Assembly: GCF_020921035.1 (NCBI RefSeq)
Contig: NC_063160.1
Coordinates: forward strand, 14,039,095 to 14,103,094
Direction of reading: 5' to 3'
DNA: 64,000 bases
DNA from: Rhodamnia argentea
Taxonomy: Eukaryota > Streptophyta > Magnoliopsida > Myrtales > Myrtaceae
In this document: positions 1 to 64,000 of the stretch, one piece after another
Position numbering within the stretch: position 1 is the first letter of the stretch
Layout of the letters: the number at the start of each line of letters is the position of its first letter
The notes under the pieces: model-generated
The model's database searches: none
What the model saw: only the letters and a program-made list of their open reading frames with translations
What the model was told of the DNA's origin: nothing
Position numbers and translations under genes: made by a program

Positions 1-430
1 CTTAGAAAATGTCAAAAGTTGCATAAATCACTTTTCTAATTGTCAATATGACAAAGGCAATAAATTTTTACGACTTTCAAATTCTTGAATAGGTTGGTAG
101 CATGGAATGCTGATGAAGATGAATGACTCGTCTATCATGCAACCTTATGTTTTTCCATAGTAGTTATGGCTTTGCTCTCACACGTTTGTGTCTTGAGAAA
201 CTGCAAGTATTTTTTGGTTGCGGGAAGATGACACCAGTTTTATTTATGGCAAATGTCATATCTCTCTACCTGTGATAGCATTTATCTCTTTGGTGATTGA
301 GGAAAAACTTTGAGCTTAGATTTAGTCTACAAATTTCAGAAATTGTTGAAACTCTAATCTGTCTTTTTATGGTGGCTCTGTTAATCGTAAATAATTTGGT
401 TGTTTCGGGTGTTGAATGAAATCTTACCAG

Positions 431-839
431 ATCTTCGAGATGATAAGCAGTTTTTTATAGATCATCCTGGTGCAGTGCCAATTACTACAGCTCAGGTATT
501 TTCTTAATGCTGGGTTTTTTCTCACAAGTGACTTCTCTTTCCAACTTTTGTCCCCTTTCTGCATTCTAATAATTGATCTGTCCTTTCTCAAGGGAGAGGA
601 GTTGAGAAAGCTGATCGGTTCACCTGCATATATTGAGTGCAGCTCAAAGACACAGCAGGTACTTGTGCTTGTAAAGTAAAACTTAACTTCTTTTTTTGCA
701 ATGCCTCTTTTGACATGGCCGCACTTTGTGACTGCAGAATGTGAAGGCAGTGTTTGATCAAGCCATAAGAGTTGTGCTTCAACCACCCAAACAAAAGAAG
801 AAGAAGAGCAAAGCCCAAAAAGCCTGCTCCATATTGTGA
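431..839 (+). CDS. ROP/RAC small GTPase, type I, C-terminal part (5' end outside window)
   Basis: Three terminal exons of a Rho-of-plants GTPase, a plasma-membrane molecular switch for polar growth, cytoskeleton and signalling. Exons are 431-495, 593-658 and 738-839, all with GT-AG borders and matching phase. Together they encode about 76 residues: the insert-region stretch [20 protein letters not shown], then the G5 guanine-contact segment ECSSKTQQN, then a lysine-rich polybasic tail ending in CSIL. CSIL is a CaaL box for geranylgeranylation, which with the polybasic tract defines type-I ROPs. The P-loop, switch regions and TKLD box are upstream of base 1, so the gene is cut by the window edge and is not itself broken. 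The 3' UTR follows 839. Family identity is near certain; the exact ROP member cannot be told. Confidence 0.95.
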
Positions 840-1226
840 TTGATAATAGCTCGAAGATAGAACAGCCTGTTGCTCTGCCTGTATCTCCTCCATTCTGGCT
901 TTGCTCTTAAAAGAGGACGCTGTTACTGATTTGTTGTGCCAAGTGACAAGACTTTCTTTGTGAAGCATCAAATCGTCCAGTACCGCTCGAGTGTCGTCTT
1001 GGTGATCTAATTCTTGTGTTTGTCCACGTGTCGTCTGCAATTCTTGACTTTGATAATTCTATGTGTTAATGAACCGCATTTAATGAGAGAAAAAAACCTG
1101 TTTTTTTCCATGGATCACGTCTATGCTTTTCTATCACTACAGCTCGTGATCATTTTATGATGACATATTGGTGCATCTTTATAGCAGCATCCGTTGACCA
1201 TCCCTTTTCTTTTAGATCAGAAAGTG

Positions 1227-1228
<2 letters not shown>

Positions 1229-1269
<41 letters not shown>
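1229..1269. repeat. (TC)n microsatellite
   Basis: About 20 uninterrupted TC dinucleotides downstream of the ROP gene. Confidence 0.95.
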
Positions 1270-1272
<3 letters not shown>

Positions 1273-1904
1273 GGTCTGCTTTTATTCCTTGAGATATGAA
1301 ATGGTTGAAATGTAGGCCTTTAGGATAAGTGTATGGTGTCGACATACTTCCATGGTATCTGAAAATGGCAAAGTTGATGAGATCAGACGCCCAAAACGAA
1401 CGGAGCTTTCAAAATTTATGCAAATTTATGCATCAATTATTCGACTCTTTTTCCGTCGCAATCTCGCTATGATTTCTATGTCCAGTTGGTAAACTTGTAT
1501 TTTGTTTGAATTTCTGGGATGTCGAATAACTTCTATCCACAGATTTTCGTCGGTCCATGAGTTTATGGTAAAATAATCCGTGCGAGTCCTCCATGGTTTG
1601 TTCGCTTGTTGGTGTTCTCGTGGCTGAGCGCGATTCGCCTTCTTTTAGGCCTTTCTGGTAATGAACTGGAATCGTTGATGGTGATGGAATGACAGGCCCC
1701 TGTGCATGGATACTCCCACTTTAACGTCAACTTCATCTGTGAAAGGCTCATTGAATCCATTGGCGGGTTTGGCATTCTAGATAAAGATCCAAAAGGAATA
1801 TTTAAAGCGGATTTGCCTTTGGCCATTTGCACCCTGTCCTGAGCCGAAGCTTCTGTCAAAGTTGCGGAGTTTTGCTAAAACAGTTTTGGGTGAAAACTTT
1901 TGTA

Positions 1905-2278
1905 GGGAAAAGTACACTAGAAGTGCTATAATTTGTGTACGACGTTCACTTGAGTGCCATAACTTTCAAAACGTTCACTTAAGTGTCATAACTTTCAAAA
2001 ATCGTTCACTTGAATGCTATGTCGGAGCAAAATCGTTCACTTGATGCTACAAGAACTTTTCTGACGTGCCACGTCATCTTTCCGGCGTCTACAGTAATTT
2101 TTCTGGTATCTACAGTAACTTTTCTGGTCGCCACGTCGGCTTTTCCGGCTGCCACGTAAACATGACACTCAAGTGAACGATTTTTAAAAATTATGACACT
2201 TAAAGTGAACATTTTGAAAGTTATGGCACTCAAGTGAACGCCGTACAAAAGTTATGGCACTTCCAGTGTACTTTTCCC
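1905..2278. mobile_element. MITE with long terminal inverted repeats, Mutator-like (9-bp TSD)
   Basis: The element begins GGGAAAAGTACACTAGAAGTGC-like and ends in its reverse complement. The arms (about 130 bp) repeat the phrase 'GTTCACTTGAGTGCCATAACTTT'-like in both orientations. The centre carries several 'CCACGTC' and 'TTTTCCGG' words. It is bordered exactly by ACTTTTGTA (1896-1904) and ATTTTTGTA (2279-2287), a 9-bp target duplication with one mismatch. A 9-bp TSD with long TIRs points to a non-autonomous Mutator-like element. There is no coding capacity. Confidence 0.8.
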
Positions 2279-2712
2279 ATTTTTGTACTAGTTTGACATG
2301 AGTGGAGATTTCTACCTTTCTTCCGCCAATTACTGACCCGAGAGAGTCTAATAATCAACGAATATGAACCGTATGAGGCCTTCTACCTTACCATGTATGA
2401 GAGAATATAAGAATTTTTCTAATGTGAGCTACGTTAATTAAGATTGCGGATTTGCCAAATAAGATAAAATATAAAAGATTCTTAATCCGTCTAATATAGG
2501 TATGGCTGGTGTGGGCTGAGTTGAGCCTAGCCCATGATGAGAATGTCCGACTGAAAACTCTATAAATAACCGTTCAAATCTCTTTTCCGATCCTATCCTT
2601 GGCACAAAGTGAGCGCTCTCGAGGGGCTGTCTCACCGAGCCGGTGATAGAGAGGGCGTTGGAGCTTGAGCTTTGGATAGTCACGATGGATTCGAAAATCA
2701 GAGCCATTGCTA

Positions 2713-2766
2713 TGTTTCTAGATTCTAGCTATAGTGTTCTGTTTCTAGATTCTAGCTATAGTGTTC
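2713..2766. repeat. 27-bp perfect tandem duplication
   Basis: The 27-bp unit starting TGTTTCTAGATTCTAGC occurs twice head to tail (2713-2739 and 2740-2766). Confidence 0.9.
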
Positions 2767-3199
2767 TTGAGTCATCGTTTTCGCGCTAACAGGACATACA
2801 TGGTTCATGTCATGACCACAAGGTAATGATTCTTCGACCCCGTTAAACATGAGATAAGTGAGTGGTAGAACCAATCAAACACCTCTTTAAGAACCAATCT
2901 TTTTTGCCAACGGTCTTCCTGATGAAAAAATCATATTAATCAATGTCGACTGATCGAGAATAAACGGCGCAAAGGCAAAAGGTGGTCATTGAGGACGGTT
3001 GAGAATTTACCCAAATCTTCTCTATTTTTTTGTTCTTAAAGAAATATAACCATGGAAAGAGAGAAGAGAAAGGCTGTCTTGGATTCTGGTGCTGCTGCTG
3101 CTCCCTTTGGAATTTATACCCTCTCTAGGAATGCCTGCAATTTCTGGGCTCATTCATTCTTTCTAATTCCACTGGACCACACAACCACTCAACGCTTCA

Positions 3200-3207
3200 T
3201 ATATAAA
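3200..3207 (+). promoter_or_regulatory. TATA box of the UBC gene
   Basis: TATATAAA lies 130 bp upstream of the UBC start codon. A transcript start about 30 bp downstream would give a 5' UTR of roughly 95 nt. Confidence 0.55.
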
Positions 3208-3329
3208 GCTATAAATCCAGGTTCATTGTGAGCCGGAGGGTCCTGTCTCCAAGTGGGAACATTTGCCGCCCGTCCCATTGAATCGGCGAATCGGCGTTCC
3301 CAGTGTCCACGGAAAAAGTTCCTTCCGCG

Positions 3330-4548
<1,219 letters not shown>

Positions 4549-5817
4549 AGAAGTTCATGATCGAGAAAGATTAAGAGGGGCAATAGATAAGAAGTCGCTT
4601 TTACTAGAATAAATTGTGCTTTGGAAGTTACAAGGCCTCTTCAGATTCGATTCTCTAGTGTCGTTTCTGGGGTCTTGATTTTTGACTTTCGAGCTCCGAA
4701 TAAGATGATGGAATTTCATTCGCTCTTTCCCGCTTGAATCACCGCCGGGGCAGGGGGATACTGTAATTTTGCTCCTTCATTTTTCTTTCGGTGAAACATA
4801 AATAAAATAAGTACTTTAGCAGTATGAATCGGATCGAATGTGGATCACTAGATTTATATAACATAAAAATGAGTCAATGTGAATCGGACCATTTGCGACC
4901 CGACTCGACCCAATCATTTGACGGCTCTAGGGATACTTGAGTTTTGCTCCTTCGTTTGTCTTTCAGTGAAAAAGAAAATCATCTACCTGGCAAGATCAGG
5001 GCCTTCAAAACTCCCGGATATCAAACCTTGGAAAAGCCATAACTACCAAGATAGAAAATAAAAATTGAAGACGAGAAGAGCGAGATGATAGAGCAGCAAG
5101 ATTTGCTATTGCAACAAACATCATCTCTCTCAAGCCATAAGCTTGTTCGCCTTCTTTGCACCAGCTCCGAATTTAGGCTCGCATCGCCCCATTTGCAGAT
5201 TCTATAGGAGTGACACACCCTGCGACGAATTATAGTCAATTGCTAATGAATACCCGACAACCCTTTCATAGAAAAAGGAATAAGAATGTCTTCTCCAGGC
5301 TTGTTAATTCCATGGTTTGCAGCCACAAACGGACGCGCAAGGTGGTACCGGAAAGACTGGGTTTACAGTATGTTTCAACACAAAGTGTAGCGCCTTGTCA
5401 TTGACGAGAATAAGTAACCAACCTGGGAAAAAAATATTTAGACGCTAAACACCGAGCGCATGAAATGTACACAAGGCTTCAGCAATCAAAAAGAGCTAAG
5501 AATGTGGAATTCTCTCAGAATTTCAACTATCAAATAAAAAGAAAACTAACATGAGAACAACAACAGTATTCACAGCGGCGGAAGATATTTGCCGCAACCC
5601 CTCTTATCTGCTTCGTAGAAATGGGGTGACTCTGGCTGACAAACGAAGGTAGGATTACTCTCTTTTAAGTCCCCGGCTGCACTAAAGGGTCGGCATTGGA
5701 TTGTCCTATCACAAAATCTATTTACGCGTGGTCAAACCCATGCTGTAGCAGACAAACTAAAGCAGCATCTCTGGAGCAAAATGACAACTGTAGCCGATAG
5801 AGGAGCAGATCAAGTTA
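4549..5817. other. Intergenic: convergent 3' UTRs of UBC and VPS35
   Basis: The space between two convergent genes. An imperfect direct repeat with the words 'GGGGATACT', 'TTTTGCTCCTTC' and 'CTTTC(A/G)GTGAAA' occurs near 4750-4815 and again near 4928-4990. Sequence from about 5560 to 5817 is the probable VPS35 3' UTR. No gene recognised. Confidence 0.5.
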
Positions 5818-8800
5818 TCAAGAATCTGACACCTTGATGGTCCCATACTTCTCGCTGATGGCACCTCCTTTCTGTTTCTGGAACTGAATGTAACGCAACG
5901 TGCTGGCAAAGAAAGCATCGGCAGCTGGATCTTGGGCAGTAGTGTCACTTTGCATCTCAGTGGTAATTAATTCCATCAGGCTTTGAATTGATGCGACAGT
6001 TATCTGCGGGTTCCCCTTCTCGAAGAAATATATATACCTGCCAAGGATGAAATATGGCCCAACTCCGAGAATTAAAATAGATATAAACAAGGAAAAAAAA
6101 TACCATGAAATGTGCAATGACCGTAAATTTTTACTTGTTTAAAATCTCAACAAATAGCATCACTGAACCAGTGCTCCCTCTTGTTGCATTGGACATCTGT
6201 TGGGCAGCATTCGCAATTCTCAATGCACGTTTTAGACAAAGCAAGACCCTGAAAGAAACAAAACAAAGGAAGACAAAATAGGAAACATTAAGCCAATAAT
6301 GATCCAAATGAAGCCCCTGTATATCTTCTTCCATGATTTAAACAAACAGGAGTTGGTCAACTAGGTCTTCTATTTTGGTAATAATCAAAAGCAAACAAAT
6401 ACATTCTAAAGAAAGAGCATGTTGACTAGAACAATCTATGTTATCCTCTTCCTTGTCTTCATCCTTCCCCTTTAGTCAAAGATTGGAAATGCAGAACTTT
6501 TAATTTGTGTTGTAATGCACCGTTATACAACATAGCAGGTAACACTCCATGCGTGCATATTTCGTCCTTCGGAAAAAGGTCCAACAGGTTTGAATAGGCC
6601 TCTTTTATTCTTCCTTTGCAACAGGAGAGGAGCATTTGGATAGGACACTCAAGAACGCTTTTAGAACACACAGAGGTTAGGATCATAACCATAAAGAAGA
6701 GAAAAGGGCAAACTTGGCAAGAGAGAACATACAAACTGGTGACTCTTCAACATCGGGATAACCACATGGCTCGACTTCTTAGTACAAGTTTCAAGGAAAA
6801 AGCAAAATAAAAAAGCAGAGAGCAAATAATGACAAACCTTTCTCCATCTTTCGTGTTGTCTTGATCATCCACCCAAAACAGATGAGAGCACGCATATACA
6901 GCTCTGCATTGATCAGGCTTCTTCAATAGCTTAGCAGAGTACTGCCCACGAAAGAGGATTATGTTAGGATACATCAGACATAAGGTAGGGCACTTTATAA
7001 CTTTTAAAGAGAAACTTGCTAACTACCCCTGTAGCTTTGTGCGTCAAAGTATCTCTGTTCTCAACACCAAAAACATGCATCCTTTGAAGAGTTCCTATTA
7101 TTAGATGAATTGCAGTCACCTGCGCTCTGGAGTCCTATCAACAAGAACAGAAGTAAAATTTTATTTCCCCAAGGGAAAGGAGATCATAATCATTCCAAGG
7201 GTTGCTGCCAACTTACAGAAATTTCCTCCTCATATATAATATAAGCCTGAGTAAAAAATTCATACGCAACCGGCTCCAAGTCACAATCATTTGCAGCCTG
7301 AGAGGATACCAACATAGTGAGAGACTGATCTTGACAAAACCCTCATTATTAGTATATTATGATTGGGATACCTCAGCACATTGCAAGTACAACCGCAATG
7401 CCAGATCAGGTGCCGGAATGCTGGACAATGCCTCAACAATCTGAGGGAAATTAAAGGAAGCTCAGTAAGTATATAAAGCTACAAGATGCACTACATCAAA
7501 TGCCTTCACCAAACCATCTGTCAAGACAAAGCATGATGTAAAGAAAGAAGCGCAGGCTAAGGACCCCTGGAGGACTGCTTATCCCAACAAGTGTACATAC
7601 TTGATTCCTGAATAGTGTGAAACATCTTTCCAATTCTTACGCATGATGTTGGTAGGGAATTTAAGAAAAACACAAAAATCGTAATTATAGCTGATATTTA
7701 CCTGATTCAAAAGCTGAAAAATCTTTTTGGTTGAAGTTGACTCCTCATCGCCAAAAGGGTTTTCATCTTGGCCTTGCAATTGTCTGACCAACTGGACACC
7801 TCAGACAATGTAGTATCAATAAGGGTCCTTGTTTGTAACAGCTCTTGTAGTTACAATTTTTTTTTCCCCTCAGTTCTGAACAATGCTAATGCTTTGCGAA
7901 CATGATAATTGTCCAGAAAGCTACACTCCCATCATACGTAGACACATAAATGGCAACACATGCACGGACATCTACATGCAAAACACCCGACCACACACAT
8001 GGGACTAGGAGTTAGTGTTAGCATGTTCAACCCAAAAGCTTAAGCTAATAGGTGGAGGGAGACTACATGAACATAAAGAACATTTAAAACCCGTTGTCAA
8101 GCAATGTGGGATATACTTTAACACCCCCCCTCTCACTGGTGAGCCGGATAGCGAGCACATGGAATTTTGACAAGCACATTCACGTGGAACTTTACCACGC
8201 ACATTCGCAGAAGGTATAGTACTCGGCTCGATACCATGTTAATAAATCCAACCCAAAAGCTTAAGCTAACAGGTGGTGGGAGATTACATGAATATAAATA
8301 GCATTTAAGACCCATTGTCAAGCAACGTAGGATATACTTCAACAGGTAGATATACCCACAATGCAACGATGAAGATCCAACCGAAAGGAAAACCATTAAA
8401 ACTGTTAATTACTTTAAATTGAAAGATTTCAGCAGAACACAGCTTAGACAGGAAGAAGAAGCACACCTTAAGAGAGGAAAAAACAAGTGGAGGAACAGTG
8501 AAGGATAGGCGTTTTGGCCCTCCAGTCAAGATATGCTTCTTCACGGCACATATAATCTGCAATAGAGAGAAGTATATGAACATCAAAGGAGCATAGTTTT
8601 GTCACTGATGAAGTATAGTACTTGTAGAAAGTGAAAAGGGCTAGCAGTACTGCAACGATCTCATGTTTACAGATTAACATACCAAGATTAAGTGCATTAA
8701 ATGATAGAACTGCATTGGACATGGTAAGCAAAGTAATACACTTTGAGATCCTCCAAGTCATTCAAAGATATGCCAACTATTACGCTGTTAGAAAATCTTA

Positions 8801-11800
8801 CAAAAGTTTTAAGTGTGACCAACAAATACGGTTTTCTTTTTTTTTTTTTTTTTTTTTTTTGTTTTGGGGGGGGGGGGGGTGGTGGTGGTGGTGGTGGAAG
8901 TGGAAGTGAGCTACAAATACATAAAACAATAGGCGCTTTTAACAGAATTACAATCTTCTGATTCACTACAAGTCATAGAGTGTTTACTCCCTTTGTGGAC
9001 ATTTTATTGATTCCAACTCAGCCAAATTAGAAAATATATATAAAATAAAAAATAAAAAAACCTACATCCGAGAACAAGTTATCAATTATGCACAAAATCC
9101 ACCGCCCTTCGACAAATCCCCTTTTTCTTTATCTTGGGATGCAACAGTTGGCCCATCACACTATCATCAATTTTGTAATGATTTGCCTGCTATTGCCAAA
9201 GAACCATCGTAGAAAGTACACTTTAAGTTGTAGAAATCTGAAGATTATCATCTGAATGACTAGCCAACTGATTTGCACAAGAACTAATTTTTCTTTGTAA
9301 TCGCATGGATGGGTGGTTTTAATTCCTCTCCATTAAACTCTCTGATTTGGTTAATTGCGTATGTGTTTTTGAAATGCTGATCAAAATTACTTAGTTGAGC
9401 ACAGAATGAATTTTTTTTCCCCCAAATAACGAGTCCAAAATCTCGATCCAATAAATTTACTTAGGCAGTGATTCTCACATTAAGCAAAGTCTTCAATTTT
9501 GGAACTAATCATACCTATCCAAAAATGGATGAAATTGGGTCACTGAATTGTTTCAGTACAAAGCAACTATCAGGAACTCACCAAATGGCAGTAAAGATAC
9601 CATCGAAGAAACTACTTACATGCACAAAATGAAAGATTAGAGACAGGTCCTCAAATTGCCTTTTCCTCTTGATATACAACAACCAGAAATTGTCTCATTT
9701 ACCTTGATGACTTCTTAAAAGTAGCTTGTCAAATTATCATTGACAGACAGAAGGCAAAAAGAGCAGCAGGGAGGCCACAGGTACATACATTTACATAGCA
9801 GAGAAAAATTTCAGGTTGAAGACCGCTAGAGCTATTAAAGAATAGAACTTCCATATTTAGAGTAGCTTCAAATTGGCAATGACAAGGGAGAGAAGAGCAA
9901 ATAGTGCTTAGATGACTTAAGAGGGTACATTAAGCCCATAAAATCTAGATGGAAGAATAGAAAAGAAAAGACTACCTTAAACATCTCTTCTGGATCTTCA
10001 TTATGCAGCATCTGAATAAGACGTGCAACAGAACTTTGTTCCTCCTTGAAATCATCTTCATCGACCTAAGAGGTAATGTTGCTTTAGCAGGGGTGCATAC
10101 TCCTTAGTTTCAGTAGTTTGATAAGTCAAAGCATGTATATAACGAGAGATCAGCGCCAACTACAATATGCAGACAGTGACAATTTACACTAAGAGCTCAA
10201 AAGAAGATTAATGGTGTGTGACATTCAATCACCTCGTCATGAAGAGTTTCATCCAAATCCGCAATAAGTCCCTTTATTAGTTCAAACAATGCCTCAACCT
10301 ACACAACAAGCAATTTGCATCACATCTCAGAAAATCCACAGTCAACTAAACCAAGTAAAAAGGCATACCTTGTCAGCAGTCGAAATACATGTATTGTTCT
10401 TCATAATGCTTTGAATTATAACAGTTGCCATCACTTTATTTGTTTCATTGTCAAGGTACTCCATAACACGGGGATAGTTCGAAAGCTTCAAGGCAGTAAC
10501 CACATTATTATATTTCTCAAGTGGAGCACTTAAAAGAGCAACAATCTGTTTTGTTGCTTTGCTGTCTTCAATCTTCCCCTTTCCAGAGAGCTGCTTGACA
10601 CATGATCCCTGAAAGAGAAAGTTGGAATGGAACCATAGCGTTAGTCCCAAATTAGGCCTCTAGCAACTACTAAAAAACTGACCGCACAATCCGATTCAAC
10701 TTGAAGCAAGTCCATTTTTGAAGCGTAAACTAAAATATACATCTGCTTTAATAAAGTATTGCACTACTATAATTCCCGAAAACATTAATACATACAATGC
10801 GAGCTCATTCTCCAATTTAAGAAGATCAACACCAGAAAGAACGAGAAAGAAGAAACAAGTAATCATGGAATCATCCTACGTGGGTGCAAGTACAAATAAG
10901 AGCCTCTGTACTACAACATAGTTTAACCAAATAAATATACTTATTCTGTGGAAAAAGATCTTGGATAAAAGTATTTTTGTTAGCTTCAGCCGATTATATT
11001 CTCCCCTCAAAAAATGCTGAAATCTTCCCAGACCTGCCCCATCTTCGTACTGTAATTTACTGGTTTAACAATTGGGGGGTAGCTTGTCCTGCCCCAACAC
11101 TTGTGTTTCTTCCTTAAACAACGTAGATAGCATTTCAGCAAAAGAAAAGTAATGAGGAAAAAAATAAGGAGGGAGGACAAAGCAAACTGATGCATAAAGT
11201 TCACTTCGCAGTAGATCATACCAAGACTTGATCTGCATAATCAAGTCGATCGGGATGGACATGGAGAGAAAACTTCAGAAGAGATGAATATAAGGTGACA
11301 GCTCCAACAACCGGCATATCAGGCTGTGCTTCTATCACCTGTGCAAAAAACAGAAGCGCGGTTTAAGTTGCTTGGAAAATATAGGCCGCTGACCGAAATA
11401 ATCAATCAATGAGATAAAAGCAGGTACAAAACTAGTTCCAGCATGTAAGAAGTGCTTTGTCCAGATAAAGAAAACCTGATGTACACATCAAAACACAGAC
11501 AACTGGCCAAATATATCAGGAGAAATGCAACATCCTATTTGATTTTTAGTCGACTTAGAAGGGCGATGCATCGTCGTGGTGAGGGAGAGTTGTCAAACTA
11601 TCAATATTAGTCCCACAGCCATTAGAAGGTGCATCGCTTCGGAACTCACAAAAACCTAATTTCTTTTTAACCAGTGACTAAGAAAACCTTAGATTAATCA
11701 CAATAAGGTGCAACTTGATCCTCCATGGGATCACTTAAGGCTTTCTCTAACAATATCATCCAAGTATCCTTATCCTTATTAGATGAGCTAAAGCCCTAAA

Positions 11801-14800
11801 CCAACATGGAGGTGATTATATCCATAATATCGTCAAAACTAGATTATCTATCCATGCTATCGCTATAGGGGCAATCTCACTGATAAGTGGCAACATCTGC
11901 TGAAATATGAGCATAGGAAGACAATCGTTCCCAATTTCTGAAATGTTCGGTTATCTTATGCTACAAAAAATAGATAGCTTCGATCCGACAAGCCCGATAG
12001 TCGAGATTTACCTTCCCAATCGCACTATTCAACTTTGAGAAAGCTTCAACCTGTAAGAACTCAGGCAACACTTCAGAACTTAAAGCAGCATAACTTGCAA
12101 GCCTTTCCATTAACTGGGATAACACCGTCTTGATGTCAACAGATGCCTGAAAAAGAAAACCACATAAAAGAGAGAATGAGATAGAAAATTCAGAATCAAG
12201 CTCAGAAGGGTATTATATGCATGTGACTACTTTAGTGCAATTACTCGTAGTAACCAGAATGCAAAGAGCGGGAGAGAGAGGGACAAGGGAGGGGGGCAGA
12301 AGGTCCTACCAAAGATTTGTTACCTGAAGCTGGGGAAATGCACCCAACAAGATCTCAAGTGTCTGCAAGTGATACTCATCAGGAAATACTTGAATAATGC
12401 AGTCCATCAAGTAATACTGAGCAATCTCATCTTTACAGTTGACAACCTGTGTTTGGCATAAAAAGTAGCATATTGGTAAACAAGTACGATTTGCATGTTA
12501 AGCATCAAAAGAGAAATGAATTTGATGATCAGAGATGTACCTGCTCCAGGATTCTAGGAAGCACAGTATCTTTGTACGTGTCAAGGTCAATACCCTCTAT
12601 CTGACTAAGGACGTGCAAATTTTTCCCAACCTGAAAAAAGCATATTCAGTGAGCACATACTCAACTTCAGCTGTCAAAATCACCAATCACTGGTCTCTGA
12701 TTTTACAAGATCACGCAGCTCGCTTCTTTCCTTCTCCCGTTTCTCCTTTTCCCGAGCAGGTCCCTGCAGACGAGAAAGCCCAACACCAAGCCTCAACTCA
12801 GGATCACCAAGAGTATGAATCATACATAAGCACTACAACACCTGCATGACCAGAATCATGCCCTCACGATACCATATTACCTTCCTGTCATGCAAATACA
12901 TTGACTCTAAGCATGTCCGAACATGTAGCAATCAGCAAGTAGCTGTACCAACCTGATGCTGCATCCGCACCCAAAGTTTGTTCATCTCGGTAAAGTTTTG
13001 GAGTACAAATTCCATTGCGTCCGTAATTGTATCAGCATCTCTGCAGGATTCAAGAAAGCCAGTACAGCAAGGCTCAAGTTTTAGCATATTGGCAGATACA
13101 CCAGAAAGCCAGAAACAGAATAGCATCAAGATGATATGCAATTGGAAGGATATAAAATTGGGTGCCTAGTTGTGTCTCTGTTCTACATGTACTTGTGGAC
13201 ACACACAAACAAATGTACAGGATATTTTGACCGAATGGATACATGGCTCTAAGCACCCTGCAAAATTCATTTTTTTGTTTTTTTCATGAGATTTTTTAGC
13301 ACAATCCATATCCAATGGAAGAAGCTTCATAATTATCTGATTGCAAAGTCAGATTGGAATTGCAACTGGATTTCCCAGAATAAGAACAAGAAAACAACCC
13401 AGGAACATGCCAGTGAATTCGATGAACTTAGTAAAACAACTTCAAATCTAACAGTACTCCTGTTCAATTCTCTTACCCTTCGTACTCGGAACCAATATCA
13501 GGCAGTTTATCCCTACTAACTTGAGAGAGGTAGCTCCTCAAGAAGAGTCCACGCAAAGGATGCTGGATACCTCGGCACATTTCCACGAGATCTTTTAGAA
13601 TGTCCTTGGCAGGAGCCTCTTTAGATTTAATGTAAACAGATCCTACAGTGCAGAGAAGATACCTGACAAGGCCAGAATGGTAGGTTTATAGCTAAAGTAG
13701 AAAACAATGACAGGTGAGAGTTAAGTAAAGAGTTACATTGATCAATGCTTCTTAACAAACCCAAATGTAAACCAAAGATTCTCACATGAAAATCACAGGG
13801 ACGTAGCAGACCAGCCATATGTCAAATTGTGGTGCGCACAAATGCATAGCCACTCGCCTCTCTTAGCTTGTCACATTGTTCAAGACAAAAACTCATAACC
13901 TAACTCAACAGATCACTAAATCTGCCATCGACTTAGAGGAAATAAGTCTCCTACACCCAACATCCTAAAATGACAAATCATGCTCTTGATTAAAGCGAAC
14001 GAAGAAATCTTTATAATCGCAGAAGAATGCACCAGGATAAAATATCACCATGATACAATTATAAACCAGGAAAACACAATGATTTCTGCTAGTCCATATA
14101 TTTAGATTTTTAGATAGCACATGGTAAGTCATCTAAAGTTCCTCTTCAGGGAATTGTTCAGATCTTTGAGTGCTTGACTTTCTGATCTTTAATCAGCTAA
14201 ATCTCATTTTTCCGTGCGATAAGCATTCAGTTTAAGAGTTTAAACTATTTTGCTTCCTTTACTCCTCACTTTATTCTTAAGCTCCAAAGACTTCTAAGTA
14301 CCTTCCAACATGCGAACTCCACGTCCAGTATTAAGAATGAGAAGATCAATTTGAATATCCAAGCAATACATCTCCATCAACTTGTACAATCTACAGAAAA
14401 TGTATGAAAAATTTCCAGCAGTCGATATCGAATGAGATTCAATTAATCCGCACACTCTCACGTCCTGTCTTACTTCCCCATTATCTCTATTTTCTACCCT
14501 ATTAACATGAAAATGCCATCCCATTTGAGTTGGGGTTCCAATTTTCCTGTATCTATGTGTATATTTCGAACTTGGAGTCAGTCGCTCCCTCAAGCAGGGG
14601 AAAGAGGCAATCCTCCCATTGTTGAGCATCAACTTAAATTCTTCCTTCCCAAGAATCTGCCCGTGGCTGCTACACTCCTGACACCATCATTTCTCTAACA
14701 GCACATATTTGCTTAAGCCATTAACATAGCAATGCATGAGCAACCAAATCCTTAACATGCTTCCCAATTAAACTTTGAAATTACAAAAAGATATCCATGT

Positions 14801-15462
14801 GCACAGACCAAACTGCAGAGCAATTTAAAATCCAAGTAAGTGCAGCAAAGAGAACAAATCGTACTTTTTCAAGCCCAGCAAAAACAGTTCAACGAAATCC
14901 ATCATATTATGCAGCTAAACTATCACTTACAATCTGGGCAAAATATTGCCTGCGTGCTGCACCAGCTCATAGAGATCCACAATGGAGCAACCCCGCCTCG
15001 TCTCCTCCTTGAAGAACATCTCCAGCTTCCTCAACTCATCGAAAGCCCTCATATCTGGCGCGATCAAGCAAAAAAACCGGGAACACAAAAATCCATAAAA
15101 CAACATGCATTTTGCCTCAACAATTAAAAACCATTAGATCGGAGAACCGGCACTTACAGAGCTCGTAGTACTTGTGAGGGGACAATTTCGAGGTGCGGAG
15201 CTCGGAGAGCATCTGCGCCGAGTACTTGAGAGCGTCCCTGAGGTTGTTCGAGTCCTGATGCAATAGCGATCGAGGTTAGGGTTTAGCCACGCGGGGCGAA
15301 GGGTCTTTCAACCGCTGAATTGAAGAGAAATTGGCGGGCGGGCGAGCGAGCGAGCTCCGATATCATTACCATGGCGCGATGCATGTAGAAGGCGTTCTGC
15401 TGGAGGCCGGCGATGCCCGCCGCGAGCCATTTGTCTTCGTCTTCGGCCACGCCGGTCATCAT
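5818..15462 (-). CDS. VPS35: VPS35, retromer core (vacuolar sorting) subunit
   Basis: Alpha-solenoid scaffold of the retromer, which with VPS26 and VPS29 recycles vacuolar sorting receptors and other cargo from endosomes/prevacuolar compartment. I trace 21 exons on the minus strand: 15370-15462, 15158-15254, 14931-15054, 13477-13662, 12953-13040, 12707-12763, 12541-12630, 12324-12446, 12012-12146, 11222-11338, 10369-10608, 10233-10298, 9976-10065, 8467-8556, 7702-7791, 7372-7440, 7217-7297, 7027-7134, 6838-6941, 6135-6248, 5818-6037. All borders are GT-AG, all phases agree, and the total is 2,382 nt or 793 residues, the expected plant length. The N terminus ([20 protein letters not shown]) and the PRLYLL motif around residue 104, needed in the family for VPS26 binding, are present, as is the C-terminal [14 protein letters not shown]. 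Two adjacent ATGs start the frame (MMTG). No disruption seen; one intron hosts a TRIM element. Confidence 0.96.
8016..8344 (-). mobile_element. Complete TRIM (miniature LTR retroelement) inside a VPS35 intron
   Basis: Two 108-bp direct repeats, 8016-8123 and 8237-8344, read on the minus strand as LTRs that start TGTT(A/G)AAGTATATCC and end TTAACA/CTAACA. Next to the upstream LTR lies TGGTATCGAGCC (8225-8236), a near match to the tRNA-iMet primer binding site TGGTATCAGAGC. Next to the downstream LTR is a purine run GAGAGGGGGGG, a polypurine tract. Flanks GTTAG (8011-8015) and GGTAG (8345-8349) form a 5-bp target duplication with one mismatch. The internal region is only 113 bp with no coding capacity, which is the definition of a TRIM. 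It sits in the intron between exons 14 and 15 (7792-8466). Confidence 0.85.
8832..8897. repeat. Compound microsatellite T(24)-G(14)-(GGT)n
   Basis: Homopolymer T at 8837-8860, homopolymer G at 8866-8879, then GGT trinucleotides to 8897, in a VPS35 intron (8557-9975). The run lengths could be affected by sequencing error. Confidence 0.9.
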
Positions 15463-15930
15463 CGTCGCTTCTCCGTCTCCCCCTCTCTCTCTCTCTTTGA
15501 CTTGCTTCTTTCTGGCTTTTTTGTTTTTTGGTTTTCGGTTCGGGTCCGTTTCGCCTTCCAACGATGTGTCGCAGCAAATTTGGCTGGGATCGAGCGCCAC
15601 GGGGTGCTTCTCCTTATGATGGACCAGCGTTGCGCTTGACGTCGAGTTCATTGGATGGTACGCCTCCTCCCTTGTTTCCATCTGAAAATTTTCGCATTCG
15701 ATCTGGAGCCTAAAAAAAAAAAATTCCCAATGCTCGACCCAAAAAATAAAATTATTTTCAATGCAATTGTCAAACTCGCAACTGCTTGAATTAATTTTCT
15801 AAATTTCATCAAACGTTTTTGCGAGCTCCTGACTTAAATTCTAATTAATCAAATTCGAGCCCAGTAGTCAATGAAAAGTTAAAATCTACCCGAAATTTGA
15901 TGTGGAGGTGATCAATCCATTTAAAAACAA

Positions 15931-16506
15931 GGAAATTTTTCAAAAAATGACTCCAAGTGCATTTATTTTCTCAAATAAGGACTTAAAATTGACTTTATTT
16001 CAAAGAAGGAGCTGAAGTGCCATCATTGTCTTAAATCAGAGCTTGAAATGGATATTGTTTTAAATAATGGCCTGAAGTGGCCATATAGTCTCAAAAAGGG
16101 ACTTGAGCTCACCGGTTGGTAGGGGCATTTTTGTCATTTAATTTTCTTTTATTTTTATTTTTTTATTTTTTTATTTTTTTTGTTTCCAAAAATTCAAAAA
16201 AAACTAAAAGTAAAAAAAAAATGACAGAAACCCAAGCAAGAGAGCAACCCTCCTACCCATCGTCGCCGCCCCACCGGCATTGGGGCGGCAGCCACAAGCG
16301 GAAGGCAGCCCCTTCCGCCTAGATACGCTATTTTTTTTCTACTTTGAATTTTTTATTTTAAAATTAATTTAATTAAAAATTAAGTTAAAATTGTAAATTG
16401 ACAAAAAAAAGCCCTTGATCCAGGCTTTTTTTTAAACAAGTTCAACTTTTGGCCTTTATTTGAGAAATCAAAAGCACTTAGGGCTCTTATTTGGAATTTT
16501 CCCTCA
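15931..16506. mobile_element. MITE with degenerate long terminal inverted repeats
   Basis: The left end GGAAATTTTTCAAAAAATGA and the right end AATTTTCCCTC are inverted, and the words 'CAAGTGC..TT..TTTCTCAAATAA(G/A)G' recur in inverted order at the two sides. The phrases 'GGACTTAAAAT', 'GAGCTGAAGTG' and 'GGCCTGAAGTG' repeat within the left arm. Flanks TAAAAACAA and AAAAAACAA are a possible 9-bp duplication, though low complexity makes this weak. Confidence 0.55.
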
Positions 16507-16759
16507 AAAAAACAAAGCTTTCCTATAAAAAGATGTTTTAAGCAGCATAATGGGATTTTTCAATTGAGCACTTATGAAACAATCGGCCAATGTGTTCACA
16601 AATTTCATTCAAATATCAATCAACATAGTATTGTTGGACGAATTTCATGTAATTCTTTGTTGGACAGGAAGCAAACTACGCACTATTGTGGTAAGTAATC
16701 AATAAGAAATAATGAAGTCCCTATTACTCAATTATATAATAGTTATATTTTGAGATTCG

Positions 16760-17130
16760 TGCGTTGGAATTCCTAAACTCGTTACGAAAGTACAATCAAT
16801 TCATAAAACTTTCAAAAAATACAATTGAGTCCCAAAACTTGTCAGAAAGTTCAATCGAGCCTTAAAACTTTTAAAAAATGCAATGAAATCTTAAAACTTG
16901 TCGAATTTGGAGAAATCGAGTACTTCTATTAATAAATTTTAAGGCTTGATTAAATTTTTTAAAAATTTTAGAATTCGATTACCTTTTTGCAACACTTGAT
17001 TGCACTTTTTAAAAATTTTAAAACTCAATTATGATTATACTTTTGTGACATTTTGAGACTTGTTTGTACTTTTTAAAAATTTTAAAACTCAATTGCACTT
17101 TCTTGACAAGTTTTAAAACTTTCAATATAT
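16760..17130. mobile_element. Foldback element, 'CTAAAACTTGTC / TTTCAAAAAGTGCAAT' family
   Basis: Repeated phrases of the form 'AAAACTTGTC..GAAAGT.CAAT' and 'AAAACTTT.AAAAAATGCAAT' run one way in 16760-16910. They return as reverse complements in 16920-17120, so the whole can fold into one long hairpin. It shares these words with the larger element at 21637-22630. Boundaries are approximate. Confidence 0.6.
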
Positions 17131-17952
17131 TTATTCATTATATGTTCTTTTGCTTTTGATTATTATGTTGGACAGTCCGATTTATCAAAAGCATATCACA
17201 TGTTGTGTGCATCCCTCCTAGGCTTCTACTAGCATAATCATAAAAATGAAGCCATCTAGATGGCATCTATTATACAACTTAGGTCACGTAGATGACAAAA
17301 TTTTGTATATGTACCCATAAAAGAAATTGAAATCCCTGGCGACTCTTTACATCCGCAATTCAAAGAATAAAATCGAACATCTGTAATCAGAAGAAAAAAA
17401 TAAGTAGATGATTAAATCTCTTAAACTATTTATGTACTAGCTATATACTAGTGCATGAAACATGTTGTAATTACTGTCTTTAAGTAGGACCACGAGACCA
17501 ATCAAGCATCTTTTGCAGATGCAGAACAAATGCAAAGATACAGCATTTTTAGCTACCATTGCAAGTAAAGTAGCAATGACAGAAAATGGAAGATATGCAC
17601 AACACTGTGAAACGAGAGGGAGATATAGCTAAAAATCAAACTGCGAGTGACTGAAAACCTAAAAGCTATGAGTAATTCTATCATCATCATCACCGATATG
17701 GGGGGAAAAACCGAGCCGTGTCAAGTGGTTACAATTAGGAAAACTCAGCATCCGCTGGCAGCCTTTTTCAGCTTTCCTCTCCATCGTAAGAAACCCTCCT
17801 GCAAAATCATCGCCCTCTGAATACCATTGGGACTGCTTTAGAGATCAAACAGGTAAGATCGCAAGAAACAGTTAACATCCAAAGATCAACCATTTCATCC
17901 ATTCCAGCAAGCTAGTTAATACCCCATGGCTCATCTTGCCTCCGATGGAATT

Positions 17953-20900
17953 TCAGTAGGGCACAGTGTACGGTAGAGCATACATATCAACCTCTGGTAA
18001 GTAATGCATGCGTGGCCATGGGCTCGGGCTCCCGCATGTCAAGCCATCGTAATCAGCTTTACATCCACCATCACAATTGAGCTGCTTTCTATCGAAAAGC
18101 CATTCCTGATCATCAAGATCAGCGCATCCACTGCCGAATGAGGGTGGCACCCAATTTTCTATCAGATTTCTGTATTTTAGTTCTGATGGAGAGAGGCCAC
18201 GGTCATCGAAGCTCGGTGACGACAAAGTCCCATTCTTTCGGGAAGATGTTTCAGCTATTCCAGAAGAGGGACGCTGCTCTGTCGAGCCAAGCTTAGAAGC
18301 AGAACCTTCGCCCAAACTCGGAGAAGTTGAGCAGGGACATTCTCTCTGATCTGTACTAGATCTAGGAGCATGTTCATGATTCTCGTGACCAAAGAGATCC
18401 GTCCTTACTGGGGCAGAGCAAGGCTGTTCCCCGCTGGGTAGCATTTCTGGATCTTTGTGCCTTTGTAGAGGCAACCGGATCCGAATAATGCTTGCTTCAC
18501 ATTAATAAAAAGAATTTGAATTACACGTATCAATGACCATGTGAAGTGTAGAAACCCAACAAGTGAACAGCCTGCCCCAGTTAAGGAATAAAAATGAACA
18601 CACTCACCAGGGTTATGCCCACAATCTGGAGGCAAGATTTGCTTTTGCTTTTTGCTGCTGTTCATTGTGCTGTCCGTAGAATTCAGGGAATTGACAGGTT
18701 TCCCGTGTTCTTCAGTGAGGTTGCTCCTCTCAAAGTGTTCAGTGTCGTGTTTTCTTTTCTTGCGATGGTCTCGGTCCCCCGCCTTTTGGTCACCTTGGGT
18801 CCGCTTGCCCTCGTTCCTTCTCTTATGGCTCTTCTTTTTGTCTTTAATACCTACATTTTCCAGGGCCTTCTTTCCATTTTCCAGGGCCTTCTTCTTTTCA
18901 TTCTTTTCCAGTTTTCTCTCTTTTCTCCTTTCTTTCTTCGCCTTCTCTACTTCTCTCTAAATCCACATAGAACCAGGATAGCCATGAGTTTAAGCACAAG
19001 CTGAATATTGAGAACAGACGGGGACAGGCAAGAACATAGATATAGAGAAACACAAGCAAGTCTACCACTGTGACTATCTCAACAAAAGACTAGCCTAACC
19101 AAGACTAAAGGTATCTTAATGGAGCAACAGTATACCGACAGTTGCAGATAAAAGGAAAACAAGACAAGCAACATGATGACAAGCCAAATGTCAAAAACAG
19201 GTTTGGGAGTTTGGTGCAAGAATTAACTCAAAATCCACTATTGAGTCAACCCTTTTCAAGGAGAGTGCTGACTAGATTGTTGGACACTGAATTATAGAAG
19301 ACCATCGGTTATTCTATCCCTATACTAGAGTAAGCTCTATCCAAACAAGATACTTCACTAGAAACAAGTTGCTCATAACCCTTATTTCTCACACCACAAC
19401 TAACATTGCTCCATGTTTTGATCTCCTACGCGTGACTAAACTGTAAAGGCAAGACAGTAGGCAATGGCACTCTATTAGTATGATAATGCGCCATTTGTTC
19501 ACAAACTCCCAGAAAATCGACTTCCTCGCATTAACTAGAAAGTTACGACACTCTGATCCTTGTGATGCTTGTCCTATCAAAATAATCTTTTATGATGCAA
19601 AACAGCATTCAATTGACAAAACCACATTGAACTGAAAAATCTATTTCATTTTGTCAATGACCAAGCCTCGCCAATAAACAGCATGAAACTCAAAACTAGA
19701 CCGTCACCATGCCTGTCCTCTGCCCAAAATTTCTTATGGTTACCAAGGGTTTACATAGCACGTGGATTGAGTGCTCAGAATTTGCTAAGATAATACTTCA
19801 TCAGAAATTAACAAATGGCAAGGCAAGCTCAAATTCATGAATTCCACTTCCACCAAAATCATACCACAAGAAAAACCAGATAATCCAACACTATATCAGT
19901 CATATCAAATGCTTCTGCTGTTTAATAATAGCTGAATTCAGTCGTCAATCTATTGCTTTCAGAATGTATGTATCAGAGAAAGTCCTGTGGTTCAATTCCC
20001 TTTATGAAATAGGAAGTTTTTCCATCCTATCGAGCATTTAAAAAGTTATTCTATAATTTCGACACAGGATTCTCTTCCGCAAGAATATCATCTAGTGTTT
20101 CATACACCATCCAACACCATTTTAACATGTTCAATTACTTCTATAAATATAGCATTGCCTAAGTTGTAGCAACTGGGGATAAGTAACACAACAAAGCGAT
20201 GCATATCTGGCAACTAGACAGCTCCGGGCAACCATATCACCACTTAAGCTTGGAACAATTATGCATCAAATGGTTCTAGTATCCTCAGAACATGAACTGA
20301 ACAAATACAAGAACTTAATTGAGCAAATGCAACTTCATGTCACAATTTGCAACCGCTACTTGGTGGGTCCAAGGATTCTTACTTAATTGACTCAGCATAT
20401 CAAACACTTTAATGCAACTCAGGGTCACAATTTTTCAAAGGCAGGCCCTTGTTATTCCTTCTAAAACCATCAGCCAATATACTGAAAGAGGCATAATTTC
20501 CTCTGAACCATGTGGCCATTACTTGCTCCAAAAACACACACATTGTCCACTTTCAACATGAACCCTTTTATTCCACATGTTAGTGCTTCACACAAACCCA
20601 CACGCGTTTTGTCCATAGAACATTTCCACATCGTATGTCGTTGCGTCTCATCAATTTTCCCAGTTAGTTCTATCCTTCTTCGGTGGCCCCAAAAGGCCAA
20701 GCACCAGTTTAAACACAGTTTATCTGGCCTTTTTTTTTTTTTTTTTTTTTTTTAATTCTACCTTCTTTCACCAATAAAAGATACAGCCGCACGATACGCA
20801 TGTATCACAAAGAGCATAAACCAGCCAAGTTCCGGCGAAGCGGAACACAGTGAGCACAAGCACAAGCTACCACCGAATGCTGAACGAACCTTAATCGATT

Positions 20901-20970
20901 CGATCAACGCCTTGTCGCGGACCCCATTCCTCGCATACCCAGGAGGAGGGTACGGGAAGCACCGAGACAT
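17953..20970 (-). CDS. Lysine-rich conserved plant protein of unknown function (MSRCFPYPPPGY family)
   Basis: Three minus-strand exons, 20890-20970, 18608-18956 and 17953-18494, join in phase to 972 nt (323 residues). Exon 1 encodes MSRCFPYPPPGYARNGVRDK, the conserved N terminus of a plant-only family that databases often label 'myb-like protein X' or similar because of its charge alone. Residues about 28-110 are a K/E/R-rich, probably coiled or disordered region with a repeated KKALENGKKALEN segment and clear basic nuclear-localisation-like runs (KDKKKSHKRR, RKKRK). The C-terminal half starts with IIRIRLPLQRHKDPE. It ends with an acidic, aromatic module containing LIENWVPP, DLDDQEWLFD and MYALPYTVPY. 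I do not know its function. A nuclear role is inferred from composition only. The exon-3 acceptor (AG at 18495-18496) was chosen because it is the only nearby one that keeps phase. Confidence 0.85.
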
Positions 20971-21273
20971 CCTAGAAAACACACAATCGATTAACAAGAA
21001 ACCTCTCGATGAAGAGATCACAACAACAATCGGACGCAAACCCTAGGTCGCCCCTCCAAAAAAAAGACGAGGGGTAATCGACTAGGGACTGAAATTGCGC
21101 TCCAAAGTAGGGGAAGCACGGATCCGTCCCGCGCGGTTCCGATTCGAACGAGGCACAAAGGTCACGCAGAGAGAAAGAGAGGGAGGTAGAGAGGGAGATG
21201 GAGGGTATTCAGAGCTCGAGCGGAAGAGAGGCCTGAGATCCAAAACAACCCCCAAACGCATGGCTCGAGGGGG

Positions 21274-21282
21274 AATTTATAG
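21274..21282 (-). promoter_or_regulatory. TATA box (CTATAAATT) of the lysine-rich protein gene
   Basis: It lies about 300 bp upstream of the start codon on the minus strand. Downstream, between about 21170 and 21240, the transcript strand is strongly CT-rich (CCCTCCATCTCCCTCTCTACC-like), a typical plant pyrimidine-rich leader. Confidence 0.5.
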
Positions 21283-21636
21283 TGCGAGATCTGGCCTTTG
21301 TGCGAAGGAACCGTCGTGTTTGGATACGAGAATAGTTGCATCGTCCTGCTTGGACAAGGATTCCTATTGGCTGTGGGGCCTTTTGGGATCTTGGAGTGTT
21401 TGGCAAGCTGAATTGCGGTGTGCCCCTGAGGGGATAAGCTCGGGCGAACTGCCATTTGCATTTCGGTTCCATTCGATCTCATCAATTAAAATATATAGTC
21501 CTCTTCTTTTTTTATGAGATTTATAATATTTTCTTTAGCGAATAAATACTCTGAAAGTTTTAGATTTCGTTATTGAGTACTTTTCTTTTCTCATCAAAGC
21601 AATTGAGTACGAAAACTTACAAAAAAAAATAAAAAT

Positions 21637-22630
21637 GATAAGTGCACTAGAAGTCCTAAAACTTATCACAAAAGTGTAAATGAGACCTCAAACTTTCAAA
21701 AAGTTCAATCAAGTCCTGAAAATTGTCACGAAAGTGCATTCGAGTTATAAAACTTTCAAAAAGTGTAATGAAGTCCTAAAACTAGTCGCGAAAATTTTAG
21801 GACTCGATTGCATTTTCATGACTAGTTTTGGGACTTGATTGCACTTTTTGAAAGTTTTAGGACTCGAATGCATTTTCGTGACAAGTTTTAGGACTCAATC
21901 GCACTTTTTGAAATTTTTAGGACTCAAATGCACTTTCGTGACAAGTTTTAGTACTTTTAATGCACTTTTAAAAAAAAATGCAATCGAAATATAAAACTTA
22001 TCAAATTCGTGCAATCGAATCCTTCCTTAGTTTCGTCTAACTTAGCTAACGAAAAATAATTTTTTACATTTTCTCTCCCCAACATAGCTGGAAAAAATGC
22101 TAAAACAATGCCGTTTTGGTTTAAATTTGCTTTTTTACTTTGAATTAAGTTTGTATTTATATTTTTTTTTAAATACGAGAAAGCGGACAACCATGTCTGC
22201 CTCACTGCCGTTGCTCCACCATCGCCTAGAAAGATCGGCAATGGTGGGAAATGGTTGGCAACCCTTATCAACTATAAGCAAGAGCTTGCATGCCCTTGTT
22301 CGGATCTAGCCAAGGGCCGGTGACCGTCACCAAATTTGGAGGAGGGCTATGAGGGTTGTCAACCACCGGGCGAGGGCTAGTGACCGTCACCATCACCGGC
22401 CCTTCCTCGCATCGATTTGGCCACACCATTGCTACATAGGAAAAAGAAAATATTTAAAAAAAGAGAAAATTGTGTCAACATTTTTCTCTAGATAAGGTGA
22501 GCGAAGTGAATGGAATGACTCAATTGCACCAATTTAACATGATTGAGGATTTTATTGCATTTTTTTGTAAGTTTTAAGACTCAAATTGTACTTCTGCGAT
22601 AAAATGTCGGGACTTTCAATTGGTCTTATC
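21637..22630. mobile_element. Large foldback element, same family as 16760-17130
   Basis: The left end GATAAGTGCACTAGAAGTCC and the right end GGACTTTCAATTGGTCTTATC-like are imperfect inverted copies. The left arm has alternating phrases 'CCTAAAACTTGTCACGAAAGTG' and 'AAAACTTTCAAAAAGT', which return inverted within 21780-21960. The interior (22190-22440) is GC-richer with 'GCCGGTGACCGTCACC' words. The left breakpoint of the 22304/37534 tandem duplication lies inside this element. Only its right part (37534 to about 37835) is repeated in unit B. Confidence 0.65.
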
Positions 22631-24351
22631 CCTTTCTTTAATTTATGGGTGTGAGAAATCTATGACAACACCTAAAAGACGCAACACGATGTCATAAGAA
22701 GACAGCGATGACAGTCCATATTGCTATAAATAAAGCAAACGGGGCGACCTATTTTCGAGAGGAGTTGAAATTTTTTCTTCACCAAATATTCTCGATTATT
22801 TCTTTCAACGTACTGTGTATTTTACATGCAATTTATTGCCATTTTGATAGTGCGATTTTGCTTAATTTTCAAGTGTCAATTGGGTGCAATCGAAGCATGC
22901 GTTGGGACGAAGTTGAAAACGTAAGCATCGCGTATTACCTTCAAATATCGACCGGCTAATTTTTCACAACATTTGCTTCATTATTTTTGCTTAATTCAAA
23001 TTTTGCGGCGCAAGTATTTTGAGCCTTTTTAATTTTGAAACACAAGAATTAAAAACACGGATACATAAACAAATATACAACTATAACTTAAATAATATTA
23101 TAAATACGGACAAGGAAACAAAATTAAGAATTGCTTATACTTAATACGAACGAGAGATCGATTCGCCGTCCTAAGACCGTCATAAATTTAGCGCATTTTA
23201 ACTTGCCTCATGCTCGAAATGCCGTCTCACCGCGCAAACACTTCAAAAGCTTTCGATGGACGATCAGACAAGTATTATTTCGTGGCTAAAAGAGCGCCGA
23301 TCTCGAGCACCGACTTTCGGGGAATTTGTAAGAATGCCACGTGTCAAAAGCTTACCGAATTTCGGGTTCGCTTTCCTTCATCGGCGAAATTTCGCGGCGG
23401 GCCAAGCTGGGAGTGGACCGTGTGGGGTCTGAGGAAATGTCAATGAAGCTTCCAATAAGGTCAAAAGAAGGAAATGACAAAAGCTTTTTCGTTTAGGAAG
23501 AGAGTTGGGATACACGAGGATGCTGATGGGCCCAGGGCAACGTGATTTGCATCTTGGGCCGAAAGACGACGGCCCGAAGAAGAAGGCCCAATCCCAATCC
23601 CGGGTCGTGGCCCAACAATGTAGGAAGAAGTCCTAAACATTTCACTCATTTGTCATTTAATTTCGGTTAACAAGGTCGTGAAGACGTGGCTAGTATCTTG
23701 TCCGACTTGGCTAACGGTAATGTCAACACGAGCGCGATGAGGAAGAAGGCTACCATACCATGACCGTCCCACCAATTCTGAACGGTGGGGCGGTCAATTT
23801 GTAGGCACAAATTGATTTTGGTGAAACCGGATCGTTTCACCTTTTGACTGCAATTTTTCTTTCTTTTTTTAAAATTGTTAGCTAAAATTGAAAAACAAAA
23901 TTATAAGAGGAAAATATCTAATTAATAATAGTCAAATAATAAATTTCAGATTTTAAAATTGTAGATATTATTCTCCGGCCAAATCGAAAAATTGCATGGA
24001 TATTGTTCTCAAGATACGAAGATATTCATAACTAAAAAAATCGGAATGTGATTATCTCGTATACTTTGAACTTCTGATTATCGTAGGATTTTGTAATCGA
24101 ATAAGTTATAACTCGGGAAAAAGATTCTTTAATCTTTGCTTCTTCAATCGCAAGAGAGTAAGAGGTATTCATTGCCGTTGAATTTTAGTATGTATCTATA
24201 CTATAGACATACAATGCTAATTTTTTTTCAAATGTTCAAATTTGTCTCAAACGATCAATCGCATTCTGCAAACGTGCCTCGATCGGCCAGGTTGCCAAAT
24301 ACGGATGATAAAAGTCATTGACGGTGAAGCACTTGCATCTCACATGCCCAT
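22631..24351. other. Spacer conserved in both duplication units, no gene recognised
   Basis: Matches 37836-39348 plus 51866-52081 in unit B. It contains AT-rich sequence, one GC-richer part at about 23200-23800 with the words CCACGTGTC (23338-23346) and GGCGGGCCAAG, and 'TTTCGGGTTCG'-type sequence, but no frame that I can assign. A small open frame near 22708-22959 has a counterpart in unit B, but this is explained by DNA-level duplication. Confidence 0.5.
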
Positions 24352-24356
24352 ATTTC

Positions 24357-24560
24357 TGAAGAAAAGAATTTTCTAAGGGAAGGAATACTTCTTCTCTTTC
24401 ATTGCAATTACTTAACAGCGATACATATACAAACTTAACCTAAACTTCCTCCTACAAATATGGTAACAAGATATTCACAAATAACAAAACGATTCCTTCA
24501 ATGTGGTGCTAATCTATTCCTAAAATACACCAATTAGCTAATTGACAGCTCATGCCAACA
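24357..24560 (-). repeat. 3' LTR of the copia element
   Basis: 204 bp. It differs from the 5' LTR at three sites that I can see (C-T-C-T versus C-T-C-A near the start, GTGG versus ATGG, CATGCC versus CACGCC). Confidence 0.95.
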
Positions 24561-24571
24561 CTCCCCCTCAA
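24561..24571 (-). other. Polypurine tract of the copia element
   Basis: Read on the minus strand the sequence TTGAGGGGGAG directly precedes the 3' LTR, the normal position for plus-strand priming. Confidence 0.85.
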
Positions 24572-27500
24572 GTGGGTGAAAAAATGTCTTTGATACCCAA
24601 CTTGACAAGTGAGCTTTTGAAGTCCCTCCCGGATACTGCTTTAGTTAGCATGTCCGCCAGTTGATCACTTGATCTGATGACCGGGATTTGAATGACCCCT
24701 TCTTCCAGCTTCTCTTTGATGAAATTACGATCAATCTCCACATGTTTAGTTCGGTCATGTTGCACAGGATTTTCAGAGATACTTATAGCTGCCTTATTGT
24801 CACAAAAAGTCTCATTCCCTGTTCTTGGAGGGTAACCTAGTTCGGTCATCAACCTTTTTAACCAAAGCAGTTCACATATCCCTTTTGTAACTCCTCCGAA
24901 CTCGGCCTCTGCGCTTGAAAGGGACATGACTTTTTGCTTCTTGCTTCTCCATGTAACAAGATTTCCTCCCACCAAAGTAAGATAACCGGAAGTTGACCGC
25001 CTATCAGTAACATTTCTTGCCCAATCCGCATCACTATACCCTTCTACGTCCAGGTGACCATGTTTTCCGAAAAACAAATTTTTTCCCGGGGCTGCCTTCA
25101 AATATCGCAAGATTCGAACAATCGCATCCATGTGATCCTTTTTGGGAGCGTGCATGAATTGACTTACCACACCGACAGCGTATGCAATGTCGGGCCCGGT
25201 ATGAGATAAATAGATTAGTCTTCTTACAAGACGTTGGTATCGATCTCGATCCGCATGAGTTTGATCCGGACCGCCATGAAGCTTATGATTCTGTATTATC
25301 GGAGTATCAGCTGGTTTGCACTCCAGCATTCCAACTTCGGAGAAAAGATCTAGCACGTACTTCCGTTGAGACAAGAAAATTCCTTCTTCCGATCTTGCTA
25401 CTTCAATCCCTAGGAAATATTTTAACTCTCCAAGATTCTTCATTTCAAAGTCACTATTCGGTCTAGACATGAGTCTCGTACTCTCCACATGATCATTGCC
25501 TGTAATGATGATATCGTCAACATATATAATGAGCAGAGTTACCTTCTCATTTTGCCATCTTAAAAATAAGGTATGATCGGCATTACTCTGCTCATATCCA
25601 TACTTCTTCATAGTGAAACAAAATCTTCCAAACCATGCACGGGGGGATTGTTTCAGTCCATAGAGTGACCGTTCCAATCTGCACACAACATTTGGGTTGC
25701 CATCACACCTATATCCAGGTGGGACTGTCATGTAAATTTCTTCTTCCAAATTTCCATGAAAAAATGTGTTTTTTACCTCAAGCTGATGTAAGGGCCAGTT
25801 TAAATTAGTTGCTAAAGACAACGGAACTCTCACGGTGTTTAATTTTGCTACTGGAGAGAATGTTTCTTTATAATCAACTCCATATGTCTGTGTATACCCC
25901 TTTGCCACGAGTCATGCCTTATATCTCTCAACGGACCCATCCGACTTATACTTTATCGTGAAAACCCACTTGCAACCCACCGCCTTTTTCCCTGTTGGAA
26001 GAGTTACTAGTCTCCAAGTTCCATTCTTTTCTAAAGCTTTCATCTCCTCCTTCATGGCTGCTATCTATTTAGGATCCTTCATAGCATCCTCCACTCTCTT
26101 GGGAACAGGCTCACGTGAGACATTGGCAATAAAAGCTTTGTATGTTTCTAATAATCTTCTTGTTGACACATAGTTGGCTATAGGATACTTGGATCTTCGA
26201 TTTTTGACTTCGGGAGAGTATACGTCGGGTGCCCTCCCCTTGTTGTGCCTATCGGGATGGACATATGTGTTGCAACGATTTAAATTATCACAGAGTGGAG
26301 AAGAAATGGGTACCTCGGGATCATTCGCAGGAGCTTGGTCGGATACTAAAGAGGGAGATGGATGGATAGAAGTTTGTTCAATAGCAGCATTATGGTCTTT
26401 TCCCGAATCAACTTGTTCTGAAACCTCTTGAAATTCTGCTTGAACCCCACCATTGCTTGATTTCGTCTGTTCATCAATTGCAAGGTGCGGTACTTCCACC
26501 GTTGGTCGTGCTAGTATACTGCTCTCCATTGTAGGCTGAGGTATTGATTTTGGGATGTTTATCGCAGGCAAAGGTATATTGGAAATATCCCACCAATTTT
26601 TATCCAGCTCTTCTCCCTCAGTACTAATACCCAATTGTGATGCTGGATAAAAGAGCTCGGATTCAATAAAAGTAACATCAAGTGTGACGTGGATCTTCTT
26701 AGTGCTGGGGTTGTAACATCGGTATCCTTTATGGTTTGATCCGTATCCAATAAACACGCACCTTTCTGCACATGGATCCAGTTTGGTCCGTTGATTTTTA
26801 TGCAAGTGAATAAGAGCCACACATCCAAAAACTTTCGGAGGTAGAGTCAAAACACCAGGAAGCTCTACATGGTCGGCAAGGCTTTGCAATGGAGTTCGGA
26901 AATTTAACACCCGCGAGGGCATTCGGTTCATTAGATACACGGAAGTTACTACAGCAGAATCCCAAAACCTCTTCGGAACATGACTCCCTATGAGAAGAGC
27001 TCTTGCGGTCTCAAGAATATGTCGATTCTTTCGCTCGGCTACTCCATTCTGTTGTGGTGTTTGAGCATAAGAGGTTTCATGAATGATGCCATGCCGATAA
27101 AAATACGCATCAAGCTTGTTGTTCACATATCCCCCCCCCGCCAATTATCCGTTCGAAGTACTTGAATCTTTCCATCAAACCGTGTTTTAATTATTACATG
27201 GAATTTTTCAACTATAGCAGTAACCTCATCCTTGTGTTTCATTAGACATAGCCAAGTCATCCTAGTGCAATCGTCCACAAATGTAACAAACCATCTAAAA
27301 CCAGAACCTGTAGAGATTGGAGACGGCCCCCACACATCAGAATGAATCAAATCAAATGGTTTTGTTCTTTTATTGATACTAGGAGGAAAACTAACACGGT
27401 GACTTTTTGCCTGAATACAAGTTTCACATGTGAATAATGACTCTGAAAAATGACGAAATAATTCAGGAAATAAAATCTTCAAATTCCCAAAAGAAGGATG

Positions 27501-28206
27501 CCCAAGTCGACGGTGCCATAACAAAACCAAGCGTCTTTCTCTGTCAAGATTACCCCGAGTATGTAAAACATGACCTGACTTCGACCCGAAATCATCTAAG
27601 AAATATAATCCATCCCTCTTAGTACCACGTCCAATAATCTCCTTCGTGCGAATGTCTTGGAAAAGACACAAATCAGGATACATCATAACACAACATTGTA
27701 GATCTTTGGTAAGTTGTCCTACGGACAATAACTTATTTGATAAAGAAGGCACTAGCAATGTATTTGAAAGAGACACAGATTTAGAGAGTGCAACATCTCC
27801 TGCTCCAGTTACATCGGAACCGTGACCATTTGCATTTGTAATCCAATCCCGCATTGGAGAAGTTGTTGTTGCAAGATCTTGAGAGTCAAAGGTCATGTGA
27901 TCGGTCGCCCCGGAGTCAATAATCCATCCAGCATTCTTATCCAAGTGAGAAACAGAAAGAGCACAACCTAAATTACCTTCGGCGTCTTCAATTGGTTTTT
28001 GATCCGGTACTAACGAAAAACCGGTACCTCCGGAGACTAAAGTCGCTTGAGCACTTCCTTTTCCCGCCTCTTTTCCCGCCTTCTTCTTTTTCTGTAATTC
28101 TTCCCACCACTCGGGATACCCGTGGAGTTTAAAACAAGTATCCTTCGTGTGTCGTGAATTCCCACAGTGAGAACACCCTCCAGAGATAGCAATCGATTGT
28201 TGTGCA
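24568..28206 (-). pseudogene. Copia pol: protease, integrase, RT, RNase H (broken)
   Basis: From 28206 downward: a CCHC knuckle (CSHCGNSRHTKDTC), the aspartic protease motif DSGATDHM (near 27915), the integrase H-H-C-C zinc site (LWHRRLGHPSF...CETCIQAK), the integrase core start DLIHSDVWGPSP, and then, after a frameshift at 27123-27144 beside a run of C, the rest of the core with QQNGVAERKNRH. RT and RNase H occupy 24568-25908 with YVDDIIITG and DNKAAISISENP. Damage: the frameshift just named, an in-frame stop at 26065-26067, another at about 25909-25911, and the first RT catalytic aspartate replaced (LEVKNTF where the family has LDVKNAF). The frame ends with IKDIFSPT at 24568. Confidence 0.92.
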
Positions 28207-28217
28207 CCCCCTTTTTG

Positions 28218-29124
28218 TCAAGTATCTCGATTCGGTGTTCCTCTTGTTGTCAAACGGAATCGAGAGTCTACCCCCTCACGTCGAGAGATCATAGCCCCAC
28301 CCGGGATTCCATGTTCTCCGGATGAGAGCATCACCATTTGTCGAACATCCTCCTGTCTCACTCGAGCATATGCTTGCTCTACAGTGGGGAATGGTTGCAT
28401 TTGTAGTACATCAGCTCTAACCTTGTCGAGTCGATCATCCAGTCCATCAAGGAAGAGATATACTCGATCTTCTTGAACTGTAGAGTTATATCTCGCAATA
28501 TCATTAGCACAAGTCATGGGGTTTGGTCTGCGAAAATCAATCTCTCTCCAGAGAGCCCGAAGATTGTTATAAAAGGTTTCAATTGGTCCTCCATTCTGCT
28601 TCAATCGCGACACTTGCCGCTTCAAATCATATACTTGGGACGTATCAATCCCATCAAAATAGGTTGTTGCCACCGACTCCCATACTGCTTTTGCCGTTGG
28701 GAATCTTATAAAATTTCCGATCAACGCGGGTTCCATTGAGTTTATGAGCCAACCTTTCACAATGGCATCTTGAGTTTTCCACTTCCGGGAAAGCGGGGTC
28801 AGTCTGGGCAGGTTGTGGAATGTCACCGATCAAGTATCCCAATTTGTCTTTGCCGGAGACGTACATCTCGACAACTTGGGACCACAAGCCATAATTCATG
28901 CCGTTGAACTTAATGGCGATCGTAGGGGCAGAATTTTTTGTCGATGATGGTGGACTTTGTTGTGCTGCAAGTTGCTTCATCGCAACCGTAAGACTTTCAA
29001 GGATCGTTGTGGTTGTCGATCCTTCACTGGATTGTGTTGTTGCTATTTCCTTTCCTTCCATGGCGTACAACAACGGGACGAAGTCGATCGCGTGAGACGA
29101 TGACACCGACGACACCGGGACCAC
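28218..29124 (-). pseudogene. Copia gag (broken)
   Basis: Begins near 29124 and contains the UBN2/gag-type region with KFNGMNYGLWSQVVEMYVSG and, after a frameshift near 28790, AIVKGWLINSMEPALIGNF and TFYNNLRALWREIDF. It is closed by a stop at 28218-28220 just before the zinc knuckle. The capsid-like domain is still recognisable, so the damage is limited. Confidence 0.85.
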
Positions 29125-29170
29125 CGTAGTCGATAATTGACGTACAGTACCCCAAGGATCAAACCCTAGG

Positions 29171-29182
29171 GCTCTGATACCA
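29171..29182 (-). other. Primer binding site of the copia element (tRNA-iMet)
   Basis: TGGTATCAGAGC on the minus strand directly abuts the 5' LTR, an exact 12-nt match to the usual plant initiator-tRNA-Met site. Confidence 0.95.
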
Positions 29183-29386
29183 TGAAGAAAAGAATTTTCT
29201 AAGGGAAGGAATACTTCTTCTCATTCATTGCAATTACTTAACAGCGATACATATACAAACTTAACCTAAACTTCCTCCTACAAATATGGTAACAAGATAT
29301 TCACAAATAACAAAACGATTCCTTCAATATGGTGCTAATCTATTCCTAAAATACACCAATTAGCTAATTGACAGCTCACGCCAACA
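29183..29386 (-). repeat. 5' LTR of the copia element
   Basis: 204 bp, begins TGTTGGCGTGAGCTGTC on the minus strand and ends CTTCA, with target duplication ATTTC outside. Confidence 0.95.
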
Positions 29387-29391
29387 ATTTC

Positions 29392-30028
29392 TGCCCAACC
29401 GCGGACACGATCATCCAAGGTGAAAAATTCGTACGAAAAACAAAAACGAGAGGTGACCTAGCTGAAACGCCGATCTCGAGCCGGCCAATGATGGCCGCCT
29501 GATCACTCCATCATCGCCGAGGACGGAAGCCGGCCCAAAGCCGAAGCCCCGGACTCGAGGTTAGCCGATGTGGGGCTCAGCACGGCGAGTCAGGTCGTTC
29601 GACTCAGCATCATAAAATATTATGCTCGCGAAAGAGCCACGAACACGACGGGTTCTTCGGCTCTTACGAACTTCTTGAACCTTGGAATCACATCACAAAA
29701 CAGACATCACGCCTTGTTTCTGATCACGTCCCAGCAAGCAAGAAAACAACCAAAAGATTCATCCCCTTCATGGGCCAAACCCTGCGAGACGAGACCCCGT
29801 ACTTTTCCAGAAGATGGAAATCGCCAGACAATGATTTGCGAAGTCAACAGAGAACTTCTCCTTACCAAACCTAGAACGATCATTACAAATTTTACTTCTT
29901 CTTCAACTAAACCAAACTTTGACCCCACAAACTTCAGACCCCAGACTCTTCCCAAGTTTCCAAATAAATCACGCACAAAACCCTACCACCATCAATATAC
30001 ACACTCACTGAAGCTCCTATCCTAATAT
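29392..30028. other. HIPP-A downstream region, no further gene
   Basis: Duplicated in unit B at 52087-52727. It contains the probable HIPP 3' UTR. The open frames here have no recognisable product. Confidence 0.5.
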
Positions 30029-30584
30029 CTACATGACTACGCAGTTGTCGTCGCTGAAGGCGGTGGTGTACTTGACCTCGGCGGAGCTGGCGCGGGCGAG
30101 GGTCGAGGCCTGCGGGTCCTGCAGCACGTTCCGAACGAACCCCCGCGGGGCCTTCTTGTCGTAGGCCCCCGGGGCGTAGGGGTGGTCCACCAAGTCGTAA
30201 GGCACGTAGGGCCAGAAGTCGCAGACCTTGCCGGTCCGGTGCCGGACCCGCCAGAGCACCTTCCCCAGGTCGACGTACCCGATCACCGTCAGCTTGCTGT
30301 GCTTGGGGTCGACCTCCGCCGAAGTCACCCCCTTCATGCTTTCCACCGACTTCCGCACCCTCCTCTCGCACCCCTCGCAGTCCATCTTCACCTTTATCTC
30401 CACCGTCTGGAACGAAAGAGAGAAACAAAAGAGCCCATCTCAGATTAACTAGTTGCCGAAAAGAGGGCGAGGCTGAAACAGATCGAAGCGTTAAGAGTAC
30501 CTGGAGCTGCTTGCGCTTCTTGAGCTTCCTCCTGTCGCTGCGAGGCACGTAGAAGACATCGGCGACGTAATCCAAAATCTCCAT
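30029..30584 (-). CDS. Heavy-metal-associated isoprenylated plant protein (HIPP), copy A
   Basis: Two minus-strand exons, 30501-30584 and 30029-30406, encode 153 residues. There is a short N-terminal leader (MEILDYVADVFY), then a heavy-metal-associated domain that begins VEIKVKMDCEGCERRVRKSV with the metal-binding CxxC (CEGC). Conserved WPYVPYDLVDHPYAPG and YDKKAPRGFVRNV follow, then a C-terminal CVVM CaaX box for farnesylation. Architecture and length match the HIPP20-27 group, membrane-anchored metallochaperone-like proteins that in Arabidopsis respond to metal, cold, salt and drought stress. Relative to copy B it has six substitutions, including YVDLGKVLW where B has YVDPGKVLR, and lacks three codons (PNS) before the CaaX box. 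All essential parts remain, so it may function, but it has drifted more than copy B. Confidence 0.94.
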
Positions 30585-30730
30585 CGCTCCTAAACGACCG
30601 TCGTTTCCTCTCGTAAAGCCTGTAATCAAACGGCACGCAGCTCTTCTCGATCGCTGTTTTTTATGAGAGCAGAAGAAAAAAGGTCGCCAACTTCCGAGTT
30701 CTGAGTACTGAAACGCCGAGCTTCGTCCCG

Positions 30731-30738
30731 TATAAATA
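30731..30738 (-). promoter_or_regulatory. TATA-like box of HIPP copy A
   Basis: TATTTATA on the minus strand, about 147 bp upstream of the start codon, conserved in unit B (53449-53456). Confidence 0.45.
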
Positions 30739-30766
30739 AGCCAGCTCGCCAACTGCTGCGACGAGA

Positions 30767-30811
30767 CACGTGTACCATCCACGGCCCGGACGCGTGGAGG
30801 CTCGACACGTG
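30767..30811 (-). promoter_or_regulatory. Two G-boxes (CACGTG) in the HIPP copy A promoter
   Basis: CACGTG at 30767-30772 and 30806-30811, each in an ACACGTG context that matches ABA-response elements, 30-75 bp upstream of the TATA-like box. Both are conserved in unit B. bZIP/bHLH control under ABA or stress is inferred. Confidence 0.6.
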
Positions 30812-32540
30812 GACGAGTGGTGGATGCTCATGTCATAGTAACGAGGGATGGAGGGGAGGCAGGATGTGGAGCAGCGACCATTGGTGCGTCCGAATCAAAT
30901 GGGGCCCGACCCGCGTTTCTCGTTACATCGGATGGGCCAAGTGGGGTCCGCACTGCCGGTGGAACCGACCATGGTCTCTCTTATCTCTTCGAGGCATGGG
31001 CCGTTTCACACTTCACCGTCCGACGACGGTTCCTTTCTTGTCCGAGAGCTGTGAATTGACCGGTTCAGGTTCTACGCCCCGTGACCCCCCTTACAATTGG
31101 GGTATGCGGATATTCTACGACTTGAGATCTCTGCTATTATAAAAAAAAATAAAAATTATTTCAACAATATGAAATAAATCAATATATGTTGGGAAAAAAG
31201 AAAAGAAATAAGGATATGAGTCGTGAGCTTTTTTCTAGGTTTTGATGAAAGAGAGTGATATTCCGTGTATTTTTTCTCGTCGTCAACCAATCGATAATGA
31301 CATGCAATTCCATCAAGAAAATCCGAATAATTTAGAGTGTATTCATATGAGTGGAAACACTTTTGGCGACTCACTTCTTCGAATTTTCGCGCGTTTGATT
31401 TACTGAGTGTGATCAAGTACAAATTGTTAACGTTTAGATGGGGAATGTGCCTACCTTGATCATTCGAAGGGTTGGACTTGGACACCAAGTTCGAAAGTTA
31501 ACGTTTGTTTTTAACACGGATAAAGATCACTTCCTCGTGGTGATCACAAAATAACGACAGTAAAACTACATATGCATAAGTCCAGAGATATTCAACGCGT
31601 GCGATAGTAAATAAGAAAAATATAAATAGATAGAATCGCTTTTCGGTCCTAAATCAATGGATGATCTGAAAAATCAATGACTTGATATGTACCGACACGC
31701 CGCGATCTTTGTAGTCCGTGTGTTTGATTGAAAGAAAACTGCTTCCGGCAAATTTGTATTTCAACTTTTCGGTATCTCCGCAACGGACTAATCAATTTAC
31801 GGTAGTCGTTAAATGTTTACTTAAAAAAAAAGGATCTTCACGAAAGGTATTGTTTTTTATTTATCATGAGTGAGTGAAGTTTGTTTCTGATCAAATGCTT
31901 AATGATGACTTTCGATTATCGGATTGGGCACGCAGGCGTTATTGTTAATCCTTAATTGGGTCGGGTTAATTTCAAGGTGCTCATGATGAGAAATCTTGAA
32001 ATGATGCGGGCTTGATGGTCCGGGTCGTGGGGAAAGCACGAATGATCTTCCGACAAGCGGATTGCGTGTCCCTCCGCTCCACCTCCCCGCCCGCACTAAC
32101 CCCAAGATGAGAGATTGACGTCTACTCAATTGGCCGGAGAGGATCAGATAAGCGTTGCTTGGCCCAAACGGGGATAGATTCACGTGTTCTAGAAGGGCTT
32201 AAATCCCGGAAGGATGGTAGGTCTTTAGGAGATTTGTGCTTGCGTTTCTCTGGCTTTCGCATTGGCCATGCGGGGGCGGCATTTGCTTTTACATAGGTAC
32301 AGTCACTGATGGCTAATGCAATGTGAGAATGTTACGCGAGTTTGACATGTTACATTAGATCAGGGCTGTAACGGTTGTTCTTAGAAAAACCCGCGTCTTG
32401 GTTTTTTTTTTTCCTTACCTTCCTGTTCACTTTGACAAAGGTTAGATCAGTGATTTTAACTAAAATTCATGTGGATCGTCACTGGATCTATTTATATGCA
32501 AAAGAAATGTAGTAATAACACCATCCCGGAGAAAAAAAAG

Positions 32541-33459
32541 GGCCTAATACCCCCAAAAAAAAAAAACTCTAACTTTAGCATTTGTGACAATTCTACCTAA
32601 TTTTTTTTTTGTCTCATAAAAAAACCCTCCAACTTTTACATTTATCTTAATTCTATCCCAAAATTTTGCTTTTGTCTCAATTCTATAGGCATAGTACCAA
32701 AACAATCCTCAATTTAGCATATATCCTAATTATATCCAAAACTCTATTTTTGTCTCATAAAAAACCTCAAACTGTTACTTTTGTTCCAATTCTAGCATTG
32801 TTAACTAATCACTATTAGCTGATCCTATGTGACATTTCCACGTTGTTAATGAATTGTTCCTTGGTAAAGCCGACATGAAAAAACTCTTATGTAATTTGTT
32901 TTCCCTACATATTGCTCGGAGATATAGAGTCACTCAAGACGGCACGTTTCGTATTCTCTTCGGCACTCAGCCACTCAAAAAAGGTTAAACATGGAGATAT
33001 TTGAACTAATGATCTAAAACCTCGTCGTCCCCGAAACTTATTATTTCTTAATTTCGATTTTTTTTTTTGATGACCCAGGGAACCCCCGCACGGCCGGCAG
33101 CCGGAGGGTAAACCCCGAGGGCAACACGTGCTAGCCACCACACACGTGCCACCGGGTAAGTCACCCTGCGAGAAAAATCGAGCCACGTAGGATTAACTAA
33201 CGGTGATTACGGACTCAAGACCGACGGTGGTAGAATTGGGATAAAAATAAAAGTTGATGATTTTTTATAAGACAAAAAAAAAAGTTTTGATTATAATTGT
33301 GACAGATGGTAAAGTTGATGTTTTTTTTTTTTTTGGATTAGACCGGTAGAATTGAGACAAAAGTAAAAGTTAATGATTTTTTATGAGATAAAAAAAAAGT
33401 TTTGAATATAATTAATTATCACAAATGCTAAAGTTGGAGTATTTTTTGGGTGTTAGGCC
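32541..33459. mobile_element. Inverted-repeat MITE (GGCCTAATACCC family), unit A copy
   Basis: Begins GGCCTAATACCC followed by an A run and 'CTAACTTTAGCATTTGTGACAAT', and ends with the inverse, 'CACAAATGCTAAAGTTGGAG...GGGTGTTAGGCC'. Long subterminal arms repeat 'TCTCATAAAAAA..CTCCAACTTTTACATTT' in both orientations. It was present before the duplication because unit B carries it at 55383-56212. Unit A's copy has an extra tract at about 33059-33168. Confidence 0.75.
33059..33168. mobile_element. Small insertion (about 110 bp) inside the unit A MITE
   Basis: A T-run, then GATGACCCAGGGAACCCCC and GC-rich 'CGGCCGGCAGCCGGAGGGTAA' sequence, replaces 26 bp of unit B. The GC content is unlike the surrounding AT-rich MITE. 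It may be a SINE- or MITE-type insertion; the class is not established. Confidence 0.45.
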
Positions 33460-35205
33460 AAAGAAAAATGTGATTGGTTAAGCACTTGTAAACTTCTCTG
33501 TTAGATGGGACCTGCTGCTGGTAGGCATTCGACTATATTCCTAACAGAAGACCCCGGTCATTTGAGATTGATGGGCTTTTGTCGTAGGTGGTGTAATCGG
33601 ACACCGCCCGTTGAAGTTTGTGTCGATGGATTTCTCTTTTTAGACACGTCCATCCAGTTATAATTAATCTTGTGATTAGCATTCAAAACGCACTTTAAGC
33701 CAGCAATACTAATCTTTTGATTTGGTCACTTTTACTTTGCCAAATCACTCACTAGCGATCCTTCGTAATAGATTTTTCCATGAACAAATTTATCGTGGAT
33801 GCTTCTGTTAAAAGAGGACAAGATAGGCGACTTATGGAAAATGAGGAGATAATGTCTTTTCGTTACGTACGGGGAAGGGATCGGTCGATCGCAAAGAGTC
33901 ATGGCTGGCTCTTACATCTGTGTAATCACTCCAAAAGGTGTGACTTCTTTAAGTTGTAAAACCATAGCTCTTGTGAATAGACCGGCACAACTTTTCATCC
34001 ACGAAAGATAACGGGATTTTTTCGCCAGGGATATCAGAATTAAACCGAAAAACTGAACTTGAACCACTAGCCGAATTTGACCGAACCAAAAATTTGCGCA
34101 TTTTGATTCAATTCAATTTTCGATTGGGTTAATTGAAAATATAATCATTCGTTCTTTTTGGTTCAATTCAAAATCTCTTTCTCTTTCTCTTCCTTTTTTT
34201 CCTTTTTTCATTCTTTTCTTTTATTTTTTCTTTCGTTTTTTGGTGGTTGAGGGCCTGCGACGTCGGAGAGGGCCGCGAAGCCTTGATCGGCCTCGAGCGA
34301 GGAGTCTTGACCCCCCTCGCAGACGAAGGGAAGGCCGTGAGGCCTCACCACGAAAAAGGAAAAAGAAAAATCGAAAACCGAATTTAATTGGTCGCAAATT
34401 CGTCATTTTGAAAAGCCCCGAGACATAACCGTACATATTGGTTTTAAGTGCATGAAAAAGCCGGCACACCCGCCCCCAACTCCCACATTTACCCAAACAT
34501 CAAGACCCACTGCCACTAAAAAAAAAAAAAAGACCCACTGCCACTGCCACTGCCACTGCCACCTCCGTCTTTAAATTCTCTCCTCTCCTCATTCCCCGAC
34601 AACACAAAAAACAACGTAAAACCTCTTCTCTTCTCCCTCGAGTTCAAAGTTCCGTCCCTTCCTCCTCCTCCTCCAATGAGCTCGATCCCTAGCGGACTCC
34701 GTCCTCCGCGACCGCCCTTGGATCCCAAGGTCTTGCTCGCTGCCGTTTGGGCGGTGGCACTCGTCTCCCCGCACCATGGGGCCGCCTCCTATATAGCGTC
34801 GCCACCTCCTCACAAAGCTATGGTGCCGGCGGTCTATGCTTTCGGAGACTCGATCGTGGACCCAGGAAACAACAACAGGCTGGCAACCGTGGCCAAGAGC
34901 AACTTCCCGCCCTATGGTCAGGATCTCAACCCGAGCGTGCCGATGGGGCGGTTCAGCAACGGTCGAGTCCCTTCGGACATGTTGGGTACACACATCTCTC
35001 TCTCTCTCTTTTTATTGGGGATAGTGTTGGGAATGTGGAGACTGGATGAGTCGAGACTAGCCGTTAACCGATCCCACCGCAAGAACGATTGGTTCATATG
35101 TATTTGCCGACCCGATCTGGGTCGTGGGATCGAATCGCCTCGCTCGTTCTCAACTTTGCATAGAATTCACGAGTCAATTGTCGATTCACTTGCCCTTTCC
35201 TCTAC

Positions 35206-36448
35206 CGAGAAATTTACCGAAAAAGTCGTAACTCTATTGCAATTTTGCCAATTCAGTAATAAATATTTTTTTTTTTTTTGATTCAGTCCTAAATATTTTG
35301 CAATTGTGTCATTTAAGTCCATCGGGCGAATTTTGGCTGGCCGGTGCTAACATGGACACCGATCGACTGGTGACCTGATATGTTAATATATTTTTTGAAT
35401 TTTTATAATTTTTTATAAATTTTCTTTTCTTTTTTCTTTTTTCTTTCTTTTTCATTGTCCTTTTTTTTCTCTTCCCCCACCCCTCCCTACCTCCAGCCGG
35501 TCCCCGGTCAGCAACCAGCTATAGACTCGTCAGGAGAGGTCGAGCCTCGCTCGGCCCCTGCTGAGGTTGACCTTGCCGTCGCTGGGTGAGGCAACGGTGC
35601 TTAGACTCACGATTGGATTGGTGTCCAGCAAGGTCTTACAGGAAACTACTTGGAAGAAAAAGTCACTGACTTTTGGGAATTAAAAGCAATTGACTGAGGA
35701 GAACATGACCTGCAAATACAAGCAAATATTCTTGGGATATTCAGTGGAGTGCGGAGACGAAGGAGATCTTCGAAGGGGATGAGAAGCTGATCCTTGTGCT
35801 TGTGCTCGTGCTTAGGACATCGGGATTGATATGGATGGCTCGCCTTGTTGCAGTCACGGGGCGAGGTCGAACCCCATCATGGCCGGGCAACGCTTGACCT
35901 CGCCGGTCCAGATCCGGGCTTGCAAGGTCGACCCCCACCGTGGCCGAGCCAGGCTCGGTCTCTCCTGCCGTGTCTCTGGCTCGGTCTCTCCTGTCGACAT
36001 CGGGATTGATTTGGATGGCTCACCTCGTTGCAGTCACCGGGCGAGGTCGAACCACGCCATGGCCAGGCAACACTCGACCTCGTCGGTCCAGATCGGGGCT
36101 TGCAAGGCCGACCCCCACCGGGGTCAAGCCAAGCTCGGTCTCTCCTGCCGTGTCTCCGGTCGGTCGTCGATCGGCCACCAGCTGGAGGTAGGGTGGGGTG
36201 GGGGAAGAGGAAAAAAAAAAGGAAAATGAAAAAGAAAGAAAGAAAGAAAAGAAAAATTATAAAAATTCAAAAAAAAATAAAATATTAGGTTATCGGCCGA
36301 CCGAGTTCACGTGCCGGCCAGTCAAAATTCGCCGGATGGACTTAAATGACACAATTACAAAAGATTTAGGATTGAATCGGCCAAAAAAATATTTATGGTT
36401 GAATTAACACAATTGCAATAGATTTAGGATTTTTTTGGTAATTTCCCC
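35206..36448. mobile_element. Mutator-like MITE in intron 1 of GDSL copy 1
   Basis: Inverted termini 'GAGAAATTTACCGAAAAAGTC' and 'TTTTTTTGGTAATTTCCCC', with subterminal 'ATTGCAATT..TGTCATTTAAGTCCAT' inverted on the far side. It is flanked by TTCCTCTAC (35197-35205) and TTTCTCTAC (36449-36457), a 9-bp duplication with one mismatch. It is orthologous in position to the element in GDSL copy 3, so it entered the gene before the copies diverged. The interior is GC-rich and may be captured genomic sequence. Confidence 0.78.
35816..36165. repeat. 180-bp tandem duplication inside the intronic MITE
   Basis: The unit starting GACATCGGGATTGAT recurs exactly 180 bp later (35816 and 35996). GDSL copy 3's element has only one such unit (from about 61842). 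Confidence 0.8.
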
Positions 36449-37098
36449 TTTCTCTACGTGTCCCGAGGTGTCTTCGTGCATGGCATTCCTGGCCCTGCTT
36501 TTGGTGATAAAGATCATTTATCACATGAAATTGAATGCACCCCCTAGAAAAAAAAAATTCATTCATTCTCTTCGTACCACATGAATTAAACAAGGAAATC
36601 AAAAGCACCCTCGATTCTCTATAGCCGGTGAAAGTTGGCCAAATGGACTGAATTGATATAAATATAAAAGGTTTAGAACTGAATTAATAATAATAATAAA
36701 AGGTGTATGACTTTTCCAATCATTTTTCCGTGATATATGGATATTTTGAAAGTGAGCTGTAAAATGGGTACTTTGATTGATCTTGCTCGTGCTATGTTTC
36801 AACAATTGGACATTTCATTCAACTAGACTTTGATACACTTTAGTTCTATCTTTGTTTTTTCGATAGTTGAGCACATGAGCTATAATTTCAATTACCCTTC
36901 GATGAATTTTAGTTGATAATTCAATTTGAAGATCCCTTTTTAAAACTTTTTTTTTTTATTGATAGCTGAGAAATTGGGAGTTAAGAAGCTCTTGCCAACT
37001 TATCTGAATCCAAATTTGGAGCTCCAAGACATCCTCACCAATGTGAGCTTTCCCTCCGGAGCCAACGGATATGATCCTCTCTCTGCCGAATTAGCTAT

Positions 37099-37101
<3 letters not shown>

Positions 37102-37145
<44 letters not shown>
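37102..37145. repeat. (TC)n in intron 2 of GDSL copy 1
   Basis: 22 TC units. The same site in copies 2 (58311-58348) and 3 (62959-63006) has 19 and 24 units. Confidence 0.9.
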
Positions 37146-37148
<3 letters not shown>

Positions 37149-39351
37149 ACACGATTGAAGTAATGAATCGGATAAGACGCAAGTCAAAGTTCGGATGATT
37201 CACCAAATATCGTTATTACGTACATTTGATTGTCTAGAGAATTGAATATGAGCAATGCTTTAAATCTAACACAAGAATTTGGTCCTTAATCCCCAAATAG
37301 TATCACGGGCTATTAAAGCTCGATCTTGTCTGTGTTTAATTTGTCGACAGATGGTACTATCCTTGTCGGATCAATTGGGTTTCTACTCCGAGTGCATGGA
37401 AACCGTACGTTCGGAGGTCGGGGAGGAGAGAGCATCGGCCATCGCGTCCAAGAGCTTGTACATAGTGTGCACTGGCGCTAATGACATAACCAACACTTAC
37501 TTCGCATCGCCATTGAGAAGATCCAAGTACAACATCTAGCCAAGGGCCGGCGACCGTCGCCCAATTTGGAGGAGGGCCGTGGGGGTTGTCAACCATCGAG
37601 CGAGGGCTAGTGACCGTCACCATCATCGGCCCTTCCCCGCATCGATTTAGCCACACCATTGCTACATAGGAAAAAGAAAATATTTAAAAAAAGAGAAAAT
37701 CGAGTCAACATTTTTCTTTAGATAAGTTGAACGGAGTAAATGGAATGACTTAATTACACCAATTTAATACAATTTAGGATTTTACTGTATTTTTTTATAA
37801 GTTTTAAGAATTATATTCCACTTCCGCGATAGTAGTCTTATCCCTTTCTTTAATTTATGAGTGCGAGAAATCCATGACAACACCTAAAAGACGTAGCACA
37901 ATGTCATAAGAAGACGGCGATGACGGTCCAAATTGCTATAATAAAGCAAAAGGGGGGGACCTATTTTCGAGAGGAGTTGAAATTTTTTCTTCACCAAATA
38001 TTCTCGATTATTTCTTTCAACGTACCGTGTATTTTACATGCAATTTCTTGTCATTTTGATAATGTGATTTTGCTTAATTTTCAAGTGTCAATTGGGTGCA
38101 ATCGAAGCATGCGTTGGGACGAAGTTGAAAACGTAGGCGTCGCGTATTACCTTCAAATATCGACCGGCTAATTTTTCACAACATTTACTTCATAGTTTTT
38201 GCTTAATTCAAATTTTGCGGGGCAAGTATTTCGAGCCTTTTTAATTTTGAAACACGAGAATTAAAAACGTGGATAAATAAACAAATATACAACTATAACT
38301 TAAATAATATTATAAATACGGACAAGGAAACAAAATTAAGAATTGCTTATATTTAATACGAACGAGAGATCGATTCGCCGTCCTAAGACCGTCATAAATT
38401 TAGCGCATTTTAACTTGCCTCATGCTCGAAATGCCGTCTCACCTCGCAAACACTTCAAAAGCTTTCGATGGACGATCAGACGCGTATTATTTCGTGGCTA
38501 AAAGAGCGCCGATCTCGAGCACCGACTTTCAAGGAATTTGTAAGAATGCCACGTGTCAAAAGCTTCACCGAATTTCGAGTTCGCTTTCCTTCATCGGCGA
38601 AATTTCGCGGCGGGCCAAGCTCGGAGTGGACCGTGTGGGGTCTGAGGAAATGTCAATGAAGCTTCCAATAAGGGCAAAAGAAGGAAATGACAAAAGCTTT
38701 TTCGTTTAGGAAGAGAGTTGGGATACACGAGGATGCTGATGGGCCGAGGGCAACGTGATTTGCATCTTGGGCCGAAAGACCACGGCCCGAATAAGAAGGC
38801 CCAATCCCAATCCCGGGTCGCGGCCCAACGATGTAGGCAGAAGTCCTAAACATTTCACTCATTTGTCGTTTAATTCTGGTTAACAAGGTCGTGAAGACGT
38901 GGCTCGTATCTTGTCCGACTTGGCTTACGGTAATGTCAACACGAGCGCGATGAGGAAGAAGGCTACCATACCATGACCGTCCCACCAATTCTGACGGTGG
39001 GACGGTCAATTTGTAGCCACAAATTGATTTTGGTGAAACCGGATCGTTTCACCTTTCGACTGCAATTTTTCTTTCTTTTTTTAAATTGTTAGCTAAAATT
39101 GCAAAACAAAATTATAAGAGGAAACTATCTAATTAATAATATTCAAATAATAAATTTTAGATTTTAAAATAGTAGATATTATTCTCCTGCCAAATCAAAA
39201 AATTACATTGATATTGTTCTCAAGATACACGAAGATATTCATAACTCAAAAAAATCAAAACGTAATTATCTCGTATACGTTGAATTTCTGATTATCGTAG
39301 TATTTTATAATCGAATGAGTCTTAACTCTAGAGAAACGTTGTTTAATCTCT

Positions 39352-39367
39352 CACTACAAAATAAAAC
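39352..39367 (+). repeat. CACTA left terminal inverted repeat
   Basis: CACTACAAAATAAAAC, matching the inverted right end perfectly for 10 bp and partly beyond. Confidence 0.9.
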
Positions 39368-39599
39368 TGATTTAGCAACGAAAATTAGCGACGGAAAAAA
39401 ATTTGTCGCAAATTTGCGACGGATTTTGCGACGAATTGAGTTTTTATTGCAAATTTGCAACGAAAATAGCAACAAGAACATTTCATTGCTCATTTGTGAC
39501 GACTTTTTTTTTTCGTCACAAATTTTGCGACAAAAAAACAATTTCGTCACGGATTTAGCGACGAAAACTAATTTCGTCGCAAAATTTGCGACGAATACG

Positions 39600-39970
39600 A
39601 AGTCGTGGGAAAATTTGCGACGAAAACTAAATTTCGTCGCAAAATTTGCGACGAATATTAATTCGTGGGAAATTTTGCGACGAAAACTAAATTTCGTCGC
39701 AAAATTTGAGACGAATATGCATTCGTGGGAAAATTTGCGACGAAAACCGAATTTCGTCGCAATAAATTTGCAATGAATATTAATTCGTGGGAAAATTTGC
39801 GACGAAAACTAAATTTCGTCGCAAAATTTGTGACGAATATTAATTCGTGGGAATTTTTGCGATGAAAAATAAATTTCGTCGCAATAAATTTGTGACGAAT
39901 ATTAATTTGTGGGAAATTTTGCGACGAAAAATAAATTTCGTCGCAAAAGTTGCGACGAAAACAAAATTTC
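39600..39970. repeat. 60-62-bp tandem array in the CACTA left subterminal region
   Basis: GTGGGA marks each unit at 39605, 39665, 39725, 39787, 39847 and 39909. Each unit reads roughly 'TCGTGGGAAAATTTGCGACG' then 'AAAACTAAATTTCGTCGC' then 'AAAATTTGCGACGAATATTA'. These are candidate TNPA-type transposase binding sites. Confidence 0.85.
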
Positions 39971-40617
39971 GTCGCAATTGGGCTCGATTGTTTTGCGACA
40001 AAATTCAGTTTTCGTCGCTAAAAATCATTTCTAAACCCCACCGACACTTTTGCGTCGCAAATTGCAATATTTCGTGGCTAAATTCGTGGCTGATTAAAGT
40101 TTCCCTCTTTAAAATTCCCCGACCTTCTCTCTCACCGCACTATTGTCTCTCTCTTTCCAGTCTGCACTCTTGTTGTTCGACCCCTGTCTCATCTCTTCAT
40201 TTTGCCTTCTATCTTCTCGCTTGTCCATTTATATGTGTCTTATGGTAATCATGGAATAAACTATTCTTTATTTCATCATTTTCTTCTATCAAATGGTACA
40301 AGCTTCATGAAAGTTGAGTAATTTTTATTTGTCTTTTTTTTAGATACGTGTCTATTGGAAGATCTCACAATCCAAGCGAATGTTGTGATTTTCATCAAAT
40401 TGAGCACTTTCTCCTACAAAATATTGAAGCAGATACTTGGGTAAGCCTTGTTGACATTGCAACTTTTTTTTTTTAAATTGCGAAGTAAAGTTGAGCTCAT
40501 AAGTTAACGTGTATGTGTAGTAATGCAAGATTAGCGATAATATTTGTGACATTTTTCGGAAAAAACGTTCATATAGGGTCGCGGACTTGCATGAATTTCT
40601 TCTTTTGTAGGTGCTAG

Positions 40618-41050
40618 GTGAAAATTTGTCCGCGAATTTGCGACGAAAAGGGCAGGTTCGTCGCAAATTTTGCGATGAAAACTGAATTTCGTTACAAACT
40701 ATGCTTTGTTGTTTTGCGACGAAATAGATTTTCGTCGCAAAATTTGCGACGAAATAGACTTTCGTCGCAAAATTTGCGAGGAAAAATGTATGTCGTTGTA
40801 AAACGTTGCGACGAAAATAAAATACGTCGCAAATTTCACGACGAGCACGGTTTGTCGTCGCAAAATAGGCTCGGTTTGTTTTACGACGAAAGCTGAGTTT
40901 CGTCGTAAAATTTGGGATGAAAGTTGAATGTCGTCGCTATATAGTGACGAAGACATTTTTTTATCGCTAATTGGCTATGAATCGCTTGTTTCGTTGCTAA
41001 TTAGCAACAAATAATATTCGTCACAAAATTAACAATGGCTTTAGGGTGTA
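40618..41050. repeat. Second subterminal-type repeat cluster of the CACTA element
   Basis: Copies of 'TTTCGTCGCAAAATTTGCGACGAAA'-like words in both orientations, separated from the first cluster by 590 bp that look like an untranslated leader or intron. Confidence 0.75.
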
Positions 41051-41415
41051 GTCGCTAAATTCGCGTCTTATGGTAATCGTAGAATAAATTGTTATTTATT
41101 TCATCATTTTCTTCTATCAATTGTCATAATCTTCATGAATCTGAAGTAATTTAATTTTTAAGATACGTGTCCATTTGAAGGTCTCGCAATCCAAGTGGAC
41201 CTTGCAATCTCATCAAATTGATCGCTTATATTATAAATATTTCAGTCGCTTCTTTAAATGGTATTTTTTTTTTCATTTTTCTCAATTTGTAAGTAATTGT
41301 TTCGTGGCTGAGTGTATTTTAATTTTTACAATTTCACGATTTTAATTAAGAATATTAAATAGTAGATATGGTATTTAAATATTTTAAGAGATTTTTTAAT
41401 TATTATACAGACACC

Positions 41416-44400
41416 ATGCAAAGAGAGAGGGCTTGGATGTATAATAAGAACTTACCTGGACGTCAAGGATTGACCGATGAGTTTAAATCTTGGGTTGGAA
41501 CAGTTTTTGGGTTTGCTAGTGGTAAATTTGAGTTGATTGATGGAAATAAGTTAAGGTGTCCATGTAAAAGGTGCAGTAATAATAAATTTCATGCGTGTGA
41601 CAAAGTTAGAGAATATCTTTGTAGATTTGGGTTTACTCCGAACTATTATAATTGGACTTGCCATGGTGAACAATTTATATTTGATGAAGGATATGGAACA
41701 AGTGACCAATTTTCAATTAGAGAGAAATGTAGCTATTATAATCAATTGAACCCATATCGGAGAATGGTGATTGATGCAGCTGGTCAGAATTTTGTTTGGG
41801 AATCGAACTATGGGAGTACTAGTTTTGCTCCTACATTTGAACAAGTGGGTAATAGCTATGCATCACAAATGGAAGAGGCGGAAGTAACGGGTTTTGATGA
41901 GAATGTGCACAATGAAACTTTTACATCTAATCAGTTTTGTGAAGTGTTGAAAGCGGCAGATGAACCTTTATGGGCAGGTTGTGACAACCACACTAGGTTA
42001 TTAGTGACAGCAAGACTATTAAACATCAAGGCGGAGCATAATGTGTCCGAGAATTGCTTCAACTCTTTTGTTGACGTAATGCGGGAAGCAATGCCTCGCG
42101 ATAATATCATGCCAGGTGATTTTTACGATATGAAGAAGCTAATGGATGACTTAGGTCTTCCAGTGGTAAGGATTGATGTATGTAGTACGGGTTGTATGTT
42201 ATATTGGGGGATGATGAAAATGCCGAATCTTGCAAATTCTGTGGCCAACCGAGGTACAAGATTAGTAGGAGGCGGGGTCGTTATCAGAAGCGTAGACCAT
42301 GTAAGCAATTGTTTTATCTGCCCTTAATCCCCAGATTGCAAAGGCTTTATGGGTCTAAAGCCACTTCTGAACACATGAATTGACATGCAAATCATGAAAC
42401 CGAGGAGGGTTTGATGTGTCATCCTTCGGATGCAGAAGCATGAAAACATTTTGATAGAACATATCCTGAGTTTGCGATGGAGTCTCGAAACATTAGGTTA
42501 GGTCTCTGTGCTGATGGATTTACTCCATTTGGAAAATCGGGAAAAAGTTATTCATGTTGGCCGGTTATCCTAACTCCGTACAATCTGCCACCTGGTATGT
42601 GCATGAAGACACCTTATATGTTTTTGACGTTGATTGTGCCCGGCCCGCAAAATCCGAAAAAATTGATAGATGTTTATATGCAACCATTGATTGCGGAGTT
42701 ACGACGGCTGTGGGATGAAGGTGTTCTTACGTATGATGTTTCTCTCGATCAAACATTCGTAATGAAGGCTGCACTTCTTTGGACGATAAATGACTTTCTA
42801 GCTTATGGGATGTTATCTGGATGGAGTACGGTTGGGATCTTAGGATGTCCGATATGTATGGAGAGATCAAAGTCATTCGGATTAAAGCACGGTAAGAAGG
42901 CCAGCTATTTTGATTGTCAGAGACAATTTTTGCCGACAAATCATACATTCCGAAAGAATAAGAAAGAGTTCATCAAGAATAGGATTGAAAGAACACCCCC
43001 ACCATTGAGGTTAACTGGTGATCAAATTTGGGAGCGAGTGCATGATTTTCCGACAGTTGTTGAAAACCCTTATGGCACAACTATTGCGTACGGAAGCGCA
43101 CATAAGTGGACTAAGAGCAGTATATTTTGGGATTTACCATATTGGAAGACCCATCTTATTCGTCATAATCTTGACGTCATGCATATAGAAAAGAATGTTT
43201 TCGATAATGTCATGAATACTGTGATGGATGTACTAGAAAGACAAAAGACAACTTGAATGCAAGAAAAGATATGAGAGTTATTTGTGATCGGCCAGCACTA
43301 GATGTGGATGCAAGCAGTAGGGGACCAAAACCAAAAGCAATTTACACATTGGACGGGGAGCAGAGAAGGGTTGTTTGTCAATGGTTGAAATCTGTACGAT
43401 TTCCTGATGGATACGCTTCGAACATCGGGAGATGTGTTGATTTCAATGAATGCAAATTGACAGGTCTGAAGAGCCATGATTGCAACATATTTATGGAAAG
43501 ACTAATTCCAATAGCTTTCAAGGAACTTCTACCAAACTTTGTATGGGGTGCCATCACAGAGTTAAGTAATTTTCTTCATGATATTTGCTCAACGGTATTA
43601 AAAGTGTCACACATGGAGAAGCTGGAGGGAGATATTCCAATCATTCTTTGCAACTTAGAAAGGATATTCCCTCAATCGTTCTTTGATTCAATGGAGCATC
43701 TCTTAGTTCACTTGCCTTTTGAGGCCAAAGTTGCGAGTCCCGTCCAATTTATTTGGATGTATCCATTTGAGAGGTAAAATATATTTTTTAATAAATTTGA
43801 AATTACTCTATCACTTATTATGTTTTGATGAACTTTTCCTTATTGGAACTAGGTTCTTATATCATTTGAAAAGAAAAGCGAAGAACAAGGCATGTGTTGA
43901 AGCTTCAATTTGTAATGCATATATTATGGAAGAAGTGACAATATTTGCATCATACTATTTTGAGCCGCACGTGCGGTGTAAGAGGCGGAGAGCGGGAAGA
44001 AATGATGAGGGGCCTATTGATCCCAATTGCAAATCATTCTCTATTTTCAATTATCTTGGTCGATCAAGCGGCGCATGTAAGTCTCGTTACTTAACAAACG
44101 AAGAATGTCGGGCAGCTCATACATATATTTTGCTGAACTGTCCGGAAGTGGAGCCATACTTCGAGTAAGTGTACTTTTGCAAATATATTTATTGTGTATC
44201 AAACATTCGCTAATATATATATGGTATTTGTTGATAGGATTTTTCGAACTTCAATGTATGGACTACCACCAAATGAGTTCGACCGTTTGTGCGATGAACA
44301 ATTTGCAGCATGGTTCAAAATACATGTAAGTTGTCTATGGACAAAAAGTAAGTTATTAATATTTTATAAATCATTAATTAAAAAAATATGATTGACTTTG

Positions 44401-45162
44401 CGTGTGTGACTTCGGGTTCACAGTACACATGATCAAGTTGAAGATCAAGGATTGTTGTATCATTTATCATGGGGTCCAAAAAGAATGGTACGAACTTGGC
44501 CAGCATATTTCATAAACGGGTACAATTTTCACACTCGAGAGTACGGAATGAGAAAAACCACAATGAATAGTGGTGTGTGTGTTCGGTCATCTAATGGTGG
44601 TAGTGCGAAAGATGATTTTTATGGCTTGTTGGATGAAATCATAAAGATAGAGTACCCTGGACCATTAATGCGAGTTGTGTTATTTAAGTGCATGTGGATC
44701 GACCCCGTCAGAGGAATGAAGGTGCATACGAAGTTTAATTTGGTTGAAGTAAATCACAAGAAAAAATATATGAAATATGAACCATTTGTCTTGGCACAAC
44801 AAGCAATTCAAGTATATTATGCACCGTATCCTAGTTTGAAACGCGACAAAGCTGATTGGTGGGCTGTATGTCAAACCAAAGCACGAAGAAAAATTGAGGA
44901 ACATTGGAAGGATACAGCGTATCAACAAGAGGAAGTTTGTAACATTATTGAAGTTGAAGAATATAACATTCCGACTTTACGAGATCCATGCGGAGCTGTG
45001 ATAGATGTGGATCCAAATGAAATTCGCGAATCAAATGTAGAAGGTGTTGAAGAATCTGATTTCGAGACAGAGGCTGAATATGATAGTCTTGACGAAGATG
45101 AAGACGAAGATGAAGATGAAGACGAAGATGAAGATGAAGTCGAAGACAAAGATGAAGATTAG
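41416..45162 (+). pseudogene. TNP2-like CACTA transposase (broken)
   Basis: Domains in order: transposase-associated zinc-type domain (41428-41690; RAWMYNK and the cysteines in CPCKRCSNN), Transposase_21 core (about 42200-43240; GLCADGFTPFG, PPGMCMKTPYMFLTLIVPGP, HNLDVMHIEKNVFDNV), DUF4218 (about 43490-43777; HMEKLEGDIPIILCNLERIFP), and DUF4216 (44452-44900; GPKRMVRTWPAYFINGYNFH). An acidic tail follows, encoded by a GATGAAGAC-type microsatellite (45094-45160) and ending at a TAG. The start is at 41416 after an acceptor (ACAG). Damage: frameshifts near 42207 and 43237-43253, and in-frame TGA at 42381-42383 and 42441-42443. In the family this protein cuts and joins element ends in the nucleus. 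This copy cannot encode it whole. Confidence 0.92.
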
Positions 45163-45429
45163 CATTTTTGACACTTTCACTAATAGGACATTCGTCGCAC
45201 ATTTGTGACGACTTTTATGTTGTTGTTATTATTATAAATTTATTATGGTTATTGTTAAATATGTTTTGAATTTTATGTATTTGGTCCAGTTCATCACTTG
45301 ATTCGATATATATATATTTTTTTTTGGGTAAAGGACCTGATATATTTTTGTGTGGCCCAAAAGTGGAGAAAAATTGAGATTTAGTTCGTGACGCGGAGAG
45401 TTGGTTGGGCCTTATTTATACTGCAGCTA

Positions 45430-46255
45430 GGGTTTTTTTTGTTTTTTCCGTTTGTCACAAATTTTTCCACGAGAATTACACTTCATCACAAAAATTTGCG
45501 ACGAATAGCATTTCGTCGCAAATTTTGCAACGACATCTGAATTTCGTGGAAAAAAATTTGCGACAAACATCATTTTCGTGGCAACATTGGCAACGAAAAA
45601 TTTTTTCGTTGCCAAATTTCCAACGAAAACTCTATGTCGTCGCAAAATTTCCCACGAATAACTATTTTCGTCTCAAATGTTTGCAACGAAAGGCTATTTT
45701 CGTCGCAGTAAATTGCAACGAAATGATGTTCGTCATGATAAATTTGCGACGAACATCATTTTCGTCGCAACATTGGCAACGAAAAATTTTTTCGTTGCAA
45801 AATTTCCGACGAAAAATCTATCTCGTCGCAAAAATTTGACACGAAATGCTTTTCGTGTCAAATTTTTGCGACGAAAGGCGATTTTAGTCGCAAATTTTGC
45901 AACGAAAATAGCATTTCGTCGCAAAAATGTGCAACGAACTTCATTTTCGTCGCAACATTGGCAACGAAAAATTTTTTCGTTGCAAAATTTCCGACGAAAA
46001 ATCTATCTCGTCGCAAAAAATTTGACACGAAATGCTTTTCGTGTCAAATTTTTGCGACGAAAGGCGATTTGCGACGAACTTCATTTTCGTCGCAACATTG
46101 GCAACGAAAAATTTTTTCGTTGCAAAATTTCAGACGAAAAATCTATGTCATCATAAAATTTCCCACGAAATGCTCTTTTCGTGTCAAATGTTTGCGACGA
46201 AAGGCAATTTTTGTCGCAAATTTTGCAACGAAAATACCATTTCGTGGCAAAAAAA
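45430..46255. repeat. Internal cluster of subterminal-type repeats between the two CACTA genes
   Basis: About 830 bp of 'GTCGCAACATTGGCAACGAA', 'AAATTTTTTCGTTGC' and 'CTATCTCGTCGCAAAAATTT' units. The block starting 'CATTTTCGTCGCAACATTGG' is present about three times (near 45760, 45940 and 46080). Such repeats normally lie only near CACTA ends. Confidence 0.8.
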
Positions 46256-46479
46256 AGAGGGCTAAGTCCCAATTAGGTCACTCTCCCGACTTCTCCAATC
46301 TCTCTTTTTTGTTGTCGCGCGTCTCCTCCCCAACTCCTCTCTGTCCCGTGTCTATCTCTCGCTCTGTCCCCTCCACGCCGATCTTCGCCTCGTCGCTGCC
46401 ACCCTCCCCTCAGGCCCTCATCTCGTTGCCTCCCTCACCTCGCCTCCTCTTGCCACCTCGGCTCGCCTCCTCACCTCAT

Positions 46480-46848
46480 CTCCTTGGGTCGCCTTCTTCA
46501 AGCTCTCTCGCCCTCGCCGCTCGATCTCCTTCATTGCTCGCCGCTCGCCGTTCGTCACTCGGTTTTGGTGTTGTGGGTCCACTTTGCTGCACACGAAAAC
46601 CAAGTAATTTCTTGTTGCGGCATTCAATCTGAAAATTTTTCGATCCTTTCCCTTCCTTTTCGGATCCGCCTGTGCCTAAAACCGGGTAATCTCCTTGGGT
46701 CGCCTCCTTCAACCTCTGTCGCCCTCGCCGCTCGATCTCCTTCGTTGCTCGCCGCTCGGTTTTGGTGTTGTGGGTCTACTCTGCTGCACACGAAAACCAG
46801 GTATCGTGTTGCGGCATTCAATCTGAAAATTTTTCGATCGTTTCCCTT
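46480..46848. repeat. Tandem duplication of about 211 bp in the leader of the second CACTA gene
   Basis: The segment beginning CTCCTTGGGTCGCC occurs at 46480 and 46691. Both copies continue with CTCTCGCC-type sequence, 'GGTTTTGGTGTTGTGGGTC', 'GCTGCACACGAAAACCA' and 'GGCATTCAATCTGAAAATTT'. The tract 46260-47150 is CT-rich and resembles a 5' UTR with a following intron. Confidence 0.75.
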
Positions 46849-48164
46849 CTTTTTGAGATCCTCTGTGACGATGAGTTCTCACTTGAGTCGGATCTGGTGG
46901 GTACTTTGGGATGGATGTATAGGCATTATGTTCTTGAAATCTGTTGCTCTTCTTTCTATTCGCCGCATTGTTCGAGCTTGAGGTGAAAGCTTTTGCTCTG
47001 GTGATATCAATTTTGTGTCGTGAATTAGCATGCAACTACCGACAAAAAAAAAAAAAAAAACAGATCTCCATTACTGGGTTTTCATTTTCGAATTTGCTCT
47101 TGTTCATAGGTTTTCTGTCAATTTTGGTATGCGGAGCGCTCTAAATAGGACTCGAGAATTGGTCCCAAGTTCCTTCATGCTACTGTTGTTGGCTCTGTAG
47201 ATCTATAACATCGTGATGTTTGCGGTTTATAAAAATGGTATTTGTTACGCTAAGAGCTGATTGAATGATGTTGCAAATACATTGGGATTCAAATTTACAA
47301 ATTTTGCATTAAAAGACGAATTCCTTTTAGTCGAAAGCACCGCGCTTTTTTGCCATGCAATTTTTGATACATTCTATTTGTTGAAGCTGATGCAATCAAT
47401 GATGGTGTTAAAGCATGGTTTACAATGAAAGAGTGAAGTTGTACATACATAGAATGGACCACCGCTTCGTGAAAAATTAGTTGCAGCATGCACGGAAGGT
47501 CAATGAGCATCTCAGCTTTGAATTGCCTTCGTTTCATCTTGTGATAATGGTCATTTTTTTATAGCAAATTTTCCTTCCATTTTCCCATGTGCCTGCTAAA
47601 TGGTTATCATTTTCTGCTTGTTCTTGTATTCTTTTGTACATTTATCTAGTACTTAATGATTTTTCCTTGTGCCCCAAAAAAGTTTGTGAGAGTGTTGGCT
47701 GCATAGTCTTTGTCTTGAGTCGAGATTGAATCGGAAGGAAGAGCTACTTACTATATAGGAGTGCCAATTGTGATATACGTTCATCTAAATCTGACCATTG
47801 AAGAGGTAAAACACGGGTTTCAATCTTGGTATCTATAGCTTATGAGATAAATAATTTCTTTCAATTTTTTAAATTATTTACATAATGACTAAATAACGAA
47901 GGTACTATCGATTGGATTGTATTCATTCTATGTGAGAGAGATATTGTTAGCCCTATTCAATGACTCTCTTTGACTGAAGGGCTTGTTTGGTAAAAACCAA
48001 ACAAAAGATAGGCAAGTATATAATGTCATGTAATATGCTCCTCTTTATTGTTCATCGAATCTGATGACTACAAGATTTCAATAGGTTCCTTTGGTGTCAG
48101 AGCTTCGTATTTATTAGAGGCGATAGCAAGTTCCTTACGCTTCTCACTTACTCTCCGAAACAAA

Positions 48165-49905
48165 ATGGTAAGCTTCATGATGTACGTCATTATGTGTCCT
48201 TAATACATGTTCTTATTTTTTTTTATGTTTGTCTAACCTTTTTAATCGCCAGTATAAGCGTGGAGGTCACATCCGTGGTACATCTTCACAAGGAAGACCG
48301 GGCGCTTCCCATTCACCTTTGCCTTCCTCTAGCTCGTCCCCGGCCTTTTCCCCTAGCTCGTCCCCGGCCCTTTCCTCTCACTCTCAACCACTACATGCTG
48401 AAGGACCCATCCGATTTGAATCTACTTCAATTCCACGTGCTTCTGTTCCACATTCTTCGATGGAACACTCACATGATGGGGGAAGCACACACGAAGAAGA
48501 TAGCCGGACCGTGATAAGGCCATTTGGAGATTCGTAAGTACTTTTTTTTACGGTCATCCATTTGTTTGGTTTTACATATGGATGTGAATTGCATTGTCCT
48601 TGTTTGCAGATTCGACGACGCTCTGCGGGTGGTGCGGGTACTTAATAAAATTGTGAATAACTATTGGAGGGGGTCGTGGATTAGTTATAGTGCCGCTCCA
48701 AGACAAGTGAAGGATTTGTGGTGGAATGAGTTCAAGGTAAGTTTTGTTCTTTTGTTTTCTCACAAACTAAGTTCGACATAAATGAAATCGGTTGTTTTCC
48801 CATTGATTACAGCGAAAGTTCGGATGGGAGGAATCGGATGAGGACGAAATTAGAAGGATTTTTAAGAAAAAAACTGGTGATCACATTCGCAATGTGATGA
48901 ATAGAGCAAAGACACAAAACGTGAAGCCAGAGTTTATCACCGGTGACGATTGGGCGGAAATGAAGACAAGTTGGGAAAGTGAAAAAAATAAGGGAAGGAG
49001 TGAACGGAACAAGAAGAATCGAGCTTCTTGTTCTTCCGAAGGGTCCGCGACGTATCTTCGGGGCTCCATCAATGTTGCGGAGCATAGAAAAAGGATGGTA
49101 AGTTCTAATAAATATGTGGTCAGTTAATTTAAGTTAATTTAATTGCTCATTTGTGTTTCAATTTTGTAGGCACATGAATTGGGGATGGAGCCGACGTATT
49201 TCGCTACATTTGAGCGAACATTTCAAAAAAAAGATAAGACATGAACTAACAACCGAGCGAAATGTATTAAGGTATGTAAGGTTATGTACTTTTGACTTTA
49301 TGGAAACACGGTTTGAAAACCATGAATGCATTCAATGTTTATGGTAGTTAGATATATGCAGTTATTTAATTTTCATATCTATTTTGTTGATGTAGGAAAA
49401 ATATGATGAGCTGTTAATGAGTACGGCTAGTGGCGGTGAAAGTGGGAGTGCGGATGAACTTTCAGCAATCGACGAACAGGCATTGTGGATGAAGGCAATG
49501 GGTGGGAAAATATATGGCCTGGGATCCATGTCAAGGGTGTGCACGGGAAAGGCGGCTGGGAGTTCGTCTTCCAGTATGGTCGCTTCAAAGAGGACACGTA
49601 TGGAGGACGAAATGACCTAACCGAGACATTTGCTTGAAGAGAAGGATGAAGAGATTAAATTGGTCAAAGACCAACTTGCACGTAAAGATGAGCAAATCAA
49701 ACAAATGGACGAGCGACATAAATCCTTCGAGTGTCAAATGTAGTCTCGGATGCAAATGGTCATGCAACACCTCCATCTAAATGACGAACGGGTTCCTCCT
49801 GTACCTCCCACTAATGAAAGAGGTGATGGGCAAAATGATGGGCGACACAATGAGGACGAGATTTCTGATGATGATGAATTAATTAGAAGTCTTATCAATG
49901 GTTAA
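48165..49905 (+). pseudogene. Transposase_24 / TNPA-like second CACTA gene (broken)
   Basis: Probable exons: one ending in the ATG at 48165-48167, then about 48253-48535, 48610-48735, 48813-49095, 49170-49270 and 49396-49905. The coding sequence starts YKRGGHIRG, has a Ser/Pro-rich segment, then the plant Ptta/En-Spm transposase-type domain (VNNYWRGSWISYSAAPRQVK, KFGWEESDEDEIRRIFKKK, and later AHELGMEPTYFATFERTFQK). A C-terminal coiled coil (KDEEIKLVKDQLARKDEQIK) and an acidic end follow. In-frame stops at 49242-49244 (TGA), 49618-49620 (TAA) and 49741-49743 (TAG) break the frame. By family role it would bind the subterminal repeats and help TNP2. Confidence 0.82.
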
Positions 49906-50939
49906 ACAAGAAGGTGGAGGAAGGAGGTAGAGATGAAGACATGGTACACGATCAATTTAAATTTCTGAAGAAGGTATTTTGTTTTTTTATAAGTTAGGAT
50001 TTTAATTTTTCTCTCCTTTAAGCCTAAATTTTACTTTGTGAAGTCGGGTAGCACTTGATCTTAAAGTTTGGTGTTTTATTTTGAATCAACGATATATGCT
50101 GGTAGTGGATATTTTATGGCCTTTAGCCAGGGAGAGGGCAATTCTCGCTAGTGATTGTGAGTTCCCAGCCATGGGTTTGGGACGTACTTGATGGGATGTA
50201 CTTGATGGAATTGTACCTAATGTTGTGGACTTTCATTTCTGCATTTCAAACTCGAGCGCGATTTAGCTTAGATTGAAAATTTTACCTTGGTTATTTGTTT
50301 GTTTGATTACTTAATTTTTTTTTTCTTGCAGATGATTACCAAATTTTTTGAAGATTACCCTGAGCATCGGCTGAAGTTTTTTTCTTTATTTTGCGCCATT
50401 ATTGCACTTTGTTTCCCTGCGTTAATTAGACTGTCAACTCGGGTACATCTATGAAACTAATCTATTTATACTTCCTTTTTCTCAAGTGTTCTGAGAATAT
50501 CATGTTTCTCATGTGCTCTATTGATGGACTTATGATTGATGTGAATGCCTTTGGTTTGCTTTAGCAACGACTTTATGTTCGGATTGATATGCATACTTGT
50601 TGAAATTTTCCGGTTCTTTGTAGGTCAAATTGACGATTATGATCGAGGATCCGAGCGATGTTGAGTGAAGGAGACTTTTTGGGGATCAAAGACCCCGATG
50701 CCCCTACATTTTGCTTTTTGCCTCGTCAAGACTCCTTTTGAGTTATCACAATGCACTTGTATGATTAGAGCACTAGGAGATCTCCTAGTTTCTTGTAATT
50801 GAAACATATCAATGTATCTTATATTATATTATTATAATATTTACATCTTATTACTTGCTTAATTAATGGTAACTATAAATTTTAGAATTAATTTTTCTTT
50901 TAATTAGATTTAAATTCGGAAATAAAAAATTAAAAAATT

Positions 50940-51849
50940 TCGTTGCTAAATTCATCGCTAAAGAATAAATAAAAAAATCGTATATCGGTCACTAATGAGC
51001 GACGGAAAGCGAAGTACGTCGAAAATTTGGAATTTTGCGACGAAAATTTCGCCACAATTGGTTGCTAATGTGTTTTGCCGGGAATTTTGCGACGATAGCA
51101 AATTTCGTCGCAAATTTGCGACAACCCATTTTCGCCTCAAAATTTGTTGCAAATTTGCGACGAATTACTATTCGTCGCAAATTTGCAACGAATAACGTCT
51201 TCGTCGCAAATTTGCGACGAATAGCGTCTTCGTCGCAAATTTGCGACAACCGATTTTCGCCTCAAAATTTGTTGCAAATTTGCGACGAAGAGGCTATTCG
51301 TCGCAAATTTGCGACAACCCATTTTCCTCTCAAAATTCGTTGCAAATTTGCGACGAAAATTGTGTTAGTCGCAAATTTGCGACCACCAATTTTTGTCCCA
51401 AAATTCGTTGCAAATTTGCAACGAATTACCCTTCGTCACAAATTTGTGACGAAAATTGCGTTCGTCGCAAATTTGCGACAACCAATTTTCGTCTCAAAAT
51501 TCGTTGCAAATTTGCGACGAATTACCCTTCGTCGCAAAGTTGCGACGAATAGGGTCGCCGTCGCAAATTTGCGACGAACACAATTTTCATCGCAAAATTC
51601 GTCACAAATTTGCGACGAATTACTCTTCGTCGCAAATTTGCGACGAACCCAACTTCTGTTGCAAATTTGTGATAACCCGAGGTTCGTCGCAAAATTCGTC
51701 GGAAATTTGCGACGAATATGCAAATTTCCGTCGCAAATTTTGCGACGCTGTATTAGCGACGAAAGTTTATGTCGTCGCAAAATTCGTTGCAACACACATT
51801 AGCGACGAATTTTGGCAAAATTTTCGTTGTAAAATTAGTCGCAAAAGGC
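50940..51849. repeat. CACTA right subterminal repeat array
   Basis: Dense 'CGTCGCAAATTTGCGACG' palindromes. The core extends to a perfect 22-bp palindrome at 51200-51221. More than 20 half-sites lie in both orientations, some in units of about 60-120 bp. Confidence 0.9.
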
Positions 51850-51865
51850 GTGTTTTTTTGTAGTG
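51850..51865 (-). repeat. CACTA right terminal inverted repeat
   Basis: Reads CACTACAAAAAAACAC on the minus strand. Confidence 0.9.
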
Positions 51866-52727
51866 TCTGGTTCTTCGATCGCAAGAGAGTAAAGGGTACT
51901 TATTGCCGTCGAATTTTAGTTTCTATCTATATTCTAGACATACAATGCTAATTATTTTTCAAATGTTCAAATTTGTCTCAAACGATCAGTTGCGTTCTGC
52001 AAACGTGCCTCGATCGGCCAGTTTGCCAAATATGGACGATAAAAGTCACGATGGTGAAGCACTTGCATCTCACATGCCCAGATTTCAGCCCAACCGCGGA
52101 CACGATCATCCAAGGTGAAAAATTCGTACGAAAAACAAAAACGAGAGGTGACCTAGCTGCAACGCCGATCTAGAGCCGGCCAATGATGGCCGGGTGATCG
52201 CTCCATCATCGCCGAGGACGGAAGCCGGCCCAAAGCCGAAGCCCCAGACTCGAGGTTAGCCGATGTGGGGCTCAGCACGGAGAGTCAGGTCGTTCGACTC
52301 AGCATCACAAAATATTATGCTCGCGAAAGAGCCACGAACACGACGGGTTCTTCGGCTCTTCCGAACTTCTTGAACCTTGGAATCACATCACAGAACAGAC
52401 ATCGCGCCTTGTTCTGATCACGTCCCAGCAAGCAAGAAGACGAAACCAAAAGGTTCATCCCCTTCATGGGCCAAACCCTGCGAGACGAGACCCGTACTTT
52501 CCAGAGGATGGAAATCGACAGACAATGATTGGCGAAGTCAACAGAAGCCAGAACTTCTCCTTACCAAACCTAGAACGATCATTACAAATTTTACTTCTTA
52601 TTCAACTAAACCAAACTTTGACCCCACAAACTTCAGACCCCAGACTCTTCCCAAGTTTCCAAATACATCACACACAAAACCCTACCACCATCAATATACA
52701 CACTCACTGAAGCTCCGATCCTAATAT

Positions 52728-53292
52728 CTACATGACTACGCAGGAGTTGGGGTTGTCGTCGCTGAAGGCGGTGGTGTACCTGACCTCGGCGGAGCTGGCG
52801 CGGGCGAGGGTCGAGGCCTGTGGGTCCTGCAGCACGTTCCGAACGAACCCCCGCGGGGCCTTCTTGTCGTAGGCCCCCGGGGCGTAGGGGTGGTCCACCA
52901 AGTCGTAAGGCACGTAGGGCCAGAAGTCACAGGCCTTCCCGGTCCGGTGCCGGACCCGCCGGAGCACCTTCCCCGGGTCGACGTACCCGATCACCGTCAG
53001 CTTGCTGTGCTTGGGGTCGACCTCCGCCGAAGACACCCCCTTCATGCTTTCCACCGACTTCCGCACCCTCCTCTCGCACCCCTCGCAGTCCATCTTCACC
53101 TTTATCTCCACCGTCTGGTACGAAAGAGAGAAACAAAAGACCCCATCTCAGATTAACTAGTTGCAGAAAAGAGGGCGAAGCTGAAACAGATCGAAGCGTT
53201 AAGAGTACCTGGAGCTGCTTGCGCTTCTTGAGCTTCCTCCTGTCGCTGCGAGGCACGTAGAAGACATCGGCGACGTAATCCAAAATCCCCAT
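52728..53292 (-). CDS. Heavy-metal-associated isoprenylated plant protein (HIPP), copy B
   Basis: Exons 53209-53292 and 52728-53114 encode 156 residues: leader MGILDYVADVFYVPRSDRRK, heavy-metal-associated domain with CEGC, the conserved GYVDPGKVLRRVRHRTGK, WPYVPYD, YDKKAPRGFVRNV, and the CaaX box CVVM after FSDDNPNS. It keeps the family's proline in YVDP and the residues before the CaaX box that copy A has lost, so it better represents the ancestral protein. The single intron position (after KKRKQLQ) is the same in both copies. Role as in the family: farnesylated, metal-binding, stress-linked, plasma-membrane or nuclear. The promoter keeps the same G-boxes as copy A. Confidence 0.95.
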
Positions 53293-53482
53293 CGCTCCTA
53301 AACGACCGTCGTTTCCTCTCGTAAAGCCTGTAAGGATCAAATCAAACGGCACGCAGCTCTTCTCGATCGCTGTTTTTTACGAGAGCAGAAGAAAAAAGGT
53401 CGCCAACTTCCGAGTTCTGAGTACTGAAACGCCGAGCTTCGTCCCGTATAAATAAGCCAGCTCGCCAACTGCTGCGACGAGA

Positions 53483-53527
53483 CACGTGTACCATCCACGG
53501 CCCGGACGCGTGGAGGCTCGACACGTG
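53483..53527 (-). promoter_or_regulatory. Two G-boxes (CACGTG) in the HIPP copy B promoter
   Basis: CACGTG at 53483-53488 and 53522-53527 with the same spacing (39 bp) and flanks as in copy A. Confidence 0.6.
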
Positions 53528-56500
53528 GACGAGTGGTGGATGCTCATGTCATAGTAACGAGGGATGGAGGGGGGGCAGGATGTGGTGCAGCGACCATTGG
53601 TGCGTCCGAATCAAATGGGGCCCGACCCGCTTTTCTCGTTACATCGGATGGGACAAGTGGGGACCGCACTGCCGATTTTCCTCTGGACGGGCCGCTAGAA
53701 TCAGGAGAGAGATCAGTAGGAGAGCAGCGGGGGTAACTGCCGAGTGCCGAGAGGCTAAAATGTCGGTTCGAACCGGTTGACCGGGTCCAGGCGAGACCGG
53801 CCGGTGGAACCGACCACGGTTTCTCTTATCTCTTCGAGGCATGGGCCGTTTCACACTTCACCGTCCGACGACGGTTCCTTTCTTGTCCGAGAGCTGTGAA
53901 TTGACCGGTTCAGGTTCTACGCCCCGTGACCCCCCTTACAATTGGGGTATGCGGATATTGTACGACTTGAGATCCCTGCTATTATATATATATATATATA
54001 TTTCGACAATATGAAATAATCGATATATGTTAAGAAAAAAAGAAAAGAAATAAGGATATGAGTCGTGAGCCTTTTTCTAGGTTTTGATGAAAGAGAGTGA
54101 TATTCAGTGTATTTTTCTCGTCATCAACCAATAGGAAATGACATGCAATTCCATCAAGAAAATCCGAATAATTTAGAGTGTATTCGTATGAGTGGAAACA
54201 CTTTTGGCGAATTAATTCTTCGAATTTTCGCGCGTTTGATTTACTGAGTGTGATTAGGTACAAATGTTAACGTTTAGCTGGGGAATGTGCCTACCTTGAT
54301 CATTTGAAGGGTTGGACACCAAGTTTGAAAGTTAACGTTTGTTTTTAACACAGATAAAGATCACTTCCTCTTGGTGATCACAAAATAACGACAGTAAAAC
54401 TACATATGCATAAGTCCGGAGCTATTCAACGCGTGCGATAGTAAATAAGAAAAATATAAATAGATAGAATCGCTTTCGGGTCCTAAATCAATGGATGATC
54501 TGAAAAACCAATGACTTGATATGTACCGACATGCCGCGACCTTTGGAGTCCGTGTGTTTGATTGAAAGAAACTTGTTTCCGACAAACTTGTATTTCGACT
54601 TTTCAGTATCCGCACCACGGACTAATCGATTTACGGTAGTCGTTAAATGTTTTCTTTAAAAAAAGGATCTTCACGAAAGATATTATTTTTTTATTGATCA
54701 TGAGTGATTGAAGTTTGTTTCTGATCAAATGCCTAATGATGACTTTCGATAATCGGATTGGGCACGCAGGCGTTATTGTTAATCCGTAATTGGGCCGGGT
54801 TAATTTCAAGGTGCTCATGATGAGAAATCTTGAAATGATGCGGGCTGGATGGTCCGGGTCGTGGCGAAAGCATGAATGATCTTCCGACAAGCGGATTGCG
54901 TGTCCCTCCGCTCCACCTCCCCGCCCGCACTAACCTCAAGACGAGAGAGATTCACGTCTGATTAATTGTCCGAAGAGGATCAGATAAGCGTTGCTTGGCC
55001 CAAACGGGGATAGATTCACGTGTTCTAGAAAGGGATTAAATCCCGGAAGAATGGTAGGTTTTTAGGAGATTTTGTGCTTGCGTTTCTCTGGCGTTCGCAT
55101 GGGCCATGCGGGGGCGGCATTTGCTTTTACATAGGTACAGTCACTGATGGCTAATGCAATGTGAGAATGTTACACGAGTTTGACATGTTACATTAGATCA
55201 GGGCTGTAACGGTTGTTCTTAGAAAAACCCGCGTCTTGGTTTTTTTTTTTTTTTTCCTTACCTTCCTGTTCACTTTGACAAAGGTTAGATTAGTGATTTT
55301 AACTAAAATTCATGTGGATTGTCACTGAATCTACTTACATGCAAAAGAAATGTAGTAATAACACCATCCCGGAGAAAAAAAGGGCTCGATACCAAAAAAA
55401 AAACTCTAACTTTAACATTTGCGACAATTCTACCTAATTTTTTTTTTGTCCCGTAAAAAAAAACTTCCAACTTTTACATTTGTTTTAATTCTATCCCAAA
55501 CTTTTGCTTTTGTCTCAATTCTACAGGCCTAGTACCAAAAAAATCCTCAACTTTAGCATATATCATAATTATATCCAAAACTCCATTTTTGTCTCATAAA
55601 AAACCTCAAACTGTTACTTTTGCCCCAATTCTAGCATAGTTAACTAATCACTATTAGTTGATCCTATGTGACATTTCCACGTTGTTAATGAATTACACTT
55701 CGGTAAAGCCGACATGAAAAAACTCATGAACCTCTCTTACGTAATTTGCTTTCTCTACATATTGCCGGGAGATATAGAGTCACTTAAGACGGCACGTTTC
55801 GTATTCTCTCCGGCACTCAGCCACTCAAAAAAGGCTAAACATGGAGATATTTGAACTAACGATCTAAAACCTCGTCGTTCCCGAAACCTATTATTTCTTA
55901 ATTTCGAAAATTTATCGATAAGTTTGGCGAGAAAAATCGAGCCACGTAGGATTAACTAACGGTGATTATGGACTGAAGACTGGCGGTGGTAGAATTGGGA
56001 TAAAAATAAAAGTCGATAATTTTTTATAAGACAAAAAAAAATAGTTTTGGTTATAATTGTGACAAATGGTAAAGTTGATGTTTTTTTTTATTAGACCGGT
56101 AGAATTGAGACAAAAGTAAAAGTTAAGGGTTTTTTACGAGACAAATTTTTTTTTTGAATATAATTAATTATCACAAAAGCTAAAGTTGGAGTTTTTTTTT
56201 GGGTGTTAGGCCAAAGAAAAATGTGATTGGTTAAGCACTTGTAAACTTCTCTGTTAGATGGGGCCTGCTGCTGGTGGGCATTCGACTATGTTCCTAACAG
56301 AAGACCCCGGTCCATTTGAGATTGATGGGCTTTTGTCGTAGGTGGTCTAATCGGACCCCGCCCGTTGAAGTTTGTGTCGATGGATTTCTCTTTTTAGACA
56401 CGTCCATCCAATTATTAATTAATCTTGTGATTAGCATTCAAAACGTACTTTAAGCCAGCAATACTAATCTTTTGATTTGGTCACTTTAACTTTGCCAATT

Positions 56501-57414
56501 TACTCACTAGCGATCCTTCGTATTAGATTTTTCCATGAACAAATTTATCGTGGATGTTGCTGTTAAAAGAAGACAAGATCGGCGACTCATGGAAAATGAG
56601 GAGATAATGTCTTTTCGTTACGTACGGGGAAGGGATCGGTCGATTGCAAAGAGTCATGGCTGGCTCTTACATCTGTGTAATCACTCCAAAAGGTGTGACT
56701 TCTTTAAGTTGTAGAACCATAGCTCTTGTGAATAGACCGGCACAACTTTTCATCCACGAAAGATAACGAGTTTTTTTCGCCAGGGGTATTAGAATTGAAC
56801 CGAAAAAACTGAACCTGGACCACTAGCTGAGTTGGACCGAACCAAAAATTTGCGCATTTTGATTCAGTTCAATTTTCGATTCGGTTAATTGAAAAAGTAA
56901 CCATTCGTTCTTTTTGGTTCAATTCAAAATCTCTTTCTCTTTTTCTTTATTTTTTTCCTTTTTTCTTTCTTTGCTTTTGCTTTTTCTTTCCTTTTTCGGT
57001 GGCTTAGGGCCTGCGACGTCGGAGAGGGCCGCGAAGCCTTGATCGGCCGCGAACGAGGAGTCTCGGCCCCCCTCGCAGACCAAGGTGAGGCCGTGAGGCC
57101 TCACCACAAAAAGAAAAAAGGAAAAAGAAAAATGTAAAACCGAATTTAATAGGTCGTAAATTGGTCATTTTGAAAAGCCACGAGACATAACCGTACATAT
57201 TGGTGTTAAGTGCATGAAAAAGAGGGCACACCCGCCCTCAACTCCCACATTTACCCAAACATCACGACCCACGGCTACTACCACCTCCGTCTTTAAATTC
57301 TCTCGTCTACTCATTCCCCCGACAACACAAAAAACATCATAAAACCTCCTCTTCTCCCTCAAGTTCAAAGTTCAGTCCCTTCCTCCTCCTCCTCCTCCTC
57401 CTCCTCCTCCTCCA
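53528..57414. other. HIPP-GDSL intergenic spacer, unit B
   Basis: Collinear with 30812-34675. It holds a 129-bp tract (53671-53799) bounded by GCCG direct repeats that is absent from A, a (TA)n run near 53985-54000, the MITE copy at 55383-56212, and a (CTC)n leader repeat at about 57381-57412 that is longer than in copy 1. No gene recognised. Confidence 0.6.
55383..56212. mobile_element. Inverted-repeat MITE (GGCCTAATACCC family), unit B copy
   Basis: Duplicate of 32541-33459 without the 110-bp insertion. The left terminus has decayed to GGCTCGATACC; the right end GGGTGTTAGGCC is intact. Confidence 0.75.
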
Positions 57415-57731
57415 ATGAGCTCGATCCCTAGCGGACTCCGTCCTCCGCGATCGCCCTTGGATCCCAAGGTCTTGATCACTGCCGTCTGGGCGGTAGCACT
57501 CGTCTCCCCGCGCCACGGGGCCGCCTCCCATATAGCGTCACCGCCTCCTCGCAGCGCGATGGTGCCGGCGTTCTATGTTTTCGGAGACTCGGTCGTGGAC
57601 CCCGGGAACAACAACGGGTTGGTGACCATGGCCAAGTCCAACTTCCCGCCCTATGGTCAGGATCTCGACCCTGGCGTACCGATGGGGCGGTTCAGCAATG
57701 GCCGAGTCCCTTCGGACATGTGGGGTACGCA

Positions 57732-57802
<71 letters not shown>

Positions 57803-58307
57803 ATTGTGGATAGTGTTGGGAATGTGGAGACTAGATAAGTCAAGACTAGCCGTTAACCGACCCCACCGCAAGAACGATTGGTTCATATGTATTTTCCAAC
57901 CCGATTCGGGTCGTGGGATCGAATCGCCTCGCTCGTTCTCAACTTTGCATAGAATTCACGAGTCAATTGTCGATTCACTTGCCCTTTTCTCTACTGAGAA
58001 AATTACCGAAAAAGTCATAAATCTATTGTAATTCAACTAGACTTTGATACACTTTAGTTCTATCTTTGTTTTTTTCGATAGTTGAGCACCTAAGCTATAG
58101 TTTCAATTACCCTTCGATGAATTTTAGTTGATAATTCAGTTTGAAGATCCCTTTTTAATTTTTTTTTATTGATAGCTGAGAAATTGGGAATTAAGAAGTT
58201 CTTGCCAGCTTATTTGGATCCAAATCTGGAGCTCCAAGACCTCCTTACCGGCGTGAGCTTTGCCTCCGGAGCCAGCGGATATGATCCTCTCTCTGCCGAA
58301 TCATTTG

Positions 58308-58351
<44 letters not shown>

Positions 58352-59547
58352 ACACGATTGAAGTAATGAATCGGATAAGACGCGATTCAAAGCCCAAATG
58401 ATTGACCAAATATCGTTATTACATACATTTGATTGTCTAGAGAATAAAATATGTGCAATGCTTTAAATCTAACGCAGGAATTCGGTCCTTAATCCCTAAA
58501 TAGTATCACAGGCTATTAAAGATCGATCTTGTCTGTGTTTAATTTGTCGACAGATGGTACTATCCTTGTCGGATCAATTGGGTTTCTACTCCAAGTGCAT
58601 GGAAACCATACGTTCGGAGGTCGGGGAGGAGAGAGCATCGGCCATCGCGTCCGAGAGCTTGTACATGGTGTGCACCGGCGCTAACGACATAACCAACACT
58701 TACTTCGGATCGCCATGGAGAAGTTCCCAGTACAACATCTCATCCTACACCGATCTCACAGTCGGCTCGGCTTCGAGTTTCCTTCGGGTAACAACACGGG
58801 CGAATGATTTTCATAGCTTTGTTAAGATTTTGGAGGAGACTGTGTCTTAAAGTTGTCAACTTTCACTTCACCATATAATTAAGGCAAATTAAGTCTATAA
58901 TTCATGACTTGGGTGGCGGGCAGGAGCTGTACGGACTAGGGGCAAGGAGAATTGTGGTGTTTAGCCTGCCGCCGGTGGGGTGCCTCCCGTCGCAGAGGAC
59001 TCTACACGGAGGCCTCGAGAGGGACTGCTTCGACCCGGCCAACGAAGCAGCCATCCTCTTCAACTCCAAGCTCAGCGCCGAGATCAACTCCCTCAATGAG
59101 GACCTCCCCGGAGCTAGGCTTGTCTACGTCGACGTTTACTACCCTATGCTCGCCCTCATCCAAGACCCTGCTCGATTCGGTAATCAACTCTCTCCCATCC
59201 TACACTTTGACTAGTCTCTCCGATCTCTTTGCCCATCTTCATCTCCGGCGAGGGAAGACCTGTTTCCCGTGTCGATGTCTGGATGTTTGGCATGGAGTTG
59301 TTCCACATATACTAATTTGGCGTGTTCTTCCCTATATATTTGCCGTGTAGGATTTCAAGTCTCTACAAAAGGGTGCTGCGGCACGGGGAACATAGAGGCG
59401 ACCTATCTCTGCAACCAACTCGGTCACCCCGAGACATGCGGCAACGACACCGAGTACGTGTTCTGGGACAGCTACCATCCTACCGAGGTGGCCTACCATA
59501 TTCTCGTCGATCAGACTTTCAGCAAGTACGTACCCAAGTTGCTCTGA
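57415..59547 (+). CDS. GDSL esterase/lipase (EXL-like), copy 2, intact
   Basis: Five exons, 57415-57724, 58176-58306, 58554-58787, 58924-59179 and 59351-59547, join in phase to 1,128 nt (375 residues), normal for plant SGNH/GDSL lipases. A hydrophobic segment at about residues 18-31 suggests a secretory signal. Block [13 protein letters not shown] holds the nucleophile Ser59. Block II surrounds FSNGRVPSD, block III GANDITN gives Asn191, and block V FWDSYHP gives Asp350 and His353. All four SGNH blocks are complete. The best family match is the extracellular EXL type (anther/cell-wall lipases) by [14 protein letters not shown] and [15 protein letters not shown]. Intron 1 is short (451 bp) because 1.58 kb present in copies 1 and 3 is deleted. 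This is the only intact copy in the window. Confidence 0.95.
57734..57800. repeat. (TC)n in intron 1 of GDSL copy 2
   Basis: 33 TC units directly after the exon-1 donor. Copy 1 has only about seven at the same place and copy 3 an impure tract, so this is strongly expanded. Confidence 0.9.
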
Positions 59548-60704
59548 GATCATCAATGCCGGTCATGTAGGTTCGGCCGGAGGGAAAAGAGTAGACGTTG
59601 GTCTCTTTTTTGGCTAAATAACGCGTTCCAATCTTGTCCCCCCATGCAATTTGGAATCGCTCTGTTTTCTATTGCCGTAATTACATGTTTTTTTTAGCTC
59701 AATTTTCTATATGAGGTCTTTTTTATTTTTGAAATGATTCATTCTTCGCGAAATAAACAAAACCGATCCATCTATTGACAAGATTAATGTCATGGGCCTT
59801 GAGATGGTACACTCAGCAAATACTCGATCGCGATGGTTCAAACCATGATGGCCCAAAGCAAGCCCTTTGCTCGGCACAAAAGAAGAGACTTTGTGACGTT
59901 ATGGCATTTGATATAAGTCGTGCGTGGGGTTTTAGCTATGTGCCTAAAAGACAGGTAAGTTAGCTTTCTAAAAGATGTCGTAAGCTGCTGCAGCTCTTCC
60001 ACGAGAAATTTGTCCAGCAAGCTTAAGCTTCCTTTCTACCACAAAACAAAATAATACTAATAATAATACTACTAAATGATTTAAAAAAATATTTCTAGAA
60101 AAGTGTTCATAAACCTATTACATTGATGTCGATTCAATTATAAACATTTTAATTATGGCAATTTAGTCGTAAATATTTTGCATTTGTGCTAACTTAGTCC
60201 ATCTAGCCAATTTTGATCGAAAATCGCTAATGTGGATGCTGTCTTTCTACGTGGCACGACCGATGCTGACGTAGGCTAGGCCGTGAGGGGTCACCACGAA
60301 AAACGAAAAGGAAAAATCGAAAACCGAATTAATAAGTCGCGAAATCATGAAAAGATGCGACTGACAAATTGCATCGATTTGAAAAGCCGCGAGACGCGGG
60401 CTCTATGTGTTCTCTTTCCATGAGCAGAGTACAAACGAAAGTCCCACGTGGGGCCCATGATCTTCTCTAGTATACATAACCGTACATATACGTGTATTTA
60501 TATACGTATACGTTAAGTGCGTGAAGAACCCGGCACCCCCACCCACAACTCCCACATGTACCCAAACATCACGACCCACGGCCACTGCCACCCCCGTCTT
60601 TAAATTCTCTCCTCTCCTCATTCCCAGACAACACAAAAAACGACATAAAACCTCTTCTCTTCTCCCACGAGTTCAAAGTTCAGTCCCTTCCTCCTTGTCC
60701 TTCA
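59548..60704. other. Spacer between GDSL copies 2 and 3
   Basis: Contains the copy-2 3' UTR. Near 60100-60270 is a fragment ('AAACCTATTACATTGATGTCGATTCAATTAT', 'GCATTTGTGCTAACTTAGTCCAT'-like) of the same MULE-type MITE family as in the GDSL introns. The stretch 60275-60704 resembles the region upstream of copies 1 and 2 and forms the copy-3 promoter and leader, with TTTAAATTC at about 60599. No gene recognised. Confidence 0.55.
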
Positions 60705-62955
60705 ATGAGCTCGATCCCTAGCCGACTCCGTCCTCCGCGACCGCCCTTCGATCCCAAGGTCTTGCTCGCCGCCATCTGGGCGGTAGCACTCGTCTCCCCG
60801 CTCCACGGGGCTGCCTCCTATAGCGCGTCGCCGCCTCCTCGCGACGCGACGGTGCCGGCGGCCTATGCTTTCGGAGACTCGATCGTGGACCCGGGGAACA
60901 ACAATGGGCTGGCGACCGTGGCCAAGTGCAACTTCCCGCCCTACGGTCGGGATCTCGACCCGGGCGTGCCGATGGGGCGGTTCAGCAACGGCCGAGTCCC
61001 TTCGGACATGCTGGGTACGCACATCTCTCCTCTCCTCTCTGTCTCTCTGTCTCTCTCGCTCGCTCGCTCGCTCACTTTTTATTGTGGATAGTGTTGGGAA
61101 TGTGGAGACTAGATGAGTAAAGATTAGCCCTTAACCGACCCCACTGCAAGAATGATTGGTTCATATGTATTTGCCAACCCGATCCAGGTCGTGGGATCGA
61201 ATCGCCTCGCTCGTTCTCAACTTTGCATAGAATTCACGAGTCCAGTGTCGAATCACTTGCCCTTTTCTCTACGAGAAAAATTACCGAAAAAGTCCTAAGC
61301 CTATTGCAATTGTATCAATTCAGTCCTAAACTTTTTTTTTGCCGATTCGGTCTTGAACCTTTTGCAATTGTGTCATTTAAGTCCATTCGACAAATTTTTA
61401 CCTGCTGGCAACCTAACATTTTAATATTTTTTTAAAATTTTCTATTTTTTATAATTTTTCTTTTCTTTTTTCTTTCTTTTTCATTGTCCTTTTTTTTTTT
61501 CTCTTCTCCCACCCCTCCCTACCTCTCGCTGATTGTCAGTCGGCGACCGGCCAAAGACGAGGTCGGAAAGGCCAAGTCTCACCCGGTCCCTGCGGAGGTC
61601 GACCTCGCCATTGCCGGGCGAGGCAACAATGGCGAGGCTCGAAATTGGATTGGTGTCCAGCGAGGTCTTGCAAGAAACTCCTTGGAAGAAAAAGTCACTG
61701 ACTTTTGGGGATCAAAAGCAATTGATTGAGGAGAGCATGACCTGCAAATACAAGCAAATATTCTTGGGATATTCAGTGGAGCATGGAGACGAAGGAGATC
61801 TTCAAAGGGGATGAGAAGCCGAGTCCTCGTGCTCATGCTTAGGACATCGGGATTGATCCGGATAGCTCGCCTCGTTGCAGTCGCCGGGCGAGGTCGAGCC
61901 CCGCCATGTTGAGCCTCGCTCGGCCGTGGCAAGACTCGACCTTGCCGTCGCTGCCTCACCTAGCGACGGCGAGGTTGACCCCCGCTGCGCCCGGGCGAGG
62001 GTCGGCCTCTCCGGCAGCATCTCGGCGACCAGTTAGAGGTAGGGAGGGGTGGGGGAAGAGGAAAAACCAAAAGGAAAATAAAAATGAAAGAAAAATTATA
62101 AAAGAAAAGAAAAATTATAAAAATTTTTAAAAAAATTAAAATATTAGGTTGCCGACTGGCTAGCATCTACGTCGGCGCCAAGCAGTCAAAATTTGTCGGA
62201 TGGACTTAAATGGCACAATTGCAAAAAGTTTATGACTTAAACGGCAAAAAAAAAGTTTAAGACTGAATTGTCACAATTGCATTAGGTTTAAGATTTTTTT
62301 AGTAATTTCCCCTTTCTCTACGTGTCCCGACGTGTCTCCGTGCATGGCATTCCTGGCTTTTCTTTTGGTGATAAAGATTATTTATCACACGAAATTGAAT
62401 GCACCCCCTAGAAAAAAAAATTCATTCATTCTCTTCGTACCACATGACTTGAACTAGGAAATTAAAAACACCCTCAATTCCCTATAGCCGGTGAAAATTG
62501 GTCAAATAAACTGAATTGATATAAATATAAAAGGTTTAGATTTGAATTAATAATAAAAAAAGGAGTAGGACTTTTCGAGTCATTTTTCCGTGATATATGG
62601 ATATTTTGAAAGTGAACTATAAAATGGGTACTTTGACTAATCTTGCTTGTGCCATGTTTCAGCAATTGGACATTTCATTCAACTAGACTCTGATACACTT
62701 TAGTTCTATCTTTGTTTTTCCGATAGATGAGCACATTAGCTATAGTTTCAATCACCCTTCGATGAATTTTAGTTGATAATTCAGTTCGAAGATCCCTTTT
62801 TTAAACTTTTTTTTGGTTGTTAGGCGAGAAATTGGGAGTTAAGAAGCTCTTGCCAGCTTATCTCGATCCAAATCTGGAGCTCCAAGACCTCCTCACCGGC
62901 GTGAGCTTTGCCTCCGGAGCCAACGGATATGATCCTCTCTCTGCCGAATTAGCTG

Positions 62956-63009
<54 letters not shown>

Positions 63010-63837
63010 ACACGATCGAAGTAATGAATCGGATAACACGAGAGTTAAAGTCCCGATGATTCACCAAATATCGGGTTTACATACATTTGATTGTCTAGAG
63101 AATCGAATTCGTGCAATGCTTTAAATCTAACATAGGAATTCGGTCCTTAATCCCTAAATAGTATCACGGGCTATTAAAGCTCGATCTTGTCCGTGTTTAA
63201 TTCGTCGACGGATGGTACTATCCTTGTCGGATCAATTGGATTTCTACTCCAAGTACATGGAAACCGTACGTTCGGAGGTTGGGGAGGAGAGAGCGTCGGC
63301 CATCGCGTCCGAGAGCTTGTACATAGTGTGCACCGGCGCTAATGACATAACTAACACTTACTTCGCAACTCCGTTGAGAAGATTCGAGTACGACATCTCG
63401 TCCTACACCGATCTCATGGTTGGCTCGGCTTTGAGTTTCCTTCGGGTAACAACACGGGCAGATGATTTTCATAGCTTTGTTAATATTTTGGAGGAGACTC
63501 TCTCTTAAAGTTGTCAACTTTCACTTCACCGTATAATTAAGACAAATTAAGTCTATAATTCGTGACTTGGGTGGCGGGCAGGAGCTGTACGAACTAGGGG
63601 CAAGGAGAATTGGGGTGCTCAGCCTGCCGCCGGTGGGGTGCATCCCGTCGCAGAGGACTCTACACGGAGGCCCCGAGAGGGACTGCTTCGACTCGGCCAA
63701 CGCAGCGGCCGTCCTCTTCAACTCCAAGCTCAGTGCCGAGATAGACTCCCTCAACGAGGACCTCCCTGGAGCTAGGCTTGTCTATGTCGACATTTACTAC
63801 CCTTTGCTCGCCATCATCCAAAATCCTGCTCGATTCG
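60705..63837 (+). CDS. GDSL esterase/lipase copy 3, partial (last exon outside window), splice acceptor altered
   Basis: Exons 60705-61014, 62824-62954, 63212-63445 and 63582-63837 match copy 2 in length and phase. By spacing, exon 5 with the DxxH block should begin about eight bases beyond the window end. Visible parts include FGDSIVDPGNNN (nucleophile), GANDITN and GARRIGVLSLPPVGCIPSQRT. The intron-2 acceptor reads GACGG (63208-63212 region) where copies 1 and 2 have GACAG, so the normal AG is gone. The next in-phase AG, at 63252-63253, would skip 14 codons ([14 protein letters not shown]). Whether the gene still works is therefore doubtful. The reading frame itself is otherwise open. Intron 1 holds a MULE-type MITE with a perfect 9-bp duplication. 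Confidence 0.85.
61273..62312. mobile_element. Mutator-like MITE in intron 1 of GDSL copy 3
   Basis: 1,040 bp with termini GAGAAAAATTACCGAAAAAG and, inverted, GGGGAAATTACTAAAAAAAT. It is flanked by a perfect 9-bp duplication TTTCTCTAC (61264-61272 and 62313-62321). It is the same insertion as 35206-36448 in copy 1. The GC-rich interior (about 61500-62060) differs strongly from the AT-rich arms and may be captured sequence. Confidence 0.85.
62959..63006. repeat. (TC)n in intron 2 of GDSL copy 3
   Basis: 24 TC units directly after the exon-2 donor. Confidence 0.9.
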
Positions 63838-64000
63838 GTAATCAACTCTCTCCCATCCTACACATTGACTAGTCTCTCCGATCTCTTTGCCCATCTTCGT
63901 CTCCGGCGAGGGAAGACCTGTTTCCCGAATCGGTGTCCGGATGTTTGGCATAGAGTTGTTCGACATCTACTAATTTGGCATGTTCTTCCCTATGTTTTTG

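Follow-up and report, generated by a model that had tools for sequence, protein, structure and literature searches.

How a pair of adjacent blocks, each carrying a transposon that the other lacks, came to stand side by side, in what order the duplication and the insertions took place, and whether that order can be dated are the questions raised by a locus on Rhodamnia argentea contig NC_063160.1. The window is the 64,000-nucleotide stretch of this contig analyzed here.

Two collinear units in tandem

Units A and B are adjacent, in direct orientation, and collinear in self-BLAST and global alignment, which confirms the tandem segmental duplication described in an earlier, sequence-only reading. 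The self-BLAST blocks pair positions 22304-24135 of A with 37534-39349 of B (92.7%), 24137-24356 with 51868-52086 (90.0%), 29387-30958 with 52082-53674 (95.8%), 30955-33057 with 53800-55907 (92.4%), and 33168-34518 with 55927-57280 (92.4%), followed by more blocks, the last of which ends at 37537 in A and 58740 in B; E is 0 for most of them. The alignment after insert removal that the same reading had suggested, made without the 5.0-kb copia element of A and the 12.5-kb CACTA element of B, gives 499 differences in 8,428 aligned sites (5.9%; K2P distance, 0.062) and 50 gaps. Without the inserts the units measure 10,199 bp (A) and 8,690 bp (B), and the proposal that an ancestral unit of about 10 kb grew to a span of 37 kb is right as arithmetic.

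Each unit contains one HIPP-type gene and the beginning of a GDSL lipase gene (Table 1). Both copies of the former are predicted to encode an HMA domain with a CxxC motif (CEGC) and a C-terminal CaaX box (CVVM), and we take them to be genes for heavy-metal-associated isoprenylated plant proteins (HIPP) with predicted isoprenylation. A five-exon layout is characteristic of the GDSL esterase/lipase family. The hand-made model of GDSL-B follows this layout and, judged by that model, the gene appears to be complete, with a full Lipase_GDSL domain; the likeness to plant GDSL esterases/lipases extends to the GDSL block (FGDSxVDPGNNN) and, in copy B, to a C-terminal WDSYHPTE block. GDSL-A differs in having no C-terminal part: it stops at the junction with less than the full domain, and its exon 2 has lost the splice donor (AT).

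Table 1. Features of the duplicated locus (positions in the window)
Feature	Position	Strand	Details and basis
Unit A	22304..37537	+	HIPP-A, truncated GDSL-A, copia insert; self-BLAST, global alignment to unit B
Empty CACTA site in unit A	24135..24137	.	Single TTT, no footprint; site comparison
Copia TSD ATTTC	24352..24356 (left), 29387-29391 (right)	.	Site comparison
Ty1/copia LTR retrotransposon	24357..29386	-	204-bp LTRs, TG...CA ends, PBS, polypurine tract, split frames
HIPP-A	30029..30584	-	Two exons (30501-30584, 30029-30406), given without ATG; CVVM C terminus; HMA domain, splice sites
GDSL-A, truncated	34676..37539	+	Exons 1-3 only (34676-34985, 36966-37096, 37351-37537); TAG 37537-37539 at junction; Lipase_GDSL profile 1-96/208
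Part of GDSL-A intron 1	35243..36816	+	Shared with copy C, missing in B between 58030 and 58031; alignment
Junction microhomology ATCT	37534..37537	.	Also at unit start (22304-22307) and unit end (58737-58740); site comparison
Unit B	37534..58740	+	HIPP-B, 5' part of GDSL-B, CACTA insert; self-BLAST, global alignment to unit A
CACTA TSD TCT	39349-39351 and 51866-51868	.	Site comparison
CACTA element	39352..51865	+	Ends, motif counts, TCT TSD, tnp2-type transposase
Empty copia site in unit B	52082..52086	.	Single ATTTC; site comparison
HIPP-B	52728..53292	-	Two exons (53209-53292, 52728-53114), given without ATG; CVVM C terminus; HMA domain
GDSL-B	57415..59547	+	Five-exon hand-made model (57415-57724, 58176-58306, 58554-58787, 58924-59179, 59351-59547), 375 aa; Lipase_GDSL profile 2-206/208
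Third GDSL copy (C)	60265..64000	+	With promoter fragment, runs off window end; self-BLAST; outside A/B unit

Transposons and their empty sites

The element in A lies about 640 bp beyond the HIPP-A stop codon and has the features of a Ty1/copia retrotransposon, namely, paired LTRs with TG...CA ends (98.5% identical, 3 of 204 sites differing), a 5-bp target site duplication (TSD), a polypurine tract, and the domain order gag, integrase part, reverse transcriptase, with integrase-linked domains preceding a copia-type reverse transcriptase. Its primer-binding site is presumably of the initiator-Met type. RVT_2, gag_pre-integrs, Pol_BBD, and SH3_retrovirus score above their curated cutoffs, Retrotran_gag_2 falls just under its cutoff, and rve lies below (29.7 versus 32.6 bits); the short LTRs and split frames set this element apart from the usual type. 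The element in B resembles CACTA (En/Spm) transposons, for which soybean Tgmt* served as the comparison element (PMC2613891), in having CACTA terminal inverted repeats that are perfect over the first 10 bp (CACTACAAAA), a 3-bp TSD, and many TTTGCGACGAA/TTCGTCGCAAA repeats, direct and inverted, close to both ends, with some internal. It has a tnp2-type transposase (PF02992, Transposase_21; E, 2.1e-73) and matches Transpos_assoc; DUF4216 is above the cutoff and Transposase_24 below. It differs from known CACTA elements in its own repeat motif and in transposase frames that are spread over several open stretches, reflecting introns or damage.

Comparison of the sites bears out what the sequence-only reading had claimed of them: the ATTTC duplication around copia corresponds to one undisturbed ATTTC in B, and the TCT duplication around CACTA corresponds to one undisturbed TTT, a single change, in A. 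The intervals that it had assigned to the elements (24357-29391 and 39352-51868) do contain them but are wrong at their ends, each taking in one TSD copy. Because each duplicated target faces a single undisturbed site in the opposite unit, A and B had separated before either element arrived, which supports a common ancestor with neither element; each element later entered one copy. LTR elements do not excise precisely, and the later arrival of copia is therefore firm in principle; for CACTA, it follows from the lack of a footprint in A. The claim that both insertions are younger than the duplication thus holds for the separation of the two sequences but not strictly for the tandem junction, since A and B may derive from different homologous chromosomes, in which case the junction could be younger than one insertion or both. 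The empty sites set no order between copia and CACTA, and we infer that the junction came before both.

Uneven divergence between the units

Reciprocal empty sites yield an order of events and not, by themselves, a clock. The dating had been called unusually clean, a description that the alignment does not support: successive blocks along the unit differ by 11.9, 3.8, 13.2, 2.7, and 6.7%, and silent divergence is five-fold lower in HIPP than in GDSL (0.029 versus 0.147; Fisher p = 0.0036). In the proposed comparison with the LTRs, their divergence (3/204) is lower than the noncoding A-B mean (431/7,341; p = 0.0035) but cannot be distinguished from that of the least-diverged block (p = 0.48); along the A-B alignment, at most three differences occur in 5.0% of stretches of 204 sites.

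In 400-site blocks, the ratio of variance to mean is 5.0, against a permutation mean of 0.89, with none of 5,000 permutations as high. That this unevenness reflects selection or variation in mutation rate, and not conversion, has somewhat less than an even chance of being correct; the active HIPP region would then be slow, and methylated CpG sites and DNA near the elements would be fast. In the nine stretches compared, differences are 2.3- to 6.6-fold more frequent at CpG sites than elsewhere, and to the right of copia (29387-29900), transitions run 8:1 towards T/A in the copia-bearing unit, the direction expected of methylation that may have spread there. However, the slow rate persists outside CpG sites in the HIPP intron and upstream DNA (8/505, versus 151/2,900 at 31103-34443), and upstream of HIPP the units are identical over 192 bp, longer than the maximum run under permutation (p = 0.003). 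The transitions have no direction around CACTA (15:14) or to the left of copia (6:8), which also led us to reject, except perhaps to the right of copia, the idea that the fast blocks result from methylation spreading out of the elements. A more specific scenario, in which postduplication conversion kept the HIPP region (roughly 24325-31102 of A) homogeneous up to the time when the copia insertion ended the exchange there, the transposons acting as barriers that froze the copies as separate loci, is a long shot.

The junction and a third GDSL copy

The join of A to B lies in GDSL exon 3 at a 4-bp microhomology, for which the chance probability is 1.6% (random join, even base use), and creates an in-frame stop. 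Beyond the unit end, B and the third copy, C, run on into the same GDSL sequence (58743-59342 and 63401-64000; 92.5%), whereas A instead jumps to the start of B. Inspection by eye of 40 bp to the left and right of the unit start, junction, and unit end revealed no element ends, and copia and CACTA are both separated from the borders of their units by more than 1.8 kb; for these reasons, a transposon-driven duplication is not favored.

The 3' part of the A/B unit recurs at 60265-63398 as part of copy C, which the sequence-only reading had not noted. Noncoding informative sites favor A and B together against C (52:22:23; p = 5e-5), and the split between B and C is probably older than that between A and B. 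The GDSL exon sites do not group A with B (27:31:25), and there A is no closer to B than to the paralogue C. Mosaic conversion among the GDSL copies was rejected, as the informative sites are unclustered (adjacent pairs agree in 68 of 179 cases; p = 0.19). Changes on the copies' own branches number 14 nonsynonymous (N) to 11 synonymous (S) in GDSL-A and 23 N to 8 S in GDSL-B (Fisher p = 0.17). The truncated copy thus has no excess of amino acid change over the intact one, opposite to the simple expectation for a pseudogene, and relaxed selection on GDSL-A, considered as a discriminator between duplication and a haplotype artifact, is not supported. Intron 1 of GDSL-B lacks a segment of 1,575 bp, a difference absent from the sequence-only reading. 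A and C both contain the segment, and B retains about 34 bp corresponding to the left inverted-repeat arm of A, so that the difference is better explained by deletion from B than by a site that was never filled.

A probable history of the locus

The explanation that best accounts for the locus as a whole, and that we consider probable, begins with two GDSL lipase genes in tandem, the ancestors of B and C. A block of about 10 kb, with one end beyond HIPP and the other within exon 3 of the neighboring GDSL gene, would then have been duplicated head to tail through a join mediated by the ATCT microhomology, so that GDSL-A was truncated and GDSL-B remained intact. Copia would later have entered A and CACTA entered B, and 1.57 kb of GDSL intron 1 would have been lost from B, while the HIPP surroundings may have stayed, or been made, unusually similar by constraint or by conversion between the copies. 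This history is supported by the collinear copies, the reciprocal empty sites, the microhomology, the exon 3 junction with its in-frame TAG, the noncoding grouping of A with B, the low LTR divergence relative to the noncoding mean, and the intron segment shared by A and C. It is weakened by the GDSL exon sites, the lack of extra change in GDSL-A, the five-fold silent difference, and an LTR divergence that is not below the slowest block and is equaled or undercut in some A-B stretches.

A larger tandem duplication, followed by a deletion at the 4-bp microhomology from exon 3 of GDSL-A to the present start of B, would give the same geometry, with the visible unit ends being deletion ends, and fits a GDSL-A without relaxed constraint relative to B. 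It is unlikely, as it requires one extra event and a longer unit has left no trace, the only match between the left flank (1-22303) and the rest of the window, on both strands and at the thresholds applied, being a TC microsatellite. It is distinctly unlikely that the pair formed between two homologous chromosomes, with A and B contributed by different haplotypes. The common ancestor of A and B is the only point of reference that the empty sites provide for the insertions, so that either or both transposons could predate the junction, and the blockwise divergence could be old haplotype structure; however, the mean of 5.9% and the GDSL silent divergence of 0.147 would be high for alleles within one species. 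An assembly artifact, with both haplotypes of a heterozygous locus placed one after the other, would have an A-B geometry identical to that of a true duplication, but it is very improbable given that the window has no Ns, the overlap at the join is just 4 bp, GDSL-A has lost a splice donor, and its exons are no closer to B than to C. Finally, a CACTA insertion that predated the duplication and later left A by precise excision is scarcely credible: DNA transposons can excise, the site in A is one base off (TTT versus TCT), and excision of an element with one target copy is indistinguishable from a never-filled site according to a rice study (PMC4423477), but in the same study, perfect excisions, leaving two TSD copies, make up just 8 of 94 recognized, the rest having deletions and/or filler, and A has no footprint, filler, or flank loss.

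Relation to other plant gene arrays

Direct adjacent copies, a breakpoint within a gene, a truncated copy, and a further copy in the array are all features of tandem (local) gene arrays in plants, from which this locus differs in nothing essential; the unusual point is that one distinguishing insertion marks each copy. This is an ordinary plant locus with an ordinary kind of event, in which the order can be read and a clean clock is absent, and it offers a readable example of gene-array growth, from a GDSL pair through a truncating block duplication to one insertion per copy. Literature combining GDSL, HIPP, tandem duplication, and transposable elements was not found, and the titles and opening parts of abstracts listed for related topics do not name this locus, neither of which is evidence of absence in print. 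The window contains no Rfam matches and no tRNAs (ARAGORN). Among the smaller alignment gaps, one of 88 bp near 33067 of A shows no simple repeat on inspection by eye, and a 129-bp segment present only in B, near 53671, is flanked there by the 4-bp repeat GCCG, consistent with insertion in B as well as with loss from A by microhomology deletion.

Two copies of one block and their inserted elements

Self-comparison of the window bears out the tandem duplication proposed in the sequence-only reading. With the copia element in A and the CACTA element in B set aside, the direct copies A and B (10199 and 8690 bp, respectively) differ at 499 of 8428 aligned sites (312 transitions and 187 transversions; K2P, 0.062), with 50 alignment gaps, seven of them of at least 15 bp. 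This likeness is far beyond chance; the observation is real, was correctly made, and is ordinary in kind. Both copies contain a predicted two-exon HIPP-type HMA-domain gene on the minus strand and, on the plus strand, the predicted 5' part of a GDSL lipase gene. A 129-bp gap, its sequence present in B only and flanked there by a GCCG repeat within a very similar stretch, is either a small insertion in B or a deletion in A.

Features of the window, in window coordinates
Feature	Position	Strand	Remarks
Vps35 gene fragments	5818-10659	minus	5818-6138 under curated cut-off
Tandem repeats	16771-16903, 21640-21969	both	
Unit A	22304-37537		
copia	24357-29386	minus (domains)	LTRs, TSD, domain matches
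GDSL exons, A	34676-37537	plus	
Intron-1 segment, A	35209-36445		
Unit B	37534-58740		
CACTA	39352-51865		ends, TCT duplication, repeat motif, tnp2 transposase
129-bp gap	53671-53800		
GDSL exons, B	57415-58740	plus	
GDSL-C	60265 to window end		outside interval of sequence-only reading
Intron-1 segment, C	61278-62309		

The copia element has 204-bp LTRs, flanking ATTTC target-site duplications, a G-rich polypurine tract, and a primer-binding site that we take to be of the initiator-Met type. Its frames are split; RVT_2, gag_pre-integrs, Pol_BBD, and SH3_retrovirus domains match above the cut-off, and rve and Retrotran_gag_2 slightly under it. The CACTA ends agree perfectly across the first 10 bp, and the 46 exact copies of its motif, in two forms (27 and 19), account for all those in the window, mostly close to the ends with some internal. 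A soybean study (PMC2613891) describes a CACTA element with like ends, a 3-bp duplication, and a terminal repeat motif. Both target-site duplications, and the empty sites with their one copy, lie where they had been placed, as do the elements, except that one duplication copy had been wrongly counted within each.

GDSL genes at the junction and a third copy

The unit ends within GDSL exon 3, and ATCT is common to the unit start, junction, and unit end; the junction reads AAC ATC TAG, an in-frame stop. In GDSL-A, the copy in A, the exon-2 donor is AT, not GT, and the Lipase_GDSL profile match covers positions 1-96 of 208 only. GDSL-B extends beyond 58740, and a hand-made model predicts a complete protein of 375 residues with a full Lipase_GDSL domain. 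Truncated GDSL-A has no excess of amino-acid change over GDSL-B (14 amino-acid to 11 silent changes versus 23 to 8), which counts against the simplest picture and may point to a junction formed later than the duplication itself. Between A and B, 59 of 624 exon sites differ (dN, 0.087; dS, 0.147), versus 52 of 837 in adjoining noncoding sequence (p = 0.022).

Noncoding distances to the third copy, GDSL-C, over 837 sites that omit an intron segment absent from B, are 6.2% (A-B), 9.8% (A-C), and 9.7% (B-C), with informative sites divided 52:22:23 (AB:AC:BC). Because both measures pair A with B, the B/C split most likely preceded the A/B duplication; the exons, which are equidistant (27:31:25 over 624 sites), do not show this. 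The long intron-1 segment common to A and C is better read as lost from B by a 1575-bp deletion, since B retains about 34 bp of A's left inverted-repeat arm. The segment holds long imperfect inverted repeats (about 77%) in A and C and a 180-bp direct repeat in A, and its A-C divergence (K, 0.20) is about twice that of other noncoding parts. Upstream of GDSL-C exon 3 (63206-63211), CGACGG stands in place of the CGACAG of A and B; because the acceptor AG is absent there, GDSL-C may be spliced differently or damaged.

Order of events and dating

The likely order is a GDSL pair, then duplication of the block, then one insertion per copy. The claim that both insertions followed the duplication holds in one sense: the reciprocal empty sites show that each postdates the ancestral sequence shared by A and B. 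These sites place each insertion after the tandem junction only on the condition that A and B derive from a single chromosome, and an origin of A and B from haplotypes yields the same geometry. So would an assembly artefact joining haplotypes, but the join of only 4 bp without Ns, the lost GDSL-A splice donor, and the distances to C appear to argue against it. Clean excision of CACTA from A is unlikely because, in a rice comparison (PMC4423477), perfect footprints marked only 8 of 94 recognized DNA-transposon excisions and most of the rest had deletions or filler, although by the same account a fully precise event is indistinguishable from a never-filled site.

The clock is not clean. In the comparison proposed in the sequence-only reading, the LTRs differ at 3 of 204 sites (95% interval, 0.3 to 4.2%), versus 431 of 7341 noncoding A-B sites (5.9%; p = 0.0035), which fits a copia insertion more recent than the mean separation of A and B. 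However, copia sits in a block of 2.7% divergence (47 of 1740 sites), and LTR divergence is not lower than that (p = 0.48). The unit has no single divergence value: across blocks of 400 sites, the variance/mean ratio is 5.0, versus a mean of 0.89 in 5000 permutations, none of which reached it, and penalized segmentation yields five blocks, of 11.9, 3.8, 13.2, 2.7, and 6.7%. The clean dating proposed earlier is therefore not sustained. Silent divergence is 0.029 in HIPP (3/104.7 sites) versus 0.147 in GDSL (20/149.8 sites; Fisher p = 0.0036), and an identical run of 192 bp upstream of HIPP exceeds even-spread expectation (p = 0.003). CpG sites differ more often in all stretches compared, but the contrast persists outside CpG. 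Conversion between copies, regional constraint, or both could account for the unevenness.

Right of copia (29387-29900), transitions favour T/A in A over B by 8 to 1, the bias that methylation spreading out of the element would produce, although these are small numbers from one among several stretches looked at; the bias is absent left of copia and around CACTA. Just beyond the left end of A are tandem repeats of about 29 to 31 bp and 60 bp, related in sequence and present in both orientations.
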